A stretch of 64,000 nucleotides of DNA from Adhaeribacter pallidiroseus (GTDB taxonomy: Bacteria > Bacteroidota > Bacteroidia > Cytophagales > Hymenobacteraceae), in contig NZ_QASA01000001.1 in the NCBI RefSeq assembly GCF_003340495.1, positions 434,001 through 498,000 of the forward strand. The letters are read 5' to 3'. This document shows, one piece after another, positions 1 to 64,000 of the stretch. Position 1 is the stretch's first letter. Every line of letters starts with the position of its first letter. The notes below the pieces were generated by a model. The model was not told the DNA's origin, ran no database searches, and saw only the letters and a program-made list of their open reading frames with translations. The translations under genes and the position numbers were made by a program.

Positions 1-2
1 TA

Positions 3-1088
3 AACAAAGTCCGGGACATGTTAGAAATGAATAATTCTAACGCCCTGGAGTTTATGGATGACTTCCGGAAAAATTTGTTTGTGGAAGAAGTTTTTGTATT
101 TACTCCCAAAGGCCAATTAATAATTTTACCCGACAGAGCTACTGCCTTAGATTTTGCTTACGAAATTCATACCCAAATTGGGGCGCAGTGCATTGGCGCG
201 AAAGTAAATCAAAAGTTGGTACCTTTAAGTTACCGCCTACACAACGGCGACCAGGTTGAAGTTTTGACATCGCAAAAACAACGGCCTTCGGAAGAATGGC
301 TTAAATTTGCCACCACGTCTCGGGCTCGTTCTAAAATAAAAGAATACTTGCGCGAAGATCGTAAGATTAAAGCAGAAGAAGGTAGAAACTTGGTAGAAAA
401 GCGTTTACAGCAATTAGAAGTAGAACCCACCCCTTCTAATTTAAATCGTTTATTTACTTTTTTCCACGTACCGCACCCGCAAGAATTTTATTACCGGATA
501 GCTATCAATAAAATAGATATCAAAGATATTAAAGAAGAAATTTTTGATTATAGTTTGGTTTTGGAACGAGCCAAGAATGAACATTTTGATCAAAAAAGCT
601 TTGATAAAGAAGTACAAAAGATCCGGGGTGTTACTTCGGATATGCTGGTAATCGGGGAAAATACCGCTAAAATTGCGTACACGATTGCTACCTGTTGTAA
701 TCCCATCCCGGGCGATGATGTATTTGGGTTCGAAACCGAAACCGAAGGGATTATTATACATCGTACTTCCTGCCCTAAAGCCGTGGAGTTAATGTCGAAT
801 TACGGAAACCGTATTGTGAAAGCAAAGTGGACGGATCAATACGAACTGGTATTTCTGGCGGGTATCCGCATTAAAGGAACCGATCGGGTTGGAATGGTGA
901 ATGACTTAACAAAAGTTATCTCGAACAGTTTAAAAGTGAATATGCGTTCTATTACTTTAGATTCGCACGATGGAATTTTCGATGGCAAAATTATGGTGTT
1001 TGTAAATGATACGAGCCATCTTGAAAAGCTTATCCAACGCTTAAACCGGGTAAACGGCGTTATCTTAGTAGAACGATTTGATTCTTAA
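3..1088 (+). CDS. rsh: RelA/SpoT-family (p)ppGpp synthetase/hydrolase, C-terminal part (5' end outside window)
   Basis: The reading frame is open from the first bases of the window, so this is the 3' part of a larger gene and the internal ATG at 18 is not its start. Visible in order are a TGS domain (from VFVFTPKGQLIILP to about residue 80), a linker, a conserved Cys-containing segment (ATCCNPIPGDDVFGF ... HRTSCPKA, the RIS/zinc-finger region) and a C-terminal ACT domain (IRIKGTDRVGMVNDLTKVIS to the end). These are the regulatory domains of long Rsh enzymes, which make and hydrolyse the alarmone (p)ppGpp in the stringent response. The catalytic HD and synthetase domains would lie upstream, so it cannot be judged here whether the enzyme is bifunctional. 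A Fur-family gene follows 100 bp downstream. Confidence 0.95.
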   Translation, partial: NKVRDMLEMNNSNALEFMDDFRKNLFVEEVFVFTPKGQLIILPDRATALDFAYEIHTQIGAQCIGAKVNQKLVPLSYRLHNGDQVEVLTSQKQRPSEEWLKFATTSRARSKIKEYLREDRKIKAEEGRNLVEKRLQQLEVEPTPSNLNRLFTFFHVPHPQEFYYRIAINKIDIKDIKEEIFDYSLVLERAKNEHFDQKSFDKEVQKIRGVTSDMLVIGENTAKIAYTIATCCNPIPGDDVFGFETETEGIIIHRTSCPKAVELMSNYGNRIVKAKWTDQYELVFLAGIRIKGTDRVGMVNDLTKVISNSLKVNMRSITLDSHDGIFDGKIMVFVNDTSHLEKLIQRLNRVNGVILVERFDS

Positions 1089-1188
1089 AAACCGCCTAGT
1101 TACCTAACAATGGCACGTTTAGGAGCCTATTTGTTGTTATAGTAGGTGCTGTTTAGTTCTATTTTTTAAAAAAGTAATTACAAAAGAC

Positions 1189-1656
1189 GTGTTAGATACT
1201 ATAAAATTCAACGAAGTAAGAAAGATTTTTACGGCATACCTGGAGAGTAAAGGCTTGCGAAAAACTCCAGAGCGGTATGCTATTCTGGAAGAAATTTATT
1301 CCCGCACCGGTCACTTTGATGTAGAGTCGCTTTATATCAGTATGAAAAATAAAAATTACCAGGTAAGTCGGGCTACTGTTTACAATACTTTGGATTTACT
1401 GGTAGAAAATGACTTGGTGAGTAAGCACCAGTTCGGGCGTAATTTAGCGCAGTACGAAAAATCGTATGGTTACCGGCAGCACGACCATGTAATTTGTACC
1501 GAATGCCATAAAGTAGTAGAGTTTTGTGATCCCCGGATCCATAATATACAGACCATGGTAGGCGAACTATTAAATTTTCATATCTTGCACCACTCTTTAA
1601 ATCTATACGGCATATGTGCTGATTGCCGGGCTAAAAACAACGCACAGAATACATGA
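1189..1656 (+). CDS. Fur-family metal- or peroxide-responsive transcriptional repressor
   Basis: This 155-residue protein has the Fur layout: an N-terminal winged helix ([16 protein letters not shown] ... [19 protein letters not shown]) and a C-terminal dimerisation/metal domain with two CxxC pairs ([14 protein letters not shown] and YGICADC) that would hold structural zinc, plus a His-rich stretch (FHILHHSLN). The start is GTG at 1189. No ATG lies upstream in frame, and the first residues match the usual Fur N-terminus spacing. The stop overlaps the next start as ATGA, implying translational coupling with the STAS gene. Whether it senses iron, zinc or peroxide cannot be told from sequence. 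Its position between rsh and purA resembles the order I recall in other Bacteroidota. Confidence 0.92.
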
Positions 1657-1997
1657 AATTAGAAAGTACCGTAACAGAAGATATAGTTTACGTTCGATTA
1701 CAAGGAGACTTAATAGGCAGTCCGGATTCTCAGCAACTTGTTGAATTAGTTAATAATAGTATCAGCGAAACTAAATTATTGTGTGCTGTGGATTTATCGC
1801 AGGTTCGATTTATTAATAGCAGCGGCATTGGGGTTCTTGTTTCCTTATTAACTAAGTTTCGCAATCGGGGCGGCGAAATGGTTTTAATAAACCCCTCGGA
1901 GCAAATTCGTAAACTGTTAATTATCACGAAGCTTAACAACATTTTTACAATTAAAGAAACGGATCAGGCCGCTGCCGAATTTTTAACTCAATCCTGA
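1653..1997 (+). CDS. STAS-domain protein (anti-sigma-factor antagonist type)
   Basis: This is a single 114-residue STAS domain. The segment [23 protein letters not shown] carries the conserved DxSxxxxxxSSGIG signature, in which the serine of the SSG motif is the residue phosphorylated by a partner kinase in SpoIIAA/RsbV-type antagonists. No transporter or kinase is fused or adjacent, so the partner is unknown. It overlaps fur by 4 bp (ATGA) and sits 61 bp before purA, so it is probably the second gene of a small operon. The AT motif AAAAATTTAAAATTTA occupies 2024-2039, just after the gene. A general role in phospho-switch signalling is inferred from the family. Confidence 0.88.
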
Positions 1998-2058
1998 TAA
2001 TTCATTTAGGATTAAATTACTCCAAAAATTTAAAATTTATTCATCAATCACTACTTAA

Positions 2059-3326
2059 ATGGCAGTAGATATTTTAATAGGTCTTCAGTGGGGCGACGAA
2101 GGCAAAGGCAAAATTGTGGATGTGCTGGCCCCAACTTACGATATTGTCGCTCGTTTTCAGGGTGGGCCTAATGCGGGCCATACTTTAGAATTTGGAGGCA
2201 CAAAGCATGTGTTGCATCAAATACCTTCTGGTATTTTTCATCCTCATATTATCAACATCATTGGCAATGGAGTAGTGTTAGATCCAATTATTTTTAAGGC
2301 TGAAATGAAGAAGTTGGCTGACCGGAATATTGACGCTTCCCAAAACCTGTACATTTCTAAAAAGCAGCTATTATTCTGCCATCTCATAAGTTTATAGATC
2401 GAGTTTCAGAAGAAGCCTTAGGTGACAACAAGATTGGATCTACTTTAAAAGGGATTGGCCCAACTTACCAAGACAAAATTGGGCGTTCAGGATTACGGGT
2501 TGGTGATATTTTACTTTCCGATTTTAATGAGCGTTATAATCGTATAATTGAACGTCATAAAAAAACAGTCAGTTTCTATCAAAGAACTCTGGATATTGAA
2601 GAACAGGAAAAAGAATTTTTCGAAGCGGTAGAATATTTAAAAACCTTTAAGTTAGTTGACAGTGAATACATGATTAATGAGGCACTGGCTAATGGAAAAA
2701 GAATTTTAGCGGAAGGAGCCCAAGGATCGCTTTTGGATATTGATTTTGGAACGTATCCTTATGTAACCTCTTCCAATACCTTGGTAGCCGGCGCGTGTAC
2801 TGGTTTAGGAGTAGCACCGCGTCATATTGGGGAAGTTTATGGTATATTTAAAGCTTATTGTACGCGAGTTGGTAGTGGCCCTTTTCCAACAGAATTGCTC
2901 GACAGTTTAGGAGAAGAAATTCGTAAAGCAGGACACGAATTTGGTTCTACAACAGGCCGCCCTCGTCGTTGTGGATGGATAGATTTACCAACGTTAAAGT
3001 ATTCTATCATGTTAAATGGGGTAACTCAGTTGAACATGATGAAGGCAGATGTATTGGATAACTTTGACGAAATTAAGGTCTGCATCAATTATAAGTTACC
3101 TAGTGGGGAGTTAACGGGTATGGTACCACACCAATTTATAGAAGGAGAGTTAAGCCCTAATTATGTTACACTACCTGGCTGGCAAATAGATACAAATAAA
3201 ATTACGGATTTTGACGATTTACCCGAGGCTTTTACATCTTATATTCAATTCCTGGAACAGCAATTAGACGTTCCCATCACCATAGTGAGTGTGGGGCCGG
3301 ACCGGGTGAGCACGTTGCGGCGGTAG
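2059..3326 (+). CDS. purA: Adenylosuccinate synthetase, with a -1 frameshift in an A-run
   Basis: PurA joins IMP and aspartate using GTP, the first step from IMP to AMP. The N-terminus has the P-loop-like signature LQWGDEGKGKIVD and the catalytic segment QGGPNAGHTL. The C-terminal part has GSTTGRPRRCGWIDL and the terminal IVSVGPDR. The frame breaks at the run of five A at 2359-2363: upstream reads ISKKQLLFCH to a stop at 2397, while the expected continuation AAIILPSHKFIDRVSEEALGD is in the -1 frame from 2364 onward. One extra A restores a single frame of about 422 residues, the normal PurA length. The local codons AAA AAG resemble a -1 slippery site but lack the leading A. Because PurA is a core enzyme, a base-calling error or recoding is more likely than loss of function. 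Confidence 0.93.
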
Positions 3327-3415
3327 AGGTATTCCTGGTGCGGGGGTATTAAGCTGGTGGAGGTAAATTTTTCTGGTTTATTTACAGAGGTTTAGGGAAT
3401 AGCGGGAGTAGGAAT

Positions 3416-3568
3416 ATGAAAAAGTTGGGTGAAAGGTTAGGAAAAGGGAAAAGGATGATGGTATCTTTGCAGACCGAAACGGAAAAAAGGAGGCAGCGGG
3501 CCTTTTACCGGAAAGTAAGGGAGAGCAAGAATAAAAAAGGGAAGGCAGGAGCTGTAGAGTTATTGTAA
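3416..3568 (+). CDS. Possible small basic protein of 50 residues
   Basis: An ATG-initiated frame of 50 codons lies between purA and the rRNA promoters. The product (MKKLGERLGKGKRMMVSLQ at its start, ...GKAGAVELL at its end) is very rich in Lys and Arg and has no hydrophobic segment. I recognise no family. The frame could be fortuitous in a purine-rich rRNA leader, and it overlaps a possible promoter at 3463-3470. Conservation in relatives would decide. Confidence 0.2.
   Translation: MKKLGERLGKGKRMMVSLQTETEKRRQRAFYRKVRESKNKKGKAGAVELL
3463..3470 (+). promoter_or_regulatory. Possible extra -7 element (TATCTTTG) upstream of the rRNA promoters
   Basis: TATCTTTG followed by CAGACC fits the Bacteroidota -7 consensus TAnnTTTG. 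No well-spaced TTTG -33 element is seen, so this is a weaker candidate than the two downstream promoters. Confidence 0.3.
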
Positions 3569-3625
3569 GTTATCGTTTTCGGTTTTATAAGCCTCTACGA
3601 ACTCCAAAAAAAACTTTTTTTGGGA

Positions 3626-3656
3626 TTTGGAAAAAGGAAAAAGGTCATTACCTTTG
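3626..3656 (+). promoter_or_regulatory. rRNA operon promoter P1
   Basis: TTTG at 3626-3629 and TACCTTTG at 3649-3656 are separated by 19 bp, matching the Bacteroidota housekeeping-sigma consensus TTTG-N19-TAnnTTTG. The bases just after it are CACTCCCAATTC, near-identical to those after P2. It lies about 540 bp upstream of the mature 16S 5' end. Confidence 0.75.
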
Positions 3657-3822
3657 CACTCCCAATTCGACAACAGGTGGAAAGTGGGACCTAGGATTAG
3701 CAGAGTAGCGGTGCGAGGGAACTCTAAAGAAGGGGGTTCGGCGAGGAAGCAAAAGGTTGGCGGGACTGGTAGGAACTAGGGAGAGCGGGGCAGAAAAAAA
3801 GTTAGAATATTTTTTGTTTTCA

Positions 3823-3854
3823 TTTGAAAAGAATAAAAAAGATGTTTAGCTTTG
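3823..3854 (+). promoter_or_regulatory. rRNA operon promoter P2
   Basis: TTTG at 3823-3826 and TAGCTTTG at 3847-3854 are separated by 20 bp. The initiation region CACTCCCAAAAACG repeats that of P1, so the operon has tandem promoters about 198 bp apart. An AT-rich stretch at 3791-3820 lies where an upstream activating element would be expected. Confidence 0.72.
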
Positions 3855-4048
3855 CACTCCCAAAAACGTTGAACGGTTTAGCGGAAAGAAGAAAGTTCTG
3901 CGGCGTGGAACTAAGCAGGGCGGCAAAAAGGTTAGTCTCTAGTGTCCCGGCAGGAAGGGAAAAGAGTTAACAACTGATCCAGTAATTAAAATACAATATA
4001 CTACTAATTAGCAGTAGTACAAGATCAATCCGGCAGGGGTTGGTAGAA

Positions 4049-4060
4049 GTTCTTTGAATG
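4049..4060 (+). promoter_or_regulatory. boxA-like antitermination element in the 16S leader
   Basis: GTTCTTTGAATG resembles the rRNA boxA core (TGCTCTTTGA type). The same core recurs before the 23S gene at 6233-6244. Two copies, one before each large rRNA, is the arrangement expected for Nus-dependent rRNA antitermination. Confidence 0.5.
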
Positions 4061-4146
4061 AGTGGAAGAAGAGAATAGTAAACCGCATAAGTGCTAGATT
4101 TAACCTTACGGGGTTAGAGGGTCTTATGTTAAAAAAGAGAGCAAGG

Positions 4147-4158
4147 GTAACAATCCAG
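4147..4158 (+). other. 5' arm of the 16S precursor processing stem
   Basis: GTAACAATCCAGC just upstream of 16S can pair, with one bulged C, with GCTGATTGTTAC at 5724-5735 just downstream of it. The two arms bracket the mature 16S and fit the precursor helix cut by RNase III-type processing. Confidence 0.6.
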
Positions 4159-4198
4159 CGAGACAAATAAGAGTAGGAATACTCGTAATTATATCATA

Positions 4199-5720
<1,522 letters not shown>

Positions 5721-5928
5721 GGAGCTGATTGTTACTACTCTTGATTGGATTACTATTCTCTTTCCCTTATTCAAACAATAATAGATTAGCCACAGCAGGT
5801 GGTTAGTCAAACAAAAAGAAGTGGTAGCACAGCTGCGTGTAAGCAAAAGAGCTAAAAGCCGGGCAGAACGGAACAGAAAAGGACTTAACAGCTTAGAAGC
5901 CGGCGCTGGCAACTCAACGAAAAGATGA

Positions 5929-6002
5929 GGGCTTGTAGCTCAGGTGGTTAGAGCGCTACACTGATAATGTAGAGGTCCCTGGTTCGAGTCCAGGCAGGCC
6001 CA
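5929..6002 (+). tRNA. tRNA-Ile (GAT anticodon)
   Basis: This 74-base cloverleaf has acceptor arms GGGCTTG/CAGGCCC, D-arm GAGC/GCTC, an anticodon loop CTGATAA with GAT, the T-loop TTCGAGT and discriminator A. No CCA is encoded. Its place in the 16S-23S spacer is the standard location for tRNA-Ile(GAT). Confidence 0.97.
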
Positions 6003-6015
6003 CTCTATAAAACTA

Positions 6016-6089
6016 GGGGGATTAGCTCAGCTGGCTAGAGCGCCTGCTTTGCACGCAGGAGGTCAACGGTTCGACTCCGTTATTCTCCA
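6016..6089 (+). tRNA. tRNA-Ala (TGC anticodon)
   Basis: This 74-base cloverleaf has acceptor arms GGGGGAT/ATTCTCC (with G-T wobbles), an anticodon stem CCTGC/GCAGG around TTTGCAC (TGC anticodon) and the T-loop TTCGACT. It follows tRNA-Ile by 13 bp in the rRNA spacer, the usual Ile-Ala order. Confidence 0.97.
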
Positions 6090-6232
6090 CACTTAATTTA
6101 AAAGATTATACATCAGTAAAGACAGCGGGTCTTTACTACTAGATTTAAGGAACAGTTTAAAAGGAGCAAGCAGCGAGTATTCAGTGATTGATAACTTGTA
6201 ACTTGCAACTTAGAACCTGCCACTTAAGCTAA

Positions 6233-6244
6233 AGTTCTTTGACA
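6233..6244 (+). promoter_or_regulatory. boxA-like element in the 23S leader
   Basis: AGTTCTTTGACA repeats the boxA-like core found before 16S (4049-4060). It lies about 60 bases before the 23S 5' end, consistent with an rRNA antitermination signal. Confidence 0.45.
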
Positions 6245-6302
6245 TAATGGTAAGAGAAGAAACTAGAGTAGACAAAAATACGAGTAAAGAGTAAACGATT
6301 TT

Positions 6303-9193
<2,891 letters not shown>

Positions 9194-9353
9194 AAAGCCC
9201 TTCGTTTCCTTTTCACTCGGATTTACTCGAGCTCTGCTTCTCTTACCTATTTATGTTAAACAATATGCTAGCTACTATGTACTAGCCTAAGAACTTTCAA
9301 ACATCAAAGCGGCGTGAGTCCGCTTCTTTCCTGGTAACAGGAACGTATAGTAA

Positions 9354-9461
9354 TGGTGGTTATAGCGCGGGTGTTCACCTCTTCCCTTTCCGAACAGAGC
9401 AGTTAAGCCCCGTAGCGCCAATGGTACTGCAATCACATGCGGGAGAGTAGGTAACCGCCAA
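9354..9461 (+). rRNA. rrf: 5S ribosomal RNA
   Basis: A stretch of about 108 bases has terminal arms TGGTGGTTA/TAACCGCCA that pair, and the conserved internal segments CACCTCTTCCCTTTCCGAACAG and GGGAGAGTAGG. It closes the operon 160 bp after 23S. The ends are within a few bases. Confidence 0.95.
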
Positions 9462-9478
9462 CCCCCTTTTTTCCCTTC

Positions 9479-9510
9479 CGCCCCAGCCTTGAATCAGGCC
9501 GGGGCGTTTT
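9479..9510 (+). terminator. rRNA operon intrinsic terminator
   Basis: A GC-rich hairpin (CGCCCCAGCC, then an 8-base loop, then GGCCGGGGCG) is followed directly by TTTT, 18 bp after the 5S gene. Confidence 0.88.
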
Positions 9511-10021
9511 GCCTTACAACCCTTCGAATGGCAAGCCATCCCGCTCTTCTCTTTAGTATTTTAAGATCTCCTTGCTTGTTCTGCCACAGAGTCTACTCTT
9601 TTACCCCCTTCTTTTTAGAAAATTGTTCAGGAGTTTGGCGCTGCCAAAAGAAAATCAGGTAATAAAGTTTGCAAAAACATTATAAAACTACAAATAACCC
9701 GATGAAAGTGTAGTAAATACTAAAAGTAGATTTTGTAGTAGTTATTTGTTGCTGTGATATAGGTAGAATTGAAATAGTTTAACTAAAAAGTATCGGAAAT
9801 TGCTTTTTATAGCTGAAAATGAGGCATCTGCGGGTGTAAGCCTGTTAACGGGTATACTACTTATATCAAAATAAAGCGGCTAGAAGCGAGATTATGATCA
9901 GTTAACGGCTACTCTGGGCTATAAGAAGCATGCTATCGGCAAATGGTTAAAGTTATACATAAAAATGGCTTATTTAAACATAATTGTGGGTAGTAAGTCC
10001 CTGGGTTCAGTGATAAAGGTT
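9511..10021. other. Intergenic region left of the IS element
   Basis: No intact gene is seen in these 511 bp. At about 9898-9958 the plus strand reads QLTATLGYKKHAIGKWLKLYIK, which resembles the helix-turn-helix of a transposase N-terminus. The frame cannot be followed into a longer protein, so it is at most a fragment of an older element. Confidence 0.4.
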
Positions 10022-10046
10022 TGGACTTGCAACAAAAAAGTGGACA
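10022..10046 (+). repeat. IS3-family inverted repeat, left as drawn (orfB end)
   Basis: TGGACTTG at the outer end and GGACA at the inner end match the reverse complement of 11251-11275. The overall match is 19 of 25. Confidence 0.82.
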
Positions 10047-10051
10047 AAAGA

Positions 10052-10870
10052 TTAAGCAGTTATAGGTTGTTGATTTAGTAGTTCTTCCATTTGGGCAGGT
10101 GTACGATAGCCAAGACTGGAATGTAACCTTTCGCGGTTGTACCAGATTTCAATAAATGCAAAGATGGCTCTGGCGGCTGACTTTTGATTTTCAAATTTGT
10201 TGACATACACTCCTTCCGTTTCAAGGGTTTTGAAAAAGCTCTCGGCCACGGCATTATTCCAATAGTCGGCTCGGTGGCCCATGCTTTGCCGGATCAAAAG
10301 ATAAGCCTGTAGCTCTTTTCTAAACTCTTCACAAGCATACGGTACGCCTCGGCCCGAATGAAAAACCAAAGGTTTAGCTGCCGGCCGGTTCCCTATCGCT
10401 CTTTTCAAAGCAGCCACGGTGGTGTCGGTTGCTTTTATCGTTTCACTTAAGGCCCAGCCGATAACTTTTCGGTCTGCTAGGTCCAGTACCACCGTCAGGT
10501 AGAATCATCCGGTTAAGGTTTTGATATAAGTAATATCGGATACCCAAGCTTGGTCTGTTGTTGTGGCGGTAAAATTGCGGTTTATAAGATTCTCACTCAT
10601 GGCATAATCGTGCTTGCAATCCGTGGTTATTTTGAACCTTCTTTTCAGCTGGGCTCTGATCTTAGCCTGCTTCATCAGGCGATCCACTCTAGGTCGGGAC
10701 ACTGGCATCTTTTTAGCTTTCAAGGCTTCATAAATCCGCGGACTGTCATAACACTGTTTACTTTTCTGATGAACCTCCTGGATCAAAATCAGTAAATTTT
10801 TATTCTCTTGCGCTCTTTTGGATACAGCGCCTTCCAAATACGCATAATAGCTGCTTCTGCTCACTTTCAA
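10052..10870 (-). pseudogene. IS3-family transposase orfB (DDE integrase), inactivated
   Basis: The frame matches the IS3-type transposase: an HTH_21-like region (VSRSSYYAYLEG), then the rve integrase core starting DQAWVSDITYIKT with the first catalytic Asp, and NAVAESFFKTLETEGVY with the catalytic Glu. Two lesions are visible. A TGA at 10505-10507 replaces the Trp codon expected in LTGWFYLTVVLDLADRK, with the frame continuing unchanged after it. The second catalytic Asp of the usual HSDRG motif is Gly (FHSGRGVPY). The frame is also open upstream of 10870 back to the slippery site at 10963-10969, as expected for an orfAB fusion made by -1 frameshifting. Confidence 0.88.
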
Positions 10871-11218
10871 AACTTTGCATATCCTCTTAACCGGAAATCT
10901 GGCGCTGTGGTTGCTTATAAACTGGTAGATTTCCCGTCTCCCCTGGAGAAGACACTGATAGCCTTTTTTAGAATATTACTCTCCCGCAGTTGTTTCTTAA
11001 GCAGGGCTATCTCCGCTTATTCGGGCGTATGTTTCGGTTTACCATGACCCGGAAAGCCCCATTTCCCCTTATCTAAAGACTCCGTGCGCCAGCGAATAAA
11101 TTAACTCTACTCTTATCCGCAATTCTTTGGCTAACTCATTTAAGTTATTCTTATTCTTGCTGAGCTCCACCGGCATCAGCTTAATTTCTTTGTCGAATGT
11201 TCTTCTTTCTTGTGACAT
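10871..11218 (-). pseudogene. IS3-family orfA (helix-turn-helix), inactivated
   Basis: The frame starts MSQERRTFDKEIKLMPVEL, a typical IS3 OrfA N-terminus. After ELIY (about 11096) an extra T shifts the frame. The expected continuation RWRTESLDKGKWGFPGHGKPKHTPE is in another frame and then meets TAA at 11017-11019, where CAA (Gln) would be expected. The rest (AEIALLKKQLRESNILKKA) runs into the slippery heptamer A AAA AAG at 10963-10969. The frameshift signal is intact although the gene around it is broken. Confidence 0.85.
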
Positions 11219-11250
11219 ACGGTTAATTTATTTATTTTCGCTTAACTCGC

Positions 11251-11275
11251 TGTCCGCTTAATGGTAACAAGTCCA
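11251..11275 (-). repeat. IS3-family inverted repeat, right as drawn (orfA end)
   Basis: Read on the minus strand this begins TGGACTTG and ends GGACA, mirroring 10022-10046. It lies 33 bp outside the orfA start. Confidence 0.82.
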
Positions 11276-11793
11276 GCTTTAATTTGTTCAAGTGTTTAGG
11301 ACAGTGGAGAAGAAGAATACATGAGGAATTTTTTAAGATATTTACCTGGTAATTTAAACATGCTCTAAGATAAACATTATCAAAAATGCTTAACCCTGCT
11401 TGAAAACTACTTTCAACCATGTAGTATGAGTTCATCTTTAACTTCCTTTTATTATTTCTTAAAACTTAAGAAATAATAAAAGGAAGTTAAAAGACTTTCA
11501 TGGTAATAGTATGCTTTTTTAGCTTTCCTATCAAGTTGAAGATTATCAGTAGGATATATGCGTTTTTAGATTTTTTTTATATACGATTGAATAAAATTTG
11601 CGTTTATTACGATTCAATATATGGTATCCTGATTATTAATGTGTAACTTTAAATATTAAATTGCCGTTAATCTTTAATAATCTATTTAGATTGCTTCTAA
11701 TATGTTTATTCAAAATTTATTAAATTAACCTTATTTCCTGCTCTTGTTTTTCCTTTATCCCTAATATCCAATCTGTAATAAGTTTTTGCCAGT
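11276..11793. other. AT-rich intergenic region upstream of the T9SS protein
   Basis: I see no gene. The main structure is the 55-bp near-perfect hairpin at 11437-11491. The remainder is AT-rich and would have to contain the promoter for the gene at 11794, but I see no convincing TTTG/TAnnTTTG pair. Confidence 0.6.
11437..11491. repeat. 26-bp perfect inverted repeat with 3-base loop
   Basis: The left arm 11437-11462 (TTTAACTTCCTTTTATTATT...) and right arm 11466-11491 are exact reverse complements around AAC. There is no U-tract after it on either strand that would make it a classical terminator. It could be a transcript-stability hairpin, a MITE-like remnant or a cruciform site. Confidence 0.85.
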
Positions 11794-14700
11794 ATGAAAA
11801 AGAATTATACTATTAACTCATTTGCTTACTCAACTAAATGGCGATTATTATTTCTCGCCTTTGTTTCGGTATTATCCAGTAATACTCATTTATTAGCTAA
11901 AAGCGCTGTTATAGCTGATCCTCCCTGTAGTCCTTATAGTACTTTGCCTTGTAACCAGTTAACGGTTACTTTACCATATTCCTTATCATTTAATAATAGT
12001 GTAGCAAATACTATTGCGGATAAAGGTGGTTTAGGTACTGGTTTTACAATGGTAGACACTTATACGGGTACTCGTTTATCTGCTGATGGAAGTCCGGCTA
12101 ATGCCAGTATACCAGGGTATGTACCCGCTAATCTTACCTTGAGTTCTGGAACTTTAAAAATTGTTACTAATAAAGGTATTGCCTCTACTACCAGTAATAA
12201 TCAACAGAATACTTTAGGTGTACGGGTAGATAGCCGTAGCAAATTGCAAATAGATGTAGCTTTAGTTAATCCTTATAACGGCACTCAGTTTGAGCAAGGT
12301 GGTTTATGGGTTGGTTTAAATGATAAAACTTTTGTTAAATTGGTAGTAAATGCCAACAAAGTTGAAATGCGTAAAGAGCTAAATGATGTAAGCACTACAT
12401 CTGATCAACGAATTACTGGCATTATCAATAACTTAAATAGCCAAACAGTACGATTGCGATTGGTAATAGATCCATCTACAAATACTGCTGAAGGTTTTTA
12501 CTCTATTGATGGAACTACTTATGTAAATGTTGGTGCGGCTTATTCTACTAAATCTTTAGGAATATCCGGTATGGGTTTAACCAGTAGTACTGCTTATACT
12601 GGCATTTTTGCTTCACATCGTAATGCCACTACAGCAATTACTTACACTTTTGATAATTTTAACGTTAAGTCTTTTGATATACCTAACCCATTAAACAGTA
12701 ATGCTTACATGGTGTTAGAAAATCCCGATAAAATACCGTATGCCGATCAATTAACTTTTTCTCGGGTACAAATTCCTTGGCGTAGAACTAATGCCGATGG
12801 TACCTTTACTCCTTATAATGAGAATCATGACCGGGTTAAGTTAAAAATCAGTAATAAAGGAACAGGCGATCTAATTATTAACAACTTATCGCTTTCTAAT
12901 ACTACCGCTTGGAAAATTGAAACTTTTAACGGAGCTGCTTACGATGCCGGAACAGTACTGCCTCTTAAATTAGTTAAAGGCGCTTCTGCTGAAGTAGGAC
13001 TTCAGTTTATTGCTACTAACGCCGGTAAACGTGTAGCTATTGTTAATGGTACACTTATTATAGCTTCTAATGATGATCTTGCACCGAACAAAGAAGTAGT
13101 ACTTAGGGGACTATGGCAGTATAAAGGAGAAGGCGTTAATGAACCTCATGCACAAGAAATTATTCAGGCTTTTGGATTTAAAAGTAAAACTGGTTACAAT
13201 CAAAATGATGGAACTATTGATGGTAAAAGCATAGTGCCCAATTCAGATGAAGTAGCCGCTGATTATTTTGTTCAAGCTGACCCAAGTCAACCAGTGGTTG
13301 TAAGCCAAATGGGTGCTTACCACGGATGCTGCAGGCAAATAGAAAATGTTGAATGGTATGATAAACAGACCGGTAGCGTTAAAAGCCTATTTTACCACAA
13401 CGCACTGGATGCTCAATCTTTATTACCTCGTAAATACAATGCCACTACGGCGGCTTCTGGTACTTTTAATTCTTCGAAACCATTTGGTTTTTTAGTACAA
13501 GGTGCTTACTCCGACCGTAATAAAAACTTTGAGAAACGTATTGGTATGCGGTTCTGGAAGGTGATCGATTCTAATGGGAAAGTAATTCCCAATACTTATA
13601 TTTTCGGAACGGATTACTTAGGTACCGAGTACACAAATTATGATTATCAGGACAATGTGTATTTAATAAGTAATGTGCGTTTAGAGAATGCGCCTGCTAG
13701 TGTACCGGCTCTTGTCAGTACTCCTTCGGCTCTTTCTTTTGGAGCTCTACAGACGGGTGCGACTAAAACTCTAGCTTTAAAACTAACGAACCAATCAGCT
13801 GGCAATGCTCAAATTAGTGCAGTGGAAGTAGTGGGGCCCAATTTAAATGAATTTACTGCTGTTTCTCCAGCTACAACATTGGCCGCAAATGTTTCCACAA
13901 ACATAAATGTAAACTTTAGCCCATCTAGCAGAGGTTTAAAAAACGCTGCTTTGTTAGTACATTATGATACAGGTGGATCTCCTTTGCGCGTTCCCCTTTA
14001 TGGCATTGCGAATGATGCAAGTGGATCTCTCGGAATTGCAAAACGTATAAAAGGAGCCGCCGATGCGAATGTAACTATCAATGGAACTACTTGGGAAGCC
14101 GATAAAGCCTACCGGCAAGGATCTATTAAATTGGATCAACAAGTTGTTGCCGGCCCAATTGCTGGTACGGATGAAGATGTTCTCTACCAAACTTACTTAT
14201 CGGCAGCTACCAATTTAGCGGAAACACGTTACCAAGTGCCACTACCAAACGGAACTTATTGGGTACGGATGCATTTTGTAGAAAACTTCTTCAACGGTCC
14301 GGCAGGAACCCGTGTTTTCAGCACAACAATTGAAAACCAATTACGGCAAAATGCATTTGATATTTTCCGGGAAGTGGGTTACAGAGCAGCTTTAGTGAAA
14401 GATTTTGAAGTAGTTATTCAGGATGGAGGGCTTTCCGTTAAATTTAATCCTACTGCTAACCGGGTAGCAATTGCCGGAATGGAAATCTACAGAGTAAATG
14501 CCGCCATTGTTACTGCTGTTTCTAATGAAACGTTACTTAACAATCCCGATGCTTTAACAAAATTAACGGTTTATCCGAATCCAACTCAACCAGGAGAAAC
14601 CGTACAAATTGATTTAGCAGGTTTTGCTTCTAATGAGAAAGTAAACATTTCTTTACAAGATGTAATGGGCCACCAGGTACAAAATAATCAAGTAACTACT

Positions 14701-14820
14701 GATGCAGCTGGAGCAGCCAAAGTGCAACTGCAAGCTACCCAACGTTTATCTGCTGGTTTATACTTAATCAACGCCCAAGGAAATAATAAAAAAGCGCAAG
14801 CTAAACTGTTAATTAAGTAA
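11794..14820 (+). CDS. Secreted malectin/ASH-domain protein with T9SS type A sorting tail
   Basis: This 1008-residue protein starts with a cleavable signal peptide (WRLLFLAFVSVLSSNTHLLAKS). Its regions in order are a jelly-roll/LamG-like part (residues about 45-300, LPYSLSFNNS ... TYTFDNFNVKSFD), a middle region with GAYHGCCRQIENVEWYD, an ASH/choice-of-anchor-D domain (about 645-745, SALSFGALQTGATKTLALKLTNQ ... VNFSPSSRG), a malectin-like carbohydrate-binding domain (about 745-905, TYWVRMHFVENFF) and a C-terminal T9SS type A domain (KLTVYPNPTQPGETVQ ... SAGLYLINAQ). The protein should be exported through the outer membrane by T9SS and either anchored or released. No catalytic domain is recognised, so glycan binding or adhesion is inferred. 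A strong hairpin terminator follows. Confidence 0.87.
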   Translation: MKKNYTINSFAYSTKWRLLFLAFVSVLSSNTHLLAKSAVIADPPCSPYSTLPCNQLTVTLPYSLSFNNSVANTIADKGGLGTGFTMVDTYTGTRLSADGSPANASIPGYVPANLTLSSGTLKIVTNKGIASTTSNNQQNTLGVRVDSRSKLQIDVALVNPYNGTQFEQGGLWVGLNDKTFVKLVVNANKVEMRKELNDVSTTSDQRITGIINNLNSQTVRLRLVIDPSTNTAEGFYSIDGTTYVNVGAAYSTKSLGISGMGLTSSTAYTGIFASHRNATTAITYTFDNFNVKSFDIPNPLNSNAYMVLENPDKIPYADQLTFSRVQIPWRRTNADGTFTPYNENHDRVKLKISNKGTGDLIINNLSLSNTTAWKIETFNGAAYDAGTVLPLKLVKGASAEVGLQFIATNAGKRVAIVNGTLIIASNDDLAPNKEVVLRGLWQYKGEGVNEPHAQEIIQAFGFKSKTGYNQNDGTIDGKSIVPNSDEVAADYFVQADPSQPVVVSQMGAYHGCCRQIENVEWYDKQTGSVKSLFYHNALDAQSLLPRKYNATTAASGTFNSSKPFGFLVQGAYSDRNKNFEKRIGMRFWKVIDSNGKVIPNTYIFGTDYLGTEYTNYDYQDNVYLISNVRLENAPASVPALVSTPSALSFGALQTGATKTLALKLTNQSAGNAQISAVEVVGPNLNEFTAVSPATTLAANVSTNINVNFSPSSRGLKNAALLVHYDTGGSPLRVPLYGIANDASGSLGIAKRIKGAADANVTINGTTWEADKAYRQGSIKLDQQVVAGPIAGTDEDVLYQTYLSAATNLAETRYQVPLPNGTYWVRMHFVENFFNGPAGTRVFSTTIENQLRQNAFDIFREVGYRAALVKDFEVVIQDGGLSVKFNPTANRVAIAGMEIYRVNAAIVTAVSNETLLNNPDALTKLTVYPNPTQPGETVQIDLAGFASNEKVNISLQDVMGHQVQNNQVTTDAAGAAKVQLQATQRLSAGLYLINAQGNNKKAQAKLLIK

Positions 14821-14839
14821 CTTAAATAAATATCTATAT

Positions 14840-14879
14840 AAAAGTAAAAGGGAACCACTATTGGGCCCCTTTTACTTTT
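14840..14879 (+). terminator. Intrinsic terminator after the T9SS protein gene
   Basis: A 13-bp stem (AAAAGTAAAAGGG with CCCTTTTACTTTT) with a U-rich 3' arm starts 20 bp after the stop codon. The remaining bases to 15151 are AT-rich with no gene seen. Confidence 0.8.
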
Positions 14880-15151
14880 ATATCTGATAGTAATTTCTTA
14901 GATTTAAAATATCTATAACCTCTGGTAAAGTAAATCACAATACAAAAGCCTACTACAAAATAGCACTTAAAGTAACAGTCAATTCTGCCATTAATTAATC
15001 TAAAAAGTGGATGAATGCTAATTCAAAGTTTTAAAGTAATCCCTGCCAAAGTATTTTTAAAATTTTAAAAATTATTAGTTGACCATAAAGCAAGATTATC
15101 CATTACTGTGATCAATTTACTTAAGCTCTGTGAATTACAGTTAAAAAAAGA

Positions 15152-16171
15152 ATGATTAGTTCTTACTTTGTTGCCGTATTGTTATTAGCTGGCATTGGAG
15201 GGTGTACAGTTAGTAAATTAAAAATAAAACAAAAGCAAGGTACTATCGTGTCAGTAAATGGGGTTGTATCAAAGGGTAAGCTAGGCATTACTCTACCCCA
15301 CGAACATGTATTAGTTGATTTCATCGGGGCCGATCAGGTAAGTCCTGATCGTTATAATTCCGACGAGGTTTTTGTAAAAGTATTGCCTTTTCTGCGGAAA
15401 ATTAAACAACAAGGCTGCCAAACCTTAGTTGAATGTACTCCGGCTTATTTGGGGCGCGATGTGTTGTTGCTCCAGCGTTTAAGCAAAGCGAGTGGCTTAA
15501 CTATTTTAACAAATACAGGATATTACGGAGCAAGACAAGGTAAATTCTTGCCGGCGCATGCTTTTACCGAAACAGCTGAACAATTGGCTACTCGTTGGAT
15601 AGTAGAAGCAGAACAAGGAATAGATAATACTCCTATTAAGCCTGGATTTTTAAAAATTAGTGTGGATGAGGGACCACTTTCGGTCGTAAACCAAAAGTTG
15701 GTGCAGGCAGCGGCTCTTACACATCTAAAAACGGGATTGACAATTGCCTCGCACACCGGGAATGGCGAAGCTGCCTTGGACCAGCTAGCGCTTTTGCAAC
15801 AGCATGGAGTAGCCGGAAAAGCTTTTGTTTGGGTGCACGCTCAAAATGAAAAAAATACCCAATGGCATCAAAAAGCAGCTAAAGCAGGAGCTTGGCTAGA
15901 GTTTGATGGGATAAGCGAAAATAATACTGGAGAATATGTACAAGTCCTACAAAACATGAAAGCAGCAGGATTGTTGAACCAGGTTCTAATTTCGCAAGAT
16001 GCTGGATGGTATCACGTAGGAGAGAAGCAAGGTGGCGCGTTTCAGGACTACGAAACATTATTTTCCACTTTTATACCCGCACTTAAAAAAGCAGGCTTTA
16101 CCCAAATTGAGATAAAGCAATTATTAGTAATTAACCCTGAACAGGCATTTTCGACATCTGTAAAAAAGTAA
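15152..16171 (+). CDS. Phosphotriesterase-family metal-dependent hydrolase, lipoprotein
   Basis: This 339-residue protein has a lipoprotein signal (VAVLLLAGIGGC, Cys18), so it is probably membrane-anchored in the periplasm or at the surface. It shows the amidohydrolase-fold metal ligands of the PTE family: HxH in LPHEHVLVDF (His50, His52), the bridging Lys in GFLKISVDEG, His in ASHTGNG, His in VWVHAQNE and Asp in ISQDAGWYH. Members hydrolyse phosphotriesters, lactones or phosphorylated sugar lactones, and sequence alone does not settle the substrate. It is monocistronic: upstream is a terminator and downstream a converging sigma-factor gene. The stop codon runs directly into the recurrent AT motif (16170-16184). 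Confidence 0.88.
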   Translation: MISSYFVAVLLLAGIGGCTVSKLKIKQKQGTIVSVNGVVSKGKLGITLPHEHVLVDFIGADQVSPDRYNSDEVFVKVLPFLRKIKQQGCQTLVECTPAYLGRDVLLLQRLSKASGLTILTNTGYYGARQGKFLPAHAFTETAEQLATRWIVEAEQGIDNTPIKPGFLKISVDEGPLSVVNQKLVQAAALTHLKTGLTIASHTGNGEAALDQLALLQQHGVAGKAFVWVHAQNEKNTQWHQKAAKAGAWLEFDGISENNTGEYVQVLQNMKAAGLLNQVLISQDAGWYHVGEKQGGAFQDYETLFSTFIPALKKAGFTQIEIKQLLVINPEQAFSTSVKK

Positions 16172-16284
16172 AAATTTAAAAAATTGTCGAGATTATATAA
16201 TAACTAGTTATTCGTTAATAGGTGTTCTTTTTAAAATGCTACTTAGTTAATGATCATTTTGCTGCTTTAAGTATTGTTTTAATA

Positions 16285-16316
16285 TATCTTAGTTTACGTG
16301 CTTATGAACTAAGATA
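16285..16316. terminator. Bidirectional hairpin between converging genes
   Basis: A perfect 10-bp stem (TATCTTAGTT/AACTAAGATA) with a 12-base loop lies between the converging hydrolase and sigma-factor genes. It is low in GC, so its terminator strength is uncertain. Confidence 0.5.
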
Positions 16317-16334
16317 AACTAAACTCACAAAAAT

Positions 16335-16958
16335 TTAAATTTTACCTGCTAAGTAAATACGAGTAAATTCTTTGTCTTTGCGGAGTTTTTTAAATGCCTT
16401 ATGAACATGATTAATGACGGATTGATAGTTTAAGGCCATCAAATCCGCAATTTCATCAAATTCTAAATTTTCATAATATTTCAAATAAATAACCTCCTTC
16501 TGGCGCTTCGATAAAGTATTCAGCAGATTAGAAATATGCAGTCGCTTTTCTGAACTAGCTTCTTCTAAAATAATTACTTCTTCTTCCGAGAACGCAATGT
16601 TTGGTTGTTTGCTTCTAAAAATACTTACCCGTAAATAATACCTTTTATCTTGCTCCAGATGCCGAATAATTCCCCGGCGTAAAGATTTTAGCAAATAAAA
16701 TTTGATAGCCTGAACATGGCCAAGTTGCTTCTTGTTTTTCCAAAGAGAAGCAAAAAGCTCCTGAATGGTATCCTGTACAATTGCTTCTGAGTTCGTAATC
16801 TTTAGGCCATAGTAATACAGGTCATTAAAAAACTTGAAGTAAATATAAGAGAAAGCTAATTCCTCTCCTTTTTTAAAATCATTCCAAATCTCAGCGTCTG
16901 GTTGCTTAGAATAATCTACAATGTAATTTTCTTTTGGTTGGGTAACTACCAAATGCAT
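16335..16958 (-). CDS. ECF-type RNA polymerase sigma-70 factor (FecI-like), locus 1
   Basis: This 207-residue protein has sigma region 2 (ELAFSYIYFKFFNDLYYYGLKI ... VQDTIQELFASLWKNK) and region 4 with its helix-turn-helix (LPKRQKEVIYLKYYENLEFDEIADLMALNYQSVINHVHKAFKKLRK), and no region 1 or 3, as in ECF factors. It is divergent from fecR at 17547 with a 588-bp gap. Sigma factors of this Bacteroidota group are normally held inactive by the neighbouring FecR and drive the adjoining susC/susD genes. The stop codon is embedded in the AT motif AAAATTTAAATTTTT (16329-16343). The paralogue at 31068-31697 has the same arrangement. Confidence 0.92.
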   Translation of the reverse strand: MHLVVTQPKENYIVDYSKQPDAEIWNDFKKGEELAFSYIYFKFFNDLYYYGLKITNSEAIVQDTIQELFASLWKNKKQLGHVQAIKFYLLKSLRRGIIRHLEQDKRYYLRVSIFRSKQPNIAFSEEEVIILEEASSEKRLHISNLLNTLSKRQKEVIYLKYYENLEFDEIADLMALNYQSVINHVHKAFKKLRKDKEFTRIYLAGKI

Positions 16959-17546
16959 AATACAAGTTTAAATCGTAATAGTTTATAATAGGCAAAAGGT
17001 AAAATGTAAATTCAAATTTGAAAAATACTAATACTATATTAATTAAAGCTTTTCATATAATCAAATACAACAATATTCTTTTTGTAATATTTTAATATTG
17101 TTTAGGTAAAAGGATGTTTAATTTAAATTATTGTAATATATCACAAGTTATCCTGCTGATTTAGCAAAAAATAATGATTCTCCTGCCAAGCTACGGCTAA
17201 ATCTGCGCAAATACTTTATATAACGTAGCTTATCTAAATGTAATTTTTAAAAAATTTAATGTTCGGCGTTTTCTTGGTATAAAATATCTGCCTCTTGGTA
17301 GAAAACCAAAAAATACAAGAAGAGCCAAGCGCACCGGAATTAATGGTACTTAAAAAAAAATAAAAAAAATTCTAAAAAGAGAGTATCCAATTCAGGGAGC
17401 GTGCTCTGGTTTATGAGAGTATGGTAAAGTTTTATCCGAATATGCTTTGTATTAAAAAAGAAAGGTAAGTGAAGAAGATAATATTTAGTAGCGGCAAAGC
17501 AATCAGGAAGTGCCAAACCCTTTACTTAGAAGTGGATTTATTAGAT
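16959..17546. other. Divergent intergenic region between sigma factor and fecR, locus 1
   Basis: These 588 AT-rich bases hold no gene that I can support. They must contain the promoters for both directions. A spaced inverted repeat ACAATATT ... AATATTGT lies at about 17070-17101, and TTTTTAAAAAATTTA at about 17240. An upstream in-frame GTG at 17469 would add 26 residues to FecR but is judged not to be its start. Confidence 0.55.
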
Positions 17547-18572
17547 ATGAAATTTTCTGATTACAAATTAAAGGATTTTATACAAGATGAATCCTTTAAA
17601 AATTGGGTAAATAATACCGTACCAGACGATATGCTGCAATGGGAAATGTGGTTAGATAATAACCCACACAAACGCCCAATAGCTAACGAAGCTGCCGCAA
17701 TTATTCGGGGAATTGCTTTTAAAAAGAAACAGGTTTCGCGACAGAAAATAGATGCAGGTTGGCAGCAGGTAATCAGTAAAATTGCTCAATCTAGAGATGC
17801 AGAAGCTATAATTCCGGTAAAAAAAGATGAATGGCGCGCAGTTTGGCGAATGGCTGCTGTATGGGTAGGCTTATTGGTAGTAGCTACGGCAAGCTTTTAC
17901 TTTTATAAGAGCAACAGCAAACTGCAATACCAAACAGGTTTTGGAGAAACCACTACTATTATATTACCCGATAAATCTACGGTAGTGCTGAATGGTAATT
18001 CTAAATTAACCTTAATCAATAATTGGAGCTTCAACAAAGACCGGGAAGTATGGTTGGAAGGAGAAGCTTTTTTTAGCGTGTTAAAAAAGCCCGGCCAAGG
18101 CAACGCCCGGTTTTTAGTGCACACCGGCGATATGGATGTAAAAGTACTCGGTACAAAATTTAATGTTACGAACCGCAAAGCCAAAACGCGAGTAGTGCTA
18201 AACTCTGGTAAAGTGCAGTTAAGCGCGCAAACGCTAGCCCCGGGTAAATCTGCCATAATGCAACCCGGCGAATTAGCAGAATTACGGTTAGACAAAAAGG
18301 AGTTTGTAAAGAAAAAGGTAAACCCGCTGATATACTCCTCTTGGATTCATAAAAAGTTATTGTTCGATGATACATCTATCCGCGATATAGCGGCTTTGCT
18401 GGAAGATAATTACGGGTTCCAGGTTAAATTAAATGATCCAGCCATTATGGACCGGAAACTAACCGGTGAGGTGTATGTGGAAGATGTAGAAACATTATTA
18501 AAAGCGCTCTCCAAGTCCTTTCAACTAGATATTGCTCAAACCGGCAATGTTCTGGTGATAAAAGGAAGATAA
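17547..18572 (+). CDS. FecR-family anti-sigma factor, locus 1
   Basis: This protein of about 341 residues has a cytoplasmic N-terminal part that would bind the sigma factor, one membrane segment (VWRMAAVWVGLLVVATASFYFY), a periplasmic FecR domain (QTGFGETTTIILPDKSTVVLNGNSKL ... DREVWLEGEAFFSV) and a C-terminal DUF4974/STN-like domain (IRDIAALLEDNYGFQVKL ... LVIKGR). The ATG at 17547 is preferred because MKFSDYKLKDFIQDESF aligns with the start of the second FecR (MKLPDYTLQDFLQDASF). An upstream GTG would add 26 unlike residues. susC begins 60 bp downstream, so fecR probably leads that operon. It should relay substrate occupancy of SusC to the sigma factor at 16335. Confidence 0.92.
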   Translation: MKFSDYKLKDFIQDESFKNWVNNTVPDDMLQWEMWLDNNPHKRPIANEAAAIIRGIAFKKKQVSRQKIDAGWQQVISKIAQSRDAEAIIPVKKDEWRAVWRMAAVWVGLLVVATASFYFYKSNSKLQYQTGFGETTTIILPDKSTVVLNGNSKLTLINNWSFNKDREVWLEGEAFFSVLKKPGQGNARFLVHTGDMDVKVLGTKFNVTNRKAKTRVVLNSGKVQLSAQTLAPGKSAIMQPGELAELRLDKKEFVKKKVNPLIYSSWIHKKLLFDDTSIRDIAALLEDNYGFQVKLNDPAIMDRKLTGEVYVEDVETLLKALSKSFQLDIAQTGNVLVIKGR

Positions 18573-18632
18573 ACTGTAAATACCAATTACTATAATCTAA
18601 AATAAACCATTAACCAAAGTTTGCTATCGAAA

Positions 18633-21600
18633 ATGACTACAAAACGAACAAAGTTGATTTTCCGGAGCGTGTGTTGTGCCGTAGCAATGGCATTTGTGCA
18701 GGAGCAATCCCTGGCGCAAACCATTGTACTGGCCAATAACCAAACTACCGGGCAGCAACGTAGCCGATCTGAACTGAAAAAGACAGTCGCGCTAACCGAA
18801 GTGCTGCAAAATTTACAAGCAGAGTACAATGTTTCTTTTTTATACGAAAAAAAGAATCTGGAAGGAAAGTACATTTCTACTTCGCAGATTGCTTATTCTG
18901 ATAAAATAGAAAATACCTTGGGTAAAGTATTACCAGGAACCGAACTAACCTTCGAAAAAATTAATAGTAAAACGTACGCGATTGTGAGCGGCGAAAGCAA
19001 TACAACTAATCTTACTGCTGCTAACACTACCGGAAAAAGCGAAACGGAAAAGCTTGATTATTTCAATCTGCTTTTCGTTGATTATAATAAGAGCAATCGT
19101 CCGGATGTAATTAATTACCGCGCTAAAACCGCACCTGTTTGGCAAATATCGGGCAAAGTAGCTTCGGCCAACGGCGAAGGCATGCCGGGTGTAACCGTTT
19201 TATTAAAGGGTACTTCTACTGGTGCTACTACTTCTCCGGATGGTAATTATACCTTATCGGTGCCAGAAGCACCCGGTACTTTGGTTTTCTCCTTTATTGG
19301 ATTTACTACCCAGGAAAAAGCTTTCACTGGACCGGGTACCGTTAATGTAACTTTAGCCGAAGATGCTACCGCTCTGGAAGAAGTTGTGGTAACGGGTTAT
19401 ACTTCTGAAAAAAAACGGGATATTATTGGCTCAGTATCCGTAGTAAAACCTACCGAATTACTACAAACTCCTGCTGCTAACCTGCAAGCGCAGTTACAAG
19501 GCCGGGCGTCTGGGGTAACCGTAAGTGGTAATGGCCAGCCGGGCGCGGGTGCTAAAGTACGTATCCGGGGTTTTGCTTCTTTTGGTAATAACGATCCATT
19601 ATACGTAATTGATGGCGTACCAACCGATAACCCTTCTACCTTAAATCCGCAAGATATTGAATCATTACAGGTTCTGAAAGATGCCACCTCAGCTTCTATC
19701 TACGGATCACGAGCCGCGAATGGGGTAATCATTGTTACTACCAAACGTGGTAAAGCTGGAACTTCTAGTATTTCGTTCGATTCTTATGCTGGCGTACAGG
19801 TAATCCCAGAAAGCTCCATGCCGGAAATGTTGAATACCGAGCAATATGGGCAGTATTTGTTTACTTCCCGTAAAAATGGTGGAGTACCTACTACGAGCCC
19901 AATTTTTGGAAGTGGTGCAAATCCAGTAGTGCCTGGCTACTTAATTATTAGTCCGGCTTATAAAGGTGGAGTTGCTGCCGATGACCCACGGGCAAATCCA
20001 AGTAATTATAATCTGGCCATTGGCGATGCAAATAAGTTTTATCAAATTCTTAAAACCAGTCCCGGAACCAACTGGTTTAAAGAAATAACCCAGCCAGCTC
20101 GTATTCAAAGCCACCAGCTTTCGGCTAGCGGTGGTACCGAAAAGGGGACTTATGCTTTAGGTGTAAACTATTTTAATCAGGAAGGAACCATTGTAAATAC
20201 AGGCTACGACCGATTTACAGTGCGAGCTAATACCACATTTAACCCGGTTAAAAGAATTCGGATTGGCGAAAATTTGCAAGTTTCTTACGAAGACAGACAA
20301 GGTGGCAGTGAAGCTGGAGAAGGTGGAGCCTGGGCACAAGCCTACCGGATGGTGCCTTATTTACCAGTTTACGATATTAATGGTGGTTTTGCTGGTAATG
20401 GGGTAACAGAATCAGGCAATGGTAGTAGCCCTATTGCTAACCTGGCGCGTAACAAGGATAACAAACAGTATGGCTATAAAGTATTTGGTAATGTTTACGG
20501 TGAAGTAGATATTTTAAAGAACTTAACCGCGCGGACTTCTTTCGGGATAGATTATACGAACGAGTATCGTGGTACTTACAATGCTGTTACCTACGAGCGT
20601 TCCGAAAATAACTCGGTAGATGCTTTTACCGAACGCTTTGGTTATTTTAATACCTGGACCTGGACTAACACCTTAACTTACAACCAAAAATTTGGTGAAA
20701 ATCATTCTTTAAAGGTGTTAGGAGGTGTAGAGGCTATTAAGGGTTCTGGCCGTGGTATTAATGCTAGCAATACCGGTTATGATTTTGGACAGGTCGTTGA
20801 TTTCCGTTCTATCCAAACTGGTAACGGAATACGGTCAGCTACAACTTATAATATTGGCCAAAACATCGGAGGTTTACCCATCGGGGGTGCTTCTTCGCTT
20901 TACTCCTTATTTAGCCGCGTAGATTATGGTTTCCGCGATAAGTATTTGTTTAATGCTACTATCCGTCGCGACGCTTCTTCTAAATTTGGTCCTTTATCGC
21001 GAGTTGCAGTATTCCCAGCTTTTGGGGCGGCCTGGCGCATATCCGACGAAGCCTTTATGCAAAGTTTGCCGGTATTTACTGAGTTAAAATTACGCGGTGG
21101 TTGGGGTCAAATGGGTAGCCAGCGGAACGTAGATGCTATTAACCAATTTACTACATTTGCTTCCGGCCAAAGAGAATCTTGGTATGCTATCGATGGTCAG
21201 AATAACGGATCTACTACTGGATATCGTCAATCACGGCTAGGTAACTTAACTAGTAAATGGGAAACTACCGAAACCACCAATATTGGTTTAGATGCGTCTT
21301 TCCTTAATGGCCGGTTTAATGTTACTGTAGAAGGGTACAATATTGAAACTAAAGATTTATTAATTGAACAGGTACGCAACAACTTATCACCAGAAATTGA
21401 TCAACCTAGAGTTAACGTTGGTAATATGCGTAACCGCGGGTTTGACATCAATTTAGGTACCACCGGCAATTTTGCCGGCGACTTCCGGTACGATGCTAGC
21501 CTTAACTTCACCCGTTATACCAACGAAATTACTAAGTTGGCAGAAGAAGGACAAATTATATATTTAGGAGCTAGCCGTTTAGGCAATGTTATTGCCATTG

Positions 21601-22301
21601 AAAAAGGGCACCCTATGTCCTCCTTCTTCGGATATCAAGTAGATGGTATTTTTCAGAATCAGGCCGAAGTAGATGCTGGTCCAGCCATGCAATATAAAAC
21701 TGTCGGTTCTTGGCGCCTTAAAGATTTAAACGGAGATAATAAAATTGATGATGCTGACAGAACCCACATTGGTAACCCTATCCCTAAGTTTCAATTAGGA
21801 GGTAATTTGTCCTTGGCCTATAAGAACTTTGATATTTCTACTTTCTTGTTCTGGAATTATGGCAATGATCTATTTAACTTTACCCGCTGGTTTACCGATT
21901 TAAGAGGTTTCGTAGGTGGTGTGAGTACTCGAGTTTTAGAAAATTCTTGGACCCCGCAGAACCCGGGTGCTACCCTGCCGATTATTAGTTCCAAGGACAC
22001 CTATTCTTCGTCTATTTCGTCTAGCTATTTTGTTGAAAAGGGTTCTTATTTTAGAATGAGAACGCTACAAATTGGTTATAAAATGCCAGCCTCTTTCGCC
22101 AACAAATTACGGTTAAATAACTTTAGAGTTTATTTACAAGGCCAGAATTTATTTACTATTACAAAATATACGGGTGCTGATCCTGATATTAGTATTGTGG
22201 GCGATAATAATGCTACTGATAATGATCGTTTTATGGGTGTTGATCAGGCAAATTATCCTAACTCCCGACAATTTATTATTGGTATTAACTTAGGCTTTTA
22301 A
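18633..22301 (+). CDS. SusC/RagA-family TonB-dependent transducer, locus 1
   Basis: This outer-membrane receptor of about 1222 residues begins with a signal peptide ([16 protein letters not shown]). An STN domain follows ([27 protein letters not shown] ..., residues about 50-130), the hallmark of receptors that signal to FecR. Next come a carboxypeptidase-regulatory-like domain ([26 protein letters not shown]..., about 165-245), a plug ([41 protein letters not shown]..., about 250-370) and the beta-barrel to the C-terminal aromatic residue (GINLGF). ATG 18633 is chosen over an in-frame TTG 12 bp upstream because it gives the cleaner signal peptide. With SusD it would take up an oligomeric substrate. 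The substrate is unknown. Confidence 0.94.
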   Translation: [1222 protein letters not shown]

Positions 22302-22344
22302 CTGCTGGTTAACAAAAAATTAAGTTTTAAAATGTTATTATAAC

Positions 22345-24096
22345 ATGAAAAAGAATAAAGTATTTATAAAATTATCCCTCAGTTTTTTACTGCTCGCAGG
22401 TTTAATGGGAGCTTGTAAAGACGACTTCCTGGAGTTAGACCCAATCGGGTCTTATACCGAAGCTGGTATAACTAACTTAAAAGGCGCAGAAGGTATGTTA
22501 ATTGCCGCCTATGCTGCCTTAGATGGCCGACCAGAAACCCAATTAACTGGTTCTACTAACTGGGTAGTAGGTAGTGTAGCGGCTGACGATGCCAATAAAG
22601 GTACAGAACCATCTGACTTTAATAGCATCAATGATACCGAACTATACCTACAATTGCCGAGCGCCCAGCCAGCTGCTGATAAATGGAGAGGTGTAGTTGA
22701 TGGTATAGGCATGACCAACCAAGTGCTTCGAACTCTAAACTTAGCAACTGATATTCCGGATGCTGATAGAGCCCGTATTGAGGGAGAAACCCGTTTTTTA
22801 AGAGCTTTTTACCACATGGAAGGTAAAAAAGTATTTAACATGGGTTTTCCGTGGATACCGGAAGAAGCAGATTCAACCGAAAATTATAAGGCAATAAAGA
22901 ATCAAGTAGACATATGGCCTTTAATTGAAGCAGATTTTAAATTTGCGTATGATAACCTGCCTGGTAAACAAGCCCAAAAAGGTAGAGCTAACAAGTGGGC
23001 GGCTGGTGCGTTCTTAGGAAAGGCTATGCTATTTCAGGGAAAACATGCCGAAGCCTTAGCCATCTTTAATGATGTAATGGCTAACGGTACCAATGCACAA
23101 GGACAAAAATATGCTCTGAATGCAAATTATGGTGATAATTTCCGGATTGCTACTAAAAACAGTGCAGAAACTATTTTCGCGGTACAGTACACTAATAAAG
23201 ATGGTGCTGGCAACAATGCTAATGCGAACTACGAAAATAACCTGAACTTTCCGCATGGTTCTGGTGATAAGCCAGGTGGCTGCTGCGGATTCTTTCAACC
23301 TTCCCAAGCTTTCGTTAATTCGTTTATCACCGATGCCAATGGATTACCAATTGCCAATCCGCTCATAGAAAATGGCATTACCAGTGATCGACTTTTAACT
23401 TCGGCGCAGCCATTCACACCTTATGCTGGTACCGTTGACCCTCGTCTAGATCACTCAGTTGGTCGTCGAGGAGTGCAGTATTTGGATTGGGGACCGCACC
23501 CAGGTAGAGACTGGATTCGGGATGTAAGTAATGGAGGTCCGTATAGTCCAAAGAAAAACGTACATACCCGGGCCGAGTTAACCGCTGGACAAGCTGGTAC
23601 TGGTGATTGGGGGCAACCAGCCAATGCGTTGAGTTTCCCTTTAATGCGGTATTCTGACCTAATGTTAATGGCAGCCGAAGCAGAAGCTCAAACCGGTGGC
23701 CTTACCAATGCGCTTAATTTAGTAAATACAATACGCGAACGGGCGGCTAACGCAGCAAGTGTTGTGAAAAATCCCGATGGAACACCAGCTGCCAATTACA
23801 AAGTAGGGTTATACACCGCATTCGGCAGTAAAGAAGAGGCATTAAATGCTATCATGAAGGAGCGTCAATTAGAACTAGGTATGGAAGGTCATCGTAAATT
23901 TGATTTAGTTCGCTACGGCATAGCTGATGTGATGCTAAACGCTTACGTTAACTTCGAGAAAAACTACATTCCTAAATTTGTAAATGCCAAATTCACGAAA
24001 GATCAGGATGAGTATCAACCGGTGCCAACTAATGTTATTCAAACTAGCCGTTTGGCTGATGGTACTTTTAACCTGAAGCAAAATCCTGGTTATTAA
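22345..24096 (+). CDS. SusD/RagB-family substrate-binding lipoprotein, locus 1
   Basis: This 583-residue protein has a lipoprotein signal (FLLLAGLMGACKDDFLELDP). The SusD N-terminal region has the TPR-like helices (RARIEGETRFLRAFYHMEGKKVFNMGFPWIPEE). The C-terminal half has MRYSDLMLMAAEAEAQTG and the closing KERQLELGMEGHRKFDLVRYG, both typical of SusD. It caps the SusC barrel and captures substrate at the cell surface. It lies 43 bp after susC and is followed by an intrinsic terminator, so fecR-susC-susD may be the main transcript of the locus. Confidence 0.93.
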   Translation: MKKNKVFIKLSLSFLLLAGLMGACKDDFLELDPIGSYTEAGITNLKGAEGMLIAAYAALDGRPETQLTGSTNWVVGSVAADDANKGTEPSDFNSINDTELYLQLPSAQPAADKWRGVVDGIGMTNQVLRTLNLATDIPDADRARIEGETRFLRAFYHMEGKKVFNMGFPWIPEEADSTENYKAIKNQVDIWPLIEADFKFAYDNLPGKQAQKGRANKWAAGAFLGKAMLFQGKHAEALAIFNDVMANGTNAQGQKYALNANYGDNFRIATKNSAETIFAVQYTNKDGAGNNANANYENNLNFPHGSGDKPGGCCGFFQPSQAFVNSFITDANGLPIANPLIENGITSDRLLTSAQPFTPYAGTVDPRLDHSVGRRGVQYLDWGPHPGRDWIRDVSNGGPYSPKKNVHTRAELTAGQAGTGDWGQPANALSFPLMRYSDLMLMAAEAEAQTGGLTNALNLVNTIRERAANAASVVKNPDGTPAANYKVGLYTAFGSKEEALNAIMKERQLELGMEGHRKFDLVRYGIADVMLNAYVNFEKNYIPKFVNAKFTKDQDEYQPVPTNVIQTSRLADGTFNLKQNPGY

Positions 24097-24119
24097 TTAT
24101 TAGCCACCAATAATATTGT

Positions 24120-24151
24120 AAAGGCAAGATTTAAATCTTGCCTTTATTTTT
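24120..24151 (+). terminator. Intrinsic terminator after susD, locus 1
   Basis: A perfect 26-base palindrome (AAAGGCAAGATTT and its complement) is followed by ATTTTT, 23 bp after the susD stop. Confidence 0.85.
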
Positions 24152-24224
24152 GTACATTAGTTAAGCCAATAACTAAGGAGTAGCTTATCCTTTATTGTGT
24201 AATTCAATTGATTACCCTTTTTAA

Positions 24225-27200
24225 ATGAACAAAGTATCTATTCTTCTTTTTGCTGCTTTCTGTTGCTTTATAAGTAGTTGTCAGAAAAAAACAGAAACCT
24301 TATTTACTCAACTTACTCCTAATGATACCGGTATTACTTTCGCTAATCGTATATTTGAAAGCGACTCGCTTAATATTTTAACTGAAGAATATATTTACAA
24401 CGGCGGCGGCGTAGCAACCGGCGATTTTAATAAAGATGGGTTAGATGATCTCTACTTTACGGGCAACATGGTGCCTAATAAACTGTATCTGAATCTAGGA
24501 AATTTTAAATTTAAAGATGTAACGCAATCGGCGGGAGTTACTGGCAATGGTAAATGGTCGTCGGGAGTAGCGGTGGTGGATATTAACCAGGATGGTAAAC
24601 TGGATATGTACGTGTGCGCTACCATCAAAAAAGATTCGGCTGATCGGGCAAATATGTTGTTTATTAACCAAGGCAACAATTCCCAAGGAGAACCTGTTTT
24701 TAAAGAATTAGCCCGCGCATACGGCATTGCCGATACCGGTTATAGTACCCATGCGGCATTCTTTGATTATGACCGCGACGGAGACTTGGATTTATACGTG
24801 CTTACTAATGTGCAAAATGCCAGTATTCCCACGGTTTACCGTACCAAAGTAAACGATGGTACCTCGCCCAACAACGACCGGCTATACCGCAACAATGGGG
24901 ATAATACTTTTACGAATGTTTCTAAAACCGCCGGAATTGTATACGAAGGGTATGGTTTAGGTTTAGCCATCAGTGATATAAACCTGGATGGCTGGCCGGA
25001 CATTTACGTGACCAACGATTATTTATCGGACGATTTACTGTATATCAATAACCAGGATGGAACCTTTACCAACCGGAAAAACCAATACATCAAACACACC
25101 AGCTTTTCGGCAATGGGTAATAGCGTGGCCGATATTAACAACGACGGATTGGTGGATATTCTGGCGGTAGATATGCTACCGGAAAATAACCGCCGCAAAA
25201 AGCTGTTGATGAAAGATAATAACTACGCCATTTACTTTAACAACAAACAATACCAATACGATTTTCAATACGTACGCAATACGTTGCAATTAAATAACGG
25301 CTTAACACCATCGGGGGAGCCTTCTTTTAGTGAGATCGGGCAATTATCCGGTGTTTACCAAACCGATTGGAGCTGGACTCCCTTAGTGGCCGACTTTGAT
25401 AACGATGGCTACCGGGATATTTTTATTACCAACGGCTTTCCCAAAGATATCACCGACCGGGATTTTTCTATTTATCGCAGTGGACCGGCGAGCCAGGTTG
25501 CTAATTTGCAAGCTTTAGTCGATTCAATACCTGTCGTAAAAATACCAAATTATGCTTACCACAACAACGGTAATTTAACTTTTGCCGATAAAACCAAAGA
25601 CTGGGGCTTTAGTACACCCTCTTTCTCCAACGGAGCGGCCTACGCCGATTTAGATAACGACGGCGATTTGGATTTAGTAATGAACAATATCAACGATAGT
25701 GCCTTTGTTTATCAAAATCAACTGTATTCCAGTAAAAAGAGTACACCTAAAAATCATTTTCTGCGTTTGGTTTTTCAAGGGGAGCAACCGAATGTGCAAG
25801 GTGTAGATGCGCGGGTAAGTTTGTTTTACAGCCACGGAAAAAAGCAATTCTACGAACATTCGGTATATCGCGGCTTCTTATCTTCTGTCGAAAATAAAGC
25901 GCATTTTGGGGTCGGTACTGCCACTACTATTGATTCTTTAAAAGTAATCTGGCCCAACGGGGCTACGCAATTACTGCGCAACATTGCCACCAATCAGGTG
26001 CTTACTATTAAGCAAAAAGAAGCAAAACCGGCTTTAAATAACCAGGCTGGTACTTCTAAACAACCAGCTATTTTCCAGGAAACAGCGGTGCAACACGGCA
26101 TTACATACCGGCATGCCGAAGACGACAAAATCGATTTTAATATTCAAAAAACCTTACCGCATAAATTTACCCAAGCTGGTCCGGGCATAGCGGTTGGCGA
26201 TATAAACAACGACAAACTGGATGATTTTTACGTAGGTGGTTCGGCGGGTAAACCCGGCACTTTCTTTCTGCAGCAAGCTAGCGGCCAATTTAAAGCATCC
26301 ACCACCAATTATACTTCGCCGAAGCCCGAAGAAGACATGGGAATGTTATTTCTGGATGTAGATAACGACCGTGATTTAGATTTGTACGTAGCTAGTGGCA
26401 GTTACGAATTTCCAGAAGACGCGCCGCAATTTCAAGATCGATTGTATCGCAATAATGGTAAAGGTCAGTTTACGCAAGATGCGCAGGCATTACCGGCTTT
26501 ACGGACCAGCAAGTCTTGCGTAAAAGCGGCTGATTTTGACCAGGATGGTGATTTGGATTTGTTTGTAGGCGGACGGGTAATGTCGGGTAAGTATCCTATG
26601 GCCCCGCCAAGTTATATTTTGCGCAACGAAAAAGGCCGTTTTACCGATGTAACTGCCCAGGTTTGCCCCAGCTTAAATAAACTAGGTATGATCACCGATG
26701 CCCTGTGGTCGGATTTTGATAAGGATGGACAGGTAGATTTAGTAATAGCGGGCGAGTGGATGCCCATTACTTTTTTAAAAAATAACAAAGGCCAACTCCA
26801 AAATATAACTGCTACTACCGGAGTTCAAAACAAAACCGGCTGGTGGAACAGCTTAACCGCCGGCGATTTTGATAATGATGGCGACATAGATTATGCCGCC
26901 GGTAACTTAGGTTTAAACAGTAACTACTGCGCCAAACCCGATCAACCGCTACAGGTTATTGCCAAAGATTTTGATAAAAATGGCAGCTTGGATGCCGTAC
27001 TTTCGTGCTACTTAAAATCCGAAGACGGGCAAATGCGACCTTACCCCATGCACACCCGCGACGATTTGAATGCCCAAATGCCTCGTACCCGAAGTATTTT
27101 TGCCCGCTATAGCAATTATGCCATGGCTACTATTGACGAGGTAATACCCGTAAAAGAACGGGAAGGCGCCTTAATTTTACAAGCCAACCACATGGCCAGC

Positions 27201-27773
27201 AGTTACCTGGAAAACCTGGGACAAGGTAAATTTAAGATGCACCTATTACCTCAGGTAGCTCAGTTTGCCCCGGTTTACGGCATGGTAGCCGACGACGTAA
27301 ACCAAGATGGAAACTTAGATTTACTGGTCGTAGGGAACGATTACAGCACCGAAGTATTTACCGGTAATTACGACGCCTTAATTGGATTGTATTTGCAAGG
27401 AAACGGTAAAGGTAAATTTACACCCGTGCCGGTTTCCCGTAGCGGTTTTTTTGTAAACGGCGATGCGAAAGGCTTAGCCCAACTCTACACCAAAGATGGT
27501 CAAAAACTAACTTTAGTAACGCAGAATCAGGATAGCTTAAAGGTGTGGCAAACTACACCATTATCAAAGCAACCTGTTAACAAAGTAATAACCTTACAAC
27601 CAATGGATGCTTCGGCCGAAATAACTTACCAGAACGGGAAAAAGCAACACCTGGAATTTTATTATGGCCACACGTATCTTTCCCAATCCTCGCGTAAATT
27701 GGCGTGGCAACCCGGTATGGCCTCTATTATCATAAAAGATTTCTCAGGCCGTAGCCGGCAACTAGATTTTTAA
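24225..27773 (+). CDS. Giant FG-GAP/VCBS-repeat lipoprotein with ASPIC/UnbV domain, locus 1
   Basis: This 1182-residue protein has a lipoprotein signal (FAAFCCFISSCQKK). At least 14 FG-GAP-type calcium-loop repeats (GDFNKDGLDDLY, DINQDGKLDMYV, DYDRDGDLDLYV, DFDNDGDIDYAA, DVNQDGNLDLLV and others) form two blades-sets on either side of a central ASPIC/UnbV domain (NHFLRLVFQGEQPNVQGVDARVSLFYSHGKKQFYEHSVYRGFLSS ... LKVIWPNGATQ, residues about 510-610). The predicted fold is a pair of beta-propellers displayed at the surface. The family commonly accompanies susC/susD in Bacteroidota but has no established function. An intrinsic terminator separates it from susD. It overlaps nothing and is followed after 7 bp by a second FG-GAP gene, so the two are probably co-transcribed. 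A close paralogue is at 38665-42177. Confidence 0.9.
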   Translation: MNKVSILLFAAFCCFISSCQKKTETLFTQLTPNDTGITFANRIFESDSLNILTEEYIYNGGGVATGDFNKDGLDDLYFTGNMVPNKLYLNLGNFKFKDVTQSAGVTGNGKWSSGVAVVDINQDGKLDMYVCATIKKDSADRANMLFINQGNNSQGEPVFKELARAYGIADTGYSTHAAFFDYDRDGDLDLYVLTNVQNASIPTVYRTKVNDGTSPNNDRLYRNNGDNTFTNVSKTAGIVYEGYGLGLAISDINLDGWPDIYVTNDYLSDDLLYINNQDGTFTNRKNQYIKHTSFSAMGNSVADINNDGLVDILAVDMLPENNRRKKLLMKDNNYAIYFNNKQYQYDFQYVRNTLQLNNGLTPSGEPSFSEIGQLSGVYQTDWSWTPLVADFDNDGYRDIFITNGFPKDITDRDFSIYRSGPASQVANLQALVDSIPVVKIPNYAYHNNGNLTFADKTKDWGFSTPSFSNGAAYADLDNDGDLDLVMNNINDSAFVYQNQLYSSKKSTPKNHFLRLVFQGEQPNVQGVDARVSLFYSHGKKQFYEHSVYRGFLSSVENKAHFGVGTATTIDSLKVIWPNGATQLLRNIATNQVLTIKQKEAKPALNNQAGTSKQPAIFQETAVQHGITYRHAEDDKIDFNIQKTLPHKFTQAGPGIAVGDINNDKLDDFYVGGSAGKPGTFFLQQASGQFKASTTNYTSPKPEEDMGMLFLDVDNDRDLDLYVASGSYEFPEDAPQFQDRLYRNNGKGQFTQDAQALPALRTSKSCVKAADFDQDGDLDLFVGGRVMSGKYPMAPPSYILRNEKGRFTDVTAQVCPSLNKLGMITDALWSDFDKDGQVDLVIAGEWMPITFLKNNKGQLQNITATTGVQNKTGWWNSLTAGDFDNDGDIDYAAGNLGLNSNYCAKPDQPLQVIAKDFDKNGSLDAVLSCYLKSEDGQMRPYPMHTRDDLNAQMPRTRSIFARYSNYAMATIDEVIPVKEREGALILQANHMASSYLENLGQGKFKMHLLPQVAQFAPVYGMVADDVNQDGNLDLLVVGNDYSTEVFTGNYDALIGLYLQGNGKGKFTPVPVSRSGFFVNGDAKGLAQLYTKDGQKLTLVTQNQDSLKVWQTTPLSKQPVNKVITLQPMDASAEITYQNGKKQHLEFYYGHTYLSQSSRKLAWQPGMASIIIKDFSGRSRQLDF

Positions 27774-27780
27774 AAAACAA

Positions 27781-29376
27781 ATGCGATTTTTCTGCTTGTG
27801 GTGCTTAATAGCTTGGTTAAGCATTTGTTGTACACCCAAAAAAAAAACGGTTACATCGGTAGTAAATGTAACAGACTTAGCGAAAGTTTTGCCTGACTCT
27901 ACCGAAACCGCCGCCCTGGATGGAAATAATTTAGCCCACGTGTACTGCTCGGCTTGTCATCAGTTTCCGGAACCGGCTTTGCTCCCTAAAGTTACCTGGG
28001 AAAAAAGCGTATTACCCGTTATGGGTCTTCGTCTCGGTATTGGAAGCGATTTAAGTATGTACACGCGTCTGGCCCCTCAAGAAATAATGGCTCTTCTAAA
28101 AGCTGAGATTTATCCCAGTAAACCTTTAATCGCTAAAAAAGATTGGATCAAAATAAAAGCCTACTATCAAAATCAAGCCCCAGAAAAGCTGGCGCCACCA
28201 AAATTACTTTCCCTGGATTCCTTAACGCTTTTTCAAGTAAGTGCATTACCCATAAACAAAGGGCGAAATGCCTTAACTTCTCTTTTAAAATACGAACCAA
28301 AAACCAAAGAATTACTCGTTGGGGACCGGCGGAATAAGCTATTTAGAATCAATGCCCAATTACAACCCACTGATTCATTACAATTAGATACTCCTCCGGT
28401 AGCCGCTATCAGTACTATAAATAAAGAACATTATCAAATACTTACGGTAGGTTCGCTTACTCCCTCTGATGCACCTTATGGCCGCCTTTATTCCTGGAAT
28501 ACAAAAGATAAAACTGCTGCTAGTGCGCAGCCCCAATTAACCGATTTGCAGCGCCCGGTGCAATTGGTCAGTAGTGATCTTAACCAGGATAATCGTCCCG
28601 ATTTAGTTGTTTGCCAATACGGAAATCAAATAGGTAAATTAAGCTGGTACGAAGAGAATAAGGATGGTACCTATCGGGAGCATATTTTAAAAAAAGTACC
28701 GGGTAGCCGGCAAGTAATCATTCAGGATATTAACCACGATAATCTGCCGGATGTTATAGCTTTATTTGCCCAAGCCACCGAAAGTGTAATTGTATTTTAT
28801 AATAAGGGAGAAGGCCGGTTTGAAGAAGAAACGTTATTGCAAATGCCGCCGGTTTATGGATCTAGTTACTTTACGTTAACAGATTTTAATAAAGATAGCG
28901 CGCCGGATATTTTACTGGCAAACGGCGATAATGGCGATTATTCTTCTTTGCTGAAGCCTTATCACGGAATCCGGGTGTATTTAAATAATAAGAAAAATAG
29001 CTTTCAGGAAACTGTTTTTTTGCCTTTGCCGGGAGCTACGCAAGCGGTAGCGCGCGATTTTGACCAGGACGGTGATGTAGACATAGCTGCCATTGCCTAC
29101 TTTGCTGATTTTGAAAAACAACCGGCGGCCGGCTTTGTGTATTACGAAAACCAAGGGAATAATACCTTTCACAGCAAAACTTTTCCGGAATCTACCCAGG
29201 GCCGTTGGCTTACCATGTCTACCGGCGACTTAGATCAGGATGGCGATGAGGACATTATGCTGGGTTCTTTTATTTTTGCCACTACCCCAGTACCGACTAC
29301 TTTACAGGAAAAATGGATTAAAAATGGTCCTAGTGTTTTGGTCTTAAAAAATAAGCTACAACCAAAAGTTGAATAA
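27781..29376 (+). CDS. FG-GAP-repeat lipoprotein with an N-terminal CxxCH haem-type motif
   Basis: This 531-residue protein has a lipoprotein signal (CLIAWLSICCTPK). Residues 56-60 read CSACH, a c-type haem attachment motif, in the context AHVYCSACHQFPEPALLPK, with Met81 (VLPVMGLRLG) available as an axial ligand. This small cytochrome-like region is followed by FG-GAP repeats (DLNQDNRPDLVVCQYG, DINHDNLPDVIALF, DFNKDSAPDILLANG, DFDQDGDVDIAAIAYF, DLDQDGDEDIMLGSF). It starts 7 bp after the large FG-GAP gene, so the two are almost certainly one operon. A redox role is inferred only from the motif, because real haem binding is not shown by sequence. The second locus has no counterpart. Confidence 0.87.
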   Translation: MRFFCLWCLIAWLSICCTPKKKTVTSVVNVTDLAKVLPDSTETAALDGNNLAHVYCSACHQFPEPALLPKVTWEKSVLPVMGLRLGIGSDLSMYTRLAPQEIMALLKAEIYPSKPLIAKKDWIKIKAYYQNQAPEKLAPPKLLSLDSLTLFQVSALPINKGRNALTSLLKYEPKTKELLVGDRRNKLFRINAQLQPTDSLQLDTPPVAAISTINKEHYQILTVGSLTPSDAPYGRLYSWNTKDKTAASAQPQLTDLQRPVQLVSSDLNQDNRPDLVVCQYGNQIGKLSWYEENKDGTYREHILKKVPGSRQVIIQDINHDNLPDVIALFAQATESVIVFYNKGEGRFEEETLLQMPPVYGSSYFTLTDFNKDSAPDILLANGDNGDYSSLLKPYHGIRVYLNNKKNSFQETVFLPLPGATQAVARDFDQDGDVDIAAIAYFADFEKQPAAGFVYYENQGNNTFHSKTFPESTQGRWLTMSTGDLDQDGDEDIMLGSFIFATTPVPTTLQEKWIKNGPSVLVLKNKLQPKVE

Positions 29377-29466
29377 CCTGGTTGTAACTTGTATTAAATG
29401 GGCTAATAAATGCGGCCAAATTTTTAAATTTTTGCATAGAAGGTGGCTCGTAGCCGCTGCAAAACT

Positions 29467-30825
29467 TTAGGGCAGCTTCGCTAATTGGCCATTCCGGCGG
29501 GTTTTTAACTTCTGATAAACGAAGTTACCTACTTCTTTACCTTCCTCAGCCCCATACTCATTGGCGGGTCTAAAGTGAATACCGCCGTACATCCGGCTCA
29601 TGCCCGCCTCCCTGGATGCATCGTAGAAAGAGTTGAACTTCCGGACGGGTAAACCAATCGCTAACTGCGTAGAATCCGTAAAAGCAAAATTATCGCCGAA
29701 TAAATTGGTAAGCGCAGTAGCGGCAGCTGCCGAAATAACGCTGTGCCCACTCGGAAACTCCGGAAAAGGGGGTGTTTGCAACAAGGGGTCCCATTCCGGA
29801 TCAATGTATTTTTCAATGTAAGTTTCCGGGCGAATATGTACGTGTTTGTACTTGGCATCCCAACAGCTGATAAATCCGTCGGCTAACGAAGTTGTTACAA
29901 AAACAAAGGCTTCGGCCTGCTCCATAGGATTTATATTTTTAGCTTTACACACATTAGAAGTTATGGTAATCCAATGGCCACCCGGCGTTAGTTTTTGTTT
30001 AAAATAAGTAATATGGCCTTTCGTGTAAGAAACATTCGGGTTGTCGTCCCAGAATTTGGCAATTAATTGTTTTTCTGCGTCGGAGTTCTCACCCAACATG
30101 TAAATTTCTTTAGCCTCTTTATAAAATTTAGAGTTAGGCAAAGTGTCGAATGGAGTTGGGTTACGCGGTTTACATTGTGCCGCCGAATCCATTACAAAAG
30201 GTCGGATGGTATTCCAATGGGGCTCAACGGCTTGCATGTAATCGGGTGGGGTAGGCTGCCACTCATTTATCTTCTCCGACAACATGTGGCGCTGCATGGC
30301 CCTTGATTCCAGGTAATTATCTTTTAAAGCCCAGGCGATCACGTGCTCACCCACTTTTTTGCCGTAAGCTAAGGAGTTTTCTAAAACTTCCTTTTTAATC
30401 CCGGTTTTTTTAATTTTTTCCAGGTATTCGGTTTCAAATTTTTCGGTATTAGCAGGTACCAACGTTAATTTTTTCATAACGGTTGCAAATGCCTCAGCGC
30501 TCGCTACCGGATAGTAATATTCTTTGCCTTTCTCGGGTGCGGGTACATTTTCCAGGCCATTTAATTGCCCTGCCAACGACTGGCAAGCCGGATAGCCAGG
30601 TACTAACGCTTCGTATGCCGCAATGTTGGTATAAGCATAAATACGGCTGGCTACGGGCGGCGAAAAAATATCCGTAATAATAATGTGACTGAGATGCTTG
30701 TTCCAATCAATCAACTGAAACCGGGTAAAAGCATCGAGACCGGCTGGATTTGGTTTGGGCTGGCAAGCAGAAATATTAGCCAGAATTAAAATAAAGAGAA
30801 AGCGGGTAATTAATTTCATGTTCAC
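29467..30825 (-). CDS. PAP2 / vanadium-haloperoxidase-family lipoprotein
   Basis: This 452-residue protein has a lipoprotein signal (LFILILANISACQPK). It contains the three vanadate/phosphate-binding motifs of the PAP2 superfamily: K-x6-RP in KYKHVHIRP, PSGH in FPSGHSVISAAAATAL, and R-x5-H in SRMYGGIHFRPANEYG. In the third motif the Asp normally found four residues after the His is Ala (HFRPA), which is unusual. Members are haloperoxidases or acid phosphatases, and the length and layout favour the bacterial vanadium-haloperoxidase-like group. Activity is uncertain. It stands alone on the minus strand between the two sus loci, converging with the FG-GAP gene. Confidence 0.85.
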   Translation of the reverse strand: MNMKLITRFLFILILANISACQPKPNPAGLDAFTRFQLIDWNKHLSHIIITDIFSPPVASRIYAYTNIAAYEALVPGYPACQSLAGQLNGLENVPAPEKGKEYYYPVASAEAFATVMKKLTLVPANTEKFETEYLEKIKKTGIKKEVLENSLAYGKKVGEHVIAWALKDNYLESRAMQRHMLSEKINEWQPTPPDYMQAVEPHWNTIRPFVMDSAAQCKPRNPTPFDTLPNSKFYKEAKEIYMLGENSDAEKQLIAKFWDDNPNVSYTKGHITYFKQKLTPGGHWITITSNVCKAKNINPMEQAEAFVFVTTSLADGFISCWDAKYKHVHIRPETYIEKYIDPEWDPLLQTPPFPEFPSGHSVISAAAATALTNLFGDNFAFTDSTQLAIGLPVRKFNSFYDASREAGMSRMYGGIHFRPANEYGAEEGKEVGNFVYQKLKTRRNGQLAKLP

Positions 30826-31067
30826 TGGCAGATTGCCTAATCTAAACTAAAATATAAATATAACTAAAATTATGTTTAAGGCAACCAAGTTAAATAAGCT
30901 TCCATGATTCAAAAATATAAATAATGTAAAGCGCTAGTTGTAAGATAACCAGGGGAAATGTTTGACAAAATCTTAAAGCCGTTCCCTCTATTATATAAAT
31001 AGTACTTACAATGTGCGATAAGAAAAATTTTAAAATTTAACTGGTGTGGTTCTTATTAAGTACCCTG

Positions 31068-31697
31068 TTAAGAACTTAATTTAAAAGAAGCCCGACCCAG
31101 TAAAGCGGCCAAATTAGGGTGTTGCCGGATATTATTTAAAGCCCGTTGAATATGGTTAAGCACCGATTGATAACTAACATCCATTAACTGAGCTACCTCG
31201 GTAAAACTTAAATCTTCGTAATACCGCAGGTACAAAGCCTCTTTTTGCCGCTTGGGCAAACTGTTTAATAAAATTAGTAAATTCTTAGTAGTTTCCTGAT
31301 CTATCTCGGACCGTACTACTATTTCTTCCGAAGAAAAAACAACGTCGGGTTGGTAAAAAAAACGGGTAAATGCTTTTTGCTCCGTTTTTTTACGCTGTAA
31401 AATTAACCGGCGGTACGATGTAAAAAGATAAAGCTTAATAGATTGCACCGCATTAATCCGCTCCCGCGACGCCCACAGCGTAACAAATAAATCCTGAATG
31501 CAATCCTCACTTAAAGCCGCATCCTGGCTTAATCTAAGGCCATACCGGAATAAGCTCTTGTAATAACTACGGTGCATGTACGCCAAAGCTGCTTCGTTAC
31601 CCTGGCGTAAATTTTCCCATAATTCTGGTTCCGACAAAGCCGCATGGGGCTGAAGTATGGCTTCTTGTAAAGTATATAAGGGTAAAATAAGTGCCAT
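31068..31697 (-). CDS. ECF-type RNA polymerase sigma-70 factor (FecI-like), locus 2
   Basis: This protein of about 209 residues has sigma region 2 (EAALAYMHRSYYKSLFRYGLRL ... SEDCIQDLFVTLWASRERI) and region 4 (LPKRQKEALYLRYYEDLSFTEVAQLMDVSYQSVLNHIQRALNNIRQ). The ATG at 31697 is used, and an in-frame TTG two codons upstream is less likely. It is divergent from fecR at 32172 and paralogous to the sigma factor at 16335, which suggests that the whole sigma/fecR/susC/susD/FG-GAP set was duplicated. Target promoters are expected in the 474-bp gap or before the fecR operon. Confidence 0.92.
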   Translation of the reverse strand: MALILPLYTLQEAILQPHAALSEPELWENLRQGNEAALAYMHRSYYKSLFRYGLRLSQDAALSEDCIQDLFVTLWASRERINAVQSIKLYLFTSYRRLILQRKKTEQKAFTRFFYQPDVVFSSEEIVVRSEIDQETTKNLLILLNSLPKRQKEALYLRYYEDLSFTEVAQLMDVSYQSVLNHIQRALNNIRQHPNLAALLGRASFKLSS

Positions 31698-32171
31698 AAG
31701 CAATTACACCAAATAAATTATTTTTCTGTGAGTATAACATCGCTATATGTTAAAAAAGAGAAAGTTAGCCATACCAGCCATAAACAACCTAATCTCTTTT
31801 TTAAACAGGGAGTAACGAATAAAAATTAATAAGCTAGTTATAATAGTACTAATAAATTTTGAAAAATGGTAATTCTCATCCGGATAAATTATACAGGGGT
31901 AATGCACAGCAACTAGGTCTTACACTGCTTAATTGTTTAAGCAACACTTATTAAAATGGAGAAAAACTCTTCTGTAAGTACAATGATCAACTACTTATTC
32001 AAAAGTTAAAAAAAGCTTTAATCAAAAGAAAAGTTGATTGGTAATTTTTTAAATTTTTATGATTTTAATTAATGAAATTGTAAATTTTTTAAAATAGTTG
32101 TTCTCGTGAGTAGAAATTACCCTTTTTTACCTCTTTACATAAAACAAGCATTGCTCTAGGTTTACTACTCC
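31698..32171. other. Divergent intergenic region between sigma factor and fecR, locus 2
   Basis: These 474 AT-rich bases show no gene. They contain TTTTTTAAATTTTT at 32045-32058 and a related TTTTTTAAAA run at about 32084. No clear promoter pair is recognised, and I see no obvious sequence match to the corresponding gap of locus 1. Confidence 0.55.
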
Positions 32172-33212
32172 ATGAAATTGCCAGACTATACGCTTCAAGA
32201 TTTTTTACAGGATGCATCCTTTCCGCACTGGGTGTATAAAACTGATGCAGCAGCTGAGCAAAAGTGGAATGCTTTTTTGGCTGCATATCCCGAAAAAAAG
32301 GCTCTGGCTCACCAAGCGGCATTGCTGCTCACCGGTATTTCGGTTAATCCTGCGCCCGTGCCAGATAGCCAAATGCAGGACAGTTGGAATCGCGTAAAGC
32401 ACCAACTGGCTTTTGCCGATAATACGCGCCCGCTAACCACCTCGGAGCCAAGCAAGCTGAAACGTATATATTGGCCAAATTGGGCAGCCGCACTCGTACT
32501 TTTTTGCCTGAGCAGTATTTTGGTTTATTATCTGGCTAATGAGCAAAAGCAGCAGATATACCATACTCAATTTGGCGAAACTGCTACTATTATTTTACCT
32601 GATTCCTCTACGGTAGTGCTTAACGGCAATACCACTTTGCGTTATACCGCTGGTACCAAATTTAATCAAAACCGCGAAGTGTGGCTCGAAGGAGAAGCGT
32701 TTTTTAGTGTAATCCGGAAACCTGGCCCGCGTAAGGTGCATTTTTGGGTGCATACTCCGGAGGTAAACGTGCAGGTACTGGGTACCCGCTTTAATGTAAC
32801 TAATCGGCGCCGGAAAACCCGGGTGGTACTAAACTCGGGTAAAGTTAATTTATCAACCGAAACCCTGGCGAAACACCCGGTAACGGAAACATTAAAACCC
32901 GGCGAAATGGCGGAGTTATTACCAGCACAGCAAAAATTTAAAAAAAGTACGGTAAATCCGGAAATTTATTCTGCCTGGACGCATAAGCAGCTTATTTTTC
33001 AGGCTACTCCCCTGGCCGAGATTGTAACCCTGCTCGAAGAAAACTATGGTTATAACGTACAGGTAACCGATCCGAAGATTTTAACCCGGAAAATTACCGG
33101 CGAAATTTTTATTGACGATGTAAATACTTTACTAGTGGCTTTAGCCACGTCGTTTAATTTAAAAATTGAAAAACAAAGCCAGCAAACCTTACGCATTACT
33201 TCGCCTATGTAA
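32172..33212 (+). CDS. FecR-family anti-sigma factor, locus 2
   Basis: This 346-residue protein has the same plan as the FecR at 17547: a cytoplasmic N-terminus, one membrane segment (WPNWAAALVLFCLSSILVYYLA), the FecR domain (QFGETATIILPDSSTVVLNGNTTL ... NREVWLEGEAFFSVIRKP, VLGTRFNVTNRRRKTRVVLNSGKV) and a C-terminal DUF4974/STN-like domain (PLAEIVTLLEENYGYNVQV). It should sequester the divergent sigma factor (31068) and contact the STN domain of the SusC that starts 48 bp downstream. Confidence 0.92.
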   Translation: MKLPDYTLQDFLQDASFPHWVYKTDAAAEQKWNAFLAAYPEKKALAHQAALLLTGISVNPAPVPDSQMQDSWNRVKHQLAFADNTRPLTTSEPSKLKRIYWPNWAAALVLFCLSSILVYYLANEQKQQIYHTQFGETATIILPDSSTVVLNGNTTLRYTAGTKFNQNREVWLEGEAFFSVIRKPGPRKVHFWVHTPEVNVQVLGTRFNVTNRRRKTRVVLNSGKVNLSTETLAKHPVTETLKPGEMAELLPAQQKFKKSTVNPEIYSAWTHKQLIFQATPLAEIVTLLEENYGYNVQVTDPKILTRKITGEIFIDDVNTLLVALATSFNLKIEKQSQQTLRITSPM

Positions 33213-33260
33213 TAATAGGAAGTTTATAAATACTTAAATTAAAATTAAAGCTCGTGAGAA

Positions 33261-36200
33261 ATGATTACTAAAAAGAAAAAAGTGCTGCTTCGAAATGCCT
33301 TCCTATTGGCGTGTCTGGCTACTATGCCAGAGGTTTACGCGCAAGATTTACTTTTAGCGAACAACCAGCAAAGTAAAACCCAGGCTACGCATACTGCTAG
33401 TAAAAAAGTATTGCTGGCCCAGGTTCTCCAGGATTTACAGCATCAATACCATGTTTCCTTCTTGTACGAAACACAAAATTTAGAAGGAAAACTGGTAGCT
33501 GCCTATTTAACGCCAACGGGCAAAATAGAACAAGATTTAGATAAACTACTTGCTAACGTTAATTTACGTTTTGCTAAAATTAACGAACGCACTTTCGCTA
33601 TACTTCCCGATACCAAAACTGCCGAAATAAGCTTACCTAGTGCTTTCCGGCCGCTCACATCCCCAAACGAAACGGCAGAACAAGGCTCTGGTCTTGCGTG
33701 GTTAGCCAGCAGTCGTCCCGAAATATTACCCAATTACGTAGCAACTAAGGCCCCGGAATGGCAAATTACCGGCAAAGTAACCGGTGCTAACGGCGAAGGT
33801 TTACCTGGGGTAACCGTATTGCTCAAGGGAACTACCACCGGTTCTACTTCTGGTCCCGATGGCACCTATACGTTAAACATTCCTGAACAAGCTGGTACTT
33901 TAGTTTTTTCTTTTATTGGCTATACTACGAAAGAATTACCGGTTAGCGGATCGGGTCCAGTAAATGTTACCCTGAGCGAAGATACCCAAGCCTTAGAAGA
34001 AGTGGTTGTAGTGGGTTATGGTACGCAAAAGAAAGAAGCCGTTACTGGAGCTATCACCTCCGTGGGAGCCAAGCAAATTGCTGAGATTCCCGTGCCTAAC
34101 GTGCAGCAAGCCATGCAGGGCAGAGCGGCTGGGGTAATGGTTATCAATCAAGGTTCGCCGGGTACGGCTCCTAACGTGCGGATCAGAGGTATTGGTTCTA
34201 TTTCTTTTGGTACCGAGCCTTTATACGTAGTAGATGGAGTGCCTACCGGAGGTCTGAATAACATTGACCCGAAAGATATTCAATCGGTGGATGTTTTGAA
34301 AGATGCGGCGGCCACGGCTGTTTATGGTTCCCGGGCGGCGAATGGGGTAGTTATCATTACCACCAAAAACGGTGGCCGCGATGGTAAGTTCCGCGTGAAC
34401 TTAGATTCTAATGTAGGTGTTCAAAACGCCTATAAAATGTACGACTTGTTAAATACTGAACAATACGTACAATATGGTACTACTTTAACCCGAAATAACA
34501 GCGCTACAGCGGGATTGCCTCCCCGGTTCGATCAGTTAGGTCAAACTATTCCGGGCACAAATCAAACCTACGGTCAAACCAACACTAACTGGATGGAAGA
34601 GCTTTTTCAGCCAGGATTATTAACGCAGCATAATTTGTCCTTGTCTGGTGGTACCGAGAAGTCTCAATTTTATACCAGTGCCGGTTACTACAAACAAGAA
34701 GGCACCATGATCGGATTAGGTTTTGATCGATATAATGCCCGCATTAACTCTACCCATAAAATCAGTAATTTTGTTACGGTTGGTCAAACTTTGACCGCAG
34801 GTTACAATCAACAAGATTACGACAACTCGGCGCAAAGAAGCCGCATTGTAAATGCCATCCGGATGGTACCTTATTTACCAGTTACCAATCCCTTGGTAAA
34901 CAGTGGTTACCGGGAAATTGATGGAGCCGATTCCAATGACCCAGATAACCCGGTTCGTTTATCGTTATTGAATACCGCTGAACGACGGAATACCAATATC
35001 ATCGGTAATATCAACGTGGAATTAAGATTTACCAATTGGTTACGCTTTAAAACAATTGGCGGGGTAGATTACTTTAATAATTTAGATTTTCAACGTCAAC
35101 CTCAATTTTCAAGCGGGTCTAAATCAAACGCTAGCTTAATTCTACAAAACAACCGGAATACCGGACGTACTTTGTTGACTACTAATCAGTTAACGTTTGA
35201 TAAAACCTTTGGCGATCATTATGTAAATGCCATTGCGGTATATGAGCGCCAGGGTAATAAGTCGTTGCAGGAAAATATTACCGGTAACCAACCAAACAAT
35301 ACGTTCGAAACGCTTTATAACGCTACCCAGCAGGTTACCAATTTTCAACGGTTTGAGACTTTGCTTATTTCTTATTTAACGCGTTTAAACTACGAGTATA
35401 AAGCAAAATACTTAGTTAGTGCTTCTTTCCGGCGCGATGGATTTTCGGTATTTGCTCCGGGTAATAAATGGGGTAACTTTCCGGGTGCATCCGTTGGCTG
35501 GCGCGTAACTGAAGAACCTTTTATGAAAGGTCTGACGACTTTATCGGAATTAAAATTACGGGCTAGTTATGGCAGCGTTGGTTTTAATAATATTGGAGCT
35601 TATCCATGGCAAGCGAATGCGTTGGTGAATAATGCCAACTATCAGTTTGGGGGCACATCGCCGGTTAATAGTTCTTACTACAACGGTATATCCAACACGC
35701 AATTAGGATGGGAAATTACTAGAATGGTTAACTACGGAGTTGATTTTGGCTTCCTGAATAACCGAGTAACTTTCTCCGCTGAATATTTCGACAGAACTAC
35801 CACCGATGATAACCGTTTGATTCTGCAGGTGCCTACTGCTCCAAGTTTTGGTTTTACTGGTGCTACTGTGGCCCAAAACGTGGGTAAAATGAAAAACTCG
35901 GGTGTAGAGTTTCAGTTAGGTTATAACGAAAGCGATAAAGCCTTTAAGTGGAGTGTAAACGCCAATGCCAGCGTTATTAAAAACAAAGTAGTGGAAATGA
36001 GCCCGGCTCTTCCATTCTTGGATGCGGGCGCGAACCAGGATTTTGGTAATACCGATTTTACCCGTACTGCACCTGGTGAGCCAATACAGTCTTTCTACGG
36101 CTGGGTAATCGATGGTATCTACCAAAGCCAGGATGAAGTAAACGCCGATAACGTAAAACCTACGACTGATGCCCGAGCTACCGCTCAGGTCTTAAATCCA

Positions 36201-36860
36201 AATATTACCGCAGATCAACTAAATGGTATAAAGGGCTATCGTCAAAATGAAAGAACCTCAGCTGGTGATTTTAAATACAGAGATTTAAACGGTGATGGTA
36301 AAATTGACAATAACGACCGGACATTCCTGGGTAGTCCATGGCCAACTTTCCAGTATGGTTTAAATGCCTCGGCTAATTACCGGAACTTCGATTTAAGTTT
36401 ATTCTTACAAGGAGTAATCGGCAATAAAATTTATAATGCTACCCGTGTACAATTAGAAGGAGGTCAGCGTTTATTTAATGCTGGTACAGCTGTACTAAAT
36501 GCCTGGACGCCAACTAACACCAATACCGATGTTCCCAGAATGATTGCTTCGGACCCCAATGGAAATAACCGAACTTCTGGCCGGTTCTTAGAGGATGGTT
36601 CTTATGCCCGGTTAAAGAACATCAGCTTGGGTTACACCATTCCGCAAGCAGCCCTTAGTTCTTTTTCAAATGGTAAAATTGGCGGCATCCGGATTTATGT
36701 ACAGGCAACGAATTTATTTACCATCACCGATTACTCCGGATTAGATCCGGAAGTAGGAGCCTTGCAGGGTCAGGGAGCTACCTTGTTAACCAACGGAGTT
36801 GACTTTGGACAGTATCCACAGCCTCGGTCTTTTGTAGGCGGATTACAGATTACCCTTTAA
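33261..36860 (+). CDS. SusC/RagA-family TonB-dependent transducer, locus 2
   Basis: This 1199-residue receptor has a signal peptide (AFLLACLATMPEVYAQ), an STN domain (QVLQDLQHQYHVSFLYETQNLEGKLVA...), a carboxypeptidase-regulatory-like domain (ITGKVTGANGEGLPGVTVLLKGTTTGS...), a SusC linker signature (EEVVVVGYGTQKKEAVTGAI), a plug (GRAAGVMVINQGSPGTAPNVRIRGIGSISFGTEPLYVVDGVP) and a beta-barrel. The STN domain marks it as a signalling transducer. It shares architecture and long N-terminal stretches with the locus 1 SusC, while the barrel differs, suggesting different substrates. susD follows after 46 bp. Confidence 0.94.
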   Translation: MITKKKKVLLRNAFLLACLATMPEVYAQDLLLANNQQSKTQATHTASKKVLLAQVLQDLQHQYHVSFLYETQNLEGKLVAAYLTPTGKIEQDLDKLLANVNLRFAKINERTFAILPDTKTAEISLPSAFRPLTSPNETAEQGSGLAWLASSRPEILPNYVATKAPEWQITGKVTGANGEGLPGVTVLLKGTTTGSTSGPDGTYTLNIPEQAGTLVFSFIGYTTKELPVSGSGPVNVTLSEDTQALEEVVVVGYGTQKKEAVTGAITSVGAKQIAEIPVPNVQQAMQGRAAGVMVINQGSPGTAPNVRIRGIGSISFGTEPLYVVDGVPTGGLNNIDPKDIQSVDVLKDAAATAVYGSRAANGVVIITTKNGGRDGKFRVNLDSNVGVQNAYKMYDLLNTEQYVQYGTTLTRNNSATAGLPPRFDQLGQTIPGTNQTYGQTNTNWMEELFQPGLLTQHNLSLSGGTEKSQFYTSAGYYKQEGTMIGLGFDRYNARINSTHKISNFVTVGQTLTAGYNQQDYDNSAQRSRIVNAIRMVPYLPVTNPLVNSGYREIDGADSNDPDNPVRLSLLNTAERRNTNIIGNINVELRFTNWLRFKTIGGVDYFNNLDFQRQPQFSSGSKSNASLILQNNRNTGRTLLTTNQLTFDKTFGDHYVNAIAVYERQGNKSLQENITGNQPNNTFETLYNATQQVTNFQRFETLLISYLTRLNYEYKAKYLVSASFRRDGFSVFAPGNKWGNFPGASVGWRVTEEPFMKGLTTLSELKLRASYGSVGFNNIGAYPWQANALVNNANYQFGGTSPVNSSYYNGISNTQLGWEITRMVNYGVDFGFLNNRVTFSAEYFDRTTTDDNRLILQVPTAPSFGFTGATVAQNVGKMKNSGVEFQLGYNESDKAFKWSVNANASVIKNKVVEMSPALPFLDAGANQDFGNTDFTRTAPGEPIQSFYGWVIDGIYQSQDEVNADNVKPTTDARATAQVLNPNITADQLNGIKGYRQNERTSAGDFKYRDLNGDGKIDNNDRTFLGSPWPTFQYGLNASANYRNFDLSLFLQGVIGNKIYNATRVQLEGGQRLFNAGTAVLNAWTPTNTNTDVPRMIASDPNGNNRTSGRFLEDGSYARLKNISLGYTIPQAALSSFSNGKIGGIRIYVQATNLFTITDYSGLDPEVGALQGQGATLLTNGVDFGQYPQPRSFVGGLQITL

Positions 36861-36906
36861 GTTTTAAAGAATTTAAATAGCTTAGTCATTCATTTTTAGA
36901 TTTATC

Positions 36907-38499
36907 ATGAGAAGAATATATGTATCAGCATGTTTGTTAGGAGCGCTACTCCTAACAAACTGCCAAGATGATTTAGAAAAAACGAATCCTAACCAACTCG
37001 TCGTAGAAAATTATTTTAAAAATGCGACCGAGTTGCAGGGAGCTGTGAACAGTATTTACTCCGCCATGCGGGGTACCAACTTAATGAGCCGGGAGTGGTT
37101 CTTTACCCACGACATGCGTAGCCCGGATTATACTTCAGGTGGTCCAGCCTTGGAAGCACCGCGTGGTCAGATTTTAACGGGTGGTACTACTCCGGATAAT
37201 CCAGTAATCACAGCTTCTTTTACGGGTTTATACGCGATGGTGCACCGGGCAAATACCGTAATTGCTAACGCTCCTAAAGCTTCAGAAACAGCCTCTGATG
37301 CGGACAAAGCAACCATTCAAGCATTGGTAGCCGAGGCCCGGTTTTTAAGAGGGTGGGCTTATTTTGAATTGGTTAATTTCTGGGGAGAAGTGCCTATTTA
37401 CACCGAACCCGTAGCCGCCGTTGATGCATTTAAGCCCAAATCGCCAATTGCGGATGTGTATGCCGTAGTTATTGAAGATTTAAAAGCAGCTCAGGCGGGC
37501 TTACCAGCTAAACAAACCGGTGATAACCGGGGACGGGCCAGCGGCGATGCGGCTACGGCTTTTTTAGGTAAAGCTTATTTACAGCAGCTAGACTATGCTA
37601 ACGCCCGCATAGAACTTTTAAAGCTTTACGGCAAGTATACCTTAACGCCGGTGTACAACGATAATTTCCGAGAAGAAAATGAGTTTAACTCCGAATCTAT
37701 CTGGGAACAAGTAAATGTGGCCAATGCCAGCAACGGTTTCAACTGGAACGGGGATGCCTCCGGGTTAGGAGCGGCACTTGGTACCGTTCGTAGCCAGGAA
37801 ATTAACCCATTATCCTGGCGGAATATGATTCCTTCGGATAAGTTACTGAACGAATACGAAACGCCGGCAAACACTCCTGGTTTAGCCAAGGTAGATCCCC
37901 GCATGAATTTTACGGTTTACTTCCCTGATATAGCTCCAACGGTAACTGGCTTGCCCGTTACACCCGATACTTTTAAAGATAAAACCGGTGCCGATGTGCC
38001 CATGACCGAAGCAGCCCAGGGTAATGCTAATAAATCGAACATTAATGGCAAGCAGGTAAAAGTAAGCTGGGAAAAATACGCGGCTATCTATAAAACCAAC
38101 GCTGACCCAACTTTTGTGGTTTCGGGTATTAACTTACGGGTTTTGCGGTATGCGGAAGTCTTATTAATGCTCGCTGAAGTAGAAGCGAATGCCGGTGATC
38201 TAAGCAAGGCTGTGAGCTATCTAAACGAACTGCGGGCTCGTCCGGATGTGCAAATGCCTCCATACCCAACCGCCAAATACTCGGTAAACTCCAAAGAAGA
38301 AGTGATGCGGGCGGTTATTCACGAAAGTGCCGTTGAAAGAGGCGGCGAAGAAGGACGTGATTTTGATACCTTACGTTGGATCAGAGCCAAGTATATTTCA
38401 ACCACGCCTTCGCCATTCGAAAACTACACATTCAACGAAGCTACCCACATGTATTTACCTTTACCGCAAAACGAAGTAAGTCGCAATCCTAACTTATAA
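36907..38499 (+). CDS. SusD/RagB-family substrate-binding lipoprotein, locus 2
   Basis: This 530-residue protein has a lipoprotein signal (LLGALLLTNCQDDLEKTNPN). SusD features include VAEARFLRGWAYFELVNFWGEVPIYTEP in the N-terminal half and LRVLRYAEVLLMLAEVEANAGDLSKAVSYLNELRARPDV with RGGEEGRDFDTLRWIRA at the C-terminus. It works as the surface lid and binding partner of the SusC encoded just upstream. A hairpin terminator follows 50 bp after the stop. Confidence 0.93.
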   Translation: MRRIYVSACLLGALLLTNCQDDLEKTNPNQLVVENYFKNATELQGAVNSIYSAMRGTNLMSREWFFTHDMRSPDYTSGGPALEAPRGQILTGGTTPDNPVITASFTGLYAMVHRANTVIANAPKASETASDADKATIQALVAEARFLRGWAYFELVNFWGEVPIYTEPVAAVDAFKPKSPIADVYAVVIEDLKAAQAGLPAKQTGDNRGRASGDAATAFLGKAYLQQLDYANARIELLKLYGKYTLTPVYNDNFREENEFNSESIWEQVNVANASNGFNWNGDASGLGAALGTVRSQEINPLSWRNMIPSDKLLNEYETPANTPGLAKVDPRMNFTVYFPDIAPTVTGLPVTPDTFKDKTGADVPMTEAAQGNANKSNINGKQVKVSWEKYAAIYKTNADPTFVVSGINLRVLRYAEVLLMLAEVEANAGDLSKAVSYLNELRARPDVQMPPYPTAKYSVNSKEEVMRAVIHESAVERGGEEGRDFDTLRWIRAKYISTTPSPFENYTFNEATHMYLPLPQNEVSRNPNL

Positions 38500-38544
38500 T
38501 TTATAATTTAGAAATTTCATATTAACGTATTAACAATTAATTAA

Positions 38545-38575
38545 AAAAGGCTCCTGAATAATTCAGGAGCTTTTT
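38545..38575 (+). terminator. Intrinsic terminator after susD, locus 2
   Basis: GCTCCTGAAT and ATTCAGGAGC pair around a single A, flanked by A-runs and followed by TTTTT. Confidence 0.85.
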
Positions 38576-38664
38576 GATTATATCTATAACAAGTCGGTAT
38601 TCTAAATCCTTGCTGAAAAGTAGTATATTCGTCAGAAATCCATTACTTATTGTACATTCCGGTA

Positions 38665-41600
38665 ATGAAAATTAATAAATCTTTGATTTTTGCTCCTATC
38701 TTTTTATTCCTCACCAATTGCCAATTTTTCAAACGGGAAAAGCCTTTATTCACCTTGCTAGCCCCCGAAGAAACTGGTGTTACTTTTACCAATACCATCA
38801 CCGAAAGCGATTCTTTAAATGTATTAACCTACGGCTACATGTATAATGGCGGGGGGGTGGCCGTAGGCGATGTGAACAACGATGGCTTACCCGATCTGTA
38901 CTTTTCCGGTAATATGGTTTCGAGTAAACTGTACCTGAACCAAGGAAATTTTAAATTTAAAGACATAACTACGCTTAGCGGTACTGGTACTAAGTCGTGG
39001 GTTAACGGCGTAACCATGGTGGATATCAACCAGGATGGTTTATTAGATATTTACGCCTGTACGGTTACCCCTTTAAAAGGCCAGCCTGCAATACCTAATC
39101 TGTTATTTATAAACCAAGGCCTGAACGCAGCTGGCGTGCCGGTATTTAAAGAAGAAGCCCAAACTTTTAACCTGGCCGATACCGGCAACTGTACCCAAGC
39201 GGCTTTCCTGGATTATGATAAAGACCAGGACTTAGATATGTATTTACTGCGCAATGATTCCCACGGTAACGGCAATCCCAACGTGCCTCGTCCGAAGATT
39301 ACCGATGGTTCTTCACCCAGCAACGATAAGTTATTTCGCAATAATGGCAATAACACGTTTACCGATGTAACCAAAGAAGCCGGTATTTTAATCGAAGGCC
39401 GCGGTTTAGGAATAGCCGTTAGTGATATTAACCAGGATGGCTGGCCGGATATTTACGCCGCCAACGATTTTTTAAGCAACGATTTGCTCTGGATAAATAA
39501 CCAAAACGGCACCTTTAGCAACAAGCTAAATCAGTACCTGAAACATACCAGCTACAACGGCATGGGCACCGACATTGCCGATTATAATAACGATGGCTTG
39601 CCCGATATTATCGAAATGGACATGATGCCGGAAGATAATAAACGGCAGAAATTAACGATGGAAGCGCCTAATTACGAACGTTTTAACTTAAACAAGCACC
39701 TGGGTTACGATATCCAATACGTGCGGAACACTTTACAACTAAATAATGGGAACGGTACCTTTAGCGAAATAGGCCAGCTGGCCGGCGTATACGCTACCGA
39801 TTGGAGCTGGAGCGCCTTGCTGGCCGATTACGACAACGATGGCTGGCGCGATTTATTTATTACCAACGGGTATTTAAAAGACATGATTAATCTGGATTAC
39901 ATGCATTATCAGTCGGAGCAGTTAATGTTTGGTACCCAGGAAGCCATGGAAGCCAAACTCAAAAAAGAATTTAATAAGCTGGAAAGTGTAGTAGTGCCTA
40001 ATTATATCTTTCAAAATAAACACGATTTAACTTTTGCGAATAAAAGTGCCGCCTGGGGACTGGAAAAAACGTCTACTTCCAACGGCGCCACCTACGCTGA
40101 TCTGGATAAAGATGGCGACCTGGATTTAGTTATTAATAACCTGAACAACCCGGCTTTTGTGTACCGCAATAATGCCGAAACAATTAATCCAACACATTTT
40201 TTAAAAATTGAGCTTCAAGGGCTAAGCCCAAACCGGAATGGAATTGGCGCTACTATAAAAATTAAAAATAAAAAGCAGCAGCAGCTTTACGAGCATTATC
40301 TTACTCGCGGTTACCAATCTTCCGTGGACCCAACTATTCACTTTGGCTTAGGCAAAGCGCCGGTAATTGATACTCTGGAAATAATTTGGCCGAGCGGGAA
40401 ACAACAATTGCTCACTAAAGTAAAAGTCAACCAAACTTTGCTTCTGCAAGAACAAAACGCCACTCGAACCAAACCAATTAACAGACCAGCTTCAACGCCA
40501 CTTTTTCAAAAAGTTGCGGCTCGTACCGGTATTGCCTATAAACACGAAGAAGTTGATTACGTGGATTTTAAAAATCAGCCTTTGCTGCCGCACAAATACT
40601 CGCAAAATGGCCCGGGTTTAGCCGTGGGCGATGTAAATAACGACGGCCGGGATGATTTTTTTGTGGGTGCTTCCGGTAATCACGTTGGGCTCATTTACTA
40701 CCAAACCCCACAAGGCACCTTTGCGAGCCGCTCTTTAAGCAAGCAACTCAACGCAGCCGACGATATGGGAGCTTTATTTTTTGATGCCGATAACGACCAG
40801 GATTTAGATTTGTATGTAGTAAGTGGGGGCAATGAGTTTAAAGCCGGGGCCGGCCAATACCAGCACCGCTTGTACCAGAACGATGGTAACGGAAATTTTA
40901 CTCTTAACAACCAAGCCTTACCCCAGATTACGGCTAGCGGTTCGGTAGTAACAGCCGCCGATTTTGACCAAGATGGCGATTTAGATTTATTTGTAGGAGG
41001 CCGGAACGAGCCCCAAAAGTACCCCTTGCCGGGCCAAAGCTGTATATTGCGCAACCAAGGTGGCCGTTTTATTAATGTTACCCAACAAGTGTGCCCGGAA
41101 CTGGAACGAGCTGGCATGATAACCGCCGCCCTTTGGACCGATTTTGACCAAGACAACCAGGTAGATTTAATTTTGACCGGTGAGTGGATGCCGATCAGTT
41201 TTTTTAAAAATAACCAAGGAAAGCTCACCAATGTAACAGCAACTACTGAACTGCAAAACACCAATGGCTGGTGGAACAGCCTGGCTGCCGGCGATTTTGA
41301 CAACGACGGCGACGTAGATTATGTAGCCGGCAATTTGGGTCTTAACTCCCGTTACAAAGCCAGTCCGGAGCAACCGGTAAGCGTAGTGGCCAAAGATTTT
41401 GATAATAACGGCAGCGTAGATCCGGTGTTGAGCTATTTTATTCAGAATAAGAACTACCCAGCGCCGGCCCGCGACGCCCTCACCGACCAGATGGTAGCCA
41501 TGCGTCGCCGGTTTTCGCGTTACGCCGATTACGGCGCCAGCACCATGGAGCAGTTGTTTACCGACGACGAGTTAAAAGATGCGTCTAATTTTAAGAGTTA

Positions 41601-42177
41601 TACATTTAGCAGCAGTTATATTCAAAACAAGGGTAAAGGTAAATTCACGATAAAGCCTTTGCCCGTGCAAGCCCAGTTTGCCCCGGTGTTTGGCTTAACT
41701 GTGGCCGACTACAACTACGACGGCAACCTGGATTTATTACTGGTGGGTAATTCTTATGCTTCGGAAACAGCTATGGGCTATTACGATGCCGGTATGGGTA
41801 CCTGCCTGCTGGGTACAGGTAAAGGTACGTTTCGGGTAGTGCCGCCCAAAACTGCCGGATTGCTAGTAACCGGCGATGCCAAAGCTATGGCCCAGCTTTT
41901 AACGGCTAAAAAAGTACCTTTAGAGATAATAACCTGTAATAACGATAGTTTACAAGTCTATAAAGGTCCGGAACCCAAAGCCGAACTCCAAATAATCCGG
42001 GTAGCTCCCACCGATGCCTACGCTGATTTAATTTATGTTAACGGTAAAAAACGCCGTGAAGAATTTTACTACGGAGCTGGTTACTTATCGCAATCCTGCC
42101 GGGCTCTAATAGCTACCAGATTAGCTCAGGTATACATTACTGATTTTGCCGGGAAAAAGCGCCAGATAAATCCCTGA
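38665..42177 (+). CDS. Giant FG-GAP/VCBS-repeat lipoprotein with ASPIC/UnbV domain, locus 2
   Basis: This protein of about 1170 residues is a paralogue of 24225-27773. The lipoprotein signal is MKINKSLIFAPIFLFLTNC. The ATG at 38665 is preferred to an in-frame TTG at 38650 because it starts this signal. Calcium-loop repeats (GDVNNDGLPDLYF, DINQDGLLDIYA, DINQDGWPDIYA, DYNNDGLPDIIEM, DYDNDGWRDLFI, DLDKDGDLDLVI, DFDQDGDLDLFV, DFDNDGDVDYVA, DYNYDGNLDLLLV) flank a central ASPIC/UnbV domain (THFLKIELQGLSPNRNGIGATIKIKNKKQQQLYEHYLTRGYQSS). It lies after the terminator that follows susD, so it may have its own promoter. Function is unknown, and its place in both loci argues for a role tied to SusC/SusD uptake. 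Confidence 0.9.
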   Translation: MKINKSLIFAPIFLFLTNCQFFKREKPLFTLLAPEETGVTFTNTITESDSLNVLTYGYMYNGGGVAVGDVNNDGLPDLYFSGNMVSSKLYLNQGNFKFKDITTLSGTGTKSWVNGVTMVDINQDGLLDIYACTVTPLKGQPAIPNLLFINQGLNAAGVPVFKEEAQTFNLADTGNCTQAAFLDYDKDQDLDMYLLRNDSHGNGNPNVPRPKITDGSSPSNDKLFRNNGNNTFTDVTKEAGILIEGRGLGIAVSDINQDGWPDIYAANDFLSNDLLWINNQNGTFSNKLNQYLKHTSYNGMGTDIADYNNDGLPDIIEMDMMPEDNKRQKLTMEAPNYERFNLNKHLGYDIQYVRNTLQLNNGNGTFSEIGQLAGVYATDWSWSALLADYDNDGWRDLFITNGYLKDMINLDYMHYQSEQLMFGTQEAMEAKLKKEFNKLESVVVPNYIFQNKHDLTFANKSAAWGLEKTSTSNGATYADLDKDGDLDLVINNLNNPAFVYRNNAETINPTHFLKIELQGLSPNRNGIGATIKIKNKKQQQLYEHYLTRGYQSSVDPTIHFGLGKAPVIDTLEIIWPSGKQQLLTKVKVNQTLLLQEQNATRTKPINRPASTPLFQKVAARTGIAYKHEEVDYVDFKNQPLLPHKYSQNGPGLAVGDVNNDGRDDFFVGASGNHVGLIYYQTPQGTFASRSLSKQLNAADDMGALFFDADNDQDLDLYVVSGGNEFKAGAGQYQHRLYQNDGNGNFTLNNQALPQITASGSVVTAADFDQDGDLDLFVGGRNEPQKYPLPGQSCILRNQGGRFINVTQQVCPELERAGMITAALWTDFDQDNQVDLILTGEWMPISFFKNNQGKLTNVTATTELQNTNGWWNSLAAGDFDNDGDVDYVAGNLGLNSRYKASPEQPVSVVAKDFDNNGSVDPVLSYFIQNKNYPAPARDALTDQMVAMRRRFSRYADYGASTMEQLFTDDELKDASNFKSYTFSSSYIQNKGKGKFTIKPLPVQAQFAPVFGLTVADYNYDGNLDLLLVGNSYASETAMGYYDAGMGTCLLGTGKGTFRVVPPKTAGLLVTGDAKAMAQLLTAKKVPLEIITCNNDSLQVYKGPEPKAELQIIRVAPTDAYADLIYVNGKKRREEFYYGAGYLSQSCRALIATRLAQVYITDFAGKKRQINP

Positions 42178-42193
42178 TTTTTAAAAATCCGGT

Positions 42194-42237
42194 AAAAACA
42201 AAAGCAGTACTATCTTAGAAATACTGCTTTTGTTTTT
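42194..42237. terminator. Bidirectional terminator between FG-GAP gene and NIPSNAP gene
   Basis: A 16-bp stem (AAAAACAAAAGCAGTA and its complement) with a 12-base loop ends in T-runs on both strands, between converging genes. Confidence 0.85.
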
Positions 42238-42279
42238 AACTAACTTTGTCTGGCCTAAATTTTAAAAATTAGCTTTAAC

Positions 42280-43083
42280 TTAGATTTGCGAGTAGGAGGT
42301 AGGTACTAAAAACGTGCGGGTAATGTTCGACACAATTTTAGCATCGGCGTATTCCGGCATGCCGCTTATTTTTTTCCATTCGGGGTCGCTGCCAAAGGTT
42401 TTCCAGTTCTGGTCGTGCTCCGCCATATCGTCGAAAGTAAGCAAGTAAGTTAAGTTAGGCCGCATTTCCCCAATAATAACTTCGCCAAAAAATACCGGCG
42501 TTAAACCTACCCGTTTAAAAATAGCAATTTCGCCTTTATTAAACATTTCAATTTTCTTTTTACCGGCGGCTTCGCTGGCGCTTTCGTAGCGGCGCAGTTC
42601 AAAAATACGGGATTTCTTTTCGGGTAATTCCATTTTAGCCATATTGGCAAATGCCTCCAGCAACGAACTTTCAATGCGCTGGTAAGCTGGTTCAGTAGCC
42701 GGCGCGTTTAAATAAGCGGCGCCAGCTTGCTGGTAAGCCGCATCGGCCAGTAAGCGTTCATTCATCCGGCCAAAATCTTCGATGGATTTAAACGGAATGA
42801 TTACGTATAATTTAGTAATGGCCGTGGTGGGTTGCTGTTGCGTAAATACGCCCACATTTTTGCTGCCTAAGCGGTTAAGCGCCGGAATAGCGGCATTCTG
42901 AAAATAATCTTCGACTAACTTTTGCTGAACATCGTTTTTTAAGGTGTAAACCCGTAATTCGTAATACTCGGGTTTCGTTGCTTTTTGCTTTACCGAGGCC
43001 AGGACCGGGTTTAAAAAAGGAACCGTACTGGTTAAACAGCCGCTCAATAGCGAAGCTTTTACAAAGGTACGTCGTTTCATCAT
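42280..43083 (-). CDS. NIPSNAP-family protein with twin-arginine-like signal
   Basis: This 267-residue protein starts MMKRRTFVKASLLSGCLTS, where RRTFVK resembles a Tat motif. The second Met (43080) is an equally good start. Two NIPSNAP-type ferredoxin-like repeats follow: YYELRVYTLKNDVQQKLVEDYFQNAAIPALNRLGSKNVGVF and SRIFELRRYESASEAAGKKKIEMFNKGEIAIFKRVGLTPVFFGE. This bacterial family is exported and often neighbours sugar-metabolism or oxidoreductase genes, but no reaction is established. It stands alone and is separated from the FG-GAP gene by a bidirectional terminator. Confidence 0.85.
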   Translation of the reverse strand: MMKRRTFVKASLLSGCLTSTVPFLNPVLASVKQKATKPEYYELRVYTLKNDVQQKLVEDYFQNAAIPALNRLGSKNVGVFTQQQPTTAITKLYVIIPFKSIEDFGRMNERLLADAAYQQAGAAYLNAPATEPAYQRIESSLLEAFANMAKMELPEKKSRIFELRRYESASEAAGKKKIEMFNKGEIAIFKRVGLTPVFFGEVIIGEMRPNLTYLLTFDDMAEHDQNWKTFGSDPEWKKISGMPEYADAKIVSNITRTFLVPTSYSQI

Positions 43084-43534
43084 GAAGTATAAATTCTGGT
43101 TTAATATAAAAAATTTAAAAAATGGAATCGTTCGCGCTCCATCAAGAACTTAAAGGGTAGAAAGAATAAAGTATTTAGTCCTTGAAAAAATAAAAAATTT
43201 AAAAAAAGAATAAGTAGGCGCAAACCCGATGCACGCTGAAGTAAATTAGAAAAAGATCTTTACCTGTGCAATCAAAACCATAACAATATCTGCTTTCTGG
43301 TTTAAAAACAAAATAATATTGTAATGGCTTAATTTTAAATAAGTAACAGGACAAAATTAAGTTGATAAAAACCTGAGTTTAAGTAATTGATTATTAATTT
43401 ATTAACGATCGAACAACGAACAACTAAAAACGACCAACTACTTAAATGTTTATGCTATTAAGTATAAGCGAGTTAGATCTTTTAAATTTTTCGTGTGTAA
43501 AAGTACTGGTGCTTTAGCCAGAAAGTAAACAGGA
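43084..43534. other. Intergenic region between NIPSNAP and nucleoid-associated protein genes
   Basis: These 451 AT-rich bases hold no supported gene. Three copies of the AT motif occur (43108-43122, 43192-43207, 43480-43491), the densest cluster in the window. No RNA structure is recognised. Confidence 0.55.
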
Positions 43535-44578
43535 TTAGCTCTCTTGTTTAAAAAACAGTTGATAGAAATGTAAACCGCGTTCTTCATCGTAGCCTTTTTG
43601 CATGTTTTCGGAGTTGCCGTGCACGTAAACATGAAAATTCTTGTCCAGCTTAATCACGCTTTTCAGGAAGCGGGTATTTTTCTTGAAAGCATTTTCGTGA
43701 ATGTCGAACTCCGGCTTTATTTCAAAGCCGCGATCGGTTTCAAATTCGGTTTTATAACTTTGGAAACTTTGAATTAAATCGGGTTGGGCAATCACTTCGT
43801 TCTGGAATTCCTGCAAATCAAAAACTTCTTTTTCTTTTAAAAATTTTACCGATTTATTCAGCAGATCGGCTTGTTCGCCGCGCGATACTTCAAACTCTTC
43901 GGGCAAACGCTTTTCCACGAACGCTTTGCACAAACTCATTACATTTTGGGTGTGGTGGTACGCATCCTGGCGCGATTGTACTTTTAAAAAATCGTCTTTC
44001 CAGTAAACGGCTTCTTCGCGTTTATTCAGGTTATCTACCGTGAGTACCACAAAACCATGTTCCCGGTCGGTGTTAAAAATGAGGCAGCCTTTATCGAGTT
44101 TATTTATGTTTACGCCGTCTTCGCTGTCAATGTCAAACGTATCGCCGCTGGGGTATATTTTCAGGTACGTTTCGCGGTTTTCCGATTTAAACAAACCTAC
44201 GGCTTCCAGGGCTTCACCATCCAGAACCAAATCGTGGAGGTAGGTTACGTAAAATTCGCCGCCTTTCACGTTGGGGTGCGTACTTTGCTCGTACAGGTGC
44301 CGGGCCAGGTTCTCCGATTGTTCCAGAAATGCTTCGGGATTATCAAATATCCGGGCCACAAAATTATACACTTCGTTCAGGTTAATATCCGACTCGTGGT
44401 ACAAATTATAATATGCCTCAGATTTAAACGGCGATAAAAAATAACGCTGCAATAAATCTTTTACGGTACTGTCCAGGTCGAGCGGTTTTTTAGAAAACTG
44501 AATGCTTTCGTCGCGGCTTTTATTGCCAACTTTGTGCAGAATAATGTGTTCTAGTTTAACTTCGGAAGTAACGAGCAT
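43535..44578 (-). CDS. Nucleoid-associated protein, NdpA/YejK (NA37) family
   Basis: This 347-residue protein begins LVTSEVKLEHIILHKVGNKSRDESIQFSKKPLDLD, the start typical of this family, and keeps the full family length. Conserved-looking segments include GGEFYVTYLHDLVLDGEALEAVGLFKSENRETYLKI and NKLDKGCLIFNTDREHGFVVLTVDN. NdpA proteins associate with the nucleoid, and their exact biochemical role is not settled. A well-matched promoter lies at 44607-44635, giving a short leader of roughly 20-30 bases. A small divergent membrane-protein gene starts 170 bp upstream. Confidence 0.85.
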   Translation of the reverse strand: MLVTSEVKLEHIILHKVGNKSRDESIQFSKKPLDLDSTVKDLLQRYFLSPFKSEAYYNLYHESDINLNEVYNFVARIFDNPEAFLEQSENLARHLYEQSTHPNVKGGEFYVTYLHDLVLDGEALEAVGLFKSENRETYLKIYPSGDTFDIDSEDGVNINKLDKGCLIFNTDREHGFVVLTVDNLNKREEAVYWKDDFLKVQSRQDAYHHTQNVMSLCKAFVEKRLPEEFEVSRGEQADLLNKSVKFLKEKEVFDLQEFQNEVIAQPDLIQSFQSYKTEFETDRGFEIKPEFDIHENAFKKNTRFLKSVIKLDKNFHVYVHGNSENMQKGYDEERGLHFYQLFFKQES

Positions 44579-44606
44579 AAACGCGGTTATTGAAAAAACA
44601 GAACCG

Positions 44607-44635
44607 CAAAGATACAGGTTTATGCGTACATCAAA
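44607..44635 (-). promoter_or_regulatory. Promoter of the nucleoid-associated protein gene
   Basis: Read on the minus strand, TTTG (44635-44632) is followed 17 bp later by TATCTTTG (44614-44607), matching the Bacteroidota -33/-7 pattern with slightly short spacing. The next base is C, as in the rRNA promoters. Confidence 0.55.
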
Positions 44636-44748
44636 TCAGGCAATCGGCAGAAGGAAAAAATTAAAAATATTAAAAGCCAATTAGCAATAATAGCCTTTAA
44701 CCCGATGCGTTGTAACTTTCAGGCAAAATGCCTACACTTGCATTTCTC

Positions 44749-44886
44749 ATGAACCGCGACAAACTAAAGCGTTATTTTAAAAAAATAGGCCTGGCCGGCT
44801 TCTTGTTCTTTTTAATTAAAGGCTTAATCTGGCTGTTTATTTTTATGGGCGGCTGGAAACTGGTTAGTCGTTGGTTAAACGGCTAA
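44749..44886 (+). CDS. Small single-pass membrane protein of 45 residues
   Basis: ATG 44749 gives MNRDKLKRYFKKIGLAGF, then a hydrophobic segment (FLFFLIKGLIWLFIFMGGW) and a short basic tail ending RWLNG. The charged N-terminus and single hydrophobic helix look like a genuine inner-membrane small protein. An in-frame ATG at 44728 would add seven residues. The last 12 bases overlap, tail to tail, the end of the SET-domain gene on the other strand. I recognise no named family. Confidence 0.6.
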   Translation: MNRDKLKRYFKKIGLAGFLFFLIKGLIWLFIFMGGWKLVSRWLNG

Positions 44887-45549
44887 AGCTACTTTTTCCG
44901 GTTGGTAATAGCAGTTTAAAATGGAATCTGGTTCTAAAATGCCGGCCGCAATTTGTTTTACTTTCTCCTGATATTGTGTTTCAATCAGTTCCGCGAGCGG
45001 TTGGGCTACCTGGTTAAAATATCTAAAAGCTTCTTTTATTTGCATATCCCATTCTCCATGGAAGTGTAGCAAATCGTTGGGCATTACTTTGGTGCGGGTG
45101 GTACCGGGTTCCGGTAAGCATGCAAATGGTTCGGTAGCATTTAAATAGCCGTAATCGTCGGTGAGTTCTTCGCCGGGGTAAATATCGCGCACCGCTAACT
45201 CAAAATTATAAGCTGTAGAGATGCAGTTAGAACGGAAGGAATGATTCACGAAGCGGGCATGATCCCAGCATAAAACAAAGTCACCTTTATTATCGCGGTA
45301 CGTGTAGGTGTTTACTATTTTTTGAAAAACCGAGGGCAACTGGCTTACTTTTTCGGGAGTAAAAACCTGATCGAGCGGGTCAAAAGCCCAGGTAATGGTA
45401 CCTTTCGGAATAAATTGGGTAGCTACCACACCGTAGCCTATTTCTGTACTAATAAATCGAAGTTCCGTGTGCGGATGAATCATATGGAAACAGGTTTCAG
45501 CTCTGATTTGAATGAATGGATTATCTTTAATCGAATAATGGCTACGCAT
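44875..45549 (-). CDS. SET-domain protein (putative lysine methyltransferase)
   Basis: This 224-residue protein shows SET-domain marks: GYGVVATQFIPKGTITWAFD near the start, the RFVNHSFRSNC (NHS) motif, and DIYPGEELTDDYGYL near the C-terminal end of the domain, where the usual ELTxDY is present. These form the S-adenosylmethionine and lysine channel in known SET enzymes. Bacterial targets are unknown here. Starting at Met23 (45483, MIHPHTELRF) would give a more compact SET protein and is a serious alternative start. The 3' end overlaps the small membrane protein gene by 12 bp on the opposite strand. Confidence 0.85.
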   Translation of the reverse strand: MRSHYSIKDNPFIQIRAETCFHMIHPHTELRFISTEIGYGVVATQFIPKGTITWAFDPLDQVFTPEKVSQLPSVFQKIVNTYTYRDNKGDFVLCWDHARFVNHSFRSNCISTAYNFELAVRDIYPGEELTDDYGYLNATEPFACLPEPGTTRTKVMPNDLLHFHGEWDMQIKEAFRYFNQVAQPLAELIETQYQEKVKQIAAGILEPDSILNCYYQPEKVALAV

Positions 45550-45784
45550 ATTTAGGCTTAGTTGTTATTCTAATATTAATAAAACTTCTGAGTATATTTT
45601 AGGAAAGAATAACTGAAAATTTTAAATTTTTGGGCGGATTATGGCTGCAGGTGGGAGCGTGTACCTTGTAAGGCCATATCAATGAATACGAAGTAGGAAT
45701 AACCACCTTTCATGCAATAGTTTATAAATTACATGTTGTTATGGGTAGAGTTCGCGTGAGCGGTCTCTACCCATTTTTTGTGCT

Positions 45785-45840
45785 GCCAATCTCTGATTGG
45801 CGTAATGGAATATGTTGGTAAACGCCAATCGGAGATTGGC
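45785..45840. repeat. Paired hairpins, REP-like intergenic repeat
   Basis: Two short palindromes, GCCAATCTCTGATTGGC (45785-45801) and GCCAATCGGAGATTGGC (45824-45840), each form a 7-bp stem with a 3-base loop. They are separated by 22 bp and could also pair with each other. The arrangement resembles a REP/BIME-type dispersed repeat. It lies in the 447-bp gap after the SET gene, which holds no gene that I can see. Confidence 0.65.
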
Positions 45841-45930
45841 TGTCCGGAAAGTGCGTAGAGCGCTACGCTAACTCTAAGCACAACAAAGCGGTTATTTCTA
45901 ACTCATAACTCTAAACTCATAACTTTTAAC

Positions 45931-45999
45931 TAAATAAAAAAGTACATAAAAAACGCTGTTGAGTAAACCAACAGCGTTTTTTATGTACTTTTTTATTTA
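45931..45999. terminator. Bidirectional terminator with perfect 30-bp arms
   Basis: Arms 45931-45960 and 45970-45999 are exact reverse complements around GAGTAAACC. The stem has a GC-rich apex (AACGCTGTT/AACAGCGTT) and A/T-runs on both sides. The outer end includes the stop codon of the 68-residue gene on the minus strand. It can stop transcription from both directions. Confidence 0.88.
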
Positions 46000-46203
46000 G
46001 TGACTGCCCGCCGAAGTACCCATATCCTGGCCCCCATCTTCGGTGCTGCTGGCATCGTGCCGGCCCCCTTTCGGTGGGTGTTTCGGATCGTCTACGTTTT
46101 GGTTACCGCCGCCGCTGCTACCAGTGGGCGCTTTCGGCACCGACCGGATATCTTTTAAAATATCGTCTTTTTTGTCGTCGCTTTTATCTTGGTTGTCTTT
46201 CAT
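45997..46203 (-). CDS. Small hydrophilic, probably disordered protein of 68 residues
   Basis: The product (MKDNQDKSDDKKDDILKDIR ... MGTSAGSH) is highly charged at the N-terminus, then rich in Gly, Ser, Pro and Asp, with no hydrophobic segment, so it is probably unstructured and cytoplasmic. The frame ends inside a strong terminator hairpin, which supports it being a real transcribed gene. No family is recognised. It lies 94 bp downstream of the OmpH-like gene on the same strand and could be co-transcribed with it. Confidence 0.5.
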   Translation of the reverse strand: MKDNQDKSDDKKDDILKDIRSVPKAPTGSSGGGNQNVDDPKHPPKGGRHDASSTEDGGQDMGTSAGSH

Positions 46204-46297
46204 CGTCTGTTGATTTAGTGAAACACCGCCGGCTTTGAATGAACCGGTTAATTGTTTACGCAGATTAGAAAGCGGAGTAGCAGAAAAATTTAAAAAA

Positions 46298-46948
46298 TTA
46301 CTTAATCCCCAGCTTGGTTTTTACCAGGGGCATAATATCGTGGCTGTCTTTGGCGTAAATAAACGAACCGGTGCTGGCATCAAAAATATAATCGTAACCG
46401 TTTTCTTTGCCTACATCTTTCACCGCTTTTTCAGCTTTATTTAAGATAGGCTTAAATAATTCTTCGCGCTTTGCGGCTACTTTTTGCTGCCCCGAAGCCT
46501 GTGATTGCTGCATTTGCTGTTCCAGGTCCTGAATCGCTTTTATTTTGGTTTGTTTAATCGCATCAACCATTGTTTTTTCCTGGGCCTGAAATTCCGAGAT
46601 TTGCTTTTGGTAGCTGGTCTGTAAACCGCCAAATTGTTTTTCTAAACCACCCACGTACGCTTGCAAACTGGCTTCGGCTTTTTTAGTTTCGGGCATTAAT
46701 TTTAATAACTCTGCCGAGTTAATGTAACCAAACTTTTGCCCAGTTCCGGTAGTTGCAGCGGCAACACCACCCTGGGTTTCCAGGGTAGTAGAATCTTCAG
46801 AAGATAAATTAATGGCAGGCTTATCTGTTGCCGCTGGCGTAGTGGCGGGGCTTTTGTCTTTTACTTTGGCATTTTGCTGGCAACCCGACAGAAACAAAGT
46901 TCCACTTAAAAAAACGCTTACACCAAACAGATAAATTGATTTTTTCAT
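46298..46948 (-). CDS. OmpH/Skp-family periplasmic chaperone-like lipoprotein
   Basis: This 216-residue protein has a lipoprotein signal (FLSGTLFLSGCQQN) and a low-complexity linker rich in Ala and Thr. The OmpH/Skp domain follows: KFGYINSAELLKLMPETKKAEASLQAYV, a long Gln/Lys-rich coiled coil, and KAVKDVGKENGYDYIFDASTGSFIYAKDSHDIMPLVKTKLG at the end. Soluble Skp chaperones hold unfolded outer-membrane proteins, and lipid-anchored forms occur in Bacteroidota. The stop codon is followed immediately by the AT motif (46284-46299). Confidence 0.9.
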   Translation of the reverse strand: MKKSIYLFGVSVFLSGTLFLSGCQQNAKVKDKSPATTPAATDKPAINLSSEDSTTLETQGGVAAATTGTGQKFGYINSAELLKLMPETKKAEASLQAYVGGLEKQFGGLQTSYQKQISEFQAQEKTMVDAIKQTKIKAIQDLEQQMQQSQASGQQKVAAKREELFKPILNKAEKAVKDVGKENGYDYIFDASTGSFIYAKDSHDIMPLVKTKLGIK

Positions 46949-47258
46949 TATGAATAGATACCGTTAAAAAGAATAAAAATTTAAATTAAAATACGAAATA
47001 GCATTATTTATCCTCTATTTCCTACGGGTAAGTGGCTTAAATTTAGCAGGGTTTTTACAAAAGCTAACAGTGAGGATACTGCCAATGGGCGAGGCTGTCG
47101 TTGGTGTCTTCACAAACGAACCTCTATGTTTTTGCGAAACTTCTAATGGCTACTAATTGGGTAATACCTTTAGGATAAGAAAGCGCCTCTATAATAATTT
47201 CGCTTTTATAGACCGTCAATAGGCAGTAAAATTTAAAAAAACGGCGGATTTTTCATTA
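46949..47258. other. Intergenic region between ompH-like and DUF1080 genes
   Basis: These 310 bp show no gene. AT motifs lie at both edges (about 46976 and 47228-47241). The promoter of the OmpH-like gene must lie here but no clear consensus is seen. Confidence 0.5.
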
Positions 47259-48128
47259 TTAAGATTTTGCGGCTGGTTTCGCAATTCGGGGTTTAGGCGG
47301 CGTTTGCGTTTTTAAATTAAGCAAACGCAAATTCCGAAAATCAATGGCGTGGCTTTCGGCTTGCAGCGCAATGTAGCCGGTTTTGAGCGGAGCGCCATCC
47401 TGGGCTTTCCAAATTTTGCTGTAGGCATCTTCTTTGCCTTGTTTCCAATACACTTCGCCTATTTCGGGTTTTTGGTAAGTAAACACCGTATCACCTTCAA
47501 TAATATGCCGGATCAGCGAATCGCCGTAAACTTGTATCTCCGCTTTTACCCAACGGTCGCCGTTATACGTTTTTGATTTGGAGTCGATGCAATGATCAGA
47601 AATTAACTTGCCTTGCATGTCGTGCATTTGCGTGCCGGGAGTACATAAATTGCCGGTGTGCCGTTCGCCGGTTCCTAAACCACCCAATAATTGCACTTCC
47701 AACGACACCGGAAATTCCTGACCCATGGTTAAACTTTTCGCCGATTGCGAGTGGTACATAATGCCGCTGTTACGCACGTTCCATGCTTCGCCACCGGGCA
47801 CCTGGTTGCCCAAAAAGCGGTACTCAAACTGCAAAATATAGTGCGAGTAAGGCGTTTTGTAATACATGTGCCCGTATTTGCCATCGAAGTTTTTGTATTC
47901 ATCATACGACACCCGGATCATATCGCCTTCGGCCCGGAAAGTGTTTTTGTAATTATCGTTTAGGGCATGGCCGGCAATTTTAATATCCCAGCCGGTTAAA
48001 TCTTTGCCGTTGTACAACGAAATCCATTTTTGCGTTTGGGTTTTTGTTTTTTGTTGCGCTAAAGCCGACGAAAGGGTAAAACTGAAAATCAGGGCGATAC
48101 AATAAATAGGGCGTAAGTTCCAGATCAT
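47259..48128 (-). CDS. DUF1080 (3-keto-disaccharide hydrolase-like) secreted protein
   Basis: This 289-residue protein has a signal peptide (PIYCIALIFSFTLSSALAQ) and one DUF1080/LamG-like jelly-roll domain: WISLYNGKDLTGWDIKI near the start, then YSHYILQFEYRFLG, NSGIMYHSQ, EVQLLGG and GYIALQAESHAIDFRNLRLLNL at the end. DUF1080 proteins bind or hydrolyse glycosides, and some cleave 3-keto-glucosides. A catalytic role here is not proven. It is one of two DUF1080 genes within 4 kb, in a minus-strand set with a PD40 protein. Confidence 0.87.
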   Translation of the reverse strand: MIWNLRPIYCIALIFSFTLSSALAQQKTKTQTQKWISLYNGKDLTGWDIKIAGHALNDNYKNTFRAEGDMIRVSYDEYKNFDGKYGHMYYKTPYSHYILQFEYRFLGNQVPGGEAWNVRNSGIMYHSQSAKSLTMGQEFPVSLEVQLLGGLGTGERHTGNLCTPGTQMHDMQGKLISDHCIDSKSKTYNGDRWVKAEIQVYGDSLIRHIIEGDTVFTYQKPEIGEVYWKQGKEDAYSKIWKAQDGAPLKTGYIALQAESHAIDFRNLRLLNLKTQTPPKPRIAKPAAKS

Positions 48129-48414
48129 GAGGAATGGATAAATATTTAAAGATGAAACCTGAACCGCCAGCCTGAAAAATTAAAAAATTTAAAAAATTGA
48201 GCCGGATGTTCTACTAAAATAGCATAGTAAGTAAAAGGACAAATGAAAAGAGATACTTCAGTTTCGCAAACAGACCATCAATTTGCCAATGACTAAGTAA
48301 CCGGACGAAATTACCTTAAACTATTTAATCTCATAATAAATTGCTTGAATTCAGATTTTTAATACCTATTAGTCTAGGATCTAATATCTAAATACTAGTG
48401 TCTAAGTTACTGAA

Positions 48415-49953
48415 TTACTTTACCGCGGCCGGCGTACTCATGTCGGTGTTGCTTATAAAAGCAATTCGTTTGCTGTCCGGCGACCACGACGGCGTGTTAA
48501 TAGAACCCTGGCCTCCGTATAAATAAGCTATTATTTTCGGCTGTCCACCGGCAATTGGCATCAGGCGTAAATACACGTGCTTATAAAACGGATGATCATC
48601 GGACTTTACTTCTTTTTTATCAAACGATAACATCACCATCCATTTGCCATCCGGCGATACGTGCGGAAACCAGTCGTTGTATTCGCCGGTAGTTACGGTC
48701 TCTTGTTGGCTGCCATCGGGCCGCATGCGCCAGATTTGCATGGTGCCGGTGCGGTTCGAGTTAAAGTAAATATATTTACCATCGGGGGTATATTCTGAGC
48801 CATCATCGAGGCCCTGAGCCGTGGTTAAACGTACTTCCGGGCCACCGCCGACCGGAACTTTGTAAATATCAAATTCTTTGTTGCGCTCGCCGGTAAATAA
48901 TAGCGATTTGCCATCCGGCGACCAACCGTGCAGGTAAGAAGGGCCTGTGGGCGTAATTTGTTTGGGTTTGCCGCCGGTAACCGGTACGGTGTATACCATA
49001 GAACCGTATTTTGGATCACCGCTGGAACTACTTAAACCCAGCATTTTACCATCAAAAGAAAGTACGTGGTCGTTATTGTTTTTCTTTACAAAGTCGGTGT
49101 TTAATACCTGCGGCGTTTTTTTAGCCAGATTAAAGGTGTACATCAAACCTTCGGCGTTGTAAATTAAATCTTTACCATCCGGCGTCCAGTTAGGGGCTTG
49201 TAACGATTTGGGCGAGGTATAAATAATTTGCCGGTTGCCGGTAGTTACATCCATTAACTCGATCTGGCTGCCAATGTATTCTTTATAAGGAACAAAGTTT
49301 TCGCGGGCCGGGATACTAATGCGCACATCCCGGAAAGTAGCTTTTTCGGTAACATCAGGGTTGTGGGCGCAAATAAATAAACCCACGTATACTTCGTCGC
49401 CTAAATTAACATCGGTAATTTCGGAAATAACAAACGGTTCGCCAAAGCGAGCTACCTTCATAATATACTTACCCCCGCGTCTTTCCAGTTGAAAAACATC
49501 CGGCGCTGTTACGGTAGATCGTACTTCTTCGGTGGCAGCACCGGTGCTGCGCCGGAACTGCAAAGCCGTGAGGCCATCGCCGTGAATGGAAGTATTAACA
49601 TTAGCTGATTTAGAATCTAAGCTGGTGCGCACCATCCAGCCAATTTTGCGGTGCGGATCCACGCCTTTCCCTACCAGGTTGCCCCGCGAGTACAGAATAA
49701 AATCGCCTTTCAGTTGCTTCCACATAAACTGAAACTCATCGTGGTCGCCCCAGATATTGGTGCCGGACCCGCTTAACTGGTACTGCCCGGTACTGGCGTT
49801 AAAAGTGGCGGATCCGGCTTTTTTTACCGTGCCCACGTCGTTGTTTTTCTCAAACACTCCTAGTTGCTGGGCTTGGACAGCAAAAGCAGGAAAAAGCAAT
49901 AATCCGGCGCAAAAGGCTACCAGCAAGGTAAAGGTGTAAGCGTTATTTTTCAT
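48415..49953 (-). CDS. PD40/TolB-like beta-propeller protein, periplasmic or secreted
   Basis: This 512-residue protein has a signal peptide (LLVAFCAGLLLFPAFAVQAQQ). Its N-terminal jelly-roll part (WGDHDEFQFMWKQLKGDFILYSRG ... TFRDVRISIPAREN) is followed by PD40/TolB-type repeats (PNWTPDGKDLIYNAEG, HGWSPDGKSLLFTGE, SEYTPDGKYIYFNSNRTGTMQIWRMRPDG, PHVSPDGKWMVMLSFDK, PSWSPDSKRIAFIS). The repeats form a six-bladed propeller used for binding. The N-terminal concanavalin-like region points to a glycan or glycoconjugate ligand. It is transcribed with the same polarity as the flanking DUF1080 genes, with gaps of about 290 and 370 bp. Confidence 0.86.
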   Translation of the reverse strand: MKNNAYTFTLLVAFCAGLLLFPAFAVQAQQLGVFEKNNDVGTVKKAGSATFNASTGQYQLSGSGTNIWGDHDEFQFMWKQLKGDFILYSRGNLVGKGVDPHRKIGWMVRTSLDSKSANVNTSIHGDGLTALQFRRSTGAATEEVRSTVTAPDVFQLERRGGKYIMKVARFGEPFVISEITDVNLGDEVYVGLFICAHNPDVTEKATFRDVRISIPARENFVPYKEYIGSQIELMDVTTGNRQIIYTSPKSLQAPNWTPDGKDLIYNAEGLMYTFNLAKKTPQVLNTDFVKKNNNDHVLSFDGKMLGLSSSSGDPKYGSMVYTVPVTGGKPKQITPTGPSYLHGWSPDGKSLLFTGERNKEFDIYKVPVGGGPEVRLTTAQGLDDGSEYTPDGKYIYFNSNRTGTMQIWRMRPDGSQQETVTTGEYNDWFPHVSPDGKWMVMLSFDKKEVKSDDHPFYKHVYLRLMPIAGGQPKIIAYLYGGQGSINTPSWSPDSKRIAFISNTDMSTPAAVK

Positions 49954-50319
49954 TCGGAATAGATAGGTTGCAAACTGGCCAAAGATGATCGTTTCGGAAA
50001 AGCGCAGTCTTGGTTTTTAATGGTTACAAGATAAATATTTGCCACCATTATCGATACATTTTAAAATATTTATTACGCTCCCGTGAAAATTGGCTGGACC
50101 TTAATCAACAAATGGAGCACTTGGCTTTAGGCAGGCTGACTGTATAAAAATTTAAAAAATGAGAGTAGTAAGAGATAAACTAGTTCTGGCTTTTGCCGAA
50201 ACACCCGCAATCTGTGACCCGAATGAAGTGATGCCGATATTACCGGAATTCTGATTTATAAAATAAAAAAGACGCATCTAAGTGCGCCTTTGTACTATAA
50301 ATCCATTTTTAGATCAGGA
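49954..50319. other. Intergenic region between PD40 and second DUF1080 genes
   Basis: These 366 bp contain no gene that I can support. They hold one AT motif (50146-50160) and the minus-strand terminator at 50264-50290. Confidence 0.55.
50264..50290 (-). terminator. Intrinsic terminator after the DUF1080 gene
   Basis: On the minus strand, GGCGCA and TGCGTC form a short stem with one mismatch around CTTAGA, followed by TTTTTT, 30 bp after the stop codon. Confidence 0.65.
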
Positions 50320-51087
50320 TTACAATTCTTTGATTTTGATGTTGCGGTAATACGCTTTGTTGCCGTGGTCTTGCAGAGCAATAAAGCCGGTAGTAACTTT
50401 GGCATAATCCGGATAATCTTTCCATTTGCCTTCGGCCCGTTGCTTTTTCCAGAAATCGCTGCTACGTTCAAACTCCACAATTTTTTCGCCGTTTAGCCAA
50501 TGCTCCACGTGACCATTATTAAAAATAATTTTGCTGGTGTTCCACTCGCCCACTGGTTTTAGTTTCTTTTTTTCGTTAGCCGGCGCAATGGCGTAATCCG
50601 CGCCGGCTTGTTGCCAGTTTTCCAGTTTCTCCGGGAAGCCGATGTCGTCCATTACCTGGTACTCGGGACCGGTTTCGTACGGCGATTGGTATTTCTTATC
50701 TTCTACTACGTGGTACATTACCCCGCTATTGCTGCCTTTGTCAACTTTCCAGTCCCAGGTAAGCTCAAAGTTGCTGTATTTTTTATCACTTACTAAATCG
50801 CCGCCGTGCGCATCTTTAGCGGCTCCCAGGCATACTAAAGCGCCATCTTCCACAGTCCAGTTTTTTACTTCGCCGGTTTTATTAAAGCCGTGCCAGCCCG
50901 CCAGCGATTTGCCATCGAATAAATCTACGGCTTCGCCGGTAGAAGTAGCAGAAGCCGTGGAATCAGCGGTAGGAGCAGTTTCGGTGGCAGCAGGCGCTTC
51001 TTTCGATTCGGTTTTAGTGCCCTGGTTGCAACTCGCAACGGCGCTGCCCAAAGCAATTAAACTTACCAGAATAATTTGTTTTTTCAT
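50320..51087 (-). CDS. DUF1080 (3-keto-disaccharide hydrolase-like) lipoprotein
   Basis: This protein of about 255 residues, counted from ATG 51087, begins with a lipoprotein signal (MKKQIILVSLIALGSAVASC). An upstream in-frame Met (51120) would place unrelated residues before that signal. An Ala/Thr-rich linker leads into DUF1080: VDLFDGKSLAGWHGF, YSNFELTWDWKV, NSGVMYHVVED, PEYQVMDD and ATKVTTGFIALQDHGNKAYYRNIKIKEL-like closing residues. The protein is anchored at the membrane and probably acts on or binds sugars. It shares only the domain, not close identity, with 47259-48128. Confidence 0.88.
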   Translation of the reverse strand: MKKQIILVSLIALGSAVASCNQGTKTESKEAPAATETAPTADSTASATSTGEAVDLFDGKSLAGWHGFNKTGEVKNWTVEDGALVCLGAAKDAHGGDLVSDKKYSNFELTWDWKVDKGSNSGVMYHVVEDKKYQSPYETGPEYQVMDDIGFPEKLENWQQAGADYAIAPANEKKKLKPVGEWNTSKIIFNNGHVEHWLNGEKIVEFERSSDFWKKQRAEGKWKDYPDYAKVTTGFIALQDHGNKAYYRNIKIKEL

Positions 51088-51195
51088 TTTAGCTTTTTGG
51101 TAGAAGGTTATAAAGGCCAATATACAAGTTACCCGCGAACTTTATTTATTTTGTTCGGCAACAATTATTCTGATTACCTAAAGAAAGGCTTACGG

Positions 51196-51861
51196 TTAAT
51201 TATTGGTACTTCCGGGTGAGATAAACTGGGGCGTATGAAAATCTAAAATTCCGGTTTCGGGCCACGGGCCTTCCGGAATGTGCAGGGTAACATGCGGCCA
51301 CGAAACGTAAAATTCGTTCTGCATGGTGGTAGCCGTAACTAAGTTTTTTAATACAATTTCGAGATCATCTACCCGCCATACATCTTCATTGGGGTCATTA
51401 TTCTTGTTTTGAGAAGCCAGAATAGCTTCTTGGCCTACCCGCGAAACCACCAAAGTAGAGCAAGGCGGGCTCCAACAACCCAAGCCCGAAAATACAGCAT
51501 GTAACCGGGCAGCTATGTCGCTGCCTCCCACCGATTCCATGGTTACGGCGCACGCCAACGGCTTACCAAAAAGCGCCGAAGAGTTCTCGAAGGAAGTGAT
51601 TACTTCCATAAACCGTTGCAACGGCGAACCCCAATTACTCCAATAAGTACCCGAAACAACCAAAAATCCGTTGCTCTCTTGTAGTAATTTATAAACCGCT
51701 TGTATGCTGGGTTTAGGTTCCGCTAAAGTAAGGATGGAAGCAGCAGCGGCCAGGTTATTTACCAGATATTCTGCTGCCATTTTTGCCAAAAGCCCGGAAT
51801 TGCCCTACGTACCCCTAATGGAACCGTTGATGATTAAAATTTTCTTTTGTTTACCTTCCAT
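51196..51861 (-). pseudogene. NAD(P)H-dependent FMN reductase-like flavoprotein, interrupted by one TAG
   Basis: The complete frame from ATG 51861 reads MEGKQKKILIINGSIRGT, TAG (51805-51807), then GNSGLLAKMAAEYLVNNL and on to 51196 without a shift. The start is the flavodoxin-fold phosphate-binding loop (INGSIRG...GNS), so the TAG falls inside the FMN-binding loop. Later segments (GFLVVSGTYWSNWGSPLQRFMEVI, FGKPLACAVTMESVGG) fit the FMN reductase family. If the stop is real, re-initiation at TTG 51789 would give a protein lacking the FMN loop, so the gene would be non-functional. A sequencing error at one base is the alternative. The proA gene ends the other way, 74 bp upstream on the same strand. 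Confidence 0.78.
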
Positions 51862-51934
51862 TTCCCGGAGTAGAGTTACGGCTTAGGCGCTGCTGTTTTT
51901 CGGTTGTGCGCTTAAGCCGTATTTTTAATTTTTA

Positions 51935-53182
51935 TTACACCCGTATCTGGCCATTGCCTTTTACCACCCATTTATAACTAGTTAGTTCTTCCAAACCCAT
52001 CGGGCCGCGGGCGTGCAGTTTTTGGGTACTAATGCCAATTTCGGCCCCTAAACCAAACTGTGCGCCATCGGTGAAGGCCGTAGAGGTGTTGGCAAATACG
52101 GCGGCGGCATCCACGCTGTTTAAAAATTGCGCTACGTGCGCGGCATCTTCCGAAATAATGGCTTCGCTGTGTTTAGAAGAATGCGCGGCAATATGCGCCA
52201 GGGCAGCGTTCAGGTCTTTCACGGTTTTTAAGGCCAGCTTTAAGGATAAAAACTCAATGCCAAAATGTTCTTCCTGGGCTGGTTTTAATAACTCGGCCGG
52301 GTACGTTTCTTTTAATACTGCAAAGGCTGGTTCATCAGCAAAGATCTCAACTTGTTTTTCGGCGAGCAAAGAAGTTAGTTCGGGTAAATCGGGCAGGCGG
52401 TTTTCGTGTACCAGTAAACAATCCAGGGCATTACAAACGCTTACCCGCCGGGTTTTGGCATTGGCAATAATGGCCTTGCCTTTTTCAAGATTTCCGGTTT
52501 CGTCGAAGAAGGTGTGTACAATACCCGCCCCGGTTTCTATAACCGGAATTTTCGCGTTTTGCCGAACCATATCAATTAAGCCCTGACTGCCGCGCGGAAT
52601 AAGGACATCTACAAAGCCCCGGGCCTGCAATAAAGCTTCGGTGGCGGATCGGTCGAGGGGAAGCAGCGCTACAATGTTGGGGTCAATTTGGTGTTGAGCT
52701 AATACTTCGTGAATAATTTTTAAAATTGCGGCATTGGAATCGGCGGCATCGCTGCCCCCTTTTAAAATACAGGCATTACCGGTTTTTAAACACAACGAAA
52801 AAACATCAAAAGTTACATTGGGCCGGGCTTCGTAAATAATACCCACTACGCCTAAAGGCACGCTTATTTTTGAAATTTCTAACCCATTTGGTAAGTCCTT
52901 CTGCAGCAAGGTACGGCCCAGCGGCGAAGGTAAACCCGCTACGTTGCGAAGATCACGGGCAATATCTTCCAGGCGGGCAGCCGTTAATTTTAAGCGGTCA
53001 TACTTGGGATCATCCGGGTTCATGCGAGCCAGGTCTTTCTCGTTTTCCGAAAGGATCAAATCGGTTTGAGCCACGGCTTGCGTTGCTAAATCCAGCAGGA
53101 TGGCGTTTATTTTTTCGGCTGGTACCAGGCCTAGGGTTTGACTGGCTTTTTGGGTATTTTTAAAGGTATCTTGTAAGGTCAT
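51935..53182 (-). CDS. proA: Gamma-glutamyl phosphate reductase (glutamate-5-semialdehyde dehydrogenase)
   Basis: This 415-residue protein reduces gamma-glutamyl phosphate to glutamate-5-semialdehyde with NADPH, the second step of proline synthesis. Family segments include the start region ([28 protein letters not shown]), [38 protein letters not shown], the catalytic Cys region [16 protein letters not shown], and near the C-terminus [52 protein letters not shown]. The length is normal. proB lies upstream on the same strand but 647 bp away, an unusually large gap for this pair. Confidence 0.97.
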
Positions 53183-53829
53183 GGTATTAATAATAAAACA
53201 AATTACGGATGAGTAGTTTGTTTTAAGCTCTGTGCTAAAGGTACTGTATTATTTAAAATATGCGAATGCCAGGTTTATTTGCTGTTTGTTCCTGGTGTCT
53301 TTTTCGGTTTTTAGACTGCGGTGCTATTTAGTTATAACTATTTACCGGCGCAAGTTTAAAAAACTATCCGGTAACTTTCGTGACTTTACTTCGGCAAATA
53401 ACCGCAACAATCAACTTCACGGATTAGGTCTTATACTTTAAAAAATTAAGATAATAGTTATGCAGCTGTACTTACTTAGAGCCTTTTCGTGTCTTCAGGC
53501 TCAAGTGCTATCTAGTTTGTTATATAATTCGTTTGCCTTCTGGCCGGCGGGCCTCGTTACCCCTCCGCTTACGGCACCTCCCCTAAAAACAGGGGAGGAG
53601 ATGTAGCTATTCCGATTTTTCCTTTCCTCGACTTGGTCTTCGAATTTTGCTTCGCAGAACCGAAACCTTAAAAGGCCTTCAATAGTAAAACTGGTGTTAG
53701 TTACACTTAGCTGCGGCTATTACTTCTTTCATTTTTCTAATACTTAAATTTTAATAATCTGAATAGAAGGAGTTATTAACCTAAGTGCTTATAATCAATA
53801 AATTTTTTAAATTTTCTGTGATTCTACGT
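53183..53829. other. Long gap between proB and proA
   Basis: These 647 bp hold no supported gene. They contain a hairpin at 53577-53598 in a GC-richer patch (about 53530-53605) and an AT motif at 53802-53815 close to the proB stop. I recognise no riboswitch or T-box structure. Confidence 0.55.
53577..53598. repeat. GC-rich hairpin in the proB-proA gap
   Basis: CCTCCCCT and AGGGGAGG form a perfect 8-bp stem around AAAAAC. The surrounding GC-rich patch differs from its AT-rich neighbours and looks like a dispersed intergenic repeat unit. Confidence 0.6.
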
Positions 53830-54918
53830 TTAACCTACTTCCGTATTTAAGAAAAGATAATCGTAGTGTACGAGTGGTTTTTGGTTTTGCTGGCCCAGGC
53901 GTTCCTGCGCTTTATCGGAGCTGTACTCGGCAATGCCTTGGCCGATTAGTTTTTGGTTTTCGTCGAGTAGTTTAATAATATCTCCTTTTTGAAATTCACC
54001 AATAATATTAATAACTCCCACCGGTAACAAACTGGTGGCTTTGGCCGAGGTAAGAGCGGCTTTAGCGCCGGCGTTGATCTGCACGGCGCCTTTGGCGTAA
54101 TTCTCGGCGTGGGCAATCCATTTTTTGCGGCCCGATTTGTTTTTGCTAGGAATAAAGCGGGTATTTACTACTTCCTGCTGCAGCACTTTCGGGATAATAT
54201 TCTCTGTTTTGCCGTTGGCAATGTGTACCGCAATGCCCAATTGCGCTACTTTGTGGGCCATGTGGCTCTTGGTAAGCATGCCGCCGCGGCCAAATTGTGA
54301 TCGCTGGGTAGTAACAAAAGCCCCAAAACCGGTAGCTTCGGGCTGGATATCCGTAATTACCACGGATGCCGGATTTTTCGGGTCGCCGTTGTAGATGCCG
54401 TTTACGTTGCTCAAAATAATTAAAGCGTCGGCGTTTAACATAGAAGCAATTAAGCCGGCCAACTCGTCGTTATCGGTAAACATGAGCTCCGTTACCGAGA
54501 TTACGTCGTTCTCGTTCACAACCGGAATAACGTTATTCTGGAGTAAAACCTGGAAGCAATTTTTTAAATTTAAGTAATGCTGCCGGTCCCGGAAATCTTC
54601 TTTGGTAACCAATACCTGGGCACAAATTAAATCGTGTTGGCCGAAAAGTTCGGAATAAGTATTTATCAGTTTTACCTGCCCCACGGCGGCCAGTAATTGC
54701 CGGCTGGTAACGGCATCGGCTTTTTCGGAAACACGAATCAAGCTCCGCCCCGAAGCTACCGCTCCCGACGAAACGACAATTACCTCTTTGCCCTGTTTTT
54801 TTAACTGCGTAATTTGCTCTACCAGGTGCTGCATGCGGGCAAGGTCGGGCATGCCGTTTTCCTGGGTAAGTACGTTAGAACCTATTTTTACAATTAATCT
54901 GCGGTAGGAGAGCGCCAT
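53830..54918 (-). CDS. proB: Glutamate 5-kinase with PUA domain
   Basis: This protein of about 362 residues phosphorylates glutamate with ATP, the first and feedback-regulated step of proline synthesis. ATG 54918 (MALSYRRLIVKIGSNVLT) is preferred because it places the amino-acid-kinase start correctly. The longer frame to 54981 adds 21 unlike residues. Family motifs include VVSSGAVASGRSL, PVVNENDVISVTELMFTDNDELAGLIASMLNADALIILSNVNGIYNGDP, GRGGMLTKSHMAHKVAQLGIAVHIANG, and a C-terminal PUA domain (GVINIIGEFQKGDIIKLLDENQKLIGQGIAEYSS). The AT motif occurs inside the gene at 54559-54572, encoding LKN. proA is the next gene downstream. Confidence 0.96.
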   Translation of the reverse strand: MALSYRRLIVKIGSNVLTQENGMPDLARMQHLVEQITQLKKQGKEVIVVSSGAVASGRSLIRVSEKADAVTSRQLLAAVGQVKLINTYSELFGQHDLICAQVLVTKEDFRDRQHYLNLKNCFQVLLQNNVIPVVNENDVISVTELMFTDNDELAGLIASMLNADALIILSNVNGIYNGDPKNPASVVITDIQPEATGFGAFVTTQRSQFGRGGMLTKSHMAHKVAQLGIAVHIANGKTENIIPKVLQQEVVNTRFIPSKNKSGRKKWIAHAENYAKGAVQINAGAKAALTSAKATSLLPVGVINIIGEFQKGDIIKLLDENQKLIGQGIAEYSSDKAQERLGQQNQKPLVHYDYLFLNTEVG

Positions 54919-55049
54919 AAGAAATCTGCACAAAAATTTACTGGCGGTAATGTTAAGCGTTTCTGCGGAATATTGCAGCACAATTTTATTTCGTACAGCA
55001 GATTCCTTAATTTCCCGGCCATTATAGCGGCTACTCTGGTTCTTCCGAA

Positions 55050-55508
55050 ATGACTTTAACTACCGATTTTATTCTTCAGCACAGTGTTTTGTTAGCTGAA
55101 TCTTTTAAGCGTGCCACCGGGCAAGTTTTACTAACCGGCGATTTTACTCCCGAAAAATTGGCGCCGCAACTCTACCAAGCGCCTTTTGTATTGCTGTCAC
55201 ACGGTACGCAGACCGATCCGGTATTTAATTACGCGAACCAAACGGCGCAACAACTTTGGGAAATGTCCTGGCAAGCGTTTACGCAATTGCCCTCCCGGCT
55301 TTCGGCGGAGCCCGTGGCCGTAGCCGAAAGACAAGCCATGCTGGAAGAAGCCCGCCAAAAAGGATTTATCTCGAACTACAACGGCGTCCGGATTTCGAGT
55401 ACCGGTAAACGGTTTATCATTAAAAACGCTATTCTCTGGAATATTTACGACTCCACCGGAACATACCATGGGCAGGCCGCTACTTTTAAAGAATGGGAGT
55501 TTTTATAG
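55050..55508 (+). CDS. MEKHLA-domain protein
   Basis: This 152-residue protein is essentially one MEKHLA domain, a PAS-like fold known from plant HD-ZIP III proteins and found alone in bacteria. Visible segments are FILQHSVLLAESFKRATGQVLL, APFVLLSHGTQTDPVFNYANQTAQQLWEMSWQAFTQLPSRLSAEP and GFISNYNGVRISSTGKRFIIKNAILWNIYDSTGTYHGQAATF. It is probably a small sensory or ligand-binding protein of unknown role. It is divergent from proB with 131 bp between starts and has no same-strand partner nearby. Confidence 0.85.
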   Translation: MTLTTDFILQHSVLLAESFKRATGQVLLTGDFTPEKLAPQLYQAPFVLLSHGTQTDPVFNYANQTAQQLWEMSWQAFTQLPSRLSAEPVAVAERQAMLEEARQKGFISNYNGVRISSTGKRFIIKNAILWNIYDSTGTYHGQAATFKEWEFL

Positions 55509-55749
55509 TGGTAAAGCTTTTAATTGCGGGAAGCGTTTATTTATGAAAAGCCATGGCAAAGCTAAAAGTACGCTTCCGAAATTTAAATTAAAATAAGGTC
55601 CTATTTAGTTTGTTGAAACACCTATTATAAACTGCTTTTCTAATTATAAGAAGTAGGCTTAGATTTCTCGACTGGTTCGAAATGAATTTGGTTTTTTGTA
55701 ACCTCCTACAATTAGGTTTTTTTAAATTTTTCTATTTTTCACATCTATT

Positions 55750-57048
55750 TTACTGCGCTTGACCAAAGTGTTTATCGGCAAAGCTGAGGTACTGCTGCCA
55801 ATCGTAAAGCGTTACATCGTGTTTGCCGCTGCGGTTGTGGTACCGCACCGTTTCACCAACGGGTTGGTTTAAGCCGGGCATTGCCGAACTGTCAATGCCT
55901 TTTTTGCCGAATAAAGCATAAACGGGAGCAGTAGCCTGAGCGCTCAAAAATTCGCCTTTCGGGTCGGACCATTGATCTTCCTGGGCGCTGGCTACGTACA
56001 AAGGGCGAGGTGCTACCAAAGCTAATAATTGGTGCTGATCGACGGGCATTTGGTTAGGATTATGATCGAACTTGCGGTAATTTGGGCTGAACCAATGCGG
56101 AAATGCTTCATTTAAGCGGGCTACGGTTTCGCCGTACCACCGCCGGGCCAGAGCTGCTCCGCCTTCGCCGGATTCGTTGGAAATAATTATAGCAAAGCGC
56201 GGATCGTTTACGCCGGCCCACAACGCTGCTTTACCAATGCGCGAATGCCCTTGCAGGGCTACTTTTTTAGCGTTAACCGCCGGTTCGGTTTCTAAATAAT
56301 CCAACATGCGGCTCATGCCCCAGGCCCAAGCCCCGATTGCTCCCCACTCGTTCGGTTGAATTTTTAAATTTTTACGGAGTTGCGTCCGGATACCGGTTTT
56401 ATAGCCTTCGGGATAATCAGGTTCCAGGTCGCCGTAGTAGGCAGTAGCTAAGCCGTAACCGCGCGCGATTATTTCTTCCACTACCCAACGGCTGGCTTGT
56501 AAACCGCGCGTTTGTTCGTTGGCGCGGTTCCCGGTTATGCCCGCATTTTTATCTTCGGCTACCCAGCGCGAGGTAACTTTAATCTGCGGATCGGGGTGCA
56601 CGGTGTGATTGCCTTTAAAATTTAAACCCGCAAATACGGGTACAGGTCCTTTCGCTTGTTTGGGCAGGAACAGCAACACGTCCATGCTGGCCCCGGTATC
56701 CGCGGGAGTAAAGTAAATAGTTACTTGCTTTAAAATAGCCTTGCCGCCCAAGGCTTGTTTATCTTCCGAAACTACCTTGTAGTGCATACCGGCGGGTTTA
56801 CCCGGTAATCTTCCGTACACATTATCGGCAAACAACTTTAAGAGCGCGGGTCGTTGGGTGGTGTTCCACTGCGTGGCCGAAGTTATTTTCTGGCCACCGG
56901 TAGTTTGGAGCAAAGGTGGCAGGGTGTAGGTGCCCACCTGCGATTCGTCGTAGTTAAATTTTCCCGGTTCCTGCGCCAAGCCCGGGAAAAAAGATAAACT
57001 CGCGCAGCTAAACAACCCGAATGTTAATAGTACCGCTGTTTTTTTCAT
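55750..57048 (-). CDS. CE15-like glucuronoyl esterase / alpha-beta hydrolase, secreted
   Basis: This protein of about 432 residues starts at ATG 57048, where a signal peptide begins (MKKTAVLLTFGLFSCASLSFFPGLAQ). A start at 57099 would prepend 17 unlike residues. The alpha/beta-hydrolase core has the nucleophile elbow GHSRIGKAALW, matching the G-x-SR-x-GK form of glucuronoyl esterases, ISNESGEGGAALARRWYGE, the RPLYVASAQEDQWSDPKGEFL region, and a late His in SGKHDVTLYDWQQYL. Such enzymes cut ester links between glucuronic acid on xylan and lignin. The family call rests on these motifs, so the substrate is inference. It carries the AT motif at 56359-56373, encoding LKN. Confidence 0.87.
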   Translation of the reverse strand: MKKTAVLLTFGLFSCASLSFFPGLAQEPGKFNYDESQVGTYTLPPLLQTTGGQKITSATQWNTTQRPALLKLFADNVYGRLPGKPAGMHYKVVSEDKQALGGKAILKQVTIYFTPADTGASMDVLLFLPKQAKGPVPVFAGLNFKGNHTVHPDPQIKVTSRWVAEDKNAGITGNRANEQTRGLQASRWVVEEIIARGYGLATAYYGDLEPDYPEGYKTGIRTQLRKNLKIQPNEWGAIGAWAWGMSRMLDYLETEPAVNAKKVALQGHSRIGKAALWAGVNDPRFAIIISNESGEGGAALARRWYGETVARLNEAFPHWFSPNYRKFDHNPNQMPVDQHQLLALVAPRPLYVASAQEDQWSDPKGEFLSAQATAPVYALFGKKGIDSSAMPGLNQPVGETVRYHNRSGKHDVTLYDWQQYLSFADKHFGQAQ

Positions 57049-57227
57049 AGTTGGCTGAAGTAAAAAAGGAAGATAAGTATTTACCGGGAAACAGCACAAA
57101 AGCTGGAAATAAATTATCTTTAAGCACTTATTTAATAAGACAAATTAGCGGGCTAATTTCCGTGGTAAGTAACTGTAATAAATTTGAAGCAGCTTCAAGA
57201 ATAATTTAAAAAATCAGCCGGCGCGGT

Positions 57228-59590
57228 ATGTGGCGACAGAGAATAACGCGATTGATTACCTTTAATCGGTCTTATCAATCCTGCACAAAATTTAAAAAAA
57301 CAACGGTGGGCGGAGTCCTGATTGTGGCCTTGCTGGGCCTGTTGCTGGTTTTTTTAAATTTTTGGTTTCCGTTGCGGGTACAAATCACTTATTCGCCGGT
57401 AATTACCGCCAGTGATGGCAGCGTAATTAACGCTTTTTTAAGTCCGGATGATAAATGGCGCATGCAGCTGCAAACCCACGAAATTAATCCCTTGCTCAAA
57501 AAAGCCATTCTCCTGAAAGAAGACCGGTATTTTTATTATCACCCGGGCGTGAACCCGGTAGCTTTGAGCCGGGCTTTGGTAAATAATGTAATTGCGGGAA
57601 AAACTACTTCCGGCGCTTCCACCATTACCATGCAGGTGGCCCGTTTGCTTTACCCTAGGCAAAGAACAATTCCGAATAAATTAAAAGAGTTGTTCCGAGC
57701 CTTAAAGTTAGAACTAAATTACAGCAAAGACGAAATTTTAACTTTATACCTGAACCTCGTTCCTTTTGGCGGCAATATCGAAGGGATAAAAGCCGCCTCG
57801 GTGTTATACTTTCAACAATCGCCGCAGGAGCTTAGCCTGGCCCAGGCCGTTACTTTAACCGTTATTCCGAATAAGCCTTCGAGCTTGCGAATTGGCATGA
57901 AAAACGACCGGATTGTAAGTTTCCGGAACAAGTGGCTCTGGTATTTTGCCAAACAAAAAGCTTTTCCGGCCAAAGAAATTGCCGATGCCATCAACGAACC
58001 GTTAGTCGCTTATCGAAGCGAAGCTCCGCAGATTGCGCCGCATTTTGCCTACCGGCTGCAAAAACAATTCCCGAACCAGGCCATTATTCAAACTAATTTA
58101 AACCGCGCCATTCAGGAAAAAGTGGCCCAATTAGCCTATAATTACCAAGGAACGCTGCGGGCCAGGAATATCCGGAATGCTTCGGTGTTAGTTATTAATA
58201 ATCAAACCAAAGCGGTAGAGGCTTACCTGGGTTCCGCCGATTTTTCCGACCACGAACACGGGGGACAGGTAGATGGCGTTCGGGCGAACCGATCGCCGGG
58301 CAGTACTTTAAAGCCGCTTTTATACGCTCTGGCGTTCGACAAAGGCCTGATTACCCCCGCACCGTGATCAGCGATGTGCCCGTCGATTACGCCGGCTACC
58401 GCCCCGAAAATTATTTCGGCAACTACAACGGCAACATTACCATTGAATATGCCCTGGCTACCTCGTTAAACATTCCGGCGGTAAAAATCCTCGACCAGCT
58501 TACTGTACCGGTTTTTGTAGATAAATTAAAACAAGCGCAGTTTTCCCAAATTAAAAAAACCGGCGATCAATTAGGTTTATCGGTGATTTTGGGCGGTTGT
58601 GATGTAAAGCTCGAAGAACTAACGGCCTTGTACGCCAGCTTTGCCAGCCAGGGACGCTACGCGCCCTTGCGGTGGCAGCAACAAGATCCGTTAAAGTACC
58701 AGCGGCAACTCTTGTCGCCCACCGCTACTTACCTGGTAAACCAGATTTTAACGCAGTTGCAGCGCCCCGATTTACCGCATAATTTTCAGAACAGCGGGCA
58801 TTTGCCCCGCATCGCCTGGAAAACCGGCACCTCGTACGGCCGCAAAGATGCCTGGAGCATTGGGTACAACAAAAAATACACAGTAGGCGTATGGGTCGGT
58901 AATTTTTCGGGCGAAGGCGTACCCGAGCTAAACGGTACCGACTCGGCGACCCCCTTGTTGTTTGATATTTTTAATACTATTGATTATAACTCCGCCAACG
59001 ATTGGTTTGCGGCTCCGCCGGGTTTGGCCCAGCGTTCTGTTTGTACGGCCACGGGCTTGCCCGCCAATACTTTTTGCCAAAACCGGGTACTCGATGCTTA
59101 TCTGCCCGGTATTTCGCCGGTAGCCAAATGCACGCATTTAAAACCCGTAATGGTTTCGGAAAATCAGCAATTTGCGTATTGTACTACGTGCTTGCCCGAA
59201 AGCGGCTATTTGCAGAAATGGTACCCGAATTATACGCCGGAAATTCTGGCTTTTTACGAAGCGGAACACATACCCTATGAGAAAATACCGGCTCATAATC
59301 CGCAGTGTTCGCGCATTTTCAGTGAGTTTGCGCCGGTGATTACCGCCCCAACTTCCAATATGGAGTATTTACTGGAACGGGCCGAAAAACAAAAATTAAT
59401 GCTGCATTGCAATACCCACAACGAAGTAAAACAAGTGTATTGGTACATCAACGACCAGTTGCTGCAAGCGGTCCCTGTCAATCAAAATTTGTTCTTCACG
59501 CCCGAAAAAGCGGGTAAATACAAAATCTCCTGCCTCGATGATCAGGGCCGCAATACCGATAGCTACATCACCGTCCGGTTTCTGGATTAA
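57228..59590 (+). CDS. pbpC: Penicillin-binding protein 1C, with a -1 frameshift in a C-run
   Basis: The bifunctional peptidoglycan synthase has an N-terminal membrane anchor (GVLIVALLGLLLVFLNFWF), a GT51 glycosyltransferase (LLKEDRYFYYHPGVNPVALSRA ... SGASTITMQVARLL), a transpeptidase with STLK, SLN and KTGTS motifs, and a C-terminal PBP1C-type domain. The frame breaks at five C bases (58354-58358): upstream reads GLITPAP then stops at 58367, while VISDVPVDYAGYRPENY continues in the other frame from 58364. One more C would give GLITPRTVISDVPVDY and a single 787-residue protein, the normal length. As read, the two halves overlap as GTGA, and the break lies between the SxxK and SxN motifs, so split products would be inactive as transpeptidase. 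The AT motif occurs twice inside the gene and once at its stop. Confidence 0.92.
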
Positions 59591-59677
59591 AATTTAAAAA
59601 AAAGCTATACTTGCTTGCATAGGTTGCGTATTTTCTAATAAACCGTTTCTTTTATTAAAAAGTAAATTACCAATTTT

Positions 59678-61393
59678 ATGATAACAGCTTTTTACACCAG
59701 GCTCTTAAAGCAGGGAAGTGTTTGTTTATTGACTTTCTTGTTATTGCTGCAAGCTTGTTCCGGGCCCAGAAATATGAGCCGGGGTCCGGTAGCAAGCAAC
59801 GGGATGGTAGTTAGTGCGCACCCGGAAGCCAGTCGGGTAGGAGCCGAAATTTTAAAAACCGGGGGTAATGCCGTAGATGCCGCCATTGCGGTGCAATTTG
59901 CCTTAGCGGTGGTGTTACCGGCCGCGGGCAATATCGGGGGCGGTGGGTTTATGGTAATCCGGCAGCAAAACGGCGAAACCAATACGCTCGATTACCGGGA
60001 AATGGCCCCGGCCCAAGCCAGCCGGGATATGTACCTCGACGCGCAAGGCAATGTTATTCCTAATCTCAGCATTCAGGGGCATTTGGCAGCTGGCGTTCCC
60101 GGTTCGGTAGACGGAATGGTAAATGCCCACCAAAAATACGGTTCGCTGCCCTGGGCCCAGCTGGTGCAACCTGCCGTAGATCTGGCCGCTAAAGGTTTTG
60201 CTATTACCGAGAAAGAAGCCAACGGCTTAAATAACAACCAGGCTAATTTTTTAAAATTTAACGATGCTACCTGCGCCTTTATTCGCCAAACGCCTTGGAA
60301 AGCGGGTGATAATTTGGTGCAAGCTGACTTAGGGCAAACCTTAACCCGCATTCGCGATAATGGCCGGGCCGGTTTTTACGAAGGCGAAACCGCCCGTTTG
60401 CTGGTTGCCGAAATGCAGGAAGGCAAAGGCTTCATCTCTCAGCAAGATCTGCAAAATTACCAGGCCAAGTGGCGGCAACCCGTAATTGGTAAGTACAAGG
60501 GTTACCGTATTATTTCCATGCCGCCGCCTTCCAGCGGGGGAATTGCTTTATTGCAACTACTACGTTTGGTGGAACCTTATAATCTCCATAAATACGGCTG
60601 GAACTCCGTAAAAGCGGTGCATTTATTAACCGAGGCCGAACGTCGCGTGTACGCCGACCGTTCCGAATATTTGGGTGATCCTGATTTTTACAAAGTGCCC
60701 GCCAAAGCATTACTCGATACGGCTTACCTAACTGCGCGCATGCAGGATTTTAACGCAAAGCAAGCCACCCCGAGCGCCCGTATCAAACCCGGCAACTTAA
60801 CCAACTACGAACACGAAGAAACTACGCATTTTTCGGTGGTAGATAAAGCCGGCAACGCGGTATCGGTAACGACTACTTTAAACGGCGGTTACGGCAATCA
60901 CGTGGTAGTAGACGGCGCCGGCTTTTTACTTAATAACGAAATGGACGATTTTAGCGCCAAGCCCGGCGTACCCAATATGTTTGGTTTGATAGGCACGGCC
61001 GCAAACGCCATTGCTCCCGGCAAACGCATGCTCAGCTCCATGACGCCCACCATCCTGGAACGCGGCGGTAAATTATTCATGGTGGTGGGTACCCCCGGGG
61101 GTTCCACGATTATTACTTCCGTTTTTCAAACCATCCTGAATGTACTGGAACACGACATGGGCATGCAGCAAGCCGTAACCGCGAAAAGAATCCATTCGCA
61201 GTGGTTGCCCGACGAAATTCGGTACGAGGATAACGCCTTAAGCGCGAAAGAAATTAAAAAATTAAGTAAAATGGGGCATACTTTAAAAGATACCCGCGCC
61301 ATTGGCCGTGTAGATGCAATTCTAGTGTTACCCGATGGCAAACTGGAAGGCGGCGCCGATCCCCGCGGCGATGATACGGCTACGGGGCATTAG
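59678..61393 (+). CDS. ggt: Gamma-glutamyltransferase, lipoprotein
   Basis: This 571-residue protein has a lipoprotein signal ([14 protein letters not shown]). GGT marks include [67 protein letters not shown], and the autoprocessing/catalytic Thr in [24 protein letters not shown], which becomes the N-terminus of the small subunit. [40 protein letters not shown] forms the later active-site region. The enzyme hydrolyses glutathione and other gamma-glutamyl compounds, here probably in the periplasm. It follows pbpC by 87 bp on the same strand. Confidence 0.95.
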
Positions 61394-61591
61394 ATTTTTT
61401 CATTCTATAAAGCTTTTAGAGAATAGGAATTAAAATTATAGCATTATTTACGAATTATTATGTGGAGACTGATATAGGCTCCGAAGATATGCAGTAGAAA
61501 AAGCTAACTTTTAAGCACTCTGGTCAAGAACAATTTATAAGCAAGCCAAAACCAAATACCGACTGCTTGGTTATTTACCAAAAAACTGCTC

Positions 61592-62407
61592 ATGCCCGAA
61601 CTGCCCGAAGTAGAAACTTACCGCCGCTATTTTGAAGAAACAGCCCTTGGCCAAACCGTAGTCGATCTGAAAGCCGAAGACCCGCGTCGCCAACTAACCA
61701 CCGATTACGATACTTTACTGCAGGCGCTGAAAGGAAACCAGTTCGTGGATACGCACCGCATTGGCAAGCATTTTTTAATAAATTTAAGTACGGGCAAAGT
61801 ACTGGTGCTGCATTTCGGGATGACCGGTGACCTGGCTTATTACCGCGACGAAGAAGATACCCCGCGTTTCGCGCGCATTGTTTTTTACTTCCAGAACGGA
61901 TTTCGGCTGGCCTTTATTGACTCGCGTAAATTCGGGCGCGTGGGTTTAGCAGCTTCCGTCGAAGAGTATCAAAAGACTAAAGCCTTAGGTCCCGATGCCC
62001 TGGATATTACCTCACCGCAATTACAAGCAAGTTTAGAAAAACGCAAAGCACCAATTAAAACCTTATTGCTCGACCAAAAAGTTTTGGCCGGTATTGGCAA
62101 CTGGATTGCCGACGAAGTTTTGTTTCAGGCCAAAATTAATCCGGCCCGGTTGGCGAATACCTTAACTCTTCCTGAATACGAACACTTGCACGCGGCTATT
62201 CAACTGGTTTTAAAAACCGCTATCGAGCACGAAGCTATTTACCAAAATTTTCCGAAATCATTCTTGATTCATGCCCGCGGCTGGGACGAGGTAGTAGAAA
62301 CTACCGTGGCCGAACGGCGGGTTTGTCCAAGGCACCAGACTCCTCTGGAAATTATGAAAGTAGGCGGAAGAACCACTTATTTTTGTCCGGTTTGTCAACC
62401 ACTCTAA
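61592..62407 (+). CDS. Fpg/Nei-family DNA glycosylase/AP lyase with a C-H-C-C zinc finger
   Basis: This 271-residue protein starts MPELPEVETYRRYFEE: Pro2 and Glu3 are the catalytic pair of the family. The middle has GKHFLINLSTGKVLVLHFGMTGDL and the helix-two-turn-helix region LLLDQKVLAGIGNWIADEVLFQAKI. The C-terminal finger reads CPRHQTPLEIMKVGGRTTYFCPVC, in which the second ligand is His where four Cys are usual. It removes oxidised bases such as 8-oxoguanine in base-excision repair, and whether it is MutM or an Nei-type enzyme is not settled from sequence. It lies 199 bp after ggt on the same strand. Confidence 0.92.
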   Translation: MPELPEVETYRRYFEETALGQTVVDLKAEDPRRQLTTDYDTLLQALKGNQFVDTHRIGKHFLINLSTGKVLVLHFGMTGDLAYYRDEEDTPRFARIVFYFQNGFRLAFIDSRKFGRVGLAASVEEYQKTKALGPDALDITSPQLQASLEKRKAPIKTLLLDQKVLAGIGNWIADEVLFQAKINPARLANTLTLPEYEHLHAAIQLVLKTAIEHEAIYQNFPKSFLIHARGWDEVVETTVAERRVCPRHQTPLEIMKVGGRTTYFCPVCQPL

Positions 62408-62577
62408 TCGGTAAGGCTATCTTTACCGGGCAAATAACTTATTTTTAAATTTTATCTTTTATCCGTATCTAAAACAGCACCTTTATTTCCTGACTTTTTA
62501 CCAAAGGATTCGTATTTGCAAGAAAAGGCTAGGTATTGTTTAAATGCCGGGGCGGGGTAGTACTATTTAAAAAGTAA

Positions 62578-64000
62578 TTGTTCCTGAAAAAGATTCATCC
62601 GATCCATTGCTTTCGCAAGCACTCTCTTTTAAGTAAAGCAAAGAACCGGTCAGTTTGGTTTTGGGCGTTTTGGTTTCTCTGGCCAGTAAGTGGATTCGGG
62701 CAGAGAATAAGCAGTAACCTTCCATTTAAAAAACTGGCGCCGGTGCTGCAAAAAGCAGCTCCTGAAAGCACGGGGCAACAATACCGTGTTCAGGTGAGCA
62801 ATTTTTTAAAATTTTCGCAATGGCTGCGCCAGGCATTACCCCAGGTATCTATAAAAGCGCAAGATCTGGCTTCTCGTACCGTTATTTTAACCAACGTAAA
62901 GGCAGCCGATGTAAATAAACTGCTTTCCTCTTCCTGGGTTAAATACCTGGATGTTCCTGACCGTATTCCCCGCACCGAACTGATTTTGGAACACGCTGAT
63001 TTAACCGCGAATCAGGTAAGAGCTGTGCAGCAGAAATACCCGCAGATTAACGGCCAAGGATTAGTTGCATCGCTTAAAGAAGATTCTTTTGATACCACGG
63101 ACCTGGATTTAAAAAACCGCATTATTCGTACGGCCGCTTTGCGTAAGGCCCCTACAATTCACGCTACCACCATGGCTACTTTACTAGCGGGTGCGGGCAA
63201 CTCGGGTCCATCGGGTACCGGGGTGGCCACCCATGCTGACCTGGCCTCCGCCGATTTTAGTAATTTAATGCCCGATAATATTCTGGACTTGTTGCCCCTC
63301 GGCGTATCGGTTCAAAATCATTCTTATGGGGTTACTCCCGAAAATTATTACGGCCTCGAAGCTCAGGCCTATGATAAACAAGTCCGGGAAAATCCGGCGT
63401 TACTGCACGTATTCTCGGCGGGCAATGCCGGAACCAGCGCCATTACTACGGGTACTTACGCCAACTTGCCGGGTTGGGCCAATATTACCGGGCAATTCAA
63501 AATTTCAAAAAATACCTTAAGTGTGGGAGCTACCGATACCTCAGGTCAGCTTAGCCCTATCAGTTCGCGTGGTCCGGCTTACGATGGCCGGATAAAGCCG
63601 GAATTGGTAGCTTTCGGAGAAGGTGGCTCTTCGGAATCGGCGGCGCTGGTTTCCGGAATGGCCTTGTTGGTACAACAAGCTTACCGGGAGCAAACCGGTA
63701 GTTTACCAACTGCCGCGTTAGTAAAAGCAGTTTTAATTAACCGGGCCAACAAATTGGGGGATGCCGAAATCAGTTACGCTTCCGGTTTTGGTCAGGCGGA
63801 TGCCTTGGGTGCGGTGGAAGCCATAAAACAAAAATATTTTTTTAACGGGGAAGTAGCCCAGAATAAAACCAGTATTTTTTCTATTAGTGTACCGGCTAAT
63901 ACCCAAAATTTAAAAATTACCTTAGTATGGCACGATGTAGAAGCGGAGCCGGGTGTTGCCCAAGCCTTGGTAAATGATTTAGATGCAACCTTAGTACAAG
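62578..64000 (+). CDS. Subtilisin-family (S8) serine protease, 3' end outside window
   Basis: One frame is open from TTG 62578 to the window edge, about 474 residues so far. No ATG precedes the domain, so TTG is the best start. It gives a basic N-terminus followed by a hydrophobic signal segment (VWFWAFWFLWPVSGFGQ). The S8 landmarks are SLKEDSFDTTDLDL for the Asp region, IHATTMATLLAGAGNSG for the His, FSAGNAGTS for the oxyanion Asn, and FGEGGSSESAALVSGMALLVQQAYRE for the catalytic Ser. The usual Pro after the Ser motif is Leu. The end of the window enters a P/proprotein-convertase-like region (ISVPANTQNLKITLVWHDVEAEPG). A T9SS tail beyond the window is likely but not seen. Confidence 0.85.
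   Translation, partial: MFLKKIHPIHCFRKHSLLSKAKNRSVWFWAFWFLWPVSGFGQRISSNLPFKKLAPVLQKAAPESTGQQYRVQVSNFLKFSQWLRQALPQVSIKAQDLASRTVILTNVKAADVNKLLSSSWVKYLDVPDRIPRTELILEHADLTANQVRAVQQKYPQINGQGLVASLKEDSFDTTDLDLKNRIIRTAALRKAPTIHATTMATLLAGAGNSGPSGTGVATHADLASADFSNLMPDNILDLLPLGVSVQNHSYGVTPENYYGLEAQAYDKQVRENPALLHVFSAGNAGTSAITTGTYANLPGWANITGQFKISKNTLSVGATDTSGQLSPISSRGPAYDGRIKPELVAFGEGGSSESAALVSGMALLVQQAYREQTGSLPTAALVKAVLINRANKLGDAEISYASGFGQADALGAVEAIKQKYFFNGEVAQNKTSIFSISVPANTQNLKITLVWHDVEAEPGVAQALVNDLDATLVQ

Follow-up and report, generated by a model that had tools for sequence, protein, structure and literature searches.

An AT-only word with helically phased flanks recurs throughout the genome of Adhaeribacter pallidiroseus

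The window analyzed here (a 64-kb stretch of the Adhaeribacter pallidiroseus genome, G000) contains repeated copies of an AT-only word that is strongly over-represented throughout the genome, concentrated at gene ends, and embedded in flanking DNA whose AT content oscillates with a helical period. Such a word may be the core of a ~100-bp recognition site read by a candidate DNA-bending or DNA-wrapping protein, whose specificity would differ between sister species; we favour this interpretation with a confidence that falls a little short of even.

Copy number, grammar and lineage distribution of the word

In 2.0 Mb of the genome, AAATTTAAAAA is present in 707 copies (both strands), compared to 43.0 expected under a third-order and 56.3 under a fourth-order Markov model. 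The excess over chance claimed by the original prediction is therefore real, and amounts to ~16 times the third-order expectation. In intergenic DNA alone, 529 copies were counted (28.0 and 40.6 expected, respectively). Genome-wide, the exact 11-mer occurs 2146 times in 6.43 Mb (0.33 per kb, i.e. approximately one copy per 3,000 letters), with no strand bias (1068 and 1078 copies). The word follows a sharp run-length grammar, A(4-5)T(3)A(5-7), giving 12-15 AT-only letters, and is polar rather than palindromic: the 13-mer is found 1201 times and the reversed word 285 times. The A-rich form is somewhat more frequent on the presumed leading strand (390 vs 317), a weak bias that may simply follow from how genes are oriented. 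AT-richness as the cause was ruled out by the Markov models, the intergenic-only models, the run-length grammar and a comparably AT-rich sister, in which 400 kb of sampled DNA (GC 41.7%, compared to 43.0% for a 0.8-Mb block of G000) contained 24 copies.

In a sample of 390 genomes from the order, the bloom of the 13-mer is restricted to two, with 1201 copies here and 723 in one sister, the next highest count being 113. G000 and the sister G007 share AAAATTTAAAAAA, while another sister, G004, has instead ATTTACTWWWT (1451 copies vs 257 of the reversed word; 279 copies in G000). A word was also sought in 60 kb of G003, and none was found there. The specificity of the presumed reading protein may have drifted, one sister carrying a looser form (T3 to T5) and another ATTTACTWWWT. 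The lineage-specific bloom, the rival word in a sister and the sharp grammar all support the earlier suggestion that the motif is a genome-wide keyword.

Location of the copies and their turnover

An exact match to AAATTTAAAAA or its complement is found at 19 places in the window (11 on the + and 8 on the - strand), of which 17 had already been listed in the original prediction and two (32934 and 63906) are additional. Each of the 21 places listed there has either the word itself or, at 2024, 16329, 43480 and 45617, a close variant. Fourteen exact copies fall within 43000-62500. The rRNA operon (4198-9463) is part of the motif-poor first stretch of the window, and no exact copy occurs in the 6.7 kb that follow it. 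According to our own gene calls, 14 exact copies are located between genes and five inside them.

Several intergenic copies lie at stop codons, as had been claimed. A AAAAATTTAAAAAA copy (16170-16183, +), placed in a convergent gap, overlaps the stop of a phosphotriesterase-family gene (15152-16171, +), the copy at 59589-59603 (+) overlaps the stop of the second pbpC ORF, and that at 46284-46297 (+) lies immediately past the stop of an OmpH-like gene (46298-46948, -). Others are found 14 nt past the stop of the AA_kinase/PUA gene proB (53830-54918, -; copy at 53803-53815, -), 17 nt past the stop of the gene at 47259-48128 (-; copy at 47228-47241, +, with a G007 counterpart in equal orientation and at almost equal distance from the stop) and 34 nt past a stop (62442-62453, -). 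Convergent gaps also contain a TTTTTAAATTTTT copy (29421-29433, -), whose corresponding gap in G007 has copies as well, and the copy at 55717-55731 (-); that at 32045-32058 (-) lies in a divergent gap. The copy at 43108-43122 (+), upstream of a NIPSNAP-family gene (42280-43083, -), shares its gap with the copy at 43192-43207 (+). The copies at 48182-48196 and 50146-50159 (both +) are intergenic, and the one at 57287-57300 (+) is situated 5 nt ahead of a called start, but would be intragenic if the start were that of a longer ORF (57228).

The original prediction also placed copies inside proB, an esterase gene and pbpC, which our gene calls bear out: 54560-54571 (-) in proB, 56361-56373 (-) in the glucuronyl-esterase-family gene and 57349-57363 (-) in the first pbpC ORF. 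The two other intragenic copies, at 32932-32946 (+; gene 32172-33212) and 63905-63916 (+), were absent from its list.

Across the genome, the word occurs at 1.15 copies per kb outside called genes and 0.10 inside (~11-fold difference). Within 10 nt past a stop its density is 4.5 per kb, and it declines to 0.5 beyond 300 nt, a range over which AT content drops only from 0.69 to 0.64; the proposed bias towards gene ends is thus present. By gap type, density in G000 decreases from convergent through tandem to divergent, and in G004 the bias of its own word towards gene ends is weak (convergent 2.13, divergent 1.68, tandem 1.05 per kb). Up to 40 nt past stops the A-rich orientation predominates (93 vs 55), both orientations occur, and the distance from word to stop is variable. 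The suggestion that the motif is a 3'-end signal is supported as far as the location bias goes and no further, given the rarity of hairpins (see below), the occurrence of both orientations and the lack of a fixed distance from the stop. Within genes the word is enriched over synonymous shuffles, but other AT words are likewise enriched. Relative to intergenic length, the word becomes denser as the GC content of coding DNA increases (rho 0.33, p 0.0008), and a 20-kb bin of 31% GC contains two copies. Since density is also lower where more of the DNA is uncalled (rho -0.56), missed genes may contribute to the GC trend. A role as a xenogeneic-silencer site, for which enrichment in AT-rich foreign DNA would be expected, is not supported by these trends.

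Comparison with sister species, suggested earlier as a check of conservation, gave a divided result. Three of the five coding copies are identical in G007, compared to 86 among the 482 remaining all-AT 11-mers (Fisher p 0.045), a signal that consists of three sites, all from the 64-kb window. The proB copy has identical letters in G007, and the six other genus genomes lack the word in a gapless alignment. The esterase copy is also identical in G007 and differs in G004 and G003, where Ser and Gln replace the Asn and Lys of the window. Both copies align without gaps to sisters lacking the word, and so were gained by substitution. The pbpC copy is identical in G007 and not in G003, and a two-codon length difference relative to G003 adjoins the word. 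Intergenic copies, however, show no significant tendency to recur at the same genes: among 44 genes, eight have a copy within 100 nt past the stop in both G000 and G007 (p 0.34), and 12 of 31 gaps have one in both (p 0.076). Intergenic gaps are hardly alignable between species and positions turn over fast. In 46 paralogous comparisons within G000, most of them poor alignments, no gap of at least 6 was found within the core. Because of this alignment quality, and because between-species gaps hardly align, intergenic copies may also have arisen by insertion.

Helical phasing of the flanks and candidate readers

On either side of the word, AT content varies with a ~10.5-bp period out to roughly 60 bp. 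The best period in G000 is 10.3-10.9, and the amplitude reaches the far-flank level at about -70 and +50. For 548 intergenic copies, the normalised power on the two sides was 76.7 and 25.7, compared to 1.7 and 2.1 for 3,281 other AT runs of 11-16 bp, and to maxima of 7.0 and 9.2 in 500 control subsamples. A jitter null gave maxima of 16.0 and 12.1 (61.6 and 20.3 observed), but is not fully independent, and the AT-run control is preferable. Pair distances and an initial autocorrelation were not informative, since the signal of the word itself dominates both.

The copies do not represent longer repeat families, as a longer flank in common with some other copy was seen for 65 of the 630 intergenic occurrences of the 10-letter core. 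A looser threshold flagged 191 of the 548 copies for similar flanks, and phasing persists in the remaining 357 (59.5 and 23.3).

The phasing is tied to the word. Per-copy upstream power declines as the core weakens (0.161, 0.096, 0.030), and upstream phasing is present in all seven gene-context strata. Around coding copies (n=147) the picture is mixed, a power of 11.8 going with a period of 8.7 and one of 9.1 with a period of 10.7. When possible centres were scanned by total power, TTTAAA ranked first of 4,025 6-mers and TTTAAAAA first of 34,848 8-mers, while per copy TTTTCC and GGAAAA outrank TTTAAA among 6-mers. A variant picked as a control, AAATTAAAAAA, is also phased (11.3 and 4.4; n=152), as are TTTAAA runs without the full word (19.0 and 19.1); both are read as degenerate sites.

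Phasing is weaker in the sisters than in G000. ATTTACTWWW is phased on one side in G004 (14.8; n=184) and shows no phasing in G000 (0.9 and 2.0; n=227), and plain TTTACT in G004 gave 4.3 and 5.0. The G000 word has only 42 copies in G004, too few for the values obtained there (2.2 and 1.0) to carry weight. In scans of all words, that of G004 leads narrowly (15.0) and that of G007 (13.0) is level with unrelated words.

We propose that A(4-5)T(3)A(5-7) would form the hard core of a ~100-bp site, with more than 2,000 occurrences in the genome, and that a sequence-specific protein may bind this core and bend or wrap the DNA on either side. AT-rich and GC-rich segments would then alternate once per helical turn because of this bending or wrapping. 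Such a protein most likely acts on the chromosome, in its organisation or in relieving torsional stress at the ends of transcription units, and its sites would accumulate in permissive DNA at gene ends.

The original prediction had raised the possibility of a nucleoid-protein site, for which the word-tied flanks are indirect support. Two known nucleoid-type candidates do not fit: NA37 (one gene in each of the eight genus genomes) and HU (once in seven genomes and twice in G002, the second match being weak) are present irrespective of the bloom and were rejected as readers of the word. The HU-HIG model matches the same HU gene.

Alternative explanations and significance

The word has features of both DNA-uptake dialects and the gyrase motif, yet in each comparison one test goes against it. 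HIP1 (GCGATCGC), a palindrome linked to DNA methyltransferases, is likewise described as a high-copy lineage-specific word of cyanobacteria, whereas the word here is AT-only, polar and mostly intergenic.

An unlikely explanation, although one that deserves serious weight, is that the word serves self-recognition in natural DNA uptake, spreading through preferential uptake and recombination and forming species dialects. Its high copy number without strand bias, the gain by substitution at coding loci, the different word in a sister, the AT segments at helical-turn spacing and the few copies in the 31% GC bin are consistent with this, and most of these traits are described for the USS of Pasteurellaceae (PMC1626085) and the DUS of Neisseriaceae (PMC3630211). 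Close pairs are also fewer than chance in G000, with 32 pairs under 100 bp vs 52 ± 6.6 in a placement null and, in a further count, 75 vs 106 expected, a depletion that fits the proposed protein site as well. Uptake words are spaced more evenly than at random, and on this point the data are mixed, since the coefficient of variation of the spacing is no different from the null and the depletion is at most weak in G007 and G004. The USS is described as a high-copy short word of mutational origin with no strand bias, with subclade-specific variants (AAGTGCGGT and ACAAGCGGT) and AT-rich segments at about helical spacing (PMC1626085). For DUS, distinct words in related species follow phylogeny, inverted intergenic pairs are frequent (they occur sometimes for the word here), and the receptor is ComP (PMC3630211). 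In the same phylum, Riemerella columbina has a reported preference for its own DNA. All eight genus genomes have the ComEC family, as do 10 of the 14 control genomes. In contrast, the type IV pilus ATPase family (PF00437) exceeded the cut-off in none of the eight genus genomes (with weak sub-cut-off matches in four) and in 13 of the 14 controls. The AT-only word also strongly avoids called genes, its density is below the near 1 per kb of USS and DUS, and its phasing, reaching ~60 bp, extends beyond the two AT segments described for USS (PMC1626085). The same source describes DUS as lacking flanking motifs, in contrast to the phased flanks here.

A mutational or neutral process multiplying the word, with purifying selection sparing copies in the least harmful places (gene ends rather than genes or promoters), seems improbable. 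The ranking of gap types and intragenic rarity fit such permissive accumulation, as do the fast turnover of intergenic positions and the enrichment of other AT words within genes. The word-tied phasing missing at other AT runs, the sharp grammar and polarity, and the coding copies identical in G007 argue against it.

That the word marks strong DNA gyrase sites seems slightly less probable still. Gyrase wraps ~130 bp and is required ahead of transcription, which would account for placement at gene ends and in convergent gaps, the gap type richest in the word. The E. coli gyrase motif, with phased AT/GC content over ~130 bp, a 10.75-bp GC periodicity reaching ~65 bp on each side, and cleavage downstream of transcribed units (PMC6379681), is matched by the period and reach of the phasing here. 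However, that motif is described as symmetrical and as so degenerate that standard motif finders miss it (PMC6379681), whereas the word here has a hard core and flanks stronger on one side. The core also differs between sisters, although gyrase is highly conserved. Finally, that the word is the U-tract of intrinsic terminators is very improbable and was rejected for most copies by stem and folding-energy tests. Despite the gene-end bias and a few copies next to perfect hairpins, in some cases as an inverted pair, only 3.5% of 547 intergenic copies have a stem scoring 14 or more ahead of the T-tract, compared to 7.2% for ordinary T6 tracts (n=1,849) and 1.1% for shuffled sequences. Past stops, moreover, it is the A-rich orientation that predominates.

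Species dialects of genome-wide words have been recorded in two competent proteobacterial families, and cyanobacteria have such words in another form. Tentatively, the site of the proposed wrapping protein may represent an undescribed Bacteroidota class of species mark, in which an AT-only core within ~100 bp of phased DNA is read by a fast-evolving protein, with sister dialects and no classical pilus-based uptake; we consider this possible rather than probable. A Bacteroidota case with an AT-only word and multi-turn phased flanks would point to a new DNA-reading protein, one that would shape the composition of a whole genome and shift its specificity between sister species. The two sister words could be used as mutual controls when fishing for this protein.

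An over-represented, polar AT word and its spread

The original prediction that an AT-only word recurs throughout the window was borne out: there are 19 exact copies of the 11-mer AAATTTAAAAA on both strands, 17 of which had been listed, and the remaining four listed places are variants. As had also been anticipated, the excess persists against a third-order Markov model: in 2.0 Mb of the A. pallidiroseus genome (6.43 Mb; the window is bases 434001–498000 of a 6.26-Mb contig), 707 copies of AAATTTAAAAA were found versus 43.0 expected (56.3 with a fourth-order and 146.6 with a sixth-order model). The sequence AAAATTTAAAAA (567 copies versus 16.4 and 23.1 expected from third- and fourth-order models) has the top z-score of all 12-mers occurring at least 60 times in the same DNA. 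In intergenic DNA alone, the 11-mer was counted 529 times (28.0 and 40.6 expected, respectively). The run lengths are sharply defined: among maximal runs with at least four A to the left and at least five A to the right, T3 occurs 429 times, compared to 71 for T1, 84 for T2, 54 for T4 and 10 for T5. The word is also polar (AAAATTTAAAAAA, 1201 copies in the whole genome; its reversal, 285).

Analysis of the eight genomes of the genus revealed high numbers of exact 11-mers in only two of them, A. pallidiroseus (2146) and its sister G007 (1587), versus 52–306 in each of the other six (one 78% complete). The 12-mer is present in 1708, 1252, 208 and 160 copies in A. pallidiroseus, G007, G004 and G003 (the latter two also sister genomes), no more than 45 elsewhere in the genus and no more than 17 in any of the remaining 196 genomes from the family. 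Among 390 genomes drawn from the order, in which the genus is represented only by A. pallidiroseus and G007, the 13-mer was found 1201 and 723 times in these two and at most 113 times in any other; in the genome with 113 copies the reversed control is nearly as frequent (92). Thus, the word belongs to two sister species, and our confidence that it is a real and lineage-specific feature is very high. AT content does not account for the species difference, since G004 (41.7% GC over 400 kb; 43.0% in a 0.8-Mb block of A. pallidiroseus) yielded only 24 copies.

In G007 the word follows a looser grammar, with T3 to T5 (AAATTTTAAAAA, 1096 copies versus 569 in A. pallidiroseus). In 408 kb of this genome, such copies have a density of 3.19 per kb in intergenic DNA and 0.27 in genes; 21 of the 30 convergent gaps contain one, as do 67 of the 120 tandem and 11 of the 17 divergent ones. 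A different word was identified in G004, where ATTTACTAAA and ATTTACTTTT are among the AT-rich words in excess (the most extreme 12-mers of this genome are parts of longer repeats). ATTTACTWWWT is polar, species-specific and of high copy number, occurring 1451 times in the whole genome (reversed control, 257) versus 279 in A. pallidiroseus, 288 in G007, 378 in G003 and 94–217 in the others. Its short form, ATTTACTWWW, is present at 0.86 per kb in intergenic DNA versus 0.31 in genes, with a weak gap bias (2.13, 1.05 and 1.68 per kb in convergent, tandem and divergent gaps).

Other compositional features were observed in the same 2.0 Mb of A. pallidiroseus. Long A/T homopolymers are nearly missing (one run of 10; no A11/T11, with about 78 expected on both strands from a third-order model), and the sampled portions of the G007 and G004 genomes appear similarly poor in them. 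CCGG palindromes are in excess, for example TTCCGGAA (544 copies; 219 and 374 expected, third- and fourth-order) and ATCCGGAT (340; 129 and 251).

Location relative to genes and origin of the copies

Gene positions were obtained with a purpose-made ORF caller, which classed 72–79% of the sequence as coding and certainly missed some genes. In the 2.0 Mb of A. pallidiroseus, 549 of 707 copies lie outside called genes (1.15 per kb, versus 0.10 inside). The predicted enrichment near stop codons was confirmed: copy density falls from 4.5 per kb within 10 nt past the stop to 0.5 beyond 300 nt, while AT content drops merely from 0.69 to 0.64 over the same range. Ordinary A6/T6 tracts show a similar but weaker trend (13.0 to 5.3 per kb). 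Among gaps of 30–400 bp, 60 of the 126 convergent ones contain a copy, as do 164 of the 550 tandem and 29 of the 94 divergent ones (3.21, 1.88 and 1.42 per kb; AT content 0.658, 0.657 and 0.682). Both orientations occur in the first 40 nt past stops (A-rich 93, T-rich 55), and the TAA stop codon itself lies inside a copy at 22 of 1,329 genes, 11 per orientation. An intrinsic terminator was rejected as an explanation: a stem scoring at least 14 directly precedes the T-tract in 3.5% of 547 intergenic copies, a frequency below that of other T6 tracts (7.2% of 1,849) and above that of shuffled sequence (1.1%).

The number of copies per intergenic base increases with the GC content of surrounding genes (rho 0.33), and two copies were counted in a 20-kb bin with 31% GC. 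Since density declines as the share of uncalled DNA increases (rho −0.56), missed genes may contribute to this relation. Neighbors less than 300 bp apart are rarer than in a placement null (75 versus 106±9.3); the spacing shows nothing unusual in its coefficient of variation.

A complete rRNA operon (16S, two tRNAs, 23S, 5S; 4198–9463) occupies part of the motif-poor stretch of the window, and no exact copy is present between it and position 16170. Three copies or variants lie within 450 bp past the end of the gene for a 37-kDa nucleoid-associated protein (NA37; 43535–44578, minus strand; whole region 43083–44578). An intergenic repeat containing AGTAGTTGGTCGTTTTTAGTTGTTCGTTGTTCG, found at about 43400–43445 and at several other places in the genome, some adjoining the AT word, may be the source of over-represented ACGAACAAC words. 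Imperfect palindromes built on GTCATTCAGGAGGAACCTATT (contig 1, near 3497318, 3500727, 4857711 and elsewhere) form a recurrent intergenic family, often adjacent to the AT word; a similar one is present in G004.

The copy within proB (nearest relatives among named genomes: Pontibacter, Hymenobacter and Rufibacter), shared by A. pallidiroseus and G007, aligns without gaps to six sisters lacking the word, the differences being substitutions. The same holds for the esterase copy compared with G004 and G003, where Ser and Gln correspond to Asn and Lys in A. pallidiroseus and G007. In pbpC, a two-codon length difference from G003 adjoins the word. The PBP gene of A. pallidiroseus reads as two ORFs in different frames (57306–58367 and 58364–59590), which share one frame in G007 and G003, indicating a frameshift or a sequencing error.

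Conservation in sister species held only in part: three of five coding 11-mers, all three from the window, are identical in aligned G007 (other all-AT 11-mers, 86 of 482; Fisher p 0.045), versus none of five in G004 and none of two in G003. Intergenic DNA is mostly unalignable between species. Of 31 matched gaps, 12 contain a copy in both A. pallidiroseus and G007 (p 0.076), rarely at corresponding positions, and gene-by-gene association past stops was not significant (both with a copy at 8 of 44 genes, p 0.34).

Helically phased flanks

AT content oscillates on both sides of intergenic copies in A. pallidiroseus with a period of 10.3–10.9 bp, peaking near −24, −34, −45 and +28, +38, +49 (counted from T3) and reaching the far-flank level at about −70 and +50. 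Phasing is given below as normalized power on the two sides of the word. It was retained with coding positions masked (61.6 and 20.3) and after removal of copies with similar flanks (59.5 and 23.3; 357 left). It was detected upstream in all seven gene-context strata (8.4 to 39.7) and ranged downstream from 1.7 (convergent gaps) to 20.1. Among 4,025 6-mers and 34,848 8-mers scanned as centers, TTTAAA and TTTAAAAA rank first by total power (near 138; medians 2.8 and 2.4), while TTTTCC and GGAAAA exceed TTTAAA in per-copy power among 6-mers.

No phasing was found around other AT runs of 11–16 bp (n=3,281; 1.7 and 2.1, with 500 subsamples peaking at 7.0 and 9.2) or plain T6 tracts (n=1,746; 2.0 and 1.5), and weaker cores gave weaker phasing. 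TTTAAA runs without the full word (n=1,195; 19.0 and 19.1) and the intended control AAATTAAAAAA (n=152; 11.3 and 4.4) are also phased, and were taken as degenerate sites. We assign the phased flanks in A. pallidiroseus to the word with high confidence.

In G007, T3–T5 copies gave 15.7 and 11.5 (n=361); the signal was strongest at periods of 11.4 and 12.0, and 12.0 is at the edge of the tested range. In G004, one flank of ATTTACTWWW gave 14.8 and the opposite flank 1.5 (n=184), while in A. pallidiroseus the flanks of this word gave 0.9 and 2.0 (n=227). In scans of all words, the G007 word scored 13.0, as much as unrelated words did, and that of G004 came first in its genome, narrowly (15.0); the 42 copies of the 10-letter core of the AT word in G004 (2.2 and 1.0) are too few for a judgment. 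The sister genomes thus lend support without being strong evidence, and our confidence that the phased flanks belong to the word there is moderate.

Candidate function of the word

As described in the literature, the uptake words of Pasteurellaceae and Neisseriaceae resemble the AT word in their copy number, in showing no strand bias, in having dialects and in arising by mutation; the USS of Pasteurellaceae resembles it also in AT segments spaced by roughly one helical turn. The E. coli gyrase motif is described as alike in its phased 130 bp and link to transcription ends but, unlike the word, symmetrical and degenerate. A paper on Riemerella columbina reports that it favors its own DNA, and gives AT-rich k-mers of high frequency, TTTAAAAA in Flavobacterium johnsoniae among them, with base composition as the sole reference. 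Among the literature matches listed, which cover few subscription journals, there was no description of such a word or of matching uptake words in Bacteroidetes, Cytophagales or Adhaeribacter.

ComEC was found in all eight genomes of the genus, and the type IV pilus ATPase family scored above the cut-off in none of them. Gyrase is not expected to switch specificity between sister species. Given this, the symmetry and degeneracy of its motif and the result for the pilus ATPase, the word was filed in neither family. The distribution of HU and of the 37-kDa nucleoid-associated protein family (the latter once in each of the eight genomes) does not follow the high copy number of the word in A. pallidiroseus and G007.

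The exact and polar core that differs between species, the helical phasing around it and the loose siting at permissive gene ends would all be explained if a sequence-specific protein bent or wrapped the DNA at the word. Of the readings considered, a site for such a DNA-bending or DNA-wrapping protein is the most likely, and the chances are about even that the protein reading it is one of shifting specificity.
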